A stretch of DNA of 64,000 bases from Lactifluus volemus (Eukaryota; Basidiomycota; Agaricomycetes; Russulales; Russulaceae), in NCBI GenBank assembly GCA_022376515.1, contig WTXI01000019.1, positions 515,057 through 579,056 on the forward strand, given 5' to 3'. The notes under the pieces were generated by a model. The model was not told the DNA's origin and did not search any database. It worked only from the letters and a program-made list of their open reading frames with translations. The position numbers and the translations under genes are program-made. The first letter of the stretch is position 1. Each line of letters begins with the position of its first letter. Positions 1 to 64,000 of this stretch are shown in pieces.

Positions 1-965
1 ACAAGACCACCGGCGACACCCCAAGCGATGGCACCCCTGTTAGAAGAACCGGACGAAGGGGATGAGGTGGAAGAGACCGCCGGTTCGGAAGACGAGATGG
101 AAGAGGAAGTAGAGGCCGCGACTGTGGAAGACGGAACGACAGAGGACGTCGAAACCCCTTTGATCATCCCGCCACTAAGGACTTCAGGAAGATCTGAAAA
201 GGGGAACGTAGTATTGAAGACGATGACGGAGAAAGGAGAGCATTCCTACCACCGACAGTATACGATTGACTGTAATCCCAGTTGCCCTCAATCTGAGATA
301 TACGGTCAGTACTTAGCGACGACGAGAGATGAGTGACGAACTGTGATATCAATAAGCGCCCAATTGGGCACGCGTATTCCTCCAGGAACGGGATTAGGGA
401 AACTGGGAGAGTATTCTCTGTCAGGGACGGGAACCTCTTACCACAACGGTCGACTCACGATGAGGCAGGCTGTCCATTTGTGCATTCGGGAGAATATTGA
501 TACCAACTAAAAAGTGATAAGCCCAGAGGGCAAGAGGTGGGTGTGAGACGTACTCAGGCCACCATTGGCCCTGGCACGCATCGCATGCACTCAAGAGGGA
601 ATATACAACAGTGCTGCACTTGCACGTGGTGTTGTCGTCAGAGGTAGGACCAGTGTACGAGTATCCCTGCGGGAGGGCCTGGAGGTTAAAACCTGTGCGA
701 GGTGAGGATGGGATGTCAGTGTGGTGCACGAGAAAGATGACTGACTGCCCGCGTAACAAGTTGACATTAAATACGCTGAGACTGTACACGGATTTTGACC
801 AAGCGAGTTGAATGTCTTGGATAAACGATCAGTAAATGATAGTAAAACAGAATGCTTTAACCGCACCCATCCCATCGACGACACAGTACAATCAGGAGCG
901 TAGACCTGAGCAAGTACATGACCAGAAAAGAGCGACAAGATCGTAAGTACAGCGGATGTTGACAT
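1..965 (-). CDS. R1: Cys-rich single-pass membrane protein, partial (C-terminus off window)
   Basis: First visible member of the array. The start at 963-965 opens MSTSAVLTILSLFSGHVLAQ, a clear signal peptide. Exon 1 ends at ..SSMGW; a 51-nt intron (GTGCGG..CCAAG, branch-like TACTGAT) joins it to TFNSLGQNPC. Later exons give CYAGSFNLQALPQGYSY, CKCSTVVYSLLSACDACQG and a short YSPEC exon. Exon 7 holds the Ser/Thr-rich stalk and reaches the start of the glycine-rich transmembrane helix at the window edge, so the R-rich stop-transfer and tail are not visible. A TATA-like sequence lies at about 1049-1057. All visible splice sites are GT..AG and the frame stays open. Ligand and function are unknown; the family is described under R10. 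Confidence 0.8.
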
Positions 966-1869
966 TTGTAAGGGACTAAACGTGCGGGTGATACTAGCAG
1001 GACATTGGCAAGGGGCGTCACCGAGACGATTCGTTCATCGACAGCCTGATATAAATGCATCAAAAATAGTACAATTCAGTTTCAGGCACGCTTTGCCTTG
1101 TTGATGGAACGCCTGAACACCACTGCCAATGTCAGTAAGGTCTGGTGACAGACTACGCCCGGTCTGGGGAAGGTACTGATAGTGGCGCTGATTACCAGTA
1201 CAGGAGATAGAGGACTGACTGTTCTTTCTCGACCTATTTTACCATGGTCGTGTCGCTGATGGAGGTTGAATATCTCTACTGAACTTACTCTTTAGCATCA
1301 AGTCACACTTCAAGTTGGCAACTCAGCCGACTCGGAGTTCTCAGTGTGTGACGTAGTTGTGTGTGACAGTGTGTAACACACGCTAGAGTCACAGTTACGC
1401 GTTTTGTGTGACCGTGACTACATAGGCCTTTAGCCAGTAATGCATTGAAGACTACTAGCTTTTATACTGTCCAAGCTACATAGATGAAACATCTATTCTA
1501 TAAATTTTATCATAATATGGTATCTGCTGATGCGCGAGATGCGTCTCGACAAGGTGGACATGTTTTGTATTTATTTGGGGAACCGTGACGTGGCGCATTG
1601 CCGTGAGGGCTCTGAGGCCAGCCAGTACGCGCGCCCAGACTCTCTGTATATGGCAAAACAACCGCGACCTGAGGGTATCAATTCGCCCAAGAAAGTTAGC
1701 ATAGGGGTATGTGTACGCAGTACAGAAAGATTGAGTTGAGCAGTCACGTGATCGCCTACCAAGAGCCCTCATCACCGCATATACCCACGACCCGAGAGGC
1801 AAAGACTGAAAACGAAAGATGCGATTCAATCAAATCTTACAATAATCCAACACAGGACGAGGGACGATA
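966..1869. promoter_or_regulatory. R1 upstream region / R2 downstream region
   Basis: Intergenic. It holds the R1 TATA-like box (about 1049), a shared upstream block at about 1180-1290 (GGCGCTGATTACCAGTACAG to TACTGAACTTACTC), then a stretch rich in TGTGACA/GTGAC words (1340-1420). The left-most third of the shared downstream block, with GTGACGTGG and ACAACCGCGACCTGAGG, precedes the R2 stop. I see no other gene. Confidence 0.55.
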
Positions 1870-3260
1870 TCAAACAGTGGGCAGGCCTTGGTATCCCAGT
1901 CGCCGTGAAGGCTGCATGCTGGCCACGGTGCTTCCAGAGTACATATTGGGAACTGTTCCTTGATACCCAGGGAACGTAGTTGGGTCATTCGGGTCCTACG
2001 CATATAGAGAAAAGAGGGAAACGATGAGGACATAACCTGAGGCTCTGCGACAAAGACGTAAAACGCGCACGTAAAGCCTCATCGGTGTGGTAGGAATCGT
2101 AGGCAGGGATGGTGGGATAAATGCTCTCTCATCGGGTTGTGGTAACTGGACTTGTCCCATAAGCGGCTGTGGGGTACCGTCGTACACGGTGGCGCCGGGC
2201 GGCGGCTGCTGGGCTCTTCTTCGCCTCAAAAAGAAAAATACGATAAAAGCAGCGGTGGAGACCGCAACAACGCCACCTGCGGCACCTCCCGCGATGGCGC
2301 CTATGTTAGAAGAAGAGCCTCCGGAACTGCCGGTGGACGAAGAGGGTGAGGTGGAAGTGACCGTCTGTTGGGAAGACGAGATGGAAGAGGAACTAGAGGC
2401 AGTGGCCGTGGAAGAAGGACCGACAGAGAATGTTGATACATTTGTCCAATCACTGATCATCTCGCCAGGAAGTACTTCAGGAAGATCTGAAAAGGGAAGC
2501 GTACTCATTGAAGATGATCGAGTGACAAAGAAAGGAGAGTGTTCCTACCACCGACAGTAAGCGATTTACTGGAATTCCAGTTTCCCTCAACCTGGGATAT
2601 ACGGTCAGTATGCAGCAGTGATGAAAGATGAGTGACGAACTGTGACGTCAATAAGCGCCCACTGGGGCACGCGTGTTTGAGCAGGAACAGGATTAGGGAA
2701 ACTGGGAGAATATTCTGTCAGGGAAAGGAAACATCTTACAAAAATGGACTCGGACTCACTATAAGGCAGGATACTCCTTTGTGCAGTTGATCGAATAAGC
2801 ATACCAACTAAAAAGAGATAAGGACAGAAGGCGAGGCGTGGGTGTGAGACGTACGTTAACCACGGTTCTCCTTGGCACGCGTCGCATGCACTCAAGAGTG
2901 AATATACAACGCTGCTGCACTTGCACGCATTGCTGGTGCCAGCGGCAGGGCCAGCGTACGAGGATCCCTGCGGGAGGGCCGGGATGTTATAAGCTGTGTG
3001 ACGTGAGGATGGGATGTGGTGCACGAGAAAGATGACTGACTTCCCCCGTTACAAGTTGCCTGTAAATAAGCTGCGACTGTACACGAATTTTGATCAATCG
3101 AGTTGAATGTCTTGGACAAACGATCAGTAAATGATAGGGCAACCAGATGGTTTAGTCGCACCCATCCCCACGACGAGACGGTGCAATCGGGAGAGTAGAC
3201 TTGAGCAAGTACATGGGCAGAAAAGAGCGACAAGATCGTAAGTACAGCGGATGTTGACAT
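1870..3260 (-). CDS. R2: Cys-rich single-pass membrane protein
   Basis: Intact copy on the eight-exon plan given for R10. The shared start is the ATG at 3258-3260 (MSTSAVLTILSLFSAHVLAQ); an in-frame ATG two codons upstream (3266) is possible but not shared. The ectodomain contains FNSIDQNSCTVAAYL, GSSYAGPAAG and CKCSSVVYSLLSACDACQG. Intron 4 must use the CTCCCAG acceptor just before TTTCCC, because the more 5' GACAG acceptor would create a stop. Exon 7 encodes a long Ser stalk, the helix (SSNIGAIAGGAAGGVVAVST..) and RRRR. The last exon ends ..RLGYQGLPTV at the TGA at 1870-1872. The TATA element (about 3340) is weak. Confidence 0.8.
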
Positions 3261-4070
3261 TTTCAAGGACCAAACGTGGGGGTGATGCTAGCAGGACACT
3301 AGCAAGGGGTATCATGGAGGTCATCCGTTCATTGACAGCCTTATAATGTAAACGTATTACAATTATGTTACAGGCACGCTTTGCTTTGTCAATGGAACGC
3401 CTGAACACCACGGCAATGTCAGCTTGCCCATAAGGTCGTACTAAGCCCGGTCTGGTGAATGTACTAGTAGTGGCGCTGTTAGTCTCGCTGATTACCAGTA
3501 CAGGAGACAGCGGACCGTCTGTCCTTGCCCGACCTATTTTACCATGGTCATGTCACTGACGGAGGTTGAAGATCTCTACTGAACTTACTTAGCACTGAGC
3601 TACACTGTCCAGTGGCAACTCAACCGGTGGGCCCAGTGACCGAGACTCAAGCGCTCAAGCGTTCAAACGTTCAAACGTTCAAGTTCGCAGCGCGTTTGTT
3701 GGCGTGTGACATTGCGTGACGTGCTGTCAGCACTGCAGCATCACATGATTCGAAGTTCTGCCCAGCTACAGACTGCGGATAGTCCTTAACAATCAAAGGG
3801 ATGTACGCGCACCGAGACTCTCTGTACATAGTCAAACAACCACGTCCCTGAGCCTCAATTCGCCCAAAAAGTAAATTAGTATAGGGGTACATGTGCACAT
3901 TACGGAAAGATAAGAACCAGTTGAGTAACTTGAGTTGACCAGTCAGCGTGACTGCCTACCCAAAAGCCTCACTAATTCCTACATCTACGACCTGAGAAGC
4001 AAAGACTGAAAACAACAGATATTACCCAACCAGATCTTGCAATCAACAAATTAACACAAGAGCGCAGATA
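3261..4070. promoter_or_regulatory. R2 upstream / R3 downstream region with short tandem repeat
   Basis: Carries the shared upstream block (about 3460-3590) and, at about 3650-3683, an 8-bp tandem repeat of the form GCGTTCAA/ACGTTCAA (about four units). The rest is the shared downstream block before the R3 stop. No gene seen. Confidence 0.5.
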
Positions 4071-5452
4071 TCAAACGGTAGGCAAAGCACTGTATGTTGG
4101 TGGTGGTGAAATTGGCATGTCGGACAGGGTGTGCCCCATGTCGGATGTTGCAGGTACCTGGGTATGGGACTTTGGCTCAGGATTGGCTCCCTGGCGACAG
4201 GGGAATGTGGATGGGTCATCCGGGTCCTGCGAACATTAGAAAGAGGGAGATCATCATAAAAAACACGCTCAAAGCAGCAAAGAATCTGAGAGAAACACGT
4301 ACATAAGGCCTCATTGGCGGGGCGCGCGTCTCAGGCAAGGATGGCGGCACAAAAGCTTCACCATATGATGATTGAGGCTGGAATTCTTCGATGAGCAGCT
4401 GAGGAGCAGCATCGAACATGGGTGCAGTGAGCGAACCCTGCCGGTGCTTTCTTCGCCCCAAGAAGAAAAAGATAAAAGCAATCGCAGACATTACCACAAC
4501 ACCACCGACGACACCCCCCGCGATGGCACCCACATTAGAAGAAGAGCCTGTGGACTTGGATGACGTGGGCGTGGGCGAGTGGGTTGCCTTGGGTGAGGAA
4601 GACAGGGTCCCAGAGGAAGCCGGAGTGTTAATTGCCGCGCCAGGTCCCGCTTCTGGAGAATCTGAAAAGGAGGGGTGGAGCATAAGACGACCAAGTGACG
4701 GAGAAAAACGAGTGTTACAACCTCCGACGGCACGCGATTCGTCTGGATCCCAGGTGCCCTTGACCTGGGATATACATTCAGTATGCCACGAAGACGGAAG
4801 ATGAGCTACCGAACCGTGACATCAATGCGCGCCCAGTAGGGCACATAAGTTCCATTAGGAATAGCGTAAAGGTAACTGGGAGCAAGTCTCTTTGTCAGGG
4901 CCAGAAACCCTCTTGTCACAACAGCGACTTACGGTATGGAAAGGTCACTACCACCGCAGTTTGGGATATAGTTAGACCATCTAAAAAGATATAAGTCCGG
5001 TAGGCGAGGGGTTGGTGTGGGACTTAACGATATCCATGATCCTCCCTGACATGCCGCGCATGCACTCAAGAGGGAATATACGACAGTGCTGCACTTGCAC
5101 GTGGGGCCGTCATCTGGGCTACCAGTGGTCCCACTGTATGTACTTCCCGGCGAGAGGGCCGGGATGGAAGGCGCTTTCAGTTGCGAGGTGAGGATAGGAA
5201 GGTGGTACTGTACACGAGAACGATGACTGACTAAGCCAATAACACGGCGACTCCAAAAGTGCCGCGACTGTGCACGGATCTTGACCCATAGAGTTGAATG
5301 TCTGGACGTAGGATAAGTACTGGTAAAGGAGAGCGAAACGAACGGTTTAGTCGCACCCAGTCCCACGACCCCGGGCGCGCGCAAGTGGCAGACTGAGAAA
5401 GTGCGTGACCAGAAAAGAATGACAAGGTCGTAAGTACAGCGAGTATTGACAT
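4071..5452 (-). CDS. R3: Cys-rich single-pass membrane protein, PPxY-tailed subtype
   Basis: With R4 this forms a distinct subtype. It starts MSILAVLTTLSFFSGHALSQ at 5452 and has TFNSMGQDPC, a CKCSTVVYSLLSACAACQG core, and SWISWSNYIPNC in place of the WYDYSTNC seen in most others. The juxtamembrane exon reads PYLYAIPNGTYVPYW. The stalk is shorter, followed by SSNVGAIAGGVVGGVVVMSA and RRKHR. The last exon ends with PPPTYSALPTV and the TGA at 4071-4073. PPTY fits the PPxY motif known to bind WW domains of Nedd4/Rsp5-type ubiquitin ligases, so regulated endocytosis of this subtype is a fair inference. All introns are GT..AG. Confidence 0.78.
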
Positions 5453-6977
5453 TTGTGAGGTATCAATGTGCGTAGGACGCCACGGCGGCAAGGCCACGGA
5501 GGAAGTGATCTGTTCGTTCAATTGGCAGCCTTATTATACGGTAAATGCAGGAAAATTAAGATTCAGGTACAGGCACACTCTGCGTTATCGATATTGCATG
5601 CCTTGTTGAGACGGGCCGGTAGCGCGGGAACATTCCCGGGCAGTACGGACAGTGTCACGGACCGGATCTAACCGGTCCAAGCGTACAATGTAGATATTCG
5701 TAGATAATTGATTAATACATTCTTTACCATTGTGCACGCTCCCTATTCTCTCAGAAAGGACAATGATGGCATTATGTTTATTGTACATCTATTGTATGAG
5801 GCCCTAGGCCAATGCACGCTCCTTCTATGTATTTAAAGGACATTTCCCAGCTGCTATCACTTCAGTCTCTTACACATCGACTGAAGTGAGTATTACGATT
5901 ACATCATCTTTTACCTTATTTGGACTCACGCGACTTTTACTTAGCGCTATCTTATCTAGGTAAATTATGATTATGAAATATAGTCTCTTACACATCGACT
6001 GAACGCTATCTTATCTAGCGTTATCTAATCTACCTCAGCCGCTGCTTTTCATCATGCCTGAACCAATTGTCGGTTTCTCGATAAAGTCCTCGTTGAGTCA
6101 ACGTTGACAGTCTCCGGGGTCTCGGTGGGCTGTGGATGTTTTGCATCAGGAAATGTGCGTGGACCTGGATAGGCCTACCTAGACAACACAGTAGCTCAGT
6201 GGGAGCAATTGCCATGATTATCCAGCTCGGGTTTCCCTCGACTCGGAGGTGTCGGTGACGTTTGCTACCCGTCCACATCGGCTCTATTCAGAAAGGCCTT
6301 ATAAATACAGCGTAGAATAACGCAGTGATTGTAGATAGATCGGTGTGATAAGCGACAATTCAGTCCTTGGACAATAGACTATCTACAGTCTACTTATCTA
6401 CCAGCTGCACTATTGACGACTAGATATAGATGAGCCAAATCAGGCAAAGTATCACATGAGCAGATACTCACTTCTCCTTGGCAACAGACGGCTTTCATAC
6501 TATCCAAACGACATAGACGAAACGACATATAAAATGTCCATTCAATAACTTGTATCATAACATGGTATCTTGTATGAGAGATGCATAAGACCTATTGTCT
6601 CTGATCGTACTGACGTGCGGGTCAATTGAAGACGGCCTAGTACATGTGACGTGCTGGCAGCAGCGCATCACCGTGAGGGTTCTGAGGCCAGGTGATCTGT
6701 CGAAGTTCTGCCCAACTACAGATTTCCGGACTGTTTTCAACAATCAATGGGATGTACGCCAGTACACGCACTTTCTCGGACAGTCTGTATGTAGTTAAAT
6801 AACCGCAACCCTGAGGTAGTCGATTCCGAGTTGCCCAAAAAGTAAGTTAGCATAGAGGATATGTGTCCACATGAAAATCCTCGCTACCGCATACATCCAC
6901 GACCCGCGAGGCCAAGACCGAATACGAAATATGTCAAATCAAATCTTGCGATTCAAAACAAGACGAGAGTGACGATA
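5453..6977. other. Intergenic; possible decayed LTR fragment
   Basis: Upstream of R3 there is an AT-rich TATA region at about 5525-5545. From about 5653 the sequence (TGTCACGGACCGG.., then TATTTAAAGGAC at about 5838, then ACTTCAGTCTCTTACACATC) looks like a fungal gypsy-type solo LTR, but I cannot find a matching end or target duplication. A 19-nt stretch (AGTCTCTTACACATCGACT) occurs at about 5872 and again at about 5981. The right part (6480-6977) is the shared downstream block before R4. No gene supported. Confidence 0.35.
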
Positions 6978-8335
6978 TCAAACAGTGGGCAAGCCACTGT
7001 ATGCCGGTGGTGGTGAAGTTGCCATGTCGGCTAGGGTGTCTCCAGTGTTGGACGGTGCGGGTACCTGGGTGTCGGCCCTTAGCACAGGATCAGTTCCTTG
7101 GTTCCAGGGGAACGTGGATGGATCTTCCGGGTCCTGCGAATATAGAAACGAGGGGGAACATGAGATCATGCACGGGTCTGCGACAAAGACAAAGAAACAC
7201 GCACGTAAATCCTGATTGCTGGGGCGCGAGAGTCAGGCAAGGGTGGCGTCACAAATGGTCCGCCTTCGGATGATTGAGGCCGGACTTCATCCATCAACGG
7301 CTGTGGGGTAGGATCGAACACGGGTGCGGTGGGCGAACCTAGCCGGCGCTTTCTTCGCCCCAAGAAGAAAAAGATAGAGGCGATCGCAGAGATTACTACA
7401 ATACCACCGACGATGCCCCCCGCGATGGCACCCACATTAGAAGAGCCTCCGGACTTGGATGAGGTGGCAGTGGGCGAGTGGGTAGCCTTGGATGAGGAAG
7501 ACAGGATGGCAGAGGCAGAGGGAGTGTTGATCACCGCGCCAGGACCTGCTTCAGGAGTATCTGAGAAGGAAGGAGGAGCGTAAGATGACCAAATGACGGA
7601 TACAAAAGAGTGTTCCAACCTCCGACGGCACGCGATTCATCTGGATCCCAGGTGCCCTTGACCTAGGGTACATAATCAGCATGCCACGAAGACGAAAGAT
7701 GAGCCAACGAACCGTGATATCGATGCGCGCCCAGTAGGGTACAGAAGTTCCACTAGGAATGGCGAAAACGTAACTGGGAGCAAGTCTCTCTGTCAGAGCC
7801 AGGAAACCACTTGTCACAACAGCAACTTACGGTCTGGAAAGATCACTACCTGAGCAGTTTTGGATATAATTAGACCATCTAAAAAGATATAAGTCCGGTA
7901 AGCGAAGGGTTGATGTGGGACTTACGATATCCATGATCCTCCCTGACATGCCGCGCACGCACTCAAGAGGGAATATACGACGGTGCTGCACTTGCACGTG
8001 ATGCCGTCGTTGACGCGAGGACCACTGTACGAATATCCCGGCGGGATGGCCGGGATGGGACTCGCTGTGTGAGGTAAGGATGAGGAGGAGGTACACGATA
8101 GAGATGACTGACAATCATAACACGGGTTCGCTAAAGCCGCTGTGACTTCGCACGGACTCTGATCCATCGAGTTATATGTCTTGTATGTAGGATAAGTGAA
8201 TGGGGGACAACGAAAACTGTTTAGCCGCACCCAGTCGAACGATGCCAAGGTGCAAATGGCAGAGGACTTTAAGAACTGAGAAAGTGCATGACGAGAAAAG
8301 AACGACAAGGTCGTAAGTACAGCGAATATCGACAT
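6978..8335 (-). CDS. R4: Cys-rich single-pass membrane protein, PPxY-tailed subtype
   Basis: Close paralogue of R3, in a 2.9 kb duplicated unit. It starts MSIFAVLTTLSFFSRHALSQ at 8335; the N-terminal ectodomain segment is longer than in R3 (FLKSSAICTLASFDW). Exon 2 gives TYNSMDQSPCEVTAAL and exon 3 CKCSTVVYSLLSACAACQG. A short Ser/Thr stalk, VGAIAGGIVGGIVVISAIA and RRKRR follow. The final exon (6978 to about 7155) ends SPPPAYSGLPTV, again with a PPxY motif. The TATA-like AGTATAAATG is at about 8411. Frame and splice sites are intact. Confidence 0.8.
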
Positions 8336-9325
8336 TTATGAGGTATGAAATGTGCGTGGGACGTGGAAGGGCCACGAAGGAAGTGATGTGTTCATTGGCA
8401 GCCTTGTTACAGTATAAATGCAGAAATATTAAGATTCAGGTACAGGCACACTTTGCATTATCGATTTCGATGGAATGCCTGACTGACAATGTCAGTTTGT
8501 CGATAAAATCGACGTTGACAGTCCGATATCCGGGGCCTGTGGATGTACTAGTAGTGGCACTGATTGTGCATACATCAGGTCTTTACCAGTTACCTTGTCA
8601 CGACGTTTTTTTTTTTGGAAAAACTTTTATTCTCGGTAACTAATTTATTCGCTATCTGCCGAAACTAAGTGTCAATTGTCAGGAGATTTACCCTCAGCTT
8701 ATCTTAGCGCGCTTCACGCGCAACATAAATAAGCATAGAGATCGTAAATAAATCTTGCGTGATAAGTAACGATTCAGTCCAAGTCGTTGGGCAATAGACT
8801 GTATTATGCATATCTACCCTGTGTGATAAGTGACAACTAGATATGCTTGACTCAGGCTCGGAGAAGATAAGTAAAGGCATCGGAAGTGAGGCGGTGATGA
8901 AAAGAAGGTGAACGAGGCTCTCTGGTATGAAAGGAAAAAGAAAATTGGGAAGACTAAGTTGTAAGGCAAGGATGAATCGATGAACGTTAGCAATCTCCGA
9001 AGTTGCGTGCACCTTCAGAAAGCTTCAGAGGATGCTCGCGATCTCTTCTAGAGATCATTAGTCCGTCAGACTAAAGTTTGGGTGTGGCGCAAGGCACAGC
9101 TCACAGCAAACACAAGAACAGAGCAGAAGTTACCGTACCGAGCGAAAAAGGGAGGCTGCAGATGACGGATCTTTGGCCGAGGTGTAAATGCTTCGCGCAA
9201 AGGCGATCGTGGTCCTTTCATAGGAATCTTGAGAATCATCCAGAAATCACGGCGAAAACAGAGGGATAGAGGAAAGTGCATATGAATGGAGGTTTCGAGT
9301 CCAGCCACTTGGCTGACCTTACACT
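8336..9325. other. Intergenic; R4 upstream and unique sequence truncating R5
   Basis: About 250 bp of R4 upstream sequence, then about 750 bp (from about 8570) that lacks the shared downstream block and abruptly replaces the 3' end of R5. It contains a T9 run (8606-8615) and no coding pattern I trust. It may be an insertion or a rearrangement junction; I see no terminal repeats. Confidence 0.4.
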
Positions 9326-10184
9326 AGGGAAGATGGAACGACAAGGGATGTCTATTTCCAAGTCCCGCTGTTGATGATCGCGCCAGGAGGTACCTCAGGA
9401 CGATCTGAAAAGGGGAGCGTACTACTTGAATGTGGCTGAGTGATGGAGAAAGAAGCGTTCCTACCACCGACAGCATACGATTGACTGGAATTCCAGGTAC
9501 CCTGAACCTGCGATATACGGTCAGTATGCAGCGACGACGAAAGATGAATGACAAACTGTGACGTCAATAAGCGCCCAATAGGGCACACGGGTTCCTTGAG
9601 GGACAGGATTAACGAAACTGAGATAATATTCTCTGTCAGGGCCAGGAATCCTCTTACCACAACGGTCGACTCACGACGAAGCAGACGGCTCTCCAGTTGT
9701 GCAATTGGTCGAATAATCATACCACCTACAATGAGATAAGCCCAGAAGGCGAGGGGTGGGTGTGAGACGTACCTGAACCACCCTGATCCCTGGCACGCGT
9801 CGCATGCACTCAAGAGGGAATATACAACTGTGCTGCACTTGCACGTGGTGTTTTCATGAGCGTCAGGGCCGCCGTACTCGTATCCCTGCGGGAGGGGACC
9901 GATGGCAAACGCTGTGCGAGGTGAGGATGGGATGTGGCGCATGAGAAAGACGACTGACAGCCCTGGTAACACGTTGACTGGAGGAATGCTGCGACTGTAC
10001 ACGGATTTTGACCAATTGAGTTGAATGACTAGGACCAACGATCAGTAAATGATAGGGAAATAAATTGGTTCAGCCGCACCCATCCCAATGACGACACGGT
10101 GCAATTGGGAGCGGTGACTTGAGCCTGAACAAGTGCATAGGCAGTAAAGAGCGACAAGATCGTAAGTACAGCAGATGTTGACAT
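9326..10184 (-). pseudogene. R5: truncated membrane-protein copy
   Basis: The 5' half is normal: start MSTSAVLTILSLF.. at 10184, GW|TFNS exon joint, CKCSTVVYSLLSACDACQG, RVPxWALIDVT region and the RPEVPPGAIINSG start of exon 7. Homology to the family then stops at about 9325, inside the stalk, so transmembrane helix, tail and last exon are missing. Just before the break a TAG replaces the usual Trp-Ile/Met context (..GTWK then stop). If expressed, the product would be a secreted ectodomain. The TATA box at about 10269 is intact. Confidence 0.75.
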
Positions 10185-11432
10185 TTGTAAGGGACCAAAC
10201 GAGCGGGTGATGCTAGCAGGACACTGGAAAGGGATGTCACGGAAGTGATTCGTTCATTGACAGCGGTCTTATATAAATGCGGCGTAGTATTTCAATTCAG
10301 TGACAGGAACACTTTTCTCTGTCTATGGAACGTCTTGGCACCACTGGGAATGTCAATTTGTCCATAAGATCCTCTGACAGCCTGAGCCCGGTCTAGGCCC
10401 GGGGAACGTGCTAGTAGTGGCGCTGTCACTGTCTGTCTCGCTGATTACCAGTACAGGAGATAGCGGAGCGACTGTCCTTGTTCGACCTGCTTGACGATGG
10501 CGATGTCGCTGATGGAGGTTGAAGGTCTTTACTGAACTTACTCTTAGCATCGAGTCACACTTGCCAGTGGCAACTCACCCAATTCGCGTGCCAGTGTGTG
10601 ACATCGCTGCGTGGGACTATGTGACACTCTTTTGACTCACGGTCACGGTTGGACTACGCATTTTAGTTGACTGTACTAGTAGTCATGCAGTAATTACTGA
10701 AGAACAATGCAACACCGCTACATGGATTATTGGTACCCTGTGTCAAAATAACGACTAAAATCACTAGATATGCTTGAGTCAAACTAGGTAAAGTATCAAA
10801 TACTCACTGCATCGTTGATAATACTGAAATGAGTGTCGCAACTCGCAAGGCGTGTCGAGAACTACTGCCGTGTATACTGTCGAAACTGTATATACGAAAT
10901 GACATAATATGGAGCATCTATTTTGTAACTTGTATTGTGACGTGCTATCCAGTGTGAGAGATGCATATGGCATATTGTCTCTGATCACAATGCCAGTGAT
11001 GCGCGGACCGTGTCTTAACAAGTCCTACTGTTCTGTGTTTATCAGTGGCACCCGGGCCGCGACGTGCTCGCAGGAGCGCAACTGGGTGAGAGTTCTGAGG
11101 CCAGTCTGTGTCAGTGATCGGTCGAAACGTTTCCCAGCTACGGACTACGGACTGTTCCTGTTCTCAACAATCAATAGGATGTACGCGCAGCCAGACTCGC
11201 TGTATATTGTTAAATAACCGCGACATGAGGGGATCAATTCGCCCAAGAAAGTAAGTAAGTTAGCATAGGGCTGTGTACACAGTACAGAAAGCTGGAGTTG
11301 AGCAGTCAGCGTGACAGCCTACCCAAAAGCCTCACCACTGCATACATCCACGACCCGAGAGGCAAAGACCAAAAAAGAAAGATGTGATCCATTGAAATCT
11401 TACGATAATTCAATGCAAGGCGAGTGACGGTA
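10185..11432. promoter_or_regulatory. R5 upstream / R6 downstream region
   Basis: Standard intergenic unit: TATA (about 10270), shared upstream block (about 10420-10540), GTGAC-rich stretch (10590-10690, including a TACTAGTA octamer at about 10673), then the downstream block. It is closely similar to 16119-17212, consistent with the 5.7-5.9 kb segmental duplication. No gene seen. Confidence 0.5.
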
Positions 11433-12838
11433 TCAAACAGGGGGAAAGCCATGATATCCTAGTTGCCGTGACGTTTGAGTGCTGGCTACGGTGCTTCCAG
11501 TGTACATATTGGGTACGTCGGTATAGACCCCTGCGGCGGGGGCGGGAACTGTACCTTGGTACCCAGGGAACGTAGTTGGGTCATTCGGGTCCTATGCATA
11601 TAGAGAAAACAGGGAAACTATGAGCACATAGGCTCTGCGACAGAGACGTAAAATCGCGCACGTAAAGCTTGATCGGTGTGGTAGGCGTGGTAGGCAAGGA
11701 TGGCGGCACAAATGCTCCATCATCAGGTGGTGGAGACTGGACTTGCTCCATGATGGGCTGTGGGGTACCACCGTACACAGCGGCAGTGTGCTGCCCCAGC
11801 TGGGGTCTTCTTCGCCACAAGAAGAAAAATATGACAAGAGCGGCCGCAGAGACTGCTACAAGACCACCGGCGACACCCCCTGCGATAGCACCGACTTTAG
11901 AAGAGCCTCCAATACTGGACGAAGAGGATGAGGTGGAAGTGACCGCCGGTTGGGAAGACGAGGTGGAAGAGGAAGTAGAGGCCGTGACTGTTGAAGATGG
12001 AACGACAGAGGATGTCGATATCCAAGTCCCGCGGTCGATGATCGCGCCAGGAGGTGCTTCAGGAAGACCTGAAAAGGGGAGCCTTTTAATTGAGTATGAC
12101 TGAGTGACGGAGAAAGGAGTGTTCATACCACCGGCAGTATACGATTGATTGTAATCCCAGGTGCCCTCAATCTGGGATATACGGTCAGTACGCAGCGACG
12201 GCGAATGATGAGTGACGAACTGTGACATCAATAAGCGCCCAATGGGGCACGCGTGTTCCAGCAGGAACAGGATTAGGGAAACTCAGAGAATAGTCTCCTT
12301 CAGGACCAAGAAACCTCTCATGAAAACGATCGACTCACGATGAGGCAGACACCTTTCCACTTGTGCAGTTTGTCGAAAAATATGCCCAACTAAAAAGAGA
12401 TAGGCCCAGAAGGCAAAGGGTGGGTTTGAGACATACTTAAACCACGTATCTCCCTGGCACGCGTCGCATGCACCAAGAAGGGAATATTGGACTGTGCTGC
12501 ACAAGCACGTGGCACCGTGAGAGTTAGGACCACTGTACGCGTATCCCTGTGGAAGGGGCTGGAGTGCCCATGCTGTGCGAGGTGAGGATGGGATGTGGTG
12601 GACGAGAAGATGACTAACAGCCCCCGTTACAAGTTGACAGTAAAAATGCTGCGACTTCACACGGACTTTGACCAATCGAGTTGAATGTCTAGGACAAACG
12701 ATCAGTAAATGATAGGGAAACAAAATGGTATAGCCGAACCCATCCATACCCCGATTCGGTGCAATCGGGATAGTAGATCTGAGCAAGTACTTGGGCAGAA
12801 AAGAGTGACAAGATCGTAAGTATAGCCGATATCAACAT
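11433..12838 (-). CDS. R6: Cys-rich single-pass membrane protein
   Basis: Intact copy; start MLISAILTILSLFSAQVLAQ at 12838. An in-frame upstream ATG (MFGRLQ..) exists, but the shared start is preferred. The ectodomain has YYPDCTESGYGW, GGSWALQPLPQGYAYSGP and CLCSTVQYSLLGACDACQG, so the first Cys cluster differs slightly from its siblings. The intron 2 donor is GTTAGTC. The usual GACAG is absent before exon 5, which supports the CTGAG|TTTCCC acceptor. The stalk is followed by VGAIAGGVAGGLVAVSAAALVIFFFLW and RRR. The tail ends LGYHGFPPV at 11433. TATATAA lies at about 12919. Confidence 0.8.
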
Positions 12839-14696
12839 CTGTAAGCGACCGAACATGCGGGTGATTCTAGCAGGATGTTGGCAGGGGGTCACGGAGGTGC
12901 CTCGTTCATTGACAGCCTTATATAAACGAAGCAAAAGAATTTCAATTCAGTTTCAGGAACGCTTTGCTTTGTCGATGGAACGCCTGGACAACCCTGGCGG
13001 TGTATAAGATGGTAGAGTCGGTGTGACGGCGTAAACCCAGTCTGGGGAATGTACTAGTAGTGGCGCTGACAGGAGATAGAGGACCGACTGTCCTTGCTCG
13101 ACCTGTTTTACGATGGCCATGTCGCTGATAGAGACCTCTACTGAACTGAACTTACTCATAACATTGAGTCACACTTGCCAGCGGCAACTCCAGCGGCAAC
13201 TCGACTGGCAACTTCAGAGCTTCAGAGTGTGACATTGCGTGTGTGACACGTGACGCACACTTTGAGTCACAGTTAGGCGTCACAGTTGACCTAACTGCGA
13301 AGTCATCTGCTTCGTATTCAACCTATGTGGGCACGATAATGTCCCTCCTTATTCTTTCAACTCTATTTCTTCTCTCGTCACAAGTGAAATACTAGTCGTA
13401 GCCCACTGCCAGTGGCTATCGATGGTCATAAGGCCCATAATGGCCCGTGAGTCGGAGTGACTCGCATTATGTTGCGGCATATTGCCACATGGCAGTGATC
13501 CCTTCATCTAGCATCAGGAAAACAGTAATGGGACTTGTGCTACTAGTATGGGTTACATGGTCACTTCTAGTGCTGGTGAAGCCAGGGCCGGAGAGGGGTG
13601 TGTGCCGCAGCGTGCGTGGTGACGATATCGGATGAGCGTGGGGAGAGGAGGCTCAATTCGTTCTTCTCATTCAAGTTGACAATGTCCATTGAGTCGTTCA
13701 ACAACGAGCCCTTGGTAAATACTAAGGTATATGGCTACCACTATGCCAGTAATAATGCAAGGAAATGTGAAATGAGATAAAAAGAGTTGAAACGATTGTA
13801 GAATAGGGGTATTATGGTGACAGGATGGTACTGCTGTTTGTAAGTGAAACGGTGAGATAGTAACCTGAGACGGTCTGGGCGATCTCCCCAACTAGGAGCG
13901 ATCGTTATCCAGCCTGAGGTAGCCCCCGTATGCGCGTGACTTCCTATCCGCCCTTCCCTCTGGCAAGTCCTCTCATCCCATCCCTTGATGAATACTAGTA
14001 TATGCTATCTCAGTATCAATTCTCCAGAGTGTTCAAATAGCCACCAAGCCTAAGTGGAAGCAATGACCATTGACCACATGAAGGCCTGATGAACAAGCGG
14101 CATAGATAAGCGTGGAGATCGTGGATAGATCTGTGTGATAAGCAACTTGGGCAATAGCCTGAGGTGAATGCGTCCAAACTACTGGCCTTTATACTGCCCA
14201 ACGAAACGATATAATATGAAACATCTATACTTTATTAATAAATTATATCATAACATATCTATTATCTAGTGTGAGAGATGCATGAGACATTGTCTCTGAT
14301 CATAGGCGTGGGCCGCTTGGCGGGCCGCGTCAGGGTCACGGTCTCAACAGGGCCTACATGTTCTGTGTTTATCTGTGGCACCGTGACGTGCTGGCAGTCT
14401 GAGCAGCACATCGCTGTGAGGCCAGTCAGCGTCAGTTATCGGTCGAATTTCTTCCCAGCTACAGACTACGAAGTGTTCTCAACAATCAATAGGATGTACG
14501 CGCATCCAGACGCTGTATATGTCAAAAAAATCACGACCCTAGGTAGTCAATTCGCCAAAGAAACTAAGTTAGCATGGGAGTGCGTGTACACAGTACAAAA
14601 TCAGTTGACCAGTCAGCGTGACTACCCATCCACCGAAATCGAAAGATGTGATCCAATCAAATCTTACAATAATTCAACACAAGACGAGTGACGATA
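12839..14696. promoter_or_regulatory. R6 upstream / R7 downstream region, duplicated at 18589-20421
   Basis: Long spacer nearly identical to the R8/R9 spacer apart from indels (for example about 80 bp present only at about 13559-13640, and about 90 bp present only at 19518-19610). It contains the upstream block (about 13055-13140), GTGAC-rich DNA, a pyrimidine-rich segment (13340-13380) and the downstream block. Short ORFs here are not conserved in frame between the duplicates, so I call none. Confidence 0.5.
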
Positions 14697-16118
14697 TCAA
14701 ACAGTGGGCAAGCCATGGTATCCCTGTGGCCTTGAAGCTTGCGTGCTGGCCAGGGTGCTTCCAGCGTACATATTAGGTGCTTCGGTAGAGACCTCTGCGG
14801 CGGGGGCGGGAACTATCCCTTGGTACACAGGGAACGTAGCTGGGTCATTTGGGTCCTACGCATATAGAGAAAGAGGGAAAAGATGAGGACATAGGGTCTG
14901 CGACAGTGACGTAGAAACACCTACATAAAGCCTCATCGGTGTGGTAGTAAGCATCGTAGGCAAGGGTGGTGGTATAAATGATCCGTCATCAAGTGGTGGA
15001 GACTGGACTTCTCCCATGAGCGGCTGTGGGGTACCATCGTACACGGTGGCGGCAGCGGGTGGCCCCTGCTGGGCTCTCCGTCGCCTCAAGAATAAAAATA
15101 AGATAAGAGCGGCCGCAGAAACTGCTACCACACCACCGACGACACCCCCAGCGATGGCACCACCGTTAGAAGAAGAGCCTGCGGAACTGGATGGAGAGGA
15201 TGAGGTGGCAGTGTCCGTCGGTTCGGAAGACGAGATGGAAGAGGAAGTAGAGGTCGTGACTGTGGAAGACGGAACGACAGAGGATGTCAATGTCAAAATC
15301 CCGCTGATCGTCTCGCCAATAAGTACTTCAGGAAGATCTGAAAAGGGAAGCGTACTCATTGAAGATGATCGAGTGACAAAGAAAGGAGAGTGTTCCTACC
15401 ACCGACAGTAAGCGATTTACTGGAATTCCAGTTTCCCTCAACCTGGGATATACGGTCAGTATGCAGCAACGACTCGGATGAAAGATGAGTGTCGAACTGT
15501 GATATCAATAAGTGCCCAATTGGGCACGCGTGTTCCCCTAGGAACAGGATAAATGGAAACTGGGAGAATATTCTGTCAGGACAAGGAAACCTCTTACCAC
15601 AGCGATCGACTCACTATGAGACAGGATGATCAGTTGTGCAGTTGATTGCATAATTACCCCAACTAAAAAAAGATAAGCCCAGAAGGCGAGGAGTGGGTGT
15701 GAGACATACGTTATCCACAGATCACCCTGGCACGCATCGCATGAACTCAAGAGGGAATATACAACGCCACTGCACTTGCACGCGTTGTTGGCGCCAGCGA
15801 CAGAGTTAGCGTAGTACGAGGATCCCTGCGGGAGGGCCTGGATGTCATAGGCTGTGCGAGGTGAGGATGGGATGTGGTGCACGAGAAAGATGACTGACTG
15901 CTCCCGTTACAAGTTGACAGTATATAGGCTGCAACTGTACAAGGATTTTGACCGAGCGAGTTGAATGTCTTGGACAAACGATCAGTAAATGATAGGGAAA
16001 CAAATTGGTTCAGCCGCACCCATCCCGACGATGACACGGTGCAAGGGGGAGAGCTGATATCAGCAAGTACATGGGAAGTAAAGAGCGACAAGATCATAAG
16101 TACAGCGGATGTTGACAT
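14697..16118 (-). pseudogene. R7: membrane-protein copy with frameshift in exon 5
   Basis: The start (MSTSAVLMILSLFTSHVLAD, 16118), exons 1-4 and exons 6-8 look normal. In exon 5 the usual TTTCCCTAATCC is TTTCCATTTATCC, one base longer, so the frame runs to a TAG at 15538-15540 after YFHLSCS. The predicted product is a secreted ectodomain lacking stalk and membrane anchor. Downstream exon 7 is still open (SSPSSSAGSSSNGGAIAGGVVGG.., RRRR) and the last exon ends at 14697, so the lesion is recent, or a sequencing error. A CTCGGA 6-bp insertion sits in intron 5 (15473-15478). TATATAAA is at about 16201. Confidence 0.7.
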
Positions 16119-17212
16119 TTGTAAGGGACTAAACGAGCGGGTGATACTAGCAGGACACTGGAAAGGGATGTCGCGGAGGTGATTCGTTCATTGACAGCCT
16201 TATATAAATGCAGCGTAGTAATTCAATTCAGTGACAGGGACGCTTTGCTTTGCCTATGTAACGCCTTAGCACCACTGGCAATGTCAGTTAGTCCATAAGA
16301 TCCTGTGACAGCCTGAGACCGGTCTGGCCCGGGGAACGTACTCGTAGTGGCGCTGTCACCGTCAGTCTCGCTGATTACCAGTACAGGAGATACTACGGGA
16401 CAGACTTCCCTTGCTCGACCTGCTGTACGATGGCGATGTCGCTGATGGAGGTTGAAAATCTCTACTGAACTTGCTCAATTTCGTGTGCCGGTGTGTGACA
16501 TTTCGTGTGTGACATAGTGACACTCATTTGAGTCACGGCTGGGGCTACTAGTACGCGACCTGTCCGAGTCACTGGCATGCAGTACATTACCGCTACATGG
16601 ATTGTTGCTACTCTGTGTTATAAATAACGACTACAATCACTAGATATGCTTGAGCCAAATCAGGTAAAGTATCAAATACTCACTGCATCGTTGGGTAATA
16701 CTGAGGTGAGTGCAGTGTGTCACAACTCGTCGAAAACTACTGCCGTTTATACTGTTCAAACTACATATACGAAACGACATAATATGGAGCATCTATTTTG
16801 TAACTTGTACTGTGACGTGGTGTCCAGTGTGAGAGATGCATATGCCATATTGTCTCTGGCAGCGGCGCATCGGGGTGAGGGTTCTGAGGTCAATCTGTGT
16901 CAGTGATCGGTCGAAACGTTTCCCAGCTACAGACTACGGACTTTCTCAACAATCGATAGAATGTACGCGCAGCTAGACTCTCTGTATATTGTTAAATAAC
17001 CGCGACATGAGGGGATCAATTCGCCCAAGAAAGTAGTTAGCATTGTAGGGCTGTGTACACAATACAGAAAGCTGGAGTTGAGCAGTCAGCGTGACAGCCT
17101 ACCCAAAAGCCTCACCACTGCATACATCCACGACCCGAGAGGCAAATACTAAAAAAGAAAGATGTGGTCCATTGGAATCTTACGGTAATTCAATGCAAGG
17201 CGAGTGACGACA
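16119..17212. promoter_or_regulatory. R7 upstream / R8 downstream region
   Basis: Paralogous to 10185-11432. TATA at about 16201, upstream block at about 16350-16470, then at 16546-16570 two short-insertion octamers (TACTAGTA and TCCGAGTC) that differ from the sister spacer. Downstream block before the R8 stop. No gene seen. Confidence 0.5.
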
Positions 17213-18588
17213 TCAAACAGTGGGCAAGCCATGGTATCCCAGTTGCCGTGACGTTTGAGTGCTGGCCAGGGTGCTTCCAGTGTACATATTCGGTACGTCT
17301 GTATAGACCCCTACAACGGGGGCGGGAACTGTACCTTGGTACCCAGGGAACGTAGTTGGGTCATTCGGGTCCTATGCATATAGAGAAAACAGGGAAAATA
17401 TAAGCACATAGGCTCTGCGACAAAGACGTAGAATCGCGCACGTAAAGCCTGATCGGTGTGGTAGGCGCCGTAGGCAAGGATGGCGGCATAGACGCTCCGT
17501 CATCAGATGGTGGAGACTGGACTTGCTCCATGACCGGCTGTGGGGTACCACCGTACACAGCGGCAGTATGCTGCCCCAGCTGGGGTCTTCTTCGCCACAA
17601 GAAAAATAATATAAGAGCGGCCGCAGAGACTGCTACAAGACCACCGGCAACACCCCCCGCGATGACACCCACTTTAGAAGAGCCTCCGGTACTGGACGAA
17701 GCGGATGAGGTGGAAGAGGAAGTAGAGACCGTGACTGTGGAAGATGGAACGACAGAGGATGTCGATATCCAAGTCCCGCGGTCGATGATCGCGCCAGGAG
17801 GTGCTTCAGGAAGACCTGAAAAGGGGAGCCTTTTAATTGAGTATGACTGAGTGACGGAGAAAGGAGAGTGTTCATACCACCGGCATTATACGATTGAGTG
17901 GGATCCCAGGTGCCCTCAATCTGTGATATACGGTCAGTACGCAGCGACGGCGAAAGATGAGTGACGAACTGTGACATCAATAAGCGCCCAATGAGGCACG
18001 CGTATTCCAGCAGGAACAGGATTAGGGAAACTGAGGGAATAGTCTCCTTCAGGACCAAGAAACCTCTCATGAAAACGATCGACTCACGATGAGGCAGACA
18101 CCTTTCCACTTGTGCAGTTTGTCGAAAAATCATTCCAACTAAGAAGAGATAGGCCCAGAAGGCAAAAGGTGGGTTTGAGACATACATATACCACGTATCT
18201 CCCTGGCATGCGCCGCATGCAGCAAGGACGGAATATAGGACTGTGCTGCACCCGCACGTAGCGTTGTGAGAGGTAGGACCAGTGTACATGTATCCCTGTG
18301 GAAGGGGCTGGAGTGCAAACGCTGTGCGAGGTGAGGATTGGATGTGGTGGACGAGAAAGATGACTGACAGCCCCCGTTACAAGTTGAGAATAAAAATGCT
18401 GCGACTCCACACGGACTTTGACCAATCGAGTTGAATGTCTAGGACAAACGATCAGTAAATGATAGGGAAACAAAATGGTATAGCCGAACCCATCCATACC
18501 CCGATTGGGTGCAATCGGGATAGTAGACCTGAGCAAGTACTTGAGCAGAAAAGAGCGACAAGATCGTAAGTATAGCCGATGTCAACAT
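17213..18588 (-). CDS. R8: Cys-rich single-pass membrane protein
   Basis: Sister of R6 in the 5.7 kb duplicated unit. Start MLTSAILTILSLFSAQVLAQ at 18588; YYPDCTQSGYGW; CGCSTVLYSVLAACGACQG, so the second Cys cluster has CGACQ where others have CDACQ. The Ser stalk is shorter than in R6 by an in-frame deletion (TSSASSSTGGSSK). The helix begins VGVIAGGVAGG and ends FFLWRRR. The last exon ends at the TGA at 17213-17215. TATATAAA lies at about 18669. Frame and splice sites look intact. Confidence 0.78.
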
Positions 18589-20421
18589 TTGTAAGCGACC
18601 AAACATGCGGGCGATTCTAGCGGGACATTGGCAGGGGATCACGGAGGAGTCTCGTTCATTGACAGCCTTATATAAATGCAGCAAAAGAATTTAAATTCAG
18701 TTTCAGGCACGCTTTGCTTTGTCGATGGAACGCCTGGACAACCCTGGCGGTGTATAAGATGGTAGAGTCGGTGTGACGGCGTAAACCCAGTCTGGGGAAT
18801 GTACTAGTAGTGGCGCTGACAGGAGATAGAGGACCGACTGTCCTTGCTCGACCTGTTTTACGATGGCCATGTCGCTGATAGAGATCTCTACTGAACAGAA
18901 CTTACTCATAACATTGAGTCACACTTGCCAGCAGCGGCAACTCCAGCGGCAACTCGACTGGCGACTTTCAGAGTGTGACATTGAGTGTGACAATGTGACG
19001 CTCACTTTGAGTCACAGTTAGGCATCACGGTTGACCTAACTGCGAAGTCATCTGCTTCGTATTGAACCTATGTGGGCAGATAATCTCCTTTCTCTTTCAA
19101 CCCTATTTCTTCTTTCGTCACAAGTGAAATTACTAGTAGTGGCTGCCAGTGGCTATCGATGGCCATAAGGCCCATAACTGCCAGTGACTCGCATTATGTT
19201 GCGTCATATTGCCACATGGCAGTGATCCCTTCATCTAGCATCAGGAAAACAGTAATGGGACTTGTGCTACTAGTATGGGTTACATGGATGAGTGTGGGGA
19301 GAGGAGGCTCAATTCATTCTTCTCATTCAAGTTGACAATGTCCATTGAGCTATTCAACAACGAGCCCTTGGTAAATACTAAGGTATATGGCTACCACTAT
19401 GCCAGTAATAATGCAAGGAAATGTGAAATGAGATAAAAAGAGTTGAAACGATTGTAGAACAAAGGTATTATGGTGACAGGATGGTACTGCCGTCTGTAAG
19501 TGAAACGATGACATAGTAAATGTGAGGCTCTGCCCGCTCGCAACTACGTGGGTAATACTAGCCAAAAAAAGGTGTACTAGTAAGTCCATGAGAAGCACAA
19601 GATAGTAAATAGTAACCTGAGACGGTCTGGGCGATCTCCCCAACTAGGAGCAATCGTTATCCAGCCTGAAGTAGCTCCCCTACGCGCGTGACTTCCAATC
19701 CGCCCTTCCCTCTGGCAAGTCCTCTCATCTCTTGATGAATACTAGTATATGCTATCTCAGTGTTAATTCTCCCGAGTGTTCAAAATAGCTACCAAGCCTG
19801 AGTGGAAACAAAGACCACTGACCACATGAAGGCCTGATAAACATGCAGCATAGATAAGCGCAGAGATCCGAGTCGTGGATAGATCTGTGTGATAAGCAAC
19901 GATTCAGTCGTTGGGCAATAGCCTGAGTTGAATGCGTCAAAAACTACTGGCTTTTATACTGTCCAATGAAACGATATAATATAGCATATCTGTACTTTGA
20001 CTTGTATCGTAACATATCTATGAGAGATGCGCGAGACATCATACTGACGCCGGCACGGGCCGCGTCTCAACAGGGCCTACACCTTCTGTGTTTATCTGTG
20101 GCACCGTGACGCGCTGGCAGCCTGAGCAGCACATCGCTGTGAGGGTATCCGGGCCAGTCAGTGTCAGTTATCTGTCGAATTTCTTCCCAGCTACAGACTA
20201 CGAACTGTTCTCAACAATACGCGCACCCAGACTCGGACGCTCTATATGTCAAAAAAATTGCGACCCTAGGTAGTCAACTTGCCGAAGAAACTAAGTTAGT
20301 ATAGGAGTATTACACAGTACAAAATAAGTTGACCAGTCAGCGTGACTACCCATCCACCGAAATCGAAAGATGTGATCCAATCAAATCTTACAATAATTCA
20401 ACACAAGACGAGTAGACGATA
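18589..20421. promoter_or_regulatory. R8 upstream / R9 downstream region
   Basis: Duplicate of 12839-14696. It includes three clear 6-bp insertions relative to that spacer or to 38771-40458: TGCCAGTG (19179-19186), TCCGAGTC (19867-19874) and GACTCGGA (20230-20237). TATA at about 18669 and upstream block at about 18805-18890. No gene seen. Confidence 0.5.
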
Positions 20422-21831
20422 TCAAACAGTGGGAAAGCCGTGGTATCCCTGTGGCCTTGAAGCTTGCGTGCTGGCCAGGGTGCTTCCAGTGTACATATTG
20501 GGTACTTCGGTATAGACCCCTGCTGCGGGGGCGGGAATTGTACCTTGGTACCCAGGGAAAGTAGTTGGGTCATTCGGGTCCTATGCATATAGAGAAAACA
20601 GGGAAAATATGAGCACATAGCCTCTGCGACAGAGACATGAAATCGCGCACGTAAAGCTTGATCGGTGTGGTAGGCGTGATAGGCAAGGATGGCGGCACAA
20701 ATGCTCCGTCATCAGGTGGTGAAGACTGGACTTGCCCCATGACCGGCTGTGGGGTACCACCGTACACAGCGGCAGTGTGCTGCCCCAGCTGGGGTCTTCT
20801 TCGCCACAAGAAGAAAAATATGATAAGAGCGGCCGCAGAGACTGCTACAAGACCACCGGCGACACCCCCTGCGATAGCACCGACTTTAGAAGAGCCTCCG
20901 GTACTGGACGGAGAGGATGAGGTGGAAGTGACCGTAGATGAGGTGGGAGAGAAAGTAGAGGCCGTGACTGTTGAAGATGGAACGACAGAGGATGTCGACA
21001 TCCAAGTCCCGCGGTTGATCATCGCCCCAGGAGGTACTTCAGGAAGATCTGAAAAGGGGAGCGTACTACTTGAATATGGCTGAGTGACGGAGAAAGGAGT
21101 GCTCCTACCACCGACAACATACGATTGACTGGGATCCCAGATGCCCTCAATCTGGGATATACGGTCTGTACTAGTATGCAGCAATGACGAGAGATACTAG
21201 TAAGTGACGAACTGTGATATCAATGAGCGCCCAATTGGGCACGCGTATTCCAGCAGGAACAGGATTAGGGAAACTGAGAGAATATTCTCTGTCAGGACCA
21301 GGAAACCTCTCGTGACAACGATCGACTCACGACGCAGCAGGCACATTTCCACGTGTGCAGTTTTCCGAGAAATATGCCCAACTAAAAAGAGATAGGCCCA
21401 GAAGGCACAGGGTGGGTTTGAGACATACGTTGACAACGGATCTCCCTGGCACTCTTGGCATGCACTAAGGAGGGAAAATAGGACTGTGCTGCACCAGCAC
21501 GTGGCGGTGTGAGTGCTAGGACCAGCGTACGTGTCTCCCTGTGGAAGGGGCTGGAGTGTAAACGCTGTGCGAGGTGAAGATGGGATGTGGTGGACGAGAA
21601 GGATAACTGACTGCCCCCGTAACAAGTTGACCATAAATATGCTGCGACTTCACACGGACTTTGACCAATCGAGTTGAATGTCTAGGACAAACGATCAGTA
21701 AATGATAGGGAAACAAATTGGTTTGGCCGCACCCATCCCAATGACGACACGGTGCAACCGGGATAGTAGATCTGAGCAAGTACATGGGCAGAAAAGAGTG
21801 ACAAGATTGTAAATACAGCCGATGTTGACAT
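20422..21831 (-). CDS. R9: Cys-rich single-pass membrane protein
   Basis: Intact copy; start MSTSAVFTILSLFSAHVLAQ at 21831, YYPGCTVSSLGW, CWCSTVLFSLLSACQECQG. The second Cys cluster is CQEC rather than CDAC. The stalk is somewhat shorter (TFSPTSSTVTSTSSSPSSTGGSSK), followed by VGAIAGGVAGGLVAVSAAALIIFFFLW and RRR. The final exon ends RPQGYHGFPTV at 20422. Intron 5 carries two TACTAGTA insertions (21169-21176 and 21195-21202) only about 25 bp apart, which leave the splice signals intact. The TATA-like TTATAAATAA is at about 21911. Confidence 0.8.
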
Positions 21832-22665
21832 TTGTAAGCGACCAAACATGCGGGTGATTCTAGCAGGATGTTGGCAGGGGGTCACGGAGGTGTCTCGTTC
21901 ATTGACAGCCTTATAAATAAATGCAGCCACAGAATTTCAATTCAGTTTCAGGAACGCTTTGCTTTGTCGATGGAACGCCTGGACAACCTTGGCGGTGTCA
22001 ATTTGCCCATAAGATCGTATGAGTCGGTGTGACGGCGTAAACCCAGTCTGGGGAATGTACTAGTAGTGGCGCTGACAGGAGATAGGACCGACTGTCCTTG
22101 CTCGACCTGTTTTACGATGGCCATGTCGCTGATAGAGATCTCTACTGCCAGTGAAGTGAACTTACTCATGTCACACTTGCCAGCGGCAAGTCGACTGGCA
22201 ACTTCAGACTCAATGAGAAATGATTTAATGTAAATTAATACCAATTGACTTAAGGAAACTGGTAACAGTTGATCAGGATTACTTTGATTCAAGCGGATTG
22301 ATATCGGCTAATAGGATTTGAATATCATTCAATCCCTATTCAATCACCCGACCCATGCACGTGTCTGCAGCCCTCAACCCTGTGACCCTGTACGTCCTAA
22401 ATTGTTAACGCAGCTCTTGGCGCTGCTATTCCACTTCCGAGTCGGCAAGCACGTACCACCTGCGACGTGCTATCCTCCCAGCCAAACAATATTACTAACC
22501 ACTACTCATTCGCTGGACCTCTCTGATAGAGATTGGTGGCCGTTCCCTAGGCTCAAAGAGAGAAAAAGGAATTGAAAGTCGCCACAAGGAATTTTTTATT
22601 CAACAAGGACCAGGTAGGATTCATCTGGAGCCAGTGGAATGATTGCTGAGTTGAATCACGCAGGG
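21832..22665. promoter_or_regulatory. R9 upstream region, ending at an array break
   Basis: Normal R9 upstream sequence (TATA about 21911, upstream block about 22060-22160, a TGCCAGTG insertion at 22146-22153). Up to about 22345 it matches the R10 upstream region (35510-35650), including ATTTGAATATCATTCAATC. There the two diverge: here into sequence preceding the F-box remnant, at R10 into the bZIP fragment. That marks a duplication breakpoint. Confidence 0.5.
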
Positions 22666-23085
22666 ATGGTGCTCCCACGAGTGACCATCGAATTGCTCCC
22701 CGACGATGTCCTACTAGAGATTTTCTATGACTACAAGAAGTCGGAGGGTGGCCTGTATCATAATCCTTCAAGTTGGCATGACTGTTGACCTAGGCAGGTG
22801 CACGTGTGCGATTCCTCGTCACACCATCTCGACTTGGAACTTTTCTACACACCGACACGGCCTGTGAGAAAATTGCTGGATCTCTGGCCTGCATTTCCTC
22901 TCGTCCTCTTCTACCAGTATATGCCAAACCCAAGCAAGGAAGATTCAGACAACTTCGTTGCCGCATTGGAGCGTCGTGATCGCGTACACAAAATCAGAGT
23001 CGGACTTGTCCTGGGTTATGTATGGAACGAATTACCACAGTGGTGCAGGAGCCGTTTCTGTCATTGACAACTATTGAATTACAGT
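22666..23085 (+). pseudogene. F-box protein remnant
   Basis: The ATG at 22666 opens MVLPRVTIELLPDDVLLEIF, a typical F-box start as seen in the large Agaricomycete F-box families. A TGA follows after SSWHDC where the VCRRWR-type segment should be. The next frame then reads HHLDLELFYTPTRPVRKLLD, continues with WPAFPLVLFYQYMPNPSKED and DNFVAALERRDRVHKIRV, and later QEPFLSLTTIELQ. In intact relatives these motifs follow one another, so a small deletion plus frameshifts have destroyed the gene. It lies on the plus strand, opposite to the array. F-box proteins recruit substrates to SCF ubiquitin ligases; this copy cannot. Confidence 0.7.
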
Positions 23086-23898
23086 GATTTGATGGGTTGG
23101 TGTAAGGTGACTTCACACTTCGACCCTACTGTATTTCGGCGGACGTCTTGGACACACACGGAGCGGGGGACATATTTAATTAATCCATTTTTGGACATTC
23201 TTTCATATCACCTTAAGTAGCTACATCTTCACATGACCATGGTGCACTGTATACCACCAGCCCGGGCCCACCGGATCGTCCGAGGCTTGTACTCCACAAC
23301 CTTGGCCACGGCCACCTTTGATGCCTCGGCATGTTACACTCGTCCATATCACGTTTACATCCCCCTCAAATTACCAATAACCCGTATTGTCTCAGTTTCG
23401 TTGATACTGTTTTAGCATGCTTTGCGTCTCTGAGTCCTTCTGTACTATCGTTGATTCCCCGGTGCTATTTTTCCTCTTGTCTCAGACTTCTTACCACATC
23501 TCGCGCTACGTTCTACCTTTGTTCGCGACCGTTCCCCTTTCTTCACCATACCTTGCGATAGTCCCGTCATCTTCGATTATGTTTGTACTGAATTACGCTA
23601 GTACTAACGCCCGTAGCTACGAGATTTAAATGTATTGAAAGATTGAGAGTGGTCGGGAAGAGCTGTAGCAGAAGCCAAGTAAAAAAAGTGTGCAGAATGT
23701 GCTCGTGTCCAAGTCAGCCACACGCCCACACCAAGAACCTCCAAAAAGGGGATGTAGACGTTACAGAATTAACGGACATCTCGACCTGGTCAAAGATAAA
23801 AACCGCACGGACAATCCCGATTTCAAGGCCCGTAAAAGAGCGCGGCGCTGTGCGGGTCCGAGTCGGCGGTCTGCTACGAAATGACTCCGAGTTAGGAG
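23086..23898. other. Decayed or unassigned sequence left of the gypsy element
   Basis: Probably further decay of the F-box gene up to about 23560, without motifs I can confirm. A short plus-strand open stretch at 23690-23884 ends in a basic KARKRARRCAGPSRRSATK tail; I do not recognise it and it may be chance. The gypsy target site CACTC is at 23899-23903. Confidence 0.3.
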
Positions 23899-23903
23899 CA
23901 CTC

Positions 23904-24569
23904 TGTAACACTTCCGTACGTAAGCAGACAACTTAGCGTAGAAAGTGTTGGGGGTATTGGTATAAGATAAGATGAGGAGAAGTGATAATGGAGATAAGAT
24001 CACTTGATTCGACTTTGAGACACCTTAAGAGCACAACACAAACAGAACCTGCCAAATCTGCGGTTGATTGTGTATACTACGTAAAGGGTAAAAGTCGCCC
24101 CCCATCAAGGAGGGCTTTGGGGTATAAATACATAGTCTCACTACCTAGGTCTGCCAATCAATCTGTCCGATCTATTCCGATCTCCCAATCATCCTTGTGA
24201 TAAAATCTTTCGATCGCGTGATTTCACGCGCTTCCACGTTTCCAGGGTTCAACAGAACTTATTTGATGCAAGGCGTTCCGACGGATTCGGAGTGTATTGC
24301 CAAGTCGTAGTGTGCAGCGCCTGAGGTGGGGTATCGCTACTTCTGCGGTTTTGTTTATCTAGGCGAGCCGGGCCGCCTGTGTCATAGATCGATATTCATT
24401 GAAGACGATTACCTCTTTATCGGCTGATCGTCTAGCTGCAACCTTTTGTTAATTAACTCATTTTATGCGCCCTTGATCTGGTGGGTGATGTTTATTTGAT
24501 CCGCACTTAGTGTGGAGTAGATTATCAAATATATTTAATGTAAGACGTCCACTTGGGGGCCGCCTTACA
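23904..24569 (-). repeat. 3' LTR of gypsy element
   Basis: 666 bp, near-identical to the LTR at 30624-31289 (by eye the differences are at about 23920, 24002 and 24235). Read on the minus strand it begins TGTAAGGCGG. A possible TATA element lies in the GGGTATAAATAC stretch at about 24120. Confidence 0.93.
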
Positions 24570-24580
24570 CCCTCCCCCAC
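24570..24580 (-). other. Polypurine tract of gypsy element
   Basis: On the minus strand GTGGGGGAGGG directly abuts the TGTAA of the 3' LTR, the expected position for the plus-strand primer of reverse transcription. Confidence 0.75.
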
Positions 24581-24757
24581 AAGAACAAACTCGGGGGGGT
24601 GAACCTGTTGAAACCACAAGATTGTGAAATGATAATTGCGCCGATGTGGATGCGTCGGCATGGATTGATTGTGCGTTCGGAACGCGACTTAGGGTATATA
24701 GGTAAGGAGGGGTACGGGAGCAAGCTCGGGAATGACAAGATCGCTTTCCAGATGATC

Positions 24758-25600
24758 CTATCCGGGGCCCATCCTCATGTTCTCGTCGTCCCAGCCATGG
24801 ATCTGAGTCGTGTCCACTATATATGTTGGGGCGAAGTCTTCCGGGGTCACATATGGTATGGTGGGCGGTGGAGATTCTGCCATAGGTAGATGGGAGGTCT
24901 GGGCAGTAGTGTCTATCTCATTTTCGCGCGATGCGAGTTGTGAGCGTCGTGCCTCCCGGGATCGTTCGATGATTGGGTTGTAGTTGCCCGGAGCGTCTAC
25001 ATGGACTGATCTGAGGGCCAGTGCAGGCCTGTCTGTAATACGCTTGCGGGCCAGATTCCTGGCTTGTTTCAGAATCGGCGTGTGTGTGCCGTCGGGGTGA
25101 GTTGTCAGTGTCATTTCGATGTATGCAGTGGCCCAAGGGCGCCACTGCTCCGCCTCATCGGGGGTAACTCCACTCTGTGCCAGGTATTTGGCTATGTCTT
25201 CAATATCTGGGTTGAGCGCATTTTTAAATTGTTTCTCATTGTACGGGTCGGAGCGACGGGTCTTGTAGATAGACAATTGTTTTTCAGTTATCAATTGTTC
25301 ATATCGTTGTGGCACCCCCAGCAGTGCTGCGGCTGAGCTCATGAAGTTGGTCCGGAGTGGACCATTGCGGATGGCGGTCCCCTTGATATTCAGGGGTAGG
25401 CAGGCCAGGAGTGCGCGGTTGCCATCGACGTGGGCGGTCTGGAATCCCTTTCCAACTAAGGGGACACCTATATATTGGAAGTGCATATCTGCGGTATGCT
25501 TTTCGCGTAGCCACCGCTTCCAAATCGTGGGGTGTGTGGCTGGTGTGGGTTCCGGACGATCAGAGGGGATAGTGTCTATCTGCAAAGCAGTCCAATGATC
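24758..25600 (-). CDS. 3' ORF of the gypsy element, function unknown, 5' end lost in deletion
   Basis: Open frame of about 275 codons following the deletion junction, in a different frame from reverse transcriptase. It begins in a Trp-rich stretch (WRTLDHWTALQIDTIPSD) and contains WKRWLREKHTADMHF, ALLGVPQRYEQLI, TPDEAEQWRPWATAYIEM and an acidic C-terminus ending MRMGPG. I see no RNase H, integrase zinc finger, DDE or chromodomain signature. Its position is where a C-terminal pol extension or an extra ORF would lie. I do not recognise it; it could be the C-terminal domain of pol in intact relatives. Confidence 0.5.
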   Translation of the reverse strand, partial: DHWTALQIDTIPSDRPEPTPATHPTIWKRWLREKHTADMHFQYIGVPLVGKGFQTAHVDGNRALLACLPLNIKGTAIRNGPLRTNFMSSAAALLGVPQRYEQLITEKQLSIYKTRRSDPYNEKQFKNALNPDIEDIAKYLAQSGVTPDEAEQWRPWATAYIEMTLTTHPDGTHTPILKQARNLARKRITDRPALALRSVHVDAPGNYNPIIERSREARRSQLASRENEIDTTAQTSHLPMAESPPPTIPYVTPEDFAPTYIVDTTQIHGWDDENMRMGPG

Positions 25601-26516
25601 TAGAGTGCGCCATCTTATCTGAATCAGCGTGTACTCCTTGGTCGTCTACTCGATGTCCGAGGCAGTCCATGCTATTTGAGTAGAGGTCGCACTTCTCCCT
25701 CTCGAGATACAGGCGATGTTTCCGTAAAGTTTTGAACACATGATCCAAATGACTTTCATGGTCTTTTAGTGTGTTGCTGAAGATGAACAAGTCATCTAAG
25801 TAAGCGTACACAAATATCCCTATTGCATCGCGGAAGATTGCCGTGATGAGACGTAAGAAGGTTGCGGGGGCGTTGCAGTCCCCCTGCTGCATAACGTTGC
25901 TTTCGAAGGTCCCGAAGACTGTGGAGAACGCAGTTTTGTGCACATCTTCGGGATCAACTCTAACTTGTTCGTACGCGTTAGATAGATCGATTTTAGATCG
26001 ATATTTGGCGCGCGCTACATCCATCCGTATCTGATCTTGATCTGGGAATGGGGTAACGTCTTTATGAGTATTCTCATTGCGCTGGCGGCAGTCCATGACT
26101 GTTCTTAGTCCGCCAGACTTCTTCAAAATGCACAATAATGGTGCAGCTTGTGAAACCGCCTTAGGCGTCCACCATCCATTGTCTATGTAGTTGCGCAATT
26201 TCTCCATCAGCTTTGGGCGCATCGCTTCAGGGCAGCGCGGTAAGTGATAGGAGTATTGTTTGTTTTCTTCGATCAAGGGTATCTTGTGATTGATCTCTCG
26301 TAGAGGGGGTAACCCGGGTGGGGAACCGTTCATTATATCTGAGTATTTTGCGAACCAACGTTCACGTCGCATTTGTAGATCGATCTTGTCATCTTCAATT
26401 TTATTTAGGATGTCCATCATTTGGACGCGTTGCACCTTCCGTTCCTCGCTCGGAAGTGGAGTTAATTGGCCCTGACTGCTCTGTATTTGCGAGGGATTTG
26501 CTGGTCGGGGCGTCAG
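25560..26516 (-). pseudogene. Gypsy reverse transcriptase, truncated after YLDD
   Basis: In the same frame as Gag-protease and separated from it by a single TGA (26517-26519). After the stop it reads LTPRPANPSQIQSSQGQLTP, then the RT core: GGLRTVMDCRQRNENTHKD, YRSKIDLSNAYEQVRV, FESNVMQQGDCNAPATF and FVYAYLDDLFIFSN, where YLDD is the catalytic motif. It breaks at DKMAHSRS (about 25600), exactly where the RNase H connection (normally ..RFLGLVxY..) should begin, and a frameshifted TGA follows at 25560. No RNase H or integrase remains. Confidence 0.85.
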
Positions 26517-29500
26517 TCAATGTTCTGATTGCGAGATTTTCCCCTCGGGAGGTGCTGGGGTTCGCAATCGCGATGATCGCCTTCGGGAGATCATGAGATC
26601 TTCCTGCCCTGCTGTCAATGTTGGTACAGTCTTGCCCCAATAGATTAATTCATTGCGACTGAAATCCATTACTAGTCCATGTTTTCGCATGAACGGTGTA
26701 CCTATGATCATGTCGTAGCGATCTATATTAACGACGTCTAAGTAGGCGTCGTTATCCCTAATCGGACCGAGCGTAAGCGAGGCTCGCGAGCCGAAATTAA
26801 TTACTGATCGGCTACCAACGGTGCCTAATTGTAGCGCAATCGGGTTCTCCAATTGCGTTACTTTTAATCTGGCTACACGAGCAAAGTCGTGTGTAATCGA
26901 TACGGTCGTGCTTCCTGAGTCCAGGAGGGCATATGCTTCGAGATCGTTAACCTTTATCAGTGTGGCCATACACCTACGGTCGCTGTTCGAGCTGCGAGGT
27001 CGTTCGCTGATCGTGTAAGTCCGGCGCTGAGCCGATCTGAACTCCCGATCTTTAGATTGGCTGTCATCGCATGCTGCAGCTATGCGTTCGTATGTGATCT
27101 CGTCGCTGTGCACGTCATCGGTATGATTATTGGGATGTTGGATCGTGAGTCTATATGATGGTACTGGATGGCTGCTAGACCCACTGCGGGCATCTATAAT
27201 CCCATTGATCTGGGGTTCTTGAATCTGCCCGGCGTTTTTAGTTACATACTCATTCGAGTTGTCAGTTCTGATCTCGCTTAGATTTTCCGCTTCCGAAGTA
27301 GTATCCGATTGCATCATAATGTCCCCGTCACTGTGGGGTAAGGCACTTATCTGTGCAATAAGTGAGCGGATATTCCTGCCATTGATTGGTTCGCCGGCAT
27401 GCCGCGTGGATGGTGCAAGACTTAATCGATGCTCTAACTCGGTGCAATACCGAGCGATCTGCCTGCAATGCGATTGTAACAGATCGATCTCTCCACATCT
27501 CAGGTCGAGGTCGAGGCGATCTAGGCTGAGTGTTTCCTCAAGATCTTTGCACTTTGCGATAGCACGCTTGCCAGTCAGACGTAGTGATTCCACCTCAATG
27601 CTGAGACGATGATTTTTGGTTTCCAGTGCGTCATTCAGAGCGCTGAGTGCATTCATGGGTCTTCCTCGGCTCTCCGTGAGCGCCATCGTCCATCCGAGGG
27701 ATATTAGGTCTCGCTCGAACTTGTCTCGGGCCGTCCAGGCGATTGAATTCTCTCCTTCGATCGCCTTTGTGATTATAGTATGCTCTTTGAATGCGATGCA
27801 CACGTCGCATCCACGTATGTGGGTTACACTATACTGTGGGGTGAACTCGAGTGTGTCATGATGCACCCATGGTGCGCGTTCGTAGCGCATACGGATATCA
27901 TTACGTCGCGACTCCCAATCTGCATCTTCCAGTCGTGGTAGGGGGATGCTGTCGAGGATCCCCTCCTCATGCATTGCCCGCATGTACTCGGTCTCGGAAT
28001 CGTCATCTTCCGATGGCGTTTCGTACCCATCGTATTCCTCATAGCTCGTGTGATCCCCATCGAGATGTGGGCCCTCAGTGGTGTCAGTCCGGTCATCCTG
28101 ATCTGAATGCTCTTCCTGCTGATCGCCGGTGTCTGATTCTGGATTGGCGTCATTTGCTTCTTCCGATCTTTCTGAGGGTTTATTGATATCGGGTAGATCG
28201 CCCTCAGATCTGTCATCTATTACTTGTGCAGCGAACATCTGACGCTGCGCCGGTTTCTTATATTGAGGGCACTTAGGATTTGTAGCTATGTGTCCGTACT
28301 GGCCACACTTGTAACAAGTTAGTTTCGACGTGTCGCCCCTCCCCAGTTGGGGGTTAGTTGTCTGGTCTGGCTTAGATACAGATTGCTGAGTCTGCGGTCT
28401 CATCTTGCCGCTAGATCGACCAAGTGGTTTTTTGGTCGACTGGTTGCGATCGCGAGAATCTCTACTATCTCGCGTAGATCTTTGGGGCGTTCCTGTAATG
28501 CCAGGCGCTCCCAAAGCACTCTGTCCATCGGGTTTGCGCCCCGATCTGATTGACACAAGTGTTTTCTCAATATGCCGAGCCCTGCTCACTATCTCGTTGA
28601 TAGTGCTATGCTCTGCAGTCACACCCTCATAGAGTGCAAGGTGATAACGGATATCAGCTGGTATCCCGTTGAGCAGTCTTCTTTTGAACGAGTATTCATC
28701 TGGGTACTGTGCTAGACGTCCAGCCCACAACAGTAGTTCGCGGTGAAAGGCCGTTACACCTTCATCCTGTGAATATTTGATTTGAGCGTATTTACGCACT
28801 GCTTGCTGTGCCGTAGCAGTAGTTATAAACGCTCTAAATATGCCGGTAATGACTGATTCAAACGTCCAGTTGCGGATTATCCGCGTTGGGCGTTCAACTT
28901 CGTGGTTAAACCACCGTTCTGCCTTGCCTTTGAGGCAAGTTCCCGTGATTAATATACGGTCTGCGTCCCTGTCATCCGCTGTAAGGCGGTTGATCTTAAA
29001 GTGGCGCAGTAGGTTCTGCAACCAATTATCTAATATATCGAAGTCATCCTCGCCGGTATATGGGTCTGGTAGCTTCGCTCGGAGCCCTTTGATCTCCGGG
29101 AGATCGTGCGGGATCTCCGATAGTGATTCCCTGATGTGCCGGATCAGATTGGCAATCATGTCAGCCTCGTGATCCCTGTTCGGGTACCCCTGTGCTATCG
29201 CTGCGGGTACCGGGGGCATATATGGAGCTGCTAGATTGGGTGGTCCGTGTGCCGGCTGCGCCCTCATTGCCATGGGGTGTAATCTGGGCTGATCTCGTTC
29301 GGCCATGTACCGATCAACTGCCGGATGCTGCGCCTGATGTGCATGTACTGGCCTAATGTGTTGCTGACGTGCTCCAGCCATTCTTTGTGCGTAGTCTACG
29401 TCCAGCATGTGCGGGAACTGGTCTGGCACGACTGGTTGCGGGGAATCCCCTCTTTCTGTCACGGGCGTGTCGGGTCGCCTGGATATCTGGGATCTCGTCT

Positions 29501-30575
29501 CATCTTGAGTGTCCTCTGGAATGTAATTATCTCCCTCGGCCCTCCTTATCATCCAAGGGGGCATGCCTCTCCCTCTGGCAGGTCTGTGCAATGCTCGAGC
29601 TCTCGATCTCCTGATATCGTCGAGATATCTCTCATGGATCTGAGCCCTCCGCTGCCGGTCTCGGGCTTCGTACGATTCCACCGGAGTCGGTGGTAAGTCG
29701 GTGGTCTCCCTTTCTACCTTGACCGTAGGCGTTGGGTATTCCTGTGTACCATGATGCCCTCCATATTCTGCGTGATACTCATTAGTTTCGCGATCAAAGT
29801 AGGTCGCTTGATTGTCTGGTACACTCGGCGAGGCCGGGCGCGTTTCCTCATCCGCGTGCGGGCCATAATCGCCCAGCCTCCGTTGCAATCCTCGGAACAC
29901 ATTTCTCGAGAAATTGGCACTATTGCTGGCGATCGAGAATCGTTGCTGGAGGATTCGCTGTTCAGCCATTTGGGCTTCTAACTCTCGGGCGGCATCTTCT
30001 GCAATTATGCCCCACCTGTTCACATCTTCCCTTAGAGCCTCGATGTCCCTTTGCAAGCGTGCGGTATGGGACGACACGCTGTGGTCGCTCTTCTGTGCGC
30101 TACTGGACGCTTCTTGAAGCATCTCATGGTGCGCGCGTTGTTTTCCCTTGTCCTGTCGGAACTCAGGGGTCGGGTATCTTTCCCCTATTGCACCGTGACG
30201 TGCGGTAACACTCATAGGTGTTGTAGACATTGCAAAGCTCAGAGGGGCAGTTGTGAATGATTGTTCCGGTTCAACTTGAGGCTCATCCGGCATCTCGCTG
30301 AGTGTACCTCGTCCTGCAGCTTCTGGAATCTGGGGGTGGCTTTCCGCTTCGGAGAGTCTTGGTTCCGCCTGGGCGGGATCGACAATTGGGGTCAGCCGGG
30401 AGGTCTCGGTCGAGGCAGGAGCTTCTGAGTGCATCGCCGCTCCCTCCGGTTCTTTTTGCTGTTGCTCCTTTTTAGAAGGGGCAGTCTTAGGTTTCCGCTC
30501 ATCCGTGTGGCGGGCGGTGGCAGCCTTGGTTGCTGCGCGGGTATTCAATGCGGGGGGGCCTTTGTTGAAAGACAT
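26517..30575 (-). CDS. Gag-protease polyprotein of gypsy element
   Basis: 1352 codons starting MSFNKGPPALNTRAATKAAT, 48 bp inside the 5' LTR. Residues 1-120 are Pro/Glu/Ser rich. A coiled-coil-like stretch (LQRDIEALREDVNRWG) is near 170-210. The retrotransposon Gag core spans about 495-645 (DPYTGEDDFDILDNWLQNLL .. KGKAERWFNHEV .. RRLLNGIPADIRYHL). A CCHC zinc knuckle CYKCGQYGHIATNPKC is at about 754-769, followed by an acidic linker. The aspartic protease motif ALLDSGSTTVSITHDF is at about 1215, with IIGTPFMRKHGL as its C-terminal half. The frame ends at TGA in the context SEH-UGA-CUG. Gag assembles the particle and the protease processes it. This long frame has no lesions. Confidence 0.92.
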   Translation of the reverse strand: MSFNKGPPALNTRAATKAATARHTDERKPKTAPSKKEQQQKEPEGAAMHSEAPASTETSRLTPIVDPAQAEPRLSEAESHPQIPEAAGRGTLSEMPDEPQVEPEQSFTTAPLSFAMSTTPMSVTARHGAIGERYPTPEFRQDKGKQRAHHEMLQEASSSAQKSDHSVSSHTARLQRDIEALREDVNRWGIIAEDAARELEAQMAEQRILQQRFSIASNSANFSRNVFRGLQRRLGDYGPHADEETRPASPSVPDNQATYFDRETNEYHAEYGGHHGTQEYPTPTVKVERETTDLPPTPVESYEARDRQRRAQIHERYLDDIRRSRARALHRPARGRGMPPWMIRRAEGDNYIPEDTQDETRSQISRRPDTPVTERGDSPQPVVPDQFPHMLDVDYAQRMAGARQQHIRPVHAHQAQHPAVDRYMAERDQPRLHPMAMRAQPAHGPPNLAAPYMPPVPAAIAQGYPNRDHEADMIANLIRHIRESLSEIPHDLPEIKGLRAKLPDPYTGEDDFDILDNWLQNLLRHFKINRLTADDRDADRILITGTCLKGKAERWFNHEVERPTRIIRNWTFESVITGIFRAFITTATAQQAVRKYAQIKYSQDEGVTAFHRELLLWAGRLAQYPDEYSFKRRLLNGIPADIRYHLALYEGVTAEHSTINEIVSRARHIEKTLVSIRSGRKPDGQSALGAPGITGTPQRSTRDSRDSRDRNQSTKKPLGRSSGKMRPQTQQSVSKPDQTTNPQLGRGDTSKLTCYKCGQYGHIATNPKCPQYKKPAQRQMFAAQVIDDRSEGDLPDINKPSERSEEANDANPESDTGDQQEEHSDQDDRTDTTEGPHLDGDHTSYEEYDGYETPSEDDDSETEYMRAMHEEGILDSIPLPRLEDADWESRRNDIRMRYERAPWVHHDTLEFTPQYSVTHIRGCDVCIAFKEHTIITKAIEGENSIAWTARDKFERDLISLGWTMALTESRGRPMNALSALNDALETKNHRLSIEVESLRLTGKRAIAKCKDLEETLSLDRLDLDLRCGEIDLLQSHCRQIARYCTELEHRLSLAPSTRHAGEPINGRNIRSLIAQISALPHSDGDIMMQSDTTSEAENLSEIRTDNSNEYVTKNAGQIQEPQINGIIDARSGSSSHPVPSYRLTIQHPNNHTDDVHSDEITYERIAAACDDSQSKDREFRSAQRRTYTISERPRSSNSDRRCMATLIKVNDLEAYALLDSGSTTVSITHDFARVARLKVTQLENPIALQLGTVGSRSVINFGSRASLTLGPIRDNDAYLDVVNIDRYDMIIGTPFMRKHGLVMDFSRNELIYWGKTVPTLTAGQEDLMISRRRSSRLRTPAPPEGKISQSEH

Positions 30576-30623
30576 AGTACGTAGATTTCCACAATAAATC
30601 TCGTGTTTGATGGTTCAAAAAAG

Positions 30624-31289
30624 TGTAACACTTCCGTACATAAGCAGACAACTTAGCGTAGAAAGTGTTGGGGGTATTGGTATAAGATAAGATGAGGAGA
30701 AGTGATAATGGAGATAAGATCGCTTGATTCGACTTTGAGACACCTTAAGAGCACAACACAAACAGAACCTGCCAAATCTGCGGTTGATTGTGTATACTAC
30801 GTAAAGGGTAAAAGTCGCCCCCCATCAAGGAGGGCTTTGGGGTATAAATACATAGTCTCACTACCTAGGTCTGCCAATCAATCTGTCCGATCTATTCCGA
30901 TCTCCCAATCATCCTTGTGATAAAATCTTTCGATCGCGTGATTTCACGCGCTTCTACGTTTCCAGGGTTCAACAGAACTTATTTGATGCAAGGCGTTCCG
31001 ACGGATTCGGAGTGTATTGCCAAGTCGTAGTGTGCAGCGCCTGAGGTGGGGTATCGCTACTTCTGCGGTTTTGTTTATCTAGGCGAGCCGGGCCGCCTGT
31101 GTCATAGATCGATATTCATTGAAGACGATTACCTCTTTATCGGCTGATCGTCTAGCTGCAACCTTTTGTTAATTAACTCATTTTATGCGCCCTTGATCTG
31201 GTGGGTGATGTTTATTTGATCCGCACTTAGTGTGGAGTAGATTATCAAATATATTTAATGTAAGACGTCCACTTGGGGGCCGCCTTACA
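30624..31289 (-). repeat. 5' LTR of gypsy element
   Basis: 666-bp copy of the 3' LTR. On the minus strand it ends TGTTACA next to CTTTTTTGAACC; I could not match the adjacent bases to a tRNA 3' end, so the primer-binding site is unassigned. Confidence 0.93.
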
Positions 31290-32020
31290 CACTCTGACAC
31301 CCTCATTTCAAGTCATGAGCTCGACGCAGAGGCCAGTGGGTAAGGATTATTAGCGGTCGTGCAAGGTCAATGAATGTAAGTTCTGTAACGAGAAAAAAAA
31401 AGGATGAGGTGACTGCACTGGAGAATATGAAACACTACCAGTCCTCAACTTTCCTTCACGAGTTCCCTCGAGGATTGTCATGATGGCGTGTCAGTGTCCG
31501 ACCCGCGGTTCCGATGACAGTCAGACCAACAAGTTATGACATCTTGTCTCAGAGTGTTTTTTCCCGCAACGCTAAGCTGCTTCCCTGATGAGTCAAGGAC
31601 CTCAACGTCTCCTCGAGTGGCGATGAAAAGTTTGAAATAGATCCGAGTCACATGCCTGTCCGCGATCGCACCGGCCCGCTTTGTGCTCTCCGCTCGCACT
31701 GGTCTCGCAGCCCGAATCGATGCTCATGAGTTCGATTGTCTTTGACATCCCTCAAACCATTTGGCTCTTTGGTCACCTAGAGTCAGTCATTCCGTTCAGT
31801 TGCAGTCGGTCCACTCCAACATGGAATCTCAGTGTGCGTCACCACAATGACCACCACGCCTCGATCTCCTTTCCCCTGCATTACCCCATGGTGTACCGCT
31901 CATGACGCGTCAAATGCAACAGGTTGGATTGGCAAGTGCTTTCCGTGGCATAGATATACTGCCCATATGCTTCAGCGTGGAACTGCTCATCCAGTGGAAC
32001 AAATGCCGACGTTTCTTGGC
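31290..32020. other. Unassigned sequence between gypsy element and bZIP fragment
   Basis: Begins with the CACTC target duplicate (31290-31294). A minus-strand open stretch at 31478-31699 (RIYFKLFIATRGDVEVLDSS..) and several plus-strand stretches look mildly protein-like, but I cannot assign them. The right part is probably the 5' portion of the bZIP-derived region absent from the second copy. No firm gene. Confidence 0.3.
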
Positions 32021-32990
32021 CTTGACCTTGCTTGCATTAAACGCCCGAGCCGTCACCACGCCCTCCTCAGAGCACTTCTTGGAAACCAGTACAGCTCAAT
32101 ACAGCCTCCGCCGAATCTCCCCATTGGCCACCACAATATACTACTCCCCCTCACTCCATCGACTCTTCTGATGCAAGCCCAGTTGCTTATGGTCATCGTC
32201 GCAGCTTTCTTCGCATCTTAAGCCTTGCTCCGACCACACGATCAGCAACAAGTTTCTGACCCCCTCCCACAAAACTCTCTACAACCAGCCCCCATCATTT
32301 CCATCTGCCGTGCTCCCCCATGCTCTTGCAGAGTATCTTTATGCCTTGCCCGTCTGCAGGCCTTCACCCACACAGACTACCTCCCACCATCCGGCCCGTC
32401 CCCACGTCTATCGACACCACATCCGCCAACTCCATGTATGCGTGCGTTCATCTCGGAACGTATGGAAATGCCCGGCATCGCAGTCGAAAATGCACTGGAT
32501 CGTGTTAGTGGTAAAAGATATGGCCCCCTACCGACCGGACAACAACAAACCCTTCTGTACAAAATATTGCCAGGAACCCCCGCCATTGACACACCATCTC
32601 TCCAATCTTCTCCAGTCTGTCAATCACTCTATAGCCATCCCAACGAGGCGGAAGACGGTGCCGACAGGTACTCGCAAGAACATCACACCAGAGTCGCTTG
32701 TTCCTTATGAAGCACCTATCCAGTCCCGCAAATACCGCTTACCCTCTTCCACTTCGCGCAAGGAATTGCCCGCTACGTTTTCCCGGAAGCGTGCTCAAAC
32801 ACAGGTACCTGGTGAGGGCGAAGACGGTCGTACCCTTTCCGAGGAGCATGCTATCAAGATTAAGCATCTTCAAAACAACCTCGCCACACGGAGGAGTCGC
32901 AAGCGGGAGTTAGAATATCAATGCGAGCTGGAGGATGTCATAGAAGCTGAGCGCAAGGGGAAGGAGATGTTGCGAGCACGCGCGCCATGA
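32021..32990 (+). pseudogene. Gcn4-like bZIP transcription factor fragment, copy 1
   Basis: The 3' half is readable: PTGTRKNITPESLVPYEAPI, RLPSSTSRKELPATFSRKRA, then a bZIP basic region NNLATRRSRKRELEYQ (the N-x-x-A-x-x-x-S-R signature, as in yeast Gcn4 and fungal CPC1) and the start of a heptad region (LEDVIEAERKGKEMLRARA). It then shifts frame and stops at 32990 before the usual LEALLRDK end. The upstream activation-domain part (GTPAIDTPSLQSSPVCQSL..) lies in another frame, so at least one frameshift separates the halves. Intact relatives activate amino-acid-biosynthesis genes. On the plus strand, opposite to the array. Confidence 0.7.
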
Positions 32991-33732
32991 AGTGCATGAA
33001 TGAGGCGACCATCGGTGTGACCCTGATGGGTCACACAGATGTGTAAAACATACTCGTTAAGGCCACCGCATATGTTTTTTTTTTGCGCGGAACGAACAGG
33101 AAAGGCAGGCTACTGTATCGTCATAAAAAAGGACAGAAGGAGCGTGAGAAGTTTATCCGGAGGCCAAGAAAGGAAAACGATGATGTAAGTTGATTACCAA
33201 CACTCTTCAGCGGGCGTGATTGAGGTGAACGCATCAAAAACTACTGGCTTTTATACTATCCAACGAAACGATATAATATGAAACATCTATACTTTTTTAA
33301 CTTGTATCGTAACATATCTATTATCTAGTGTGAGAGATGCATGAGAGTCTCTGATCATACTCATGCGTGGGCCGCGGCTCAACAGGGCCTGCATTTCTGT
33401 GTTTATCTGTGGCACCGTGACGTGCTGGCAGCCTGAGCAGCACATCGCTGTGAAGGCATCCAGGTCAGTCAATGTCAGTCAACAGTCAATTTCTTCCCAG
33501 CTACAGACTACGAACTGTTCCCAACAATCAATAGGATGTACGCCGCACCCAGACGCTGAATATTCCAAATAACCGCAACCCTGAGGTAGTCAATTCGCCG
33601 AAGAAACTAAGTTAGTATGGGAGTATGTGTACACAGTACAAAATCAGTTGACCAGTCAGCCCTATCCACCGAAAACGAAAGATGTGATCCAATCAAATCC
33701 TACAACGATTCATCATAAGACGAGTGATGATA
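32991..33732. promoter_or_regulatory. Spacer downstream of R10
   Basis: T9 run (about 33076), a short AG-rich stretch, then from about 33215 the shared downstream block including AGCCTGAG (33429-33436). Parallel to 36620-37383 in the next duplicated unit. No gene seen. Confidence 0.45.
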
Positions 33733-35139
33733 TCAGACAGTTGGCAAGCCGTAGTATCCCTGTGGTCGTGAAGGTTGCGTGTTGGCCAGGGTGCTTCCAG
33801 TGTACATATTGGGTACTTCGGTATAGACCCCTGTGGCGGGGGCGGGAGCTGTACCTTGGTACCCAGGGAACGTAGCTGGGTCACTCGGGTCCTATGCATA
33901 TAGAGAAAACAGGGAAAAGATGAGCACATAGGCTCTGCGACAAAAATATAGAATCGCGCACGTAAAGCCTGATCTGTGTGGTAGGCGCCGTAGGCAAGGA
34001 TGGCGGCACAGATGCTCCATCATCAGGTGGTGGAGACTGGACTTGCCCCATGACCGGCTGTGGAATACCACTGTACACAGCGGCAGTGTGCTGCCCCAGC
34101 TGGGATCTTCTTCGCCTCAAGAAGAAAAATATGATAAGAGCGGCCGCAGAGACTGCTACAAGACCACCGGCGACACCCCCTGCGATGGCACCGACTTTAG
34201 AGGAGCCTCCGGTACTGGATGAAGAGGATGAGGTGGAAGTGACCATCGGTTGGGAAGACGAAGTTGAAGAGGAAGTAGAGGCCGTGACTGTTGAAGATGG
34301 GACGACAGAGGATGTCGACATCCAAGCCCCGCGATCGATGATCGCACCAGGAGGTACTTCAGGAAGATCTGAAAAGGGGAGCGTACTACTTGAATATGGC
34401 TGAGTGACGGAGAAAGGAGTGTTCCTACCACCGACAGTATACGATTGACTGGAATCCCAGGTGCCCTGAACCTGGGATATACGGTCAGTATATAGCAATG
34501 ACGAGAGATAAATGACGAACTGTGACATCAATAAGCGCCCAATGGGGTACGCGTATTCCAGCAGGAACAGGATAAGGGAAACTGAGAGAATATTCTCTGT
34601 CAGGACCAGGAAACCTCTCACGACAACTACCGACTCACGATGAGGGAGACACCGGTCGACTTGTGCAGTTTGTCGAATAATATGTCCAACTAAAAAAAGA
34701 TAAGCCCAGAAGGCAAACGGTGGGTTTGAGACATACGTAAGCCAAGGATCTCCCTGGCACGCGTCGCATGCACTAAGAAGGGAATATAGGACTGTGGTGC
34801 ACCCGCACGGGGAGTCGGGACTGGGAGGACCAGGGTACGTGGATCCCTGTGAAAGGGGCTGGAGTGTATACGCTGTGCGAGGTGAAGATGGGATGTGGTG
34901 CACGAGAAAGATGACTGACAGCCCCCGAAACAAGTTGACCGTAAAAATGCTGCGACTTCACACGGACTTTGACCAATCGAGTTGAATGTCTAGGACAAAC
35001 GATCAGTAAATGATAGGGAAACAAAATGGTTTAGCCGAACCCATCCCAATGACGACACGGTGCAACTGGGATAGGAGACCTGAGCAAGTACATGGGCAGA
35101 AAAGAGCGATAAGATCGTAAATACAACCGATGTTGACAT
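33733..35139 (-). CDS. R10: reference copy, Cys-rich single-pass membrane protein (8 exons)
   Basis: Exons on the minus strand: 35139-35041, 34989-34920, 34872-34737, 34689-34639, 34581-34521, 34471-34429, 34368-33962, 33891-33733. The sum is 1026 nt (341 aa plus stop), and all introns are GT..AG. Using the more 5' acceptor of intron 4 adds five in-frame residues. Signal peptide 1-20 (MSTSVVFTILSLFSAHVLAQ). Ectodomain to about 165 with roughly eight Cys (YPSC, QSPC, STC, CGC, SACDAC, TNC) and a VPHWALIDVT segment. Ser/Thr stalk about 170-210. Transmembrane helix about 212-237 (VGAIAGGVAGGLVAVSAAAL) followed by RRRR. Pro-rich tail of about 100 residues ending HYGLPTV-like. The topology resembles SKG6/Mid2-type fungal surface proteins, so a surface sensor or recognition role is inferred. 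TATATAA at about 35219. Confidence 0.85.
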
Positions 35140-35652
35140 TTGTAAGCGACTGAACATGCGGGTGATGCTAGCAGGATGTTGGCAGGGGGCCACGGAGGAG
35201 ACTCGTTCATCGACAGCCTTATATAAATGCAGCAAAAGAATTTAAATTCAGTTTCAGGAACGCTTTGCTTTGCCAATGGAACGCCTGGATAACTTTAGCG
35301 GTGTCAATTTTCCCATAAGATCGTATGAGTCGGTGTGACGGCGTAAACACAGCCTGGGAATGTACTAGTAGTGGCGCTGACAGGAGATAGAGGACCGACT
35401 GTCCTTGCTCGACCTGTTTTACGATGGCCATGTCGCTGATAGAGATCTCTACTGAACCGAACTTACCCGTCACGCTTGCCAGCGGCAAATCCAGCGGCAA
35501 CTCGACTGGCAACTCCAGACCCAACGAGAAATAACCTGATGTAAATTGATTTAAGGGAATTGATTAACAGTTGATATGGATTACATCGATTCAAGTGGGA
35601 TTGACATCGGCTAATAGAATTTGAATATCATTCAATCTCATTCAATCACCTG
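35140..35652 (-). promoter_or_regulatory. R10 promoter region
   Basis: TTATATAAATG at 35219-35229 lies about 80 bp before the start codon. The shared upstream block spans about 35364-35465 (TACTAGTAGTGGCGCTGACA.., GACTGTCCTTGCTCGACC, ACGATGGCCATGTCGCTG, TACTGAAC). It recurs upstream of essentially every copy at a similar distance, so it is the best candidate for common cis-regulation. The match to the R9 upstream region ends at about 35652. Confidence 0.6.
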
Positions 35653-36619
35653 ACCTTGCTTGCATTAAATATTAAACGCCCAAATGCCCTCCTCAGAGCA
35701 CTTCTTGGAAACCAGTGCAGCTCAATACAGCCTCCACCGAATCTTCCCATCGGCCACCACAACATGCTACTCCACCTCACTCCATCAACTCTTCTTCTGA
35801 TGCAAGCCCAGTCGCTTATGGTCATCGTCGCAGCCTTCTTCGCATCTTAAGCCTTGTTCAGACCACACGATCAACGTCAAGTCTCTGACCCCTCCCACGA
35901 AACTCTCTAAAACTAGCCCCCATCATTTCCTTCTGCCGTGCTCTTGCAGAGCATCCTTACCCACACAGACTACCTCCCACCATCCGGCCCGTCTCCACGT
36001 GTATCGCCACCACATCCGCCAACTCCATATATGCGTGCGTTTATCTCGGAAGGTATGGAAATGCCCGGCATCGCAATCGAAAATGCGCTGGATCGTGTTA
36101 GTGGTAAAAGATATGGCCCTCTACCTACCGGACCACAACAAACCCTTCTATACAAAATATCGCGAGGAACCCCCGCCATTGACACACCATCTCTCCAATC
36201 TTCTCCAGTCTGTCGACCACTCTATGGCCACCCCAACGAGGCGGAAGACGGTGCCGTCAGGTACTCGCAGGAACATCACACCAGAGTCGCTTGTTCTTTA
36301 TGAAGCACCTATCCAGTCCCGCAAATACCGCTTACCCTCTTCCACTTCACGCAAGGAGTTTCCCGCTACGTTTTCCCGGAAGCGTGCTCGAATACGGGTA
36401 CCTGGTGAGGGCGAAGACGGTCGTACCCTTTCCGAGGAGTATGCTATCAAGATTAAGCATCTTCAAAACAACCTCGCCACACGGAGGAGTCGTAAGCGGG
36501 AGTTAGAATATCAACGCGAGGTGGAGGATGTCGTAGAAGCTGAGAGCAAGGAGAAGGAGATGTTGCGAGCACGCGCACTCGTTTTAGAGGCACTTCTGCG
36601 CGACAAGTGCCTAGAATGA
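35653..36619 (+). pseudogene. Gcn4-like bZIP transcription factor fragment, copy 2
   Basis: Duplicate of the fragment at 32021-32990, with a better-preserved end: PSGTRRNITPESLVLYEAPI, RLPSSTSRKEFPATFSRKRA, basic region NNLATRRSRKRELEYQ and a zipper-like LEALLRDKCLE terminus with a stop at 36617-36619. The reading frame upstream of about 36180 does not join the activation-domain-like frame, and the 5' end starts abruptly at the duplication breakpoint, so it is probably not functional. Expression of a bare bZIP domain, which could act as a dimerising inhibitor, cannot be excluded. Confidence 0.7.
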
Positions 36620-37383
36620 ATGGGTCACGCCGATGGTGTGAAGCAAAGAACATATAGAGACTTAAGTTCACAATGACTCATGGAGGAAAAACATTCCAGA
36701 GTGACAGTAACACATCACAAAACATACTCGTTAAGGCCACTGCATCTGTTTTTTTTGTGTGGAACGAACAGGAAAGGCAGGCTATCGTCATGAAAAAAAG
36801 ACAGAAGGAGCATTTGGAGGCCAAGAAAGGAATAACGATGATGTTACCAACACCTCATCAGCGGGCGTGATTACAGCCGCATGAGGTGAATGCTACTGGC
36901 TTTCATACTGTCCAACGAAACGAAAATAATATGAAAACACCTATACTTTTTCAACTTGTATCGTAACAAATCTATGATCTGGTGTGAGAGATGCATGAGA
37001 CATTGTCTCTGATCATACTGACGCGCGGGCCGCGTCTCAACAGGGCCTACATGTTCTGTGGCACCGTGACGTGCTGGCAGCCTGAGCAGCACATCGCTGT
37101 GAGGGTATCCAGGCCAGTCAGCGTCAGTAAACGGTCGAATTTCTTCCCAGCTACAAATTACGAACTGTTCTCAACAATCAATAGGATGTACGCGCACCCA
37201 GACGCTGAATATTCCAAATAACCACGACCCTCAGTAGTAGTCAATTCGCCGAAGAAACTAAGTTAGTATGGGAATATGTGTACACAGTACAAAATCAGTT
37301 GACCAGTCAGCCCTATCCACCGAAAACGAAAGATGTGACCCAATCAAATCTTACAACGATTCGTCACAAGACGAGTGACGATA
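36620..37383. promoter_or_regulatory. Spacer downstream of R11
   Basis: Counterpart of 32991-33732: T8 run (about 36749), then the shared downstream block from about 36870, including AGCCTGAG (about 37079-37086). No gene seen. Confidence 0.45.
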
Positions 37384-38770
37384 TCAAACAGTTGGCAAGC
37401 CGTAGTATCCCTGTGGCCGTGAAGGTTGCGTGCTGGCCAGGGTGCTTCAGTTTATATATTGGGTACTTCGGTATAGACCTCTGGCGCGTGGGCGGGAACT
37501 GTACCTTGGTACCCAGGGAACGTAGTTGGGTCATTCGGGTCCTACGAAAATAGGGAAACGATAAGGACATAGACTCTGCGATAAAGGCATAGAAACGCGC
37601 ACGTAAAGTCTCATCGGTGTGGTAGACGCGGCAGGCAAAGATGGCGGCACAAATGCCCCGTCATCGGGTAGTGGAGACTGGACTTGGCCCATGACCGGCT
37701 GTGGGGCACCATCGAACACGGGGGCGGGCGGCCCCTGCTGGGCTCTCCTTCGCCTCAAGAAGAAAAATGTGATAAGAGCGGCCGCGGAGAGTGCTACAAG
37801 TCCACCGGCGATACCCCCCGAGATAGCACGTACGTTAGAAGAAGAGCCTCCGGTACCGGGCGTAGAGGATGAGGTGGCAGAGCCCATCGTTTGGGAAGAC
37901 GTAACGACAGAGGATGTCGATGACGATGACGACGTCGATGTCGATGTCGACGTCCCGGGGTTAATCATCTCACCACCAAGTACTTCAGGAAGATCTGAAA
38001 AGGGGAGCTTTCAAATTGAAGGTGACGATGTGATGGAGAAAGGGGGTAGGCCTACCACCAACTGCTAACGATTGAGTGGGATTCCAGCTGCCCTGAACCT
38101 GGGATATACGGTCAGTATGCAGCGACGACGAAAGATGAGTGACGAACTGTGACATCAATAAGCGCCCAATTGGGCACGCGTGTTCCAACAGAAACGGGAT
38201 TAGGGAAACTGAGAGAATATTCTATCAGGGCCAGGAAACCTCTTAGCACGCCGGCCGACTCACGATGAGGCAGGCGGCTGTCCACGTGTGCAGTTGGTCG
38301 AATAATCATACCAACTAAAAAGAGATAAGCCCAGAAGGCGAAGGATGGGTACGAGACGTACCTGATCCACGATTCTTCCTGGCATCCGCCGCATGCGCTC
38401 AAGAGGGAATATACAACGGTGCTGCACCTGCAGAGGTCGCTGTTGCCAACATCAGGACCACGGTACGAGGATCCCTGGTTGAGGGCCGGGAGGTCATAGC
38501 CTGCGCGAGGTGACGATGGGATGTGATGCACGAGAAAGATGACTGACTGCCCCCGTTACAAGTTGACTGTAAAAGTGCTGCGACTGCACACGCAGTTTGA
38601 TCAAGCGAGTTGTATGTCTTGGATAAACGATCAGTAAATGATAGGGAAACAAAATGGTTTATCCGCACCCAATTCCACGACCCCACGACGGTGCAATCGG
38701 GATAGTAGACCTGAGCAAATACATGGGCAGAAAAGAGTAACAAGATCGTAAATACAGCTGATGTTGACAT
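37384..38770 (-). CDS. R11: membrane protein with truncated cytoplasmic tail
   Basis: Start MSTSAVFTILLLFSAHVFAQ at 38770. Ectodomain with TVVGSWNW, TYNSLDQTACAVAALL, CRCSTVVYSLLSACGGCQE; the last cluster has CGGCQE rather than CDACQG. The stalk contains a (Thr-Ser)n run encoded by a GTCGAT/GTCGAC repeat (about 37915-37955). The helix is altered (SSNVRAISGGIAGGLVALSA), with Arg and Ser where siblings have Gly and Ala. In the last exon TAC is replaced by TAA (37452-37454, EVPNI-stop) and one base is missing just after, so the usual C-terminal 22 residues are lost; the ancestral stop is at 37384. TATATAAA at about 38852. Confidence 0.75.
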
Positions 38771-40458
38771 TTGTAAGCGACCAAACATGCGGGCGATGCT
38801 AGCAGGTCATCAGCAAGGGGTGTCACGGAGGTGTTCCGTTCATTGATAGCTTTATATAAATGCAGCAAAAGAATTTGAATTCTGTTTCAGGCACGCTTAA
38901 CTTTGTCGATGGAACTCCTGGACACCACTAGCATTGTCAGATTGCCCATGAGTCGGTGTGACGGCGTAAACCCAGTCTGGGGGAATGTCCTAGTAGTGGC
39001 GCTGACAGGAGATACAGGACCGACTGTCGTTGCTCGACCTATTTTACGATGGCCATGTCGCTGATAGAGATCTCTACTGAACTGAACTTACTCATAACAT
39101 TGAGTCAAACTTGCCAGCGGCAACTCCAGCGACACTTCGACTGGGGTTCAACTTCATTGTTGTGACATCGCATGTGTGACACATGTGATGCTCAGTTTGA
39201 GTCACGGCTAAGCGTCACGGTTGACCTAACCGCGAAGCCATGGCGTAGCACCGGATCCTTATATAGCGAATCCCCATCTGCTTCTGTGTGGGCAGGATAA
39301 TGTCCCTCCTTTCTCTTTCAACTGTATGTCTTCTCTCATCACAAGTGAATTACTAGTAGAAGCCCACTGCCAGTGGCTATCAATGGCAATAACTGACTCG
39401 TATTATGTTGCATATTGCCACGTGATCCTTTCGTCTAGCATCAGGAAAACGATATGGGAGTTCTGAGGTTATGTAGTCACCTCTAGTGACCGAGTTTGTG
39501 ACCTAGACTCTGCAGAATTGCCCAAGCCAGTATAGGCAATTCTGGCCCTTCTTATGACTCGGATTTGGATGGCAGAACCTATGGCCAGGATAATGCTGGT
39601 GTGTGCGTGGTGGCGATGCCAGAAGAGTGTTGGGAGGGGAGGCTCGGTTTGTTCGCTCATTCAAGTTGACAATGTCCATTAAGCTATTCAACAACGAGCC
39701 CTTGGTAAATAATAAGTTGTATAGCTACCGTTGTGCCAGTAATAAGGCAAAGAAATGTGAAACGAATAAAATGATTTTGAAACGATTGTAAAACAAAGGT
39801 ATTATGGCGACGGGATGGTACTGCCGTCGCAAGGCCAGGTGCGGGCACGTTCTGTCTGTAAGTGAAACAATGACACAGTAAACGCTTCAGGTAAAGTATC
39901 ACTTACGCATATACTACAAGTTAGGCAATAGACTGAGGTGAATGCGTCGAGGACTACTGGCTTTTATACTGTCCAAACTACGTTGTTGAAACGACATAAT
40001 ATGAAACATCTGTTCTACAACTTGTGTCATAACATATATATTTTGAGAGATGCATAAGACCTATTGTCTCCGATCATACTGATGCGCAGGCTGCGTCTCA
40101 ACAGGCCCACATGTTCTGTATTTAGCTGTGGCACCGTGACGTGCTGGAAGCAGCACACTGGCATCGCCGTGAGGGGTTTGAGGCGGCCACTTAGTGTCAG
40201 TTATCGGTTGAACTTCTTCCCAGCTCCAGACTATGAACAGTTCTCAACAATCAATGGGATGTATGCGCACCCAAACTCCTTGTATATGCTACATAACCGC
40301 GACCCTGAGGTAATCAATGCGCCCAAGAAAGTAACTTAGCATGGGGGTATGTGTACAGTACAAAATCAGTTGAGTTGACCAGTCAACGTGACTGCCTACC
40401 CACCGAAAACGGAAGGTGTGATCCAATCAAATCTTACAATAATTCAATACAAGACATA
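38771..40458. promoter_or_regulatory. R11 upstream / R12 downstream region
   Basis: TATA about 38852, upstream block about 38985-39075, GTGAC-rich DNA, then a segment homologous to the R6/R7 and R8/R9 spacers (39290-39790) and the downstream block, which carries a CACTGGCA insertion (40156-40163). No gene seen. Confidence 0.5.
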
Positions 40459-41895
40459 TCAAACAGTGGGCAAGCCGTGGTATCCCTGTGCCCGTGAAGG
40501 TTGCGTGCTGGCAAGGGTGCTTCCAGTGTACATATTGGGTACTTCGGTATAGACCTCGGCGGCGGCGGGAACTGTTCCTTGGTACCCAGGGAACATAGTT
40601 GGGCTATTCGGGTCCTAGGAATATAGAGAAAAGATGGAAAAAGTGAGTACATAGGCACTGTGACAAAGAAGTAAAAACGCGCACATAATGCCTGATCGGT
40701 GTGGTAGGCGTCGTAGGCAAGGATGGTGGCATAAATGCTCCGTCATCTGCTGGTGGAGACTGGACTTGTCCCATGAGCGGCTGTGGGGTACCACCGTACA
40801 CGGCAGCGGTGGGCAGCGCCTGCTGGGCTGTTCTTCGCCTCAATAAGAAAAATAAAATAAGAGCGGCCGCAGAGGCTGCTACAAGACCACCGGCGACACC
40901 CCCCGCAATGGCACCCACATTTGAAGAAGAGCCTGCGGAACTGGGCGGAGAGGATGAGGTGGCAGTGTCCGTCGTTTGGGAAGATGAGGTGGCAGTGTCC
41001 GTCGGTTGGGTAGACGAGATGGAAGTGGAAGTGGCTGTGGAAGACGGAATTACAGAAGATGTCGATGTCGACATCCCGTTGATCAGAGCGCCAGGAAGTA
41101 CTTCAGGAAGATCTGAAAAGGGGAGAATACTGATTGAACACGACAACGGAGTGACGGAGAAAGGAGTGTGTTCCTACCACCGACAGCATACGATTCAGCG
41201 AGATCCCAAGTGGCCTCAATCTGGGATATACGGTCAGTATGCAGCAACGACGAGAGATAGGTGACGAACTGTGATATCAATAAGCGCCCAGTGGGGCACG
41301 CGTATTCTATCAGGAATGGGATTAGGGAAACTGGGAGAGTATTCTCTGTCAGCCGTTAGGAAACCTCTTACCACAACGGTCAACTCACGATGAGGGAGGC
41401 TGTTCAGGTATGCAGTGGGGCGAGTAATTATACCAACTAAAAAGAGATAAGCCCAGAAGGCAAAGGGTGGGTTTGGGACGTACTTGAACCACGTTGATCC
41501 CTGGCACGCGTCGCATGCACTCAAAAGTGAATATACAACGGGACTGCACTTGCACGTGGTGTTGTCGTCAGGGGTAGGACCAGCGTACGCGTATCCCTGC
41601 TGGAGAGCCTGGAGGTTAAACCCTGTGCGAGATGAGGATGGGATGTCAGTGTGGTGCATGAGAAAGATGACTGACTGCCCCCGTAACAAGTTGATAATAA
41701 AGTCGCTGAGACTAAACACGGATTTTGACCAAGCGAGTTGTATGTCTTGGAAAAACGATCAGTAAATGATCGAGAAACAAAATAGTTTAGCCGCACCCAT
41801 TCCAACGACGACACAGTGCAAGCGGGCCAGTAGACCTCAGCAAGTACAAGGGCAGAAAGGAGCGACAACGTGGTAAGTACAGCGGACGTTGACAT
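40459..41895 (-). CDS. R12: Cys-rich single-pass membrane protein
   Basis: Intact copy; start MSTSAVLTTLSLLSALVLAE at 41895, YWPACTVSSLEW, TYNSLGQNPCLVSATLLSTC, CKCSPVVYSLLSACDACQG, RVPHWALIDIT. The stalk contains an in-frame tandem duplication (QPTDTATSSSQTTDTATSSS) of about 27-30 bp, shared with R13. Helix VGAIAGGVAGGLVAASAAAL, FFLLRRR, then a tail with AVYGGTPQPLMGQVQSPPAD. The last exon ends GYHGLPTV-like at 40459. Exons 7-8 are very close to R13 while the ectodomain differs, suggesting gene conversion. TATATAA at about 41983. Confidence 0.8.
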
Positions 41896-42564
41896 TTGTA
41901 AGGGACCAAACGTCACGGTGCGGGTGATGTTAACAGGACAGTAGCAAGGGGTATGATGGAGGTGATTCGTTCATTGACAGGCTTATATAAATGCAGGAAA
42001 AGTATTACAGGCACACTTTGCTTTGTCGATGGAACGCCTGAACGCCACTGTCAATGTCAGTTTGCCCATAGGATCTGGTGATATCCTAATCCCTGTCTGG
42101 GGAATGTGGCAATGTGCTGATAGTGGCGCTCATTACTAGTCCCATTACAGCCTTTACAGGAGATAGACTCGGAGGACCGACTGCCCTTGCTCGACCTATC
42201 TGAGATGGTAATGTCACTGAGCATGGAGGTTGAAGATCTCAACTGAACTTACTCTTAGCATTGAGTCACACGCATGGCAGCTCAACCGACCAAGCAAACT
42301 CGCGTTTGTGTGTGACATGGAGTGTATGACAGAATGTGACACTCGCGTTTGTGTGACCCAAGATAGGCTTGAGCCAAATCAGGAAGTAAAGTATCACATA
42401 AACAATGTTCACACGGGCGACTCGAATTTTGGGCAGGGCTGAATCGGCTGATTTATACTGTCCAAACTAAATAGATGAAACGACATAATATGAGACATCA
42501 AGTTGATGTCGTCCCAAATGAAAAGAGTGTGGTAAGGAAAAGTGGTAAAGAATAGCGAGAGAGC
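41896..42564. promoter_or_regulatory. R12 upstream region, left of the MITE
   Basis: Carries a GTCACGGT insertion (41912-41919), TATA (about 41983), the upstream block (about 42118-42245) with a GACTCGGA insertion (42166-42173), and GTGAC-rich DNA up to about 42360. No gene seen. Confidence 0.5.
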
Positions 42565-42566
42565 TA

Positions 42567-43278
42567 CAGTGTTGGGGCACTCCTTGACACACTATCACTC
42601 CTTGACACAGTAAGCCTTATCACTCTCAAATCTCGTCCGTTCACTTAACTTGACTAACAAAAGTTAATCTACTATGTCTACTCTATACATATAAAAAATC
42701 TCAATTTTTTTGAACAAGTCGTTAGGGCAGCATACTGATCATTACACCAAATTTAGCATTTTTTTGATTGTACCAACTTTTCGACCACTCATGTACAGAT
42801 ATTCTGATAGATTACAGTGGTTCTAAAAATTAGGCATGAAGCGCGCTGACATTGGCAACAATTTGACTACCTAAATGAGTAAATTGGGCAACAATTGGTG
42901 TCATGAAAAATCAGACAAAACAGATGGCTTGATGAGTGCGAATCTGCGTGACATTTGCGTGAAAGCCCGATCCAATCGACCTCGCATCCCCTCACATATC
43001 ACTTTGGATTGACAGCTGATTAGCGGTGTGGGAACGTAGATAACAGGTGTCACAAGGGTGTCACACTGTGTCAAGGAGTGAATTTCGTGGCAAATGGACT
43101 CTCTTCACAAATCAATGTCGTTTGTTGTATTAAACACCTTTGATTGGCTTGAAAGTTTGTAGATATAGGCTTTACATACCACTCAATAATCCTACTGACT
43201 CAGAATTGCCAAGTTTGTGGCATGGGGGCAACAAAATCTAAATCTCAATCTACTGTGTCAAGGAGTGCCCCAACACTG
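42567..43278. mobile_element. 712-bp non-autonomous Tc1/mariner-like MITE
   Basis: Perfect 25-bp terminal inverted repeats begin CAGTGTTGGGGCACTCC and flank the element, with TA dinucleotides directly outside on both sides (42565-42566, 43279-43280). The core CACTCCTTGACACAGT recurs just inside each end (42596-42611; inverted at 43065-43080; outer right copy 43252-43267), an IR/DR layout that in Tc1-type elements marks transposase-binding sites. The interior is AT-rich with no transposase frame. The TA target and CAGT terminus place it in the Tc1/mariner/pogo group by inference. Confidence 0.88.
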
Positions 43279-43280
43279 TA

Positions 43281-43713
43281 TGGCGTGATGGTCAAGGCGT
43301 CGGCTGCACCTTACACTGACGTGCTGGCAGCAGCGCATCGCCGTGAGGGATCTGAGGCCAGTCAATGTCAGTGTGTTATCAGTCGAGATTCTTCCCAGAT
43401 ACAGCTACGGACTTTTCTCAGCAAACGATAGGATGTATGTGGACCCAGACTCTCTGCAAATGGTTAAATAACTGCGACCTGAGGTAGTCAATTCACCCAA
43501 GGAAGTAATTCGGCATAGGGCTATGTGTACACAGTATAGAAAGATTGAGTTGAGCAGACAGCGGTAACTGCATACTCAAAGGCCTCACCACTGCATACAT
43601 CCACGACCCGAGAGGCAAAGACCGAAAATGAAGGATTTGATCCAATCAAAAATCAAAAAACTTACCATAATTCAACATAAGCCAAGTGAAGACTCGGATA
43701 CTATCAAACAGTG
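43281..43713. promoter_or_regulatory. Spacer downstream of R13, right of the MITE
   Basis: Shared downstream block (GTGCTGGCAGCAGCGCATCG onward) up to the R13 stop; a GACTCGGA octamer is present at about 43691-43698. No gene seen. Confidence 0.45.
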
Positions 43714-45133
43714 GGCAGGCCATGGTATCCCTGTGGCCGTGAAGGTTGCGTGCTGGCCACAGTGCTTCCAATGTACATATTGGGTACTTCAGTATAGACC
43801 TCTGCGGCGGGGGTGGGAAATGTTCCTTGGTACCCAGGGAACGTAGTTGGGTCATTCGGGTCCTACGCACATAGCGAAAATATGAGGACATGGGCTCTGC
43901 GACAGAGACATAGAAACGCGCACGTAAAGCCTGATCGGTGTGGTAGGCGTCGTAGGCAAGGATGGTGGCATAAATGCTCCGTCATCTGCTGGTGGAGACT
44001 GGACTTGTCCCATGAGTGGCTGTGGGGTACCACCGTACACAACAGCGGTGGGCAGCGCTTGCTGGGCTGTTCTTCGCCTCAATAAGAAAAATAAAATAAG
44101 AGCGGCCGCAGAGGCTGCTACAAGACCCCCGGCGACACCCCCCGCGATGGCACCCACATTTGAAGAAGAGCCTGCGGAACTGGGCGGAGAGGATGAGGTG
44201 ACAGTGCCCGTCGTTTGGGAAGATGAGGTGGCAGTGTCCGTCAATTGGGAAGACGAGATGGAAGAGGAAGTAGAGGCCGTGACTATGGAAGACGGAACGA
44301 CAGAGTGTGTCGATGTCGATGTACTAGAGTTGAACTTCTGGCCATCAAGTACTTCAGGAAGATCTGAAAAGGGGAGCCTGCTAATTGAAGATGACTGAGT
44401 GACGGAGAAAGAAGAGTGTTCCTACCACCAACAGCAAACGATTGACTGGAATTCCAGGTGCCCTGAACCTGGGATAGACGGTGAGTGTGCAGCGACGACG
44501 AGAGATGACTGGCGAACTGTGATATCAATAAGCGCCCATTGGGGCACGCGTATTCCATTAGGAACAGGATTAGGGAAACTGGAATAATCTTCTCTGTCAG
44601 GGAAAGGAAAAATCTTATCGCAACGACTCACGATGAGGCAGGATAATCTGTCGTGCAGTTGGTCGAATAATCATACCAACTAAAAAGAGATAAGCCCAGA
44701 AGGCAAAGGGTGGGTTTGGGACGTACTTGAACCACGTTGATCCCTGGCACGCGTCGCATGCACTCAAAAGTGAATATGCAACGGTGCTGCACTTGCACGT
44801 GTCGCTGGTGCCAGCAGTAGGACCAGCATACGAGTATCCCTGCGGGAGGGGCTGGATGTTATAGCCTGTGTGGAGGTAAGGCTGGGGTGTGGTGCATGAG
44901 AATGATGACTGACTGCCCCCGTTACAAGTTGACAGTAAAAAGGCTGCGACTGTACAGGGATTCTGCTCAATCGAGTTGTATGTCTTGGACAAATGATCAG
45001 TAAATGATAGGGGGAAAAAATGGTTGAGCGGCACCCATCCAAACGACGGCACAGTGCAAGAGGCCCAGTATACCTGAGCAAGGACATGGCCAGAAAAGAG
45101 CGACAAGGTCGTAAGTACAGCGAATGTTGACAT
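43714..45133 (-). CDS. R13: Cys-rich single-pass membrane protein
   Basis: Start MSTFAVLTTLSLFSGHVLAQ at 45133; YWASCTVPSFGW, TYNSIEQNPCTVAAFL, CKCSTVAYSLLSACDACQG. Introns 1 and 2 (51 and 48 nt) happen to be multiples of three without stops, so the unspliced frame stays open for 172 codons; family comparison shows they are introns. The stalk carries the same TDTATSSSQTT duplication as R12. Helix and tail nearly match R12. The last exon ends RPQGYHGLPTV at 43714. The TATA-like CTTATATG at about 45213 is weaker than in siblings. Confidence 0.8.
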
Positions 45134-46310
45134 TTGTAAGGGACCAAACGTGCGGGTGATGCTAGCAGGGCACTGGTAAGGGTGTCACAGAGCTGATTCG
45201 TTCATTGGCGGCCTTATATGAAGAATTTCAATTAAGTTACAGGCACGCTTTGCTTTGTCGATGGAATGCCTGGACCACTGGCAATGTCAGTTTGCCCACA
45301 AGATCTGCCAGTGGTGACAGCCTAAGCCCAGTCTGGGGATGTACTAATAGTGGCGCTGATTACCAGTACAGGAGATAGAGGACCAACTCCTATTTTACCA
45401 CGGTCATATCGCTGATGGAAGTTGAGGATCTCTACTGAACTTACTCTTGGCCTTGAGTCACACTTGCCAGTGGCCGTCTCAACCGAGGCTTCAACTTCGC
45501 GTGCGAGAATCGTGTCACAGTACGTGACATGATGTGACATATTGACATCTGTGATGTGACATCACTGAACATCGCACGTCATCATTGTTATCACCCTGTA
45601 CAAGTACTTAAACAGAATAGTTTGGGGTGTAATTCTCTTCTCCCTTACTATCACGCCGTGATCATGTCACAGTTCCGATTCGATTATGACACTCACTCGA
45701 GTTACTGGTAGGTGTGATAAGTGACGGCCCGTACAGATAAGCTATACTACCTGGGCAAATAGACTGAGGTCACGGCGAATGCATCGAAAAGTGCTGGCAT
45801 ATGAAACACCTATTCTATAACTTGCATCATAACATGACGTATAGTGTGAGAGATGCATAAGGGATATTGTCTCCGATCATACTGACGTGCGGGCCGCATC
45901 TCAACAAGGCCTACATGTTTGGTGTTTATCTGTGGCACCGTGATGTGCTGGCAGCAGCGCATCACCGTGAGGGTTCTCGGGCCACGCAGCGTCAGTGAGT
46001 TATCCGTCGAGATTCTTCCCAGCTACAGAGTACAGACTGTTCAAGTTCTCAGCAATCAATAGGATGTACGCGCACCCAGACTCTCTGTATATAGTTACAT
46101 AACCGCGACCTGAGGGTGCGAAAGAATGTAAGTTAACGTAGGGGTATGTATACACAATACAGAAGGGTTGAATTGAGTAGTCAGCGTGAATGCCTAACGA
46201 AACGCCCCGCATACATCCACGACCCGAGAGGCAAAGATCGAAAACGAAAGATGTGACCCAATCAAATCTTACAATAATTCAACACAAGGCGCCGAGCGCC
46301 AGTGACGATA
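45134..46310. promoter_or_regulatory. R13 upstream / R14 downstream region
   Basis: Upstream block about 45340-45450, preceded by a TGCCAGTG insertion (45306-45313). GTGAC/TGACAT-rich DNA (45500-45580). The downstream block includes TTCAAGTT (46040-46047). No gene seen. Confidence 0.5.
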
Positions 46311-47713
46311 TCAAACAGTGGGCAAGCCATGGTATCCCAGTGGCCTTGAAACTTGCGTGGTGGCAAGGGTGCTTCCAGTGTACATACTGGGTACTTCGGT
46401 ATAGACCTCTGGGGCGGGATCTGTGCCTTGGTACCCAGGGGATGTAGTTGGGTCATTCAGGTGCTATTCATTTAGAGAAAATAGGGAGAATATGAGGACA
46501 TAGGTCTGCGACAAAGACATAGAAACGCGCAGGTAAAGCCCGATCGGTGTGGTAGGCGTCGTAGGCGGCATATATGTTCCGTCATCGGGTGGTGGAGACT
46601 GGACTTGTCTCATGAGCGGCTGTGGGGTACCACCGTACACGGCAGCGATGGGCGGCGCCTGCTGAGCTGTTCTTCGCCTCAAAAGAAAAATAATATAAGA
46701 GCGGCTGCAGAGACTGCTACAAGACCACCGGCGACACCCCCTCCAATGGCACCCACGTTTGAAGAAGAGCCTGCGGAACTGGACGGACTCGGAGAGGATG
46801 AGGTGGCAGTGTCCGTCGGTTCGGAAGAGGAGATGGAAGAGGAAGTAGAGGTCGTGGCTGTGGAAGATGGAATTACAGACGATGTCGATGTCGAAGTCCC
46901 GTTGATCAGAGCGCCAGGAAGTACTTCAGGAAGATCTGAAAAGGGGAGCATACTAATTGAATATGACTGAGCGACGGAGAAAGGAGAGCGTTCATACCAC
47001 CGACAGCATACGATTGAGTGGAATCCCAGGTGCCCTCAACCTGGGATATATGGTCAGTAGCAGCGACGATGGTAGATAAGTGACGAACTGTGATATCAAT
47101 AAGCGCCCATTGGGGCACGCGAATTCCAGCAGGAACGGGAACAGGGAAACTGAGAGACCATCTCTGTCAGGGCCAGGAAAATTTTTACCCCAAATTTCGA
47201 CTCACGATGAGGCAGGCTGTCCAGCTGTGCAATTACCCGAAAAATCTTTCCAACTAAAAAGAGATAAGCCCAGAAGGCGAAGGGTGGGTTTAAGACGTAC
47301 TTGAACCATGGGTCTCCCTGGCACGCGTCGCATGCACTCAAGAGGGAATACACAATAGTGCTGCACTTGCACAAGGTGCTGTCGCCATAGGCAGGACCAT
47401 TGTACGCTCGTCCCTGCGGGAGGGCAGGTATGTGAAACTCTGTGCGAGGTGAGGATATTGCCAGTGATGCGATGCGCGAGAAAGATGACTGACCGCCCCC
47501 GTAACAAATTGACTGTAAAAACGCTGCGACTTCACACGGATTTTGACCAAGCGAGTTGTATGTCTTGGACAAACGATCAGTAAATAATTGAGAAACAAAA
47601 TGGTTCAGCCGCACCCAATTCAAGGACGACACGGTGCAATCGGGCCAAGTGACGTCAGCAAGTACATGGACAGAAAAGAGTGTCAAGATCGTAAGTACAG
47701 CAGACGTTAACAT
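46311..47713 (-). pseudogene. R14: membrane-protein copy with frameshift at the end of the TM helix
   Basis: Start MLTSAVLTILTLFSVHVLAD at 47713; TWPDCTVSSLNW, CKCSTIVYSLLSACDACQG and RVPQWALIDIT are intact, as are the stalk and helix (VGAIGGGVAGGLVAVSAAAL). A one-base deletion in the FFLLRRR codons changes them to FFF-stop (TGA at 46679-46681), so the product ends inside the membrane without the Arg stop-transfer or tail. The intron 7 donor is also lost (CTGCGC instead of GTGCGC, about 46533). Two independent lesions argue against a simple sequencing error. A CTCGGA insertion (46788-46793) adds two codons to the stalk. TATATAAA at about 47796. Confidence 0.75.
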
Positions 47714-48192
47714 TTGTAAGGGACCAAACGTGGGAGTGATGCTAGCAGGGCACTGGCAAGGGGTGTCACGGAGCCGATCTATTTATTGACAGCCTTATAT
47801 AAATGCAGCAAAAGTGTTTCAATCAAGTTACAGGCACGCTTTCCTTTGTCGATGGAACGCCTGGACACCACTGTCAATGTCAGTTTGCTCATAAGATCTG
47901 GTGACAGCCTAAGCCCGGACTAGGGAATGTAGTGATAGTGGCGTTGATTACCAGTACAGGAGATAGAGGATTGACGGTCCTTGCTCGGCATATTTTACCA
48001 CGGTGATGCCACTGATTGAGGTTGAAGATTTTTACTGAACTTACTCTTAGCATCGAGTCACACTTGCCAGTGGCACAACCGAGGCAAAACGTTCAAAGTT
48101 CAACTTAGTCACGGTGTGTTACATTTGTGTGTATGACATAATGTGACTCTCGCCAGAGCTTGGCACGTGTGTCATGTGATAAGTGACGACTG
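47714..48192. promoter_or_regulatory. R14 upstream region
   Basis: TATA about 47796, upstream block about 47940-48050, then GTGAC-rich DNA interrupted at 48198 by copia element A. No gene seen. Confidence 0.5.
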
Positions 48193-48197
48193 GATAA
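48193..48197. repeat. Target duplication GATAA, left of copia A
   Basis: GATAA immediately before the left LTR; the same five bases follow the right LTR at 53998-54002. Confidence 0.85.
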
Positions 48198-48338
48198 TAT
48201 TGCGGATACATCCGAGATTACGTCACTTAGACCTTAGTTTAGTATAAGTAGTCGGGGTCATGATCCGAATGAGCAATCTAATCTTTTCCCCCTTAATCTC
48301 ACTCTGTCACCATCTCGGGTCACGCTCTTAGCCTAAAA
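48198..48338 (+). repeat. 5' LTR of copia A
   Basis: 141 bp, TATTGCGG .. CCTAAAA, identical by eye to 53857-53997 and about 80% similar to the copia B LTRs. It lacks the usual TG..CA ends, but the boundary is fixed by the GATAA duplication and by the adjacent primer site. Confidence 0.9.
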
Positions 48339-48352
48339 GGTTATGGGCCCTG
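48339..48352 (+). other. Primer-binding site of copia A
   Basis: GGTTATGGGCCCTG directly follows the LTR. It is complementary to the anticodon arm of eukaryotic initiator-Met tRNA (..GGGCCCAUAACC..), the half-tRNA priming mode known for Drosophila copia and yeast Ty5. Confidence 0.75.
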
Positions 48353-48506
48353 GTGCCTACTGCTGAATTCTTCTCTCCTTCTCATTCCTTCCTATCCTTC
48401 GCGACTGTCACCCTACCATATTAACTTATTCATTTGACAAACATAACGCATACACATGCATACATATACCTAATACCCATTCTTCACTACATAAGATCAA
48501 CGCAAT

Positions 48507-49724
48507 ATGTCCAATCCCTCATCTGCACCCGGTTCTGGTTCTGGAGCAGCCGGAGCGACCGCGCCGACGGGTACTGCCAATCCCTCTGGAACTGTCTCTG
48601 CATCTACCTCCACTGCTTCCGTCACCTCTTCTGGGACAACATCCTCATCCTCCACTTCCTCACATGTTATGCCATCCTTCTCTGCCAATGATATTCCCCT
48701 TACCGAACGCTATATCTCAGACCATTCCTGGCCGTCGACACTCGTCTTAGACCTTCGATCCTCGAACTGGTCCGAGTGGAGTCATCGCCTCGAAACTCTC
48801 GCTAGCAGGACGGGACTTGACCCCTGGTTGAATGGGTCCCTTTCACCACCCGACCCTAATCTCAAAATCGCCAACAGTTGGGTTTGGTGGACAAACAATA
48901 ACTCGCTACGCGGATTCATTATTCAGCACATCTCGACTTATGACTTCGACCTGATTTCCTCCCTCAAACTTGCCCACGACATATACAACGTATTACGCAA
49001 CCGACACGAGAAGCTCAGCCTCCACGCACACGTCATCTTCAACAAGAAACTCTCCAAGACGCACTTTCGTCGCTCCATTCCACTTACCCAAACACTTCAG
49101 GTCATCAAAGCCCTCCATCAATCCATTGTCAACCTCGGTCCCTATGACGCTGATCGCATGTTGTGCACTTACATTCTTTATTCCTTAGGATTAGAATTTC
49201 GTGAGCTTCAATCCACAATACGAACAATGACGCTCGACCCGAACTGCACCTCCGCCACCATTATACACCGCCTCGAATCCGAAGAAGACCTCATTCAACG
49301 TCGCGGCGATCAGGGACTGGAGGCCTACACTGATGCCTCGTCCACCGCCCTCGTCGCTCGTTCCAATACAAACCCTCAAAACCAAAACTCACGGGATCGC
49401 CCACCGCGACCCACCTGTTCCAATTGCAGGCACGTCGGTCACACGATCGATTTTTGCATCCAACCGGGTGGGAAGATGGCCGGTCGCACCGTTGAAGAAG
49501 CTCGAGCCGCTCAGGCTGCCGCACGTCCTCGTACCCAGAAAACATCTCAAACACATTCCGCCAACGTCGCTACTACCGTCGCCTCTTCCTCACCCTCATC
49601 GTCTACCTCGACCCCCTCCACAGTTACTGTCAATGGGGTTACTTACTCATCGCACCTGTCACCTCGTCGTCCACTGCGTCGTCCGCAGCTCCCGCTACCA
49701 CGTCTGCCCGTATTGAGGAGGTGA
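48507..49724 (+). CDS. Gag of copia A
   Basis: ATG at 48507, MSNPSSAPGSGSGAAGATAP. After a Ser/Thr-rich leader comes the copia Gag core (IPLTERYISD, LDLRSSNWSEWSHRLETLA, NSWVWWTNNNSLRGFI, QSIVNLGPYDADRMLCTYIL). A CCHC knuckle CSNCRHVGHTIDFC follows at about residue 307, then PGGKMAGRTVEEARAAQ. From GVTYS (about 49650) the frame shifts relative to copia B and reads an artefactual Pro/Arg-rich tail to a stop at 49722. In copia B the same frame continues into protease. Gag forms the particle and binds element RNA. Confidence 0.85.
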   Translation: MSNPSSAPGSGSGAAGATAPTGTANPSGTVSASTSTASVTSSGTTSSSSTSSHVMPSFSANDIPLTERYISDHSWPSTLVLDLRSSNWSEWSHRLETLASRTGLDPWLNGSLSPPDPNLKIANSWVWWTNNNSLRGFIIQHISTYDFDLISSLKLAHDIYNVLRNRHEKLSLHAHVIFNKKLSKTHFRRSIPLTQTLQVIKALHQSIVNLGPYDADRMLCTYILYSLGLEFRELQSTIRTMTLDPNCTSATIIHRLESEEDLIQRRGDQGLEAYTDASSTALVARSNTNPQNQNSRDRPPRPTCSNCRHVGHTIDFCIQPGGKMAGRTVEEARAAQAAARPRTQKTSQTHSANVATTVASSSPSSSTSTPSTVTVNGVTYSSHLSPRRPLRRPQLPLPRLPVLRR

Positions 49725-52700
49725 CTCTCGATTCTGGTGACAATTGGGAAGCGCTCGTTGCTTTGGATGATGATGACGACGTGAACTCTTTGCTTGTTCG
49801 ACCTAACGGGTCTTCCCCTGTTTCTGCCTTCACAGCCTCTACGGCTGATGTCGTCTCTTACCCTTTCCTTCTTGATACTGGGGCCACGTGCCATATCTCC
49901 CCGGTGCGCTCTGACTTTTCCTCTTTCATCTCAATTCCTCCCTGCCCGATTAAGGGGCTCGGAGGCGCATGCGTTTATGCAGTCGGCATGGGTTCGATTA
50001 ACATCCCCGTTGCCCCTGGACGTGTCCTCACTCTTCGTGATGCTCTTTTCATCCCTTCTAGCGCGTTCGTCTGATTTCCGTGCTGACGCTTTGCCGTCAT
50101 AACAGCCTGACGTGCCATTTTAACTCCGACTCGTGTTGGCTCACAGACGTGCGGGGCTCCACCGTTGCACACGGTGCTGTCGTTGCCCCCCGTCTTCTTT
50201 ATTCACTTTCTCTTGTGCCTGAACTTTCTGATCACTCTGCATTCCCTTCTATTTACCACCTACTCCTGATATTGAGACCTGGCATGTCGCCTCGGTCATT
50301 GCAACCTTCGCACTCTCATTGACATGGCGCGCGCTGGGGTGGTGAGCGGATGCGTATTGACCTCTCGTCCTTACCCCCAAATGCAATGCGTGTATTCTTG
50401 GCAAACAGACCAAAACACCTGTCCCCAAAGTTCGGGAGGGAAACCGGTCCACAGTTCGTTTACATAAAGTTTACGTTGACCTCAGCGGTCCTTACTCTGT
50501 TGCATCCCGTTCTGGTCATAAATATTGTATGAACATCATTGATGATTTCTCCTCTTTCGCCTGGTGTATCCCGATTGCCGCTAAGGATGATGCGCTTACG
50601 GCGCTTCAAGTTTGGCACCGCTCTGTTGAGAAACAGTCTGGAGCCCAGTTAAAAATGTTTCTCACTGATAACGGAGAACTTATTTCCAACGCTTGCCGTG
50701 CCTGGTGCGATGCTCACGGCATTGTTCACCAACGCACTGGCCCATATACATCCATCCAGAATGGACGTGTGGAACGCCTGCATCGCACGCTTTTACATAA
50801 AGCCCGCACCATGCGGATCGCTTGCGATGCTCCACTCGACTTATGGCACGAGTTCTGCCTCACTGCCGCTTACCTCACAAATCGTACGGCCTCTGACACC
50901 CTTGGTGGCCGCACCCCCCATGAACTATGGTTCGGCAAAAAACCCTCCCTCTCCCACCTCCGCGAAATCGGTTGTTCTGCCTACTCCCTTCTTCACAAAC
51001 ACCCCAAAGTCTTCGCTCGTTCGATTTCCGCGATCCTCATTGGCTACGCCCTCAATTCCCGTTCATACCGCCTCTGGGATCGTGAAACCGACCGTGTGTT
51101 CGACTCGTGCCACGTTGTCTTCGTTGAACATCTCGACTCAAAACCCCGCGTTTTTCGTCCTGGCCAAATTATACCGGCCATCCCTTCCTCAAACTCTTCT
51201 TCTTCTTCTACTTCTGCCCAGACTCCGCTGCACCCACCTCTACCCATACCTACCCAAATCACGACAGAATTACCACCACTTCCACCGATGTCGCTCCAAC
51301 CGCCTGCTCAACCAGTCTTTCACCCTCAACATAATTTCTCTTTATTTCCTCCTGTTTTTCCGTATCCTAATCCATACAATCCTTTTTACGTTCCTTCAAC
51401 TCCATATATGCCTATCATACCAAGTGCGCCTGCTGGCCACAACCCTTCGGCCCACGTGCCTATTTCTCCATCCTCCTCTCTTACTTCTTCTGCCCAGAAT
51501 TTGCCTTCTATTTCTTCCTTAGCCTCTGTTCATTCTTCCACTGTTATTCCACCCAATACTGTACATATTCCTTCTACAAATACTTTCTCACAACCACAAA
51601 CGATACCATCATCTCATCAAGCATCGTCATCACTTCAAGTTTCACCAGCACCTCAAGATATGATTTCACCACCTCAAGCTACGTTTTCACCACCTCACGT
51701 TACATTTTCACCACCGCAAGATTCGTTTTCACCACCGCAAGATCCGTTTTCACCACCGCAAGATACAATTTCACCACCTCAAGAACCACTTTCACCGCTT
51801 CAAGATTCTTTATCGCCTCCTCAAGATTCTCCGTCTCCACTTCGTGACTCCCGTACTGTAGCTTCTTCTTCTTCGAACCGTACTGAACTTTTACCTACTG
51901 TTTCTGCTACTATACCTTCTCCTTCACCTCCCACCCCTCCCGCTCCTAGACGATCCTCCCGCATTGCCGACCGTCTCCGTTCGCATGCCCCTGCACTGCT
52001 TGCCGAGTTCGCCCCACTACGAGACTCTCACACCCTCATTCCTCTCGTCTCCGACCCCTCTCTTCCATCCGTTGACACTGTCCTGCAAGCCCTTACCTCC
52101 GGTTCTGCCACCCCAGTCCTATCCGACAACGATGACCCTTCATGGTCAGAAGCGCTCAGTTCACCAGAGCGCGAATACTGGATTGCTGGCGGCCGTGATG
52201 AGCTTAAATCGCTCGAGGACCTGAACGTGTTCGTACTTGTACCCCGCTCCGCAGTCCCACGCGGTCAGCGTGTCCTGAAAGGGAAGCTCGTCTGCAAACG
52301 TAAACGCGACGATGCTGGCAATATCACACGGTACAAAGTTCGTTACGTCGCCAAGGGCTACGCTCAACAACACGGCATCGACTACGACAAAGTCACTGCG
52401 CCGACTGCTCGCCTCAAATCATTCCACGTTCTCCTTCATCTCGCTGCGTCTCTTGACTGGGATGTTCAGCAATTTGATGTGAAAACTGCATTTTTACATG
52501 GAATTCTCCCTGACTCAGAGACCATGTTCCTCGAGCAGCCGCCTGGCTTTGAAGCTGAGGGTAAAGAAGGCTATGTCATGAGACTCATGAAGAGTATCTA
52601 TGGCATGAGGCAAGCAAGCCGTGTGTGGAACACAACGTTCAACGCTGCGGTGGAAGAATGGGGATTCACGCGACTTCCCTGTGAGTGGTGCGTGTACAAA

Positions 52701-53743
52701 CGCACCTCTTCTTCTGGGACCATCCTCTTCGCCGTCCATGTTGATGACATCGTCGCCGTCGCGTCTTCCCCTGAGGAAAACTCCCGTTTCCACACCCTCC
52801 TCCGCACCAAATGGGAGATCTCCGCGCTTGGTCCGGCAAAATTCGCTCTCGGCATCTCGATGACACGCCACCGACCGTCTCGCAGCATCGCGTTGTCACA
52901 GACGCTGATGATTGATCGCGTCGTGGAGAAATTTGGTCAAAACGATGCCCATCACGCCGAAACTCCGATGGCCGCTGGAGTCGTCTTGGAACAACCTGAC
53001 AAGTCGATTCCGATTCCGCCTACAGTCGCCGATTGGATAGCGCGCACTCCCTACCGCGAACTTGTCGGGTCGTTGATGTATATCGCCATCGCCATGCGCC
53101 CCGATATCGCCTACGCGGTCAGCCATTGTCCACCTTTTTGGACTGTTACCGTCCGGAGCACTGGGGGGCAGCCATTAGAGTACTACGTTACCTGAAAGGT
53201 ACTCGTTCTCTATCATTAGTACTCGGCGGCAACACTCCTCCCTGTCTTGGTGGATTCTCGGATTCCGATTATGCCAGCTGCATGACCACCAGTCGGTCGA
53301 TCTCCGGCTATTGTTACAACCTTGGCTCTGGTGTCGTGTCCTGGAGTTCGCGCAAACAACGTACCGTAGCAGATTCATCTTGCTATGCCGAGTACATCGC
53401 CCTTCATGATGCTTCGCATGAAGCCATCTTTCTAAGGCAACTTCTCGAAGGCCTTGGTTTCGTCCCGTCTAAGCCCACTCCCATTCATTGCGATAACCAC
53501 GCGGCGTCCATCATTGCCGAAGACCATGTTTGGCATTCGCGCATCAAACACATTCGCGTCAAGTATCATCACATACGCGATTTGGTCGCCCGCAAAGATA
53601 TTACCGTTGTTCGCGTCCGTTCCAGTGAGAACGCGGCCGACATTATGACGAAACCACTAGCCAAGAATGACTTTTGTCGTCTTAGAGAGTTGTTGGGATT
53701 GCGCGTTGTTGGTGTTGGGAGTGAGGAGGAGCACCCCTCCTAG
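49650..53743 (+). pseudogene. Pol of copia A (protease-integrase-RT-RNase H), frameshifted
   Basis: Protease: FLLDTGATCHISP (about 49870). The pre-integrase zinc-binding region is broken by single-base losses (about 50067 and 50285). Integrase: MNIIDDFSSFAWCIP (50529), LTDNGELISNACRAWCDAHG, TSIQNGRVERLHRTLL. Then a long Pro/Ser linker with SPPQ heptads, reverse transcriptase (WDVQQFDVKTAFLHG, KSIYGMRQASRVWN, FAVHVDDIVAVASS) and, after another one-base loss (about 53126), RNase H (VSWSSRKQRTVADSSCYAEY, HCDNHAASIIAEDHVWHSR, NAADIMTKPLA) ending EEEHPS at 53743. All domains are present; only the frame is broken. Confidence 0.88.
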
Positions 53744-53844
53744 GGGATTCCTTTCCTTTCTTCTTTCCTCTTTTTGCTCCTTTTGTTTTCGTGGACTCTA
53801 ACTTCATAACAGACTTGTACTATACATAAAAAGAGGTCATATGC

Positions 53845-53856
53845 GACGAGGAGGAG
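53845..53856 (+). other. Polypurine tract of copia A
   Basis: CGAGGAGGAG stretch directly before the 3' LTR; the same bases precede the copia B 3' LTR. Confidence 0.7.
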
Positions 53857-53997
53857 TATTGCGGATACATCCGAGATTACGTCACTTAGACCTTAGTTTA
53901 GTATAAGTAGTCGGGGTCATGATCCGAATGAGCAATCTAATCTTTTCCCCCTTAATCTCACTCTGTCACCATCTCGGGTCACGCTCTTAGCCTAAAA
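53857..53997 (+). repeat. 3' LTR of copia A
   Basis: 141 bp, identical by eye to the 5' LTR; followed by GATAA (53998-54002). Confidence 0.9.
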
Positions 53998-54571
53998 GAT
54001 AAGTAATACTCATTTCATCGTTGGGCAATCAGTCAATGCATCGAAAAATATTGGCTTTTAGACTGTCCAAACTACATAGATGAAACTATATAATATGAAT
54101 CAACTATTCTATAACGTCAAGTCGTATCATAATATGATATCTACCGACTCGTGGGCCGCGTCTCCGAGTCAACAAGGCCATGTTTAATGTTTATCTGTGG
54201 CACCGTGACGTGCTGGCAGCAGCGCATCACCGTGAGATTTCTCAGGCCAGTCGGTGTCAGTGAGTTATCCGTCGAGATTCTTCCCAGCTACAGAGTACAG
54301 ACTGTTCCCAACGATCAATAGGATGTATCCGCAGCCAGACTCTCTGTATATGGTTAAATAACCGCGACCCTGAGTGGGTCAATTCGTCAAAGGAAGTAAG
54401 TTAGTAAGTTAGCATAGAGGTATGTGTACACAGTACAGAAAGATAGAGTTGAGCAGTCAGCGTGACAGCCTACCCAAAAGCCACACCACTGCATACATCC
54501 ACGACCCGAGAGGCAGCGAAAGATGTAATTCAATCAAATCTTACAATAATTCAACACAAGACGAGTGACGA
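53998..54571. promoter_or_regulatory. Spacer downstream of R15
   Basis: Resumes array sequence after copia A. Shared downstream block with a TCCGAGTC insertion (54163-54170) and ACCGTGAC (54202-54209), up to the R15 stop. No gene seen. Confidence 0.45.
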
Positions 54572-55960
54572 TCAAACAGTGGGCAAGCCATGGTATCCCA
54601 GTGGCCTTGAATTTTGGGTGCTGGCCAGGGTGCTTCCAGTGTACGTATTGGGTATTTCGGTATAAACCTCTGGAGCGCCGGGCGCTGTTCCTTGATGGCC
54701 AGGGAACGTAGTTGGGTCATTCGGGTCCTACGCACATAGAGAAAGGAGGGAAAAGATGAGGGTATAGGCTCTGCGATAAAGACATAGACACGCGCACGTA
54801 AAGCTTGATCGCTGTGGTAGACGTCGTAGGCAAGGATGATGGCATAAATGCTCTGTCATTGGGTGATGGAGGCTGGACTTGTCCCATGAGCGGCTGTGGG
54901 GTACCACCGTACAGGGCGGCGGCGGGGGGCGGCCCCTGCTGGGTTGTTCTCCGCCTCAAGACGAAAAATAAGATAAGAGCGGCAGCAGAGACTGCTACAA
55001 GACCACCGGCGACACCGCCAGCGATGGCACCCACGTTAGAAGAAGGACCTGCCGTACTGGACGAAGAGGATGAGGTGGAAGAGACCGTCGTTTGGGAAGA
55101 CGGAACAACAGAAGGTGTCGGTGTCGGTGTCGATGTCGATTTCCCGGAGTTGATCGTGTCGCCACCAAGTACTTCAGGAAGATCTGAAAAGGGGAACCTT
55201 CTAATTGAATATGGCTGAGTGATGAAGAAACGAGATTGTTCCTACCACCGACAGTAGACGATTGACTGGAATTCCAGTCGCCCTGAACCTAGGATATACG
55301 GTCAGTATGCAGCGACGACGGAAAAGATGATGATGATGGACGAACTGTGACGTCAATAAGCGCCCATTGGGGCACGCGTATTCCAGAAGGAACAGGATGA
55401 GGGAAACTGGGAGAACATTGAGGGTCAAGAAACCTCTCACCACACCGGTCGACTCACGATGAGGCAGGGGGCTGTCCACGTGTGCAGTTAGTCGAATAAT
55501 CATACCAACTTAAAAGAGATCAGCCCAGAAGGCGAGGCGTGGGTGTGAGACGTACCTGAACCACGGTTCGTTCTGGCACGCGTCGCATGCACTCAAGAGG
55601 GAATATACAACGGTACTGCACCAGCACAGGTCGCCGTAGCCAGCCTCAGGGCCGGCATACGAGTATCCTAGGTTGAGGGCGGGGAGGTCATAGCCTGTGC
55701 GAGATGAGGGTGTGATGTGGTACACGAGAATGATGACTGACTGCCCCCGTTACAAGTCGACTGTAAAAACGCGGCGACTAGACATGGATTTTGATTAAGC
55801 GAGTTGTATGTCTTGGACAAATGATCAGTGAATGATAGGAATCAAAATGGATTAGCCGCACCCATCCCCACGAGGACAGAGTGCAATAGGGCCAAGTGAC
55901 CTGAGCAAACACATGAACAGAAAAGAGCGACGAGGTCGTAAGTAAAGCGGATGTTAGCAT
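54572..55960 (-). CDS. R15: Cys-rich single-pass membrane protein, first of the array by transcription order
   Basis: Right-most copy. Start MLTSALLTTSSLFSVHVFAQ at 55960; TWPYCTLSSWGW, CWCSTVVYSLLSACDACQN (N replaces the usual G). The GACAG acceptor of intron 4 is gone, and CTCCCAG|TTTCCC gives SSFPHPVPSGIRVPQW in frame. The stalk is Thr-Pro rich (STSTPTPTPSVVPSS). Helix VGAIAGGVAGGLVAVSAAAL, RRRTTQQ tail, last exon ending GYHGLPTV-like at 54572. The TATA-like CATATAAATG is at about 56036. Intact by inspection. Confidence 0.8.
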
Positions 55961-56411
55961 TTGTAAGGGACAAAACATGCGCGTGATGCTAGCAGGGACG
56001 GGTATCACGGAGGTGATTCGTTTATCGGCAGCCTCATATAAATGCAGCAAACCTATTAAATGCAGTTACAGGAACGCTTACCTTTATCGATGGAACGCAT
56101 GAACGCCAATGTCAATTTCACTTTGCCCAAAAACGTGTGACAGCCTCTAAGCCCAGTCTGGCGAATATACTAGTAGTGGCGCTGATTACCAGTACAGGAG
56201 ATAGTGGACCGACTGCCCTTGCTCGACCTGCTTTACGGTGGTGATGTCGCTGATGGAGGTTGAAGATCTCTACAGAACTTACACGTAGCATCGAGTCACA
56301 CTTGCTGGTGGCAACGCTACCGAGTTTCTCAACTTCGCGTGCCACTTTGTGTGACATTGCGTTCGTGACACAATGTCACACACACGAGTCACGGTCACGA
56401 TGCGGGGTTCA
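55961..56411 (-). promoter_or_regulatory. R15 promoter region
   Basis: TATA-like CATATAAATG at about 56036-56045, upstream block at about 56168-56285, GTGAC-rich stretch to 56400, then copia B begins at 56412. Confidence 0.5.
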
Positions 56412-56552
56412 TATTGCGGATACATCCGAAGTGACGTCACTTAGACCTTAGTTTAGTATAAGTAGTCGGGGTCATGATCACAAAGAAAATCTAATCTCTT
56501 TTCCCCTTGATCTCACACCGTTACCATCTCGGGTCACGTTCACCAACTTATA
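56412..56552 (+). repeat. 5' LTR of copia B
   Basis: 141 bp, TATTGCGG .. ACTTATA, followed by the primer site at 56553. Confidence 0.9.
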
Positions 56553-56566
56553 GGTTATGGGCCCTG
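56553..56566 (+). other. Primer-binding site of copia B
   Basis: GGTTATGGGCCCTG, identical to copia A; complementary to the initiator-Met tRNA anticodon arm. Confidence 0.75.
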
Positions 56567-56753
56567 ACGCCTACCGCTAATACCTCTCTTCTCTCTTTCC
56601 ATATACCCTTTGTGATTAATCGCTTTCCTCACATTAAGCTTATTCAACGCATACATTCACCTCACACCCATCCTTCACCACATAACACATTAACTTATTC
56701 GACGCATACATCCACCTCATACCCATCCTTCACTACATAAAAGTTTTTTTTTC

Positions 56754-58751
56754 ATGTCTTCAACACCTTCCAATCCTCTTACTCCACCATCCCCTTCCGG
56801 AACACCAGCTTCTGGAACATCGACCTCTGTACCTCATGTCATTCCTTCTGGAGCTGTTCCAGCATCAGCGTCTACAACCTCAGTTGCTTCCTCCGGTACT
56901 ACCGCCACTACTGCATCAATGTCCGCACTTGCTGCCGCCGCACATGTTATGCCATCCTTTTCTGCCAACGATATCCCCCTCACAGAACGCTACATCTCAG
57001 ACAATACCTGGCCGTCGACCCTTGTCTTGGACCTTCGTTCCTCAAATTGGGCAGAATGGAGTCATCGACTCGAAATTCTTGCCAGCAGAACTGGACTTGA
57101 CCCTTGGCTCAACGGTACGCTTTTGCCACCCGACCCTAATCTGAAATTGGCAAATAGTTGGGTTTGGTGGACCAATAATAACTCACTCCGCGGATTCATC
57201 ATCCAACACATTTCCACTTATGACTACGACATCATTTCCCCCCTTACGCTCGCCCATGAAATTTACAAAGTCCTGCGTACTCGCCACGAAAAACTCGGCC
57301 TGCATGCCCACGTCATCTTCAACAAGAAGCTCTCTGAGACCCACTTCCGAAAACATATCCCACTTACTCAAACCCTTACAGTCATCAAGGCCTTACACCA
57401 ATCCATCGTCAACCTCGGCCCTTATGACGCAGACCGTATGTTGTGTACTTATATTCTCTACTCCTTAGGCCTGGAATTCCGCGAACTCCAATCCACGATA
57501 CGCGCGATGACTATGGATCCCAACTGCACGTCGGCCACGATTATCCAACGTCTCGAATCCGAGGAAGACCTGAATCAGCGCCGCGGTGATCAAGGGTTGG
57601 AAGCGTATCCTGACACTCCGTCTAACGCGCTCGTCGCTCGCTCCGGTTCCGCCTCTCAATCTCAAACTCAAAACACGCGCGATCGCCCACCGAGACCGAC
57701 CTGCGTCAACTGTAGGAAAGTCGGCCATATGATCGAATTCTGCATTCAACCTGGGGGCAAGATGGCTGGGCGCACTATCGACGAAGCCCGAGCTGCCCAA
57801 GCCGCATCGCGCCCTCGTACGCAACGCACGACCCAAACACAAACGCACTCCGCCAACGTCGCCACCACCGTCGCGTCGCCGACCACCACTTCCACACCCT
57901 CTACGGTCACCGTGAACGGTGTCACCTATTCTATTGCTCCTGTTACGTCGTCTGCCGCTCCGTCCGCAACTCCCTCTACTACTTCTGCTCGGATCGAGGA
58001 AGTCCTTGACTCCGGCGAAAATTGGGAAGCGCTCGCTGCACTTGATGATGACGATGACTCCCTTTTCGTTCGGCCTGATGGGCCTTCCGTTACTTCTGCT
58101 TTCGCCGCCTCTGACGCTCCTAGCGTTACGCAACCTTTCCTACTCGATACCGGGGCTACGTGCCATATCTCTCCGGTGCGGTCAGATTTTTCATCTTTTT
58201 CCTCCATCCCTCCTCGTCCTATTAAAGGACTTGGTGGCGCTGCAGTTTATGCAATTGGCATGGGAACCGTACATATCCCTATTGCCCATGGACGTTTCCT
58301 TGTCCTACGTGATGCACTCTTCATCCCATCCAGTCGTGTTCGCCTTATTTCCGTACTGACGCTATGTCGTCATCACAGTCTAACCTGCCATTTTAATTCT
58401 ACCTCGTGCTGGCTCACAGACGCATGGGGTTCCACCATTGCACGTGGATCTGTCATTACCCCCCGTCTCCTTTATTCCCTTTCTGTTCTGTTACCATTTC
58501 ATTCGTCTGTTTCCGAACCTTCCGCATTCGCTTCTATAACTGCCCCTGTCCCTGACATTGAGACCTGGCACCGTCGCCTCGGTCATTGCAACCTTCGAAC
58601 TCTTGTTGATATGGCGCGCGCTGGGGTGGTGAGCGGGATGCGCATCGACCTCTCGTCCTTACCCCCCAAGTGTAACGCTTGCATTCTTGGTAAACAGACA
58701 AAGACACCTGTTCCTAAACTTCGGAAGGCAGTCGGTCTACAAATCGTTTAG
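56754..58751 (+). CDS. Gag-protease-preintegrase ORF of copia B
   Basis: 665 codons from MSSTPSNPLTPPSPSGTPAS. Gag core (IPLTERYISDNTWPSTLVLD .. NSWVWWTNNNSLRGF .. NLGPYDADRMLCTYILYSLG). CCHC knuckle CVNCRKVGHMIEFC at about residue 318. Aspartic protease FLLDTGATCHISP at about residue 462. Zinc-binding pre-integrase ETWHRRLGHCNLRTL .. CNACILGKQTKTPVP at about 600-655 (HHCC). The frame ends at a TAG (58749-58751) caused by one missing G in AAGG(G)CAG at about 58722; restoring the register by inspection gives the VYVDLSGPYS start of the integrase core. Confidence 0.88.
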   Translation: MSSTPSNPLTPPSPSGTPASGTSTSVPHVIPSGAVPASASTTSVASSGTTATTASMSALAAAAHVMPSFSANDIPLTERYISDNTWPSTLVLDLRSSNWAEWSHRLEILASRTGLDPWLNGTLLPPDPNLKLANSWVWWTNNNSLRGFIIQHISTYDYDIISPLTLAHEIYKVLRTRHEKLGLHAHVIFNKKLSETHFRKHIPLTQTLTVIKALHQSIVNLGPYDADRMLCTYILYSLGLEFRELQSTIRAMTMDPNCTSATIIQRLESEEDLNQRRGDQGLEAYPDTPSNALVARSGSASQSQTQNTRDRPPRPTCVNCRKVGHMIEFCIQPGGKMAGRTIDEARAAQAASRPRTQRTTQTQTHSANVATTVASPTTTSTPSTVTVNGVTYSIAPVTSSAAPSATPSTTSARIEEVLDSGENWEALAALDDDDDSLFVRPDGPSVTSAFAASDAPSVTQPFLLDTGATCHISPVRSDFSSFSSIPPRPIKGLGGAAVYAIGMGTVHIPIAHGRFLVLRDALFIPSSRVRLISVLTLCRHHSLTCHFNSTSCWLTDAWGSTIARGSVITPRLLYSLSVLLPFHSSVSEPSAFASITAPVPDIETWHRRLGHCNLRTLVDMARAGVVSGMRIDLSSLPPKCNACILGKQTKTPVPKLRKAVGLQIV

Positions 58752-59140
58752 AAAAAGTTTACGTTGACCTTAGTGGTCCCTATTCTGTTCCTTCTCGGTC
58801 CGGTCATAAATATTGCATGAATATCGTTGATGATTATTCCTCATTTGCGTGGTGTATCCCGCTTGCCGCCAAAGGCGACGCACTTTATGCACTTAAAGTT
58901 TGGCACCGTTCGGTCGAAAAACAATCTGGTGACCGTCTGAAAGTTTTTCTGACTGATAACGGGGAGCTAATTTCTAATGCCTGCCGTGCCTGGTGCGATG
59001 CCCACGGCATTGTTCACCAACGTACTGGCCCCTACACATCTATCCAAAATGGGCGAGTTGAACGCATGCACCGTACACTTTTACATAAAGCCCGTACCAT
59101 GCGGATCGCCTGCGATGCTGCCACTCGATTTATGGCATGA
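58752..59140 (+). pseudogene. Integrase core of copia B, between two frameshifts
   Basis: From the missing base to the extra base: VDLSGPYSVP, MNIVDDYSSFAWCIPLAAKG, HRSVEKQSGDRLKVFLTDNG, RTGPYTSIQNGRVERMHRTL. D of VDLSG, D of LTDNG and E of GRVER fit the DDE catalytic triad. One extra G at about 59119 (GATGCTGCCACTC versus GATGCTCCACTC in copia A) shifts the frame to a stop at 59138-59140. Confidence 0.82.
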
Positions 59141-62030
59141 ATTCTGCCTCACCGCCGCCTACCTAACAAATCGAACTGCATCTGTTGCACTCGGAGGACG
59201 TACTCCCCACGAACTCTGGTTCAAACAGAGACCCTCCATTGCTCACCTTCGAGAAATTGGCTGCTCCGCCTACTCTCTCCTCCATAAGCACCCTAAAGTC
59301 TACGCACGCTCAATCTCAACAATTTTGATTGGTTACGCCCTCAACTCAAGGGCTTACCGCCTTTGGGATCGGGAGCAAGACCGCGTTTTCGATTCCTTCC
59401 ATGTCGTTTTTGTGGAGCACCTTGACTCTAAACCTCGCATCTTCCGTCCGGGCGAAATCGTCCCCGCTCTGCCACACGACCCCCAACTCCCCTCTCCTGA
59501 AACGCCTTTATATCCTCCTCTCTCTCATCCTTCTGAATATCTCCCGGCGGCTCCCCCGCTAATTCCATCACCATCGTCTGTTCACTTACCTCCTCAACCT
59601 CCTGTTCAACCGTTTTTTCCGCCTAACGCCCATACTGTCCCTCCTTTTTACCCTCCCCCTCAACCTGCATATAATTACAATCCGTTTCCTTTTGCTAATT
59701 TACCTAACATGCCAATCCCACCTGCTGCGCAAAGTGCGCCTCTTGTTTCGCCTCTGCAAAGTTTTTCTTCTACCATACCAATCAACGTCTCGCCTTCTAA
59801 TACTGCTACTACCCCTCTTTCTTCGTCTTCCCATCCATCTGTTACTACTGTACTTTCTTCCAAAAATACCAACATACCGTCAACTCCTCAAAGAATACCA
59901 TCCATCCCTCAAGCATCGTCTTCACCCCCTCAAGATTCGTTTTCACCACCTCAAGCTTCGTTTTCACCCCCTCAAGATTCGTTTTCACCACCTCAAGCTT
60001 CGTTTTCACCCCCTCAAAATTCGTTTTCACCTCCTCAAGCTTCGCTTTCACCTCCTCAAGATCCGTTTTCACCTCCTCAAGATGCAATTTCACCCCATCA
60101 AGAAACGCTTTCGCCTCCTCAAGTTCCGTCCGCTCCTATTTCTATACCTACGGTTTCTGTACCTACTGTTTTACCTACCGTTTTTGCTCCTTTACCTACT
60201 GATTTACCTACAACTTCTACTGCTCCTCGCCGCTCCTCTCGTATCGCTGCCCGCCAACGCGCCAATGCCCCCGCCCTACTTGCCGAGTTCGCTCCGCTCC
60301 GAGACTCACACACGCTCATTCCCCTTGTCGTCGAAACCGATACCACATCTAACTCCCTCGATGTTGTTCTTTCTGCCCTAACCTCCGGCTCCGCTACCCC
60401 CATTCTATCCGATGATGACGATCCATCCTGGTCTGAAGCGCTGGCTTCCCCAGAACGCGAATATTGGATCGCGGGCGGTCGTGAAGAACTCAAATCGTTG
60501 GAGGATCTCAACGTTTTCGTCCTTGTCCCCCGTTCCGCTGTCCCACGCGGTCAACGTGTCCTAAAAGGGAAGCTCGTCTGCAAACGTAAACGCGACGACG
60601 CTGGAAATATTACCCGCTACAAGGTTCGCTACGTTGCCAAAGGTTATGCCCAACAACACGGTATCGACTACGACAAAGTCTCGGCGCCCACGGCTCGCCT
60701 TGAATCTTTTCGCACCCTCCTCCACATTGCTGCGTCCCTTGACTGGGATGTGCAACAATTCGATGTGAAAACTGCATTCTTACATGGCATCCTCCCTGAC
60801 TCGGAGACCATGTTCCTCGAACAGCCTCCTGGCTTCGAGGTGGAAGGCAAAGAAGAGTGGGTAATGCGTCTCATGAAGAGTATTTATGGGATGAAACAGG
60901 CCAGTCGCGTTTGGAATGCCACATTCAATGCGGCTGTCGAACAATGGGGCTTCACACGTCTTGCATGTGAGTGGTGCGTGTACAAGCGTTCTTCACCCTC
61001 TGGGACTATCCTTTTCGCGGTTCACGTCGACGACATCGTCGCGATCGCGTCGTCGCCCGAAGAGAATTCCCGATTCCTGTCCCTCCTTCGCACGAAATGG
61101 GAGATCTCCGCGCTTGGTCCTGCTAAATTCGCTCTCGGCATCTCCATCACGCGGCATCGACCAAGTCGTACCATCGCGCTCTCCCAATCGACCATGATCG
61201 ATCGCGTTGTTGACAAGTTCGGCCAAAGCGATGCCCACCCCGCGGACACCCCCATGGCAGCTGGTGTCGTCTTGGAACGACCTGACAAGTCAGTTCCGAT
61301 TCCGTCGTCGGTTGCCGATTGGACCTCCCGCACTCCTTATCGGGAGCTCGTTGGTTCGCTCATGTACATTGCTATTGGGACGCGTCCCGACATTGCCTAC
61401 GCAGTCAGTCGTTTATCCACGTTCCTGGACTGTTACCGTCCGGAGCACTGGGGGGCAGCCGTAAGAGTGCTTCGCTACTTAAAGGGTACTCGCTCTCTAT
61501 CGTTAGTACTCGGCGGTAACACTCCCTTACGCCTTTCTGGATTCTCGGACTCCGACTATGCCAGCTGTACCACCAGCAGTCGGTCTATCTCTGGCTACTG
61601 CTACAATCTTGGCACCGGCGCTGTGTCCTGGAGCTCGCGAAAACAGCGTACTGTAGCCGATTCATCGTGCTATGCTGAATACATAGCACTCCACGACGCT
61701 TCGCACGAGGCGATCTTCCTGAGGCAATTACTCGAAGGTCTCGGTCATCCTGCACCCAACCCTACTCCTATCCACTGCGATAACCATGCCACGTCCATCA
61801 TTGCCGAGGACCATGTTTGGCACTCGCGCATTAAGCACATTCGCGTCAAATATCACCATGTGCGCGACTTGGTTGCTAGCAAGGATATCACCGTCATTCG
61901 TGTCCGATCCAGTGAGAACACAGCGGACATCCTGACGAAGCCATTGGCCAGGACCGACTTTTGTCGCCTTAGAGGATTGTTGGGACTACGCGTTATCGGT
62001 GTTGGAAGTGAGGAGGAGCACCCTACCTAG
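59121..62030 (+). CDS. Integrase C-terminus, reverse transcriptase and RNase H of copia B
   Basis: Open from LDLWHEFCLTAAYLTNRTA to the stop at 62028-62030 (EEEHPT). Order: integrase C-terminal region (HELWFKQRPSIAHLREIGC, FDSFHVVFVEHLD), Pro-rich linker with SPPQ heptads (59920-60130), reverse transcriptase (SWSEALASPEREYWIAGGRE, FDVKTAFLHG, QPPGFE, SIYGMKQASRVWN, FAVHVDDIVAIASSPEEN with the HVDD active site) and RNase H (SYCxAEY context, HCDNHATSIIAEDHVWHSR, ENTADILTKPLAR). This part has no lesion and could encode active enzymes if the upstream frame were continuous. Confidence 0.88.
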   Translation, partial: PLDLWHEFCLTAAYLTNRTASVALGGRTPHELWFKQRPSIAHLREIGCSAYSLLHKHPKVYARSISTILIGYALNSRAYRLWDREQDRVFDSFHVVFVEHLDSKPRIFRPGEIVPALPHDPQLPSPETPLYPPLSHPSEYLPAAPPLIPSPSSVHLPPQPPVQPFFPPNAHTVPPFYPPPQPAYNYNPFPFANLPNMPIPPAAQSAPLVSPLQSFSSTIPINVSPSNTATTPLSSSSHPSVTTVLSSKNTNIPSTPQRIPSIPQASSSPPQDSFSPPQASFSPPQDSFSPPQASFSPPQNSFSPPQASLSPPQDPFSPPQDAISPHQETLSPPQVPSAPISIPTVSVPTVLPTVFAPLPTDLPTTSTAPRRSSRIAARQRANAPALLAEFAPLRDSHTLIPLVVETDTTSNSLDVVLSALTSGSATPILSDDDDPSWSEALASPEREYWIAGGREELKSLEDLNVFVLVPRSAVPRGQRVLKGKLVCKRKRDDAGNITRYKVRYVAKGYAQQHGIDYDKVSAPTARLESFRTLLHIAASLDWDVQQFDVKTAFLHGILPDSETMFLEQPPGFEVEGKEEWVMRLMKSIYGMKQASRVWNATFNAAVEQWGFTRLACEWCVYKRSSPSGTILFAVHVDDIVAIASSPEENSRFLSLLRTKWEISALGPAKFALGISITRHRPSRTIALSQSTMIDRVVDKFGQSDAHPADTPMAAGVVLERPDKSVPIPSSVADWTSRTPYRELVGSLMYIAIGTRPDIAYAVSRLSTFLDCYRPEHWGAAVRVLRYLKGTRSLSLVLGGNTPLRLSGFSDSDYASCTTSSRSISGYCYNLGTGAVSWSSRKQRTVADSSCYAEYIALHDASHEAIFLRQLLEGLGHPAPNPTPIHCDNHATSIIAEDHVWHSRIKHIRVKYHHVRDLVASKDITVIRVRSSENTADILTKPLARTDFCRLRGLLGLRVIGVGSEEEHPT
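59920..60130 (+). repeat. 21-bp minisatellite encoding SPPQxxF heptads (copia B)
   Basis: About ten 21-bp units giving FSPPQDS / FSPPQAS alternately, drifting to ISPHQET and LSPPQVP. A homologous, more degenerate tract lies at about 51640-51845 in copia A. It sits in the integrase-RT linker. Confidence 0.85.
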
Positions 62031-62144
62031 GGATTTTTTTCTTCTTCATTTTCCACTTTTTCTTTCTCTTATTTTCTTATTTTTCTTTGTGCCATGGACT
62101 TACCCTTACTATGGGTTCACATTATACTTAGAGTAGGTCATACG

Positions 62145-62157
62145 CGACGAGGAGGAG
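62145..62157 (+). other. Polypurine tract of copia B
   Basis: CGACGAGGAGGAG directly before the 3' LTR. Confidence 0.7.
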
Positions 62158-62297
62158 TATTGCGGATACATCCGAAGTGACGTCACTTAGACCTTAGTTT
62201 AGTATAAGTAGTCGGGGTCATGATCACAAAGAAAATCTAATCTCTTTTCCCCTTGATCTCACACCGTTACCATCTCGGTCACGTTCACCAACTTATA
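62158..62297 (+). repeat. 3' LTR of copia B
   Basis: 140 bp, one base shorter than the 5' LTR. The flank beyond (GAAAA..) is not array sequence. Confidence 0.9.
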
Positions 62298-62640
62298 GAA
62301 AAACCACGGCCACGGCGGCCACGATCACGGCTGTCACAATAGTCACGATCGCGATCGCGACCACTGTAGTAAGAGTCGCGGTGGGGGAACGATGTTGGTG
62401 GCCATTCAGGTCCTAAGATATTGATATAAGAACTCTATGAAAGGTGAATACTCTAATAGCTGAAAGCACATACAACATCATTCAATTTGTTGATACACTT
62501 GGTGGCTTCCTCGTAAACAATGGTCGCTTTTTCAACATGCCCACGCTCAGTCGTGTGAATACTCAAACCAGATACGCCAAGCACATTGCTTGGGTTAGGG
62601 CCTGTCTCTTGAACAATTAGCACAGTTTTACTTTAGTTCG
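62298..62640 (-). other. Unassigned fragments right of copia B
   Basis: Minus-strand 62400-62298 encodes HRDSYYSGRDRDRDYC then SRDRGRRGRGF, an RD/RG-rich peptide typical of RNA-binding proteins, cut by the LTR. Minus-strand about 62600-62450 encodes a coherent stretch (VLGVSGLSIHTTERGHVEKA, ATIVYEEATKCINKLNDV) that I do not recognise. Both look like pieces of genes brought together by rearrangement. Confidence 0.4.
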
Positions 62641-62769
62641 CTTGGAAACAAACGATAGGTCAGGTGGGGTATGTACGAACAGAGCGGGCGCACCGGAAAG
62701 AGCGAAAAAAAGTATTCTGCGTCCGCATGCACAAAAGAGTGTGACATGACCTTTCTCGAACAACCTCAG

Positions 62770-63110
62770 CTAGCTCTCGGGTAGCCGGATAGCGCAAGAC
62801 GCCGCCCTCGCCATCGATATACGTGATTCGGCTCTGGATGATGGCAGTGTTGAGGAAGCCCTTGTCGGACACGCAAAGACCCTTTGGCGTCTCGTACTCT
62901 ACAGGTTCACCCAGCTTGAATGGTGCGGCAATTGCCTTGAAGGCCGTCGCAAATACGGTGCTGTCCTTGATCCTACACTCATTTCAGTCTCTCTACTACC
63001 GTTTTCGAAAGTCGCCACGCGGGACGTACTGAATAGTGTAGTTCGGTTGTCGAGAACGGTAAGAGTCTCATTATTGACGCGACCAGTGTCCCCAGCGCGT
63101 GCGGTAAACG
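62770..63110 (-). pseudogene. Citrate synthase N-terminal fragment
   Basis: Minus strand: NNETLTVLDNRTT, then after an interruption IKDSTVFATAFKAIAAPFKL, PKGLCVSDKGFLNTAIIQSR, ITYIDGEGGVLRY and a damaged RGYPIEELAE motif (read as PATRELAE). VSDKGxxNTAxxxSxITYIDGxxGVLRY is the conserved N-terminal segment of citrate/2-methylcitrate synthases. The catalytic His and Asp segments, expected several hundred codons later, are absent; downstream sequence is unrelated. A small intron (GTAGTAGAG..TGTAG, about 62966-62990) may be preserved. The damaged motif and missing bulk mark it as a remnant. Intact enzymes condense acetyl-CoA or propionyl-CoA with oxaloacetate. Confidence 0.65.
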
Positions 63111-64000
63111 GCGAGCCGAAGTCCGGGAGATCGAAAACCATTGAACCGGCGGTGAGCGCCTCGAGCCTCAACAAGGGGACAGTAACTAGGGCTACGGGGA
63201 GGACTGCGGGAACGAGAACGATCATGAGGGGGATCCCAACTTTCTGTGGCATTAGCAGGAGCTGCCGCTGTCACAGGAGGTGCGTAGATAAGCACAAAAA
63301 ACCGAAAACGTGGTCATCTGGAGAGAATTTACCATGACAGTAGCCTCGTTCACGACAACTTCGTGGAGGCGGGATTGCTTGGCAGTAAGCAACTCTCGAT
63401 TGCGTTGCGTTGCCACCCCATCCCTTCAGAGACTTTGCAGGTGCTGCGGCAGCGGACGCATCCTCGTATTATGACTTCCATAGCGGAAGGTAATAAGTGA
63501 CGCTGAGAAGGCAAAATATAATGACGCGGCCAGTGAAAGCCGTAAGGGAAAGTCACGCTAAACCGTTGGAGAGCATTCCCGGAGACGGAAAGGAAAGATT
63601 GACACCCAGACGAGGCTGATATGGAGCCGTGTATGTCAACTGCTACATGCCAATTGATACGTAGCAAAGTTGGGCTGCCACCTAGGGAGGAGAGGGTATG
63701 AGAAAAGAAAGGAGACGAATCATACTTTTGCATACTATCCCTCCCCCCCTACCGGATCACCCCCCCTACCGAATCACCCCCCCTACCGAATCACCCCAAA
63801 TTTCTCGTTTATTTCTCGCTCAATCACCACTATTTTTCGCCTACAGTATCTAGTACCATGTGTTATCATATTCCATAAATTTTTTTGGTAGAAATCGTAG
63901 TGTGTGGTGAAATAAAATACAGTGTGTTTGTCATGCCTGCCTGTGTCGGAGTTTACAATATTTCCAAAATCAGATGCTTAGTGCTCACAACAGCCAATCA
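63111..64000. other. Right-edge sequence, no gene identified
   Basis: A minus-strand open stretch (63252 to about 63060, MPQKVGIPLMIVLVPAVLPV..) reads into the citrate-synthase fragment and may be its former leader, but this is uncertain. Beyond 63350 I see only short ORFs of mixed composition and the minisatellite listed separately. Confidence 0.3.
63742..63797. repeat. 17-bp minisatellite
   Basis: About three tandem copies of CCCCCCTACCGAATCAC (first copy with CCGGATCAC). Confidence 0.85.

Follow-up and report, generated by a model that had tools for sequence, protein, structure and literature searches.

Paralogous copies within a 64,000-nucleotide stretch of the Lactifluus volemus genome (the window, meaning the whole stretch analysed) differ by 6-bp insertions that turn a dinucleotide XY into the octamer XY-C-rc(XY)-G-XY, where rc denotes the reverse complement. 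What process writes such insertions? A preliminary description had listed 16 of these octamers, chosen by eye, and likened them to a transposon excision footprint.

Octamers at 6-bp gaps between paralogues

All 16 octamers are correctly placed and obey the rule. When a gap had to begin no more than 3 bases away from the start of the octamer, with no flank filter applied, 14 of the 16 proposed insertions were recovered as 6-bp gaps against at least one paralogue; the exceptions are those at 16546 and 19179. Four further octamers also coincide with gaps.

15471..15478, unstranded: GACTCGGA octamer, 6-bp gap against paralogues
20230..20237, unstranded: GACTCGGA octamer, 6-bp gap against one paralogue
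42166..42173, unstranded: GACTCGGA octamer, 6-bp gap against paralogues
46786..46793, unstranded: GACTCGGA octamer, 6-bp gap against paralogues
19867..19874, unstranded: TCCGAGTC octamer, 6-bp gap against paralogues
54163..54170, unstranded: TCCGAGTC octamer, 6-bp gap against paralogues
21169..21176, unstranded: TACTAGTA octamer, 6-bp gap against one paralogue
21195..21202, unstranded: TACTAGTA octamer, 6-bp gap, including a paralogue pair at least 86% alike
16546..16553, unstranded: TACTAGTA octamer, rule obeyed, gap absent from the alignments
45306..45313, unstranded: TGCCAGTG octamer, 6-bp gap against paralogues
22146..22153, unstranded: TGCCAGTG octamer, 6-bp gap, including paralogue pairs at least 86% alike
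19179..19186, unstranded: TGCCAGTG octamer, rule obeyed, gap absent from the alignments
40156..40163, unstranded: CACTGGCA octamer, 6-bp gap against paralogues
46040..46047, unstranded: TTCAAGTT octamer, 6-bp gap against paralogues
20119..20126, unstranded: AGCCTGAG octamer, 6-bp gap against paralogues
41912..41919, unstranded: GTCACGGT octamer, 6-bp gap against paralogues
10991..10998, unstranded: TGCCAGTG octamer, 6-bp gap, absent from the earlier list
11051..11058, unstranded: CCCGGGCC octamer, 6-bp gap, absent from the earlier list
33430..33437, unstranded: AGCCTGAG octamer, 6-bp gap, local context the same as at 20119
37079..37086, unstranded: AGCCTGAG octamer, 6-bp gap, local context the same as at 20119

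Alignments of the window and loci L001-L024 contained 18, 64 and 24 distinct indel sites of 5, 6 and 7 bp, and a C/G octamer lay within 3 bp of the gap at 1, 17 and 2 of these, respectively. Such an octamer is met at 1.0% of random window positions, so the proposed tabulation of 6-bp indels bears the rule out; every other spacer pair accounted for at most 3 of the 6-bp sites. The remaining 47 of the 64 sites break the rule. Outside the window, two of five 6-bp indels from three comparisons fit it, one in L050 and one at L014:80. The other three separate the C200/C445 locus pair (97-98% alike over ~7.7 kb), which shows no scar difference.

The direction of change can be read in a single case, a 20-copy repeat in which a single CT is present in 19 copies (18 read CTTCTAGG and one CTTCTTGG). 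The L050 copy instead reads CTT-CTCAGG-CTAGG, the sole 6-bp minority insertion of the set and the only scar difference in the repeat. Here the single XY is the older state. Other insertions seen between copies have 8-bp, 9-bp or TA-type junctions.

The octamer rule exceeds its controls

Octamers had been called common by eye, and counting confirmed this: the window holds 93 C/G octamers where a first-order model predicts 16.0, among them 16 of GACTCGGA plus TCCGAGTC and 18 of TACTAGTA, and the other 15 spacer pairs give 11 to 34 each. In 16 loci outside the window (L009-L024, 156,519 bases), sampled by coordinate and not by content, we counted 153 against 39.8 expected, with 35 to 74 for the other spacer pairs; L022 of this sample adjoins the window and L014 alone contributes 39. 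Across the 62-million-base genome the one class counted, GACTCGGA, occurs 11,065 times (5548 + 5517), whereas its mirror control, the pattern read backwards and hence of the XY-G-rc-C-XY near-miss type proposed earlier, occurs 2,337 times (1167 + 1170), a 4.7-fold excess.

The form of the octamer is narrowly constrained. A pooled set of 289-298 kb was partly selected by content: L001-L008 were taken for their GACTCGGA and further loci for Plavaka. There is also some overlap, as L001 and L002 lie inside L009 and L007 overlaps L008. With rc(XY) as the middle dinucleotide, this set contains 372 C/G octamers against a mean of 93.1 for other spacer pairs. Removal of exact repeats of 32-bp contexts left 323 against 92. 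Octamers also exceeded the control in the CA, GA, AA, AC, AG and CC classes. C/G forms with an XY of 1, 3, 4 or 5 bp were not enriched in the pooled set (the 3-bp version gave 8 against a mean of 7.3). Among the 2-bp forms, the C/G spacer pair stands out. Among the 3-bp controls of this set the G/C pair reaches 21, for which we have no explanation. Fillers of 0, 1 or 3-8 bases showed no clear enrichment there, and forms retaining two or three terminal bases numbered 12 and 0. Blunt hairpin joins and longer or shorter additions were thus set aside as product classes. The target-sequence logo around the octamers is weak, and its preference for C at -1 is present in the control too.

These counts bear on the simplest alternative, coincidence, whether through the choice of examples or through base composition. 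The selection by eye and the misfitting majority of 6-bp indel sites speak for it, but with one class 4.7-fold above its mirror and 17 of 64 indel sites against a 1.0% background it is hardly credible; the genome-wide, coordinate-picked and indel counts together refute chance and composition.

PlavakaB-type elements carry matching ends

The genome contains 168 matches to the Plavaka domain PF18759 (best E 3.5e-119), some of them inside element copies at C595, C220 and C146. Comparison of one ORF with the PDB gave no match. Two full copies of 6,261 and 6,259 bp are 99.3% alike, and a third, 6,261 bp by its coordinates, was read at both ends (99.1-99.8%). All three copies read at both ends have the termini CATCAGGAAA...TTTCCTGATG, of the CATCA..TGATG type, and are flanked by duplications of AA, GT and AA. 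The element begins with C and ends with G, the two bases retained in the octamers. According to passages of PMC12730594, the duplications of PlavakaB elements are 2 or 3 bp long and their termini are CATCA..TGATG; PlavakaB is grouped there with EnSpm, Transib and RAG1.

Genome-wide, TTTTCCTGATG occurs 762 times against 34 for mirror controls, and many of the 100 places listed form facing pairs with spacings of ~172 bp, 1.6 kb, 4 kb or 6-7 kb. Twenty facing pairs picked by hand from these first 100 places showed an exact 2-bp duplication in 14, a 3-bp one in one and none in five. Together with the three copies, 2-bp target duplications are present at 17 of 23 sites, with 3 bp at one and none at five.

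Are these elements the source of the scars?

An abundant transposon group with 2-bp duplications and terminal C and G supports the footprint as the kind of explanation, and PlavakaB-type elements are its likely source. The link is likely and not firmer because no site turned up that holds the element in one copy and the scar in another, and because the dinucleotide spectra differ. We searched 22 filled sites, scoring the best 40 candidates per search. Eight had no listed relative; at the other 14, none of the listed relatives is 6 bp longer, and the footprint was found at none. A relative of exactly unoccupied length was among those listed at 11 of the 22; at three more the listed relative deviated from that length, by one base in two cases and by four bases in the third. 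The unoccupied form was read at C146 (seven paralogues) and at C16 (one); L057, L077, C595 and C220 each have one listed relative, of empty or nearly empty length. An insertion in C132 (L035) at first resembled an element occupying one copy of the 20-copy repeat, but only one of its ends abuts the repeat. TC rather than AA follows its likely other end, and the insertion was left out of the counts. For Marasmius oreades, the part of PMC9674265 consulted states that a deletion affecting one Plavaka copy did not result from excision.

The dinucleotide before CATCAGGAAAA element ends is AA in 88 of 762 cases and GA in 26 of 762 (mirror controls, 4 and 5), whereas the background-subtracted scar excess is 38 for AA/TT and 45 for GA/TC (odds ratio 4.7, p = 1.4e-6, on background-subtracted counts). 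Better annealing of dinucleotides containing G or C could account for this mismatch. Scars also outnumber exact element ends, with an excess of 8,728 in one octamer class against ~381 elements, a figure that leaves variant ends uncounted. The six of 20 element pairs that lack a 2-bp duplication, the C200/C445 pair with its want of scar differences and the single such difference in the 20-copy repeat weigh against the link as well.

The differing spectra would also be expected if another cut-and-paste element, perhaps extinct or more diverged, with 2-bp duplications and terminal C/G, had left the scars by the same joining mechanism. The distribution of scars points the same way: they are dense in diverged DNA, for example L014 and the array in the window, whereas several gene-bearing loci stay close to background. 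Against this, a search for terminal inverted repeats in the loci analysed returned 160 candidates of which nine had a 2-bp border repeat, as expected by chance, and so no rival family showed; the test is a weak one, covering candidates of 50-2600 bp in which 13 of 16 end bases match, and would miss full PlavakaB too. One of the nine candidates, at window positions 49648-50712, starts with C. The 8-bp, 9-bp and TA-type junctions of the other insertions between copies likewise do not suit such an element, and we regard this source as doubtful, though the most serious of the alternatives.

End joining in general is known to yield inserts templated in inverted orientation, and templated insertion during break repair could in principle give such 6-bp insertions with no transposon involved. 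The lack of a filled and scarred pair at the 14 sites with a listed relative would fit this, but a C and a G fixed over many dinucleotides, in contrast to the 15 other spacer pairs, would have no evident source, which renders break repair improbable. We lean slightly towards the reading that PlavakaB-type cut-and-paste transposons, together with short elements presumed to derive from them, left the octamers as scars on excision, by way of flank hairpins.

A proposed hairpin model for the scar

In the model we propose, the transposase would nick a single strand at each element end just past the terminal C, 1 nt into the element, and the 3' end thus released would attack the opposite strand where element and target meet. 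Each flank would then end in a hairpin, XY-C-rc(XY), whose loop is 1 nt long. If opened at least 2 nt into the flank, this hairpin is predicted to leave a 3' tail ending in ...XY-C-rc(XY) on one side and the counterpart of rc(XY)-G-XY on the other. Because the same XY is present on both flanks, the 2-nt rc(XY) would be common to the two tails in every case. If the tails annealed through it and were then trimmed and filled in, the product would be exactly XY-C-rc(XY)-G-XY. Flank hairpins rejoined through the duplication would thus yield the octamer rule, including the inverted dinucleotide that the preliminary description had left without explanation.

The same elements might instead use other chemistry, such as fold-back synthesis from a 3' overhang in place of a transposase-made hairpin. 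Sequence fixes only the outcome, and by our reasoning fold-back priming could also invert XY beside C. However, no clear enrichment of longer or one-sided products is seen, whereas annealing of hairpin tails predicts a single product; we consider fold-back synthesis quite unlikely.

Implications

Scars of cut-and-paste excision are usually variable. Among 94 putative excisions in rice, eight were clean and the rest carried deletions or filler, as reported in a passage of PMC4423477. One exact form set by the target dinucleotide alone would differ: the target would write its own 6-bp scar, which would keep reading frames. As a tentative proposal, one that falls short of being probable, a single transposon group would leave one invariant, self-templated scar, made by 1-nt-offset flank hairpins rejoined via the inverted 2-bp duplication, and tens of thousands of such scars in one fungal genome would form a readable log of past jumps. 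If true, past excisions could be counted from sequence alone, the scars would reveal how the cut ends of a transposon fold and rejoin, and they would indicate a particular chemistry of end joining in a transposase group related to RAG1.

Comparison with known systems

A survey of titles and the openings of abstracts turned up no description of the rule. PlavakaB, of the CMCT clade (CACTA/EnSpm-Mirage-Chapaev-Transib), resembles the elements of this genome in its 2-bp duplications, CATCA..TGATG ends and Plavaka transposase domain, as far as the relevant passages of PMC12730594 describe it. The main text of that paper gives no excision product, lacking the word 'footprint' and using 'excision' only in base excision repair. 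The scar dinucleotides here differ from those at current element ends. The word 'footprint' is also absent from CACTA papers in lettuce and soybean.

Tc1/mariner elements target TA, whereas the scar excess here extends to several non-TA classes. In Tc1/mariner and Stowaway, short pieces of the element ends stay with the duplication (passages of PMC4561436), as they presumably do in the scars. The extra bases in those footprints are element sequence, while the middle of the scars is the reverse complement of the duplication. Inverted flanking bases at the junction, stated there for Ac/Ds, give a likeness to hAT elements, but Ac/Ds footprints come from the flank and not the element (PMC4561436, in part), whereas the scars keep the presumed element C and G. 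Flanking-end hairpins are described for hAT elements and V(D)J recombination in passages of PMC2803484. While hAT and RAG products would retain no element base, the C and G are required in the scars; in contrast to Ac/Ds, moreover, the duplication here is 2 bp and the product uniform.

Transib elements, too, form hairpins on flanking DNA. Plavaka is grouped with both Transib and RAG1 (PMC12730594, in part), but Transib and RAG duplications are 5 bp, against 2 bp here, and the passages of PMC2803484 consulted describe for neither a hairpin offset by 1 nt with a retained element base. A parallel to the joining step is offered by mPing/Harbinger, in which, according to passages of PMC4561436, the target duplication provides microhomology for rejoining. 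There the site is restored free of scars, whereas here microhomology in an inverted copy of the duplication would leave 6 bp.

The octamer rule and its excess

The preliminary description had listed 16 octamers in the window of the form XY-C-rc(XY)-G-XY, and all 16 were present and conformed to this rule. The window contained 93 such C/G octamers compared with 16.0 expected, whereas each of the 15 other spacer pairs, in which C and G are replaced, occurred 11 to 34 times. Sixteen loci of the same genome picked by coordinate (156,519 bases, one locus adjoining the window) yielded 153 octamers versus 39.8 expected, the other pairs giving 35 to 74. One of these loci, L014, held 39 of the 153, with the G/C control also raised there (12), and counts were close to background in several others, including L011-L013, L015 and L021. 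L014:1-10000 was the densest octamer stretch seen (39 in 10 kb); many dinucleotide classes were represented, and the majority lay outside the tandem repeats found there. Judged from their open reading frames, L011, L013 and L014 have a gene content resembling that of a mushroom-forming basidiomycete.

When a single octamer class was counted on both strands across all 62.4 Mb of the genome (628 contigs), GACTCGGA occurred 11,065 times and its mirror image, a near-miss control, 2,337 times. Provided that the other classes behave alike, extrapolation gives some tens of thousands of octamers above chance.

In a pooled set of ∼298 kb, partly overlapping and including loci chosen for octamer content or Plavaka, the 2-bp C/G form was found 372 times, compared with a mean of 93.1 for other spacer pairs (highest 138). 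C/G forms with an XY of 1, 3, 4 or 5 bp were not enriched in this set, and no clear enrichment appeared when the filler separating C from G was 0, 1 or 3 to 8 bases long. Octamers with one filler base changed were in mild excess (316 and 266 versus about 240), as expected from the decay of old scars. Four of the 372 were immediately doubled into 14-mers (XY-C-rc-G-XY-C-rc-G-XY), perhaps through slippage or because one site was visited twice:

L014:538, doubled octamer
L014:3296, doubled octamer
L023:584, doubled octamer
L025:320, doubled octamer

Six-base insertions between paralogues

An interrupted tandem array takes up much of the window (1-22300 and 33000-56000). Its roughly 13 units have diverged, with block-wise similarity of 60-95%, and their starts are mostly spaced 2.3-3.6 kb apart. 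The window also contains the following retroelement features:

24758-30575, 1352-aa open reading frame (aspartyl protease, Ty3-capsid-like and zinc-knuckle matches) and reverse transcriptase open reading frame on the minus strand
48507-53195, Copia-type retroelement
56754-62030, second Copia-type retroelement

DNA of the second Copia-type element (58977-62030) recurs at six other places in the genome with 98-100% identity; one of these copies is partial.

Fourteen of the 16 listed octamers coincided with a 6-bp gap when aligned with one or more paralogous stretches. Indels tabulated from alignments between paralogous stretches of the window and L001-L024 gave 64 distinct sites of 6 bp, 18 of 5 bp and 24 of 7 bp. 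An octamer lay within 3 bp of the gap at 17 of the 64 6-bp sites, compared with 3 for the next best spacer pair and 1.0% of random window positions, upholding the claim that 6-bp indels between paralogues follow the rule more often than chance allows. Indels of 8, 9 and 10 bp (38, 55 and 41 events) were also more frequent in these alignments than those of 5 or 7 bp (20 and 24).

Outside the window, a ∼900-bp repeat with 20 aligned copies carried a single CT in 19 copies and CT-C-AG-G-CT in L050, the sole 6-bp minority insertion in the set. This distribution indicates that 6 bp were gained at that site. L014:80 reads TTCAAGTT versus TT in an 86% paralogue. In another pair of loci, 97-98% alike, none of three 6-bp gaps fitted the rule and no scar difference was seen across about 7.7 kb. 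L024 and L033/L034, from two contigs 97-98% alike that are possibly allelic and retained in the assembly, differ by several insertions, among them one of 98 bp with an 8-bp duplication and one of 592 bp, read as having TA-type ends.

PlavakaB-type elements as a proposed source

PlavakaB, a group of cut-and-paste DNA transposons, is described in passages of Kojima 2025 (PMC12730594) as having CATCA..TGATG termini and duplications of 2 or 3 bp, and is grouped there with EnSpm, Transib and RAG1. The Plavaka transposase domain had at least 168 genome matches, a count of this kind being a lower bound when a family is large. Full copies of 6,261 and 6,259 bp were 99.3% alike, and a third copy, whose coordinates span 6,261 bp, was read at both ends. 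All three start CATCAGGAAA and finish TTTCCTGATG, flanked by duplications of AA, GT and AA. The element end TTTTCCTGATG occurred 762 times versus 34 for its mirror image. Facing pairs of this end were common among 100 places listed; their spacing was about 172 bp, 1.6 kb, 4 kb or 6-7 kb, and they presumably represent short derivatives and full elements. Of twenty pairs read, 14 carried a duplication of exactly 2 bp; one carried 3 bp, and five had none.

Matches to CATCAGGAAA at window positions 6144, 13512, 19239 and 39439 are possible left ends of decayed PlavakaB remnants; none of the four had a recognisable right end plus matching duplication. An insertion of PlavakaB type in L087/L088 has a CG duplication, and the octamer TCCGAGTC begins immediately after it.

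For 22 filled sites we joined the flanks with one duplication copy and searched the genome for the result. The relatives listed were of exactly the unoccupied length at 11 sites, off by one base at two and by four at one. At the C146 site, seven paralogues read TTTAAC and the filled copy TTTAA-element-AAC. None of the 14 sites with a listed relative held the element in one copy and a scar in the other. A PlavakaB-type element at C16 (L091/L092) seems to be followed at its right end by two additional bases, AC, before the expected TC duplication; they are absent from the empty relative (L095).

Counting against these elements as the source, besides the lack of a site both filled and scarred and of a scar difference in the pair of loci 97-98% alike, scars greatly exceed exact element ends in number, and the two differ strongly in dinucleotide usage (P=1.4e-6). 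Current ends were preceded by AA in 88 of 762 cases and by GA in 26, whereas the background-subtracted scar excess comprised 38 AA/TT and 45 GA/TC. This mismatch fits either of two readings: most scars were made by other, older relatives of the current elements, or joining is more efficient for dinucleotides containing G or C.

A possible excision route

A route through flank hairpins can be envisaged from the form of the octamer. Each flank would be capped by a hairpin with the element's terminal C at its tip, and opening a few bases into the flank would leave a tail ending XY-C-rc(XY). As the opposite flank has the same duplication, its tail would supply a partner for rc(XY)-G-XY. Both tails would contain rc(XY) whatever XY is, and annealing there would generate the octamer. 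Such a route would account for the inversion of the middle dinucleotide, for C and G being fixed, for the rule being its own reverse complement and for only one product arising.

No description of the footprint rule or of Plavaka footprints was found among the titles and abstract openings listed in searches of open-licence literature. The proposed route shares its flank hairpins with hAT elements and V(D)J recombination, for which they are stated in excerpts of PMC2803484, and its rejoining through duplication-derived bases resembles that of mPing, which rejoins via the target duplication according to passages of PMC4561436.
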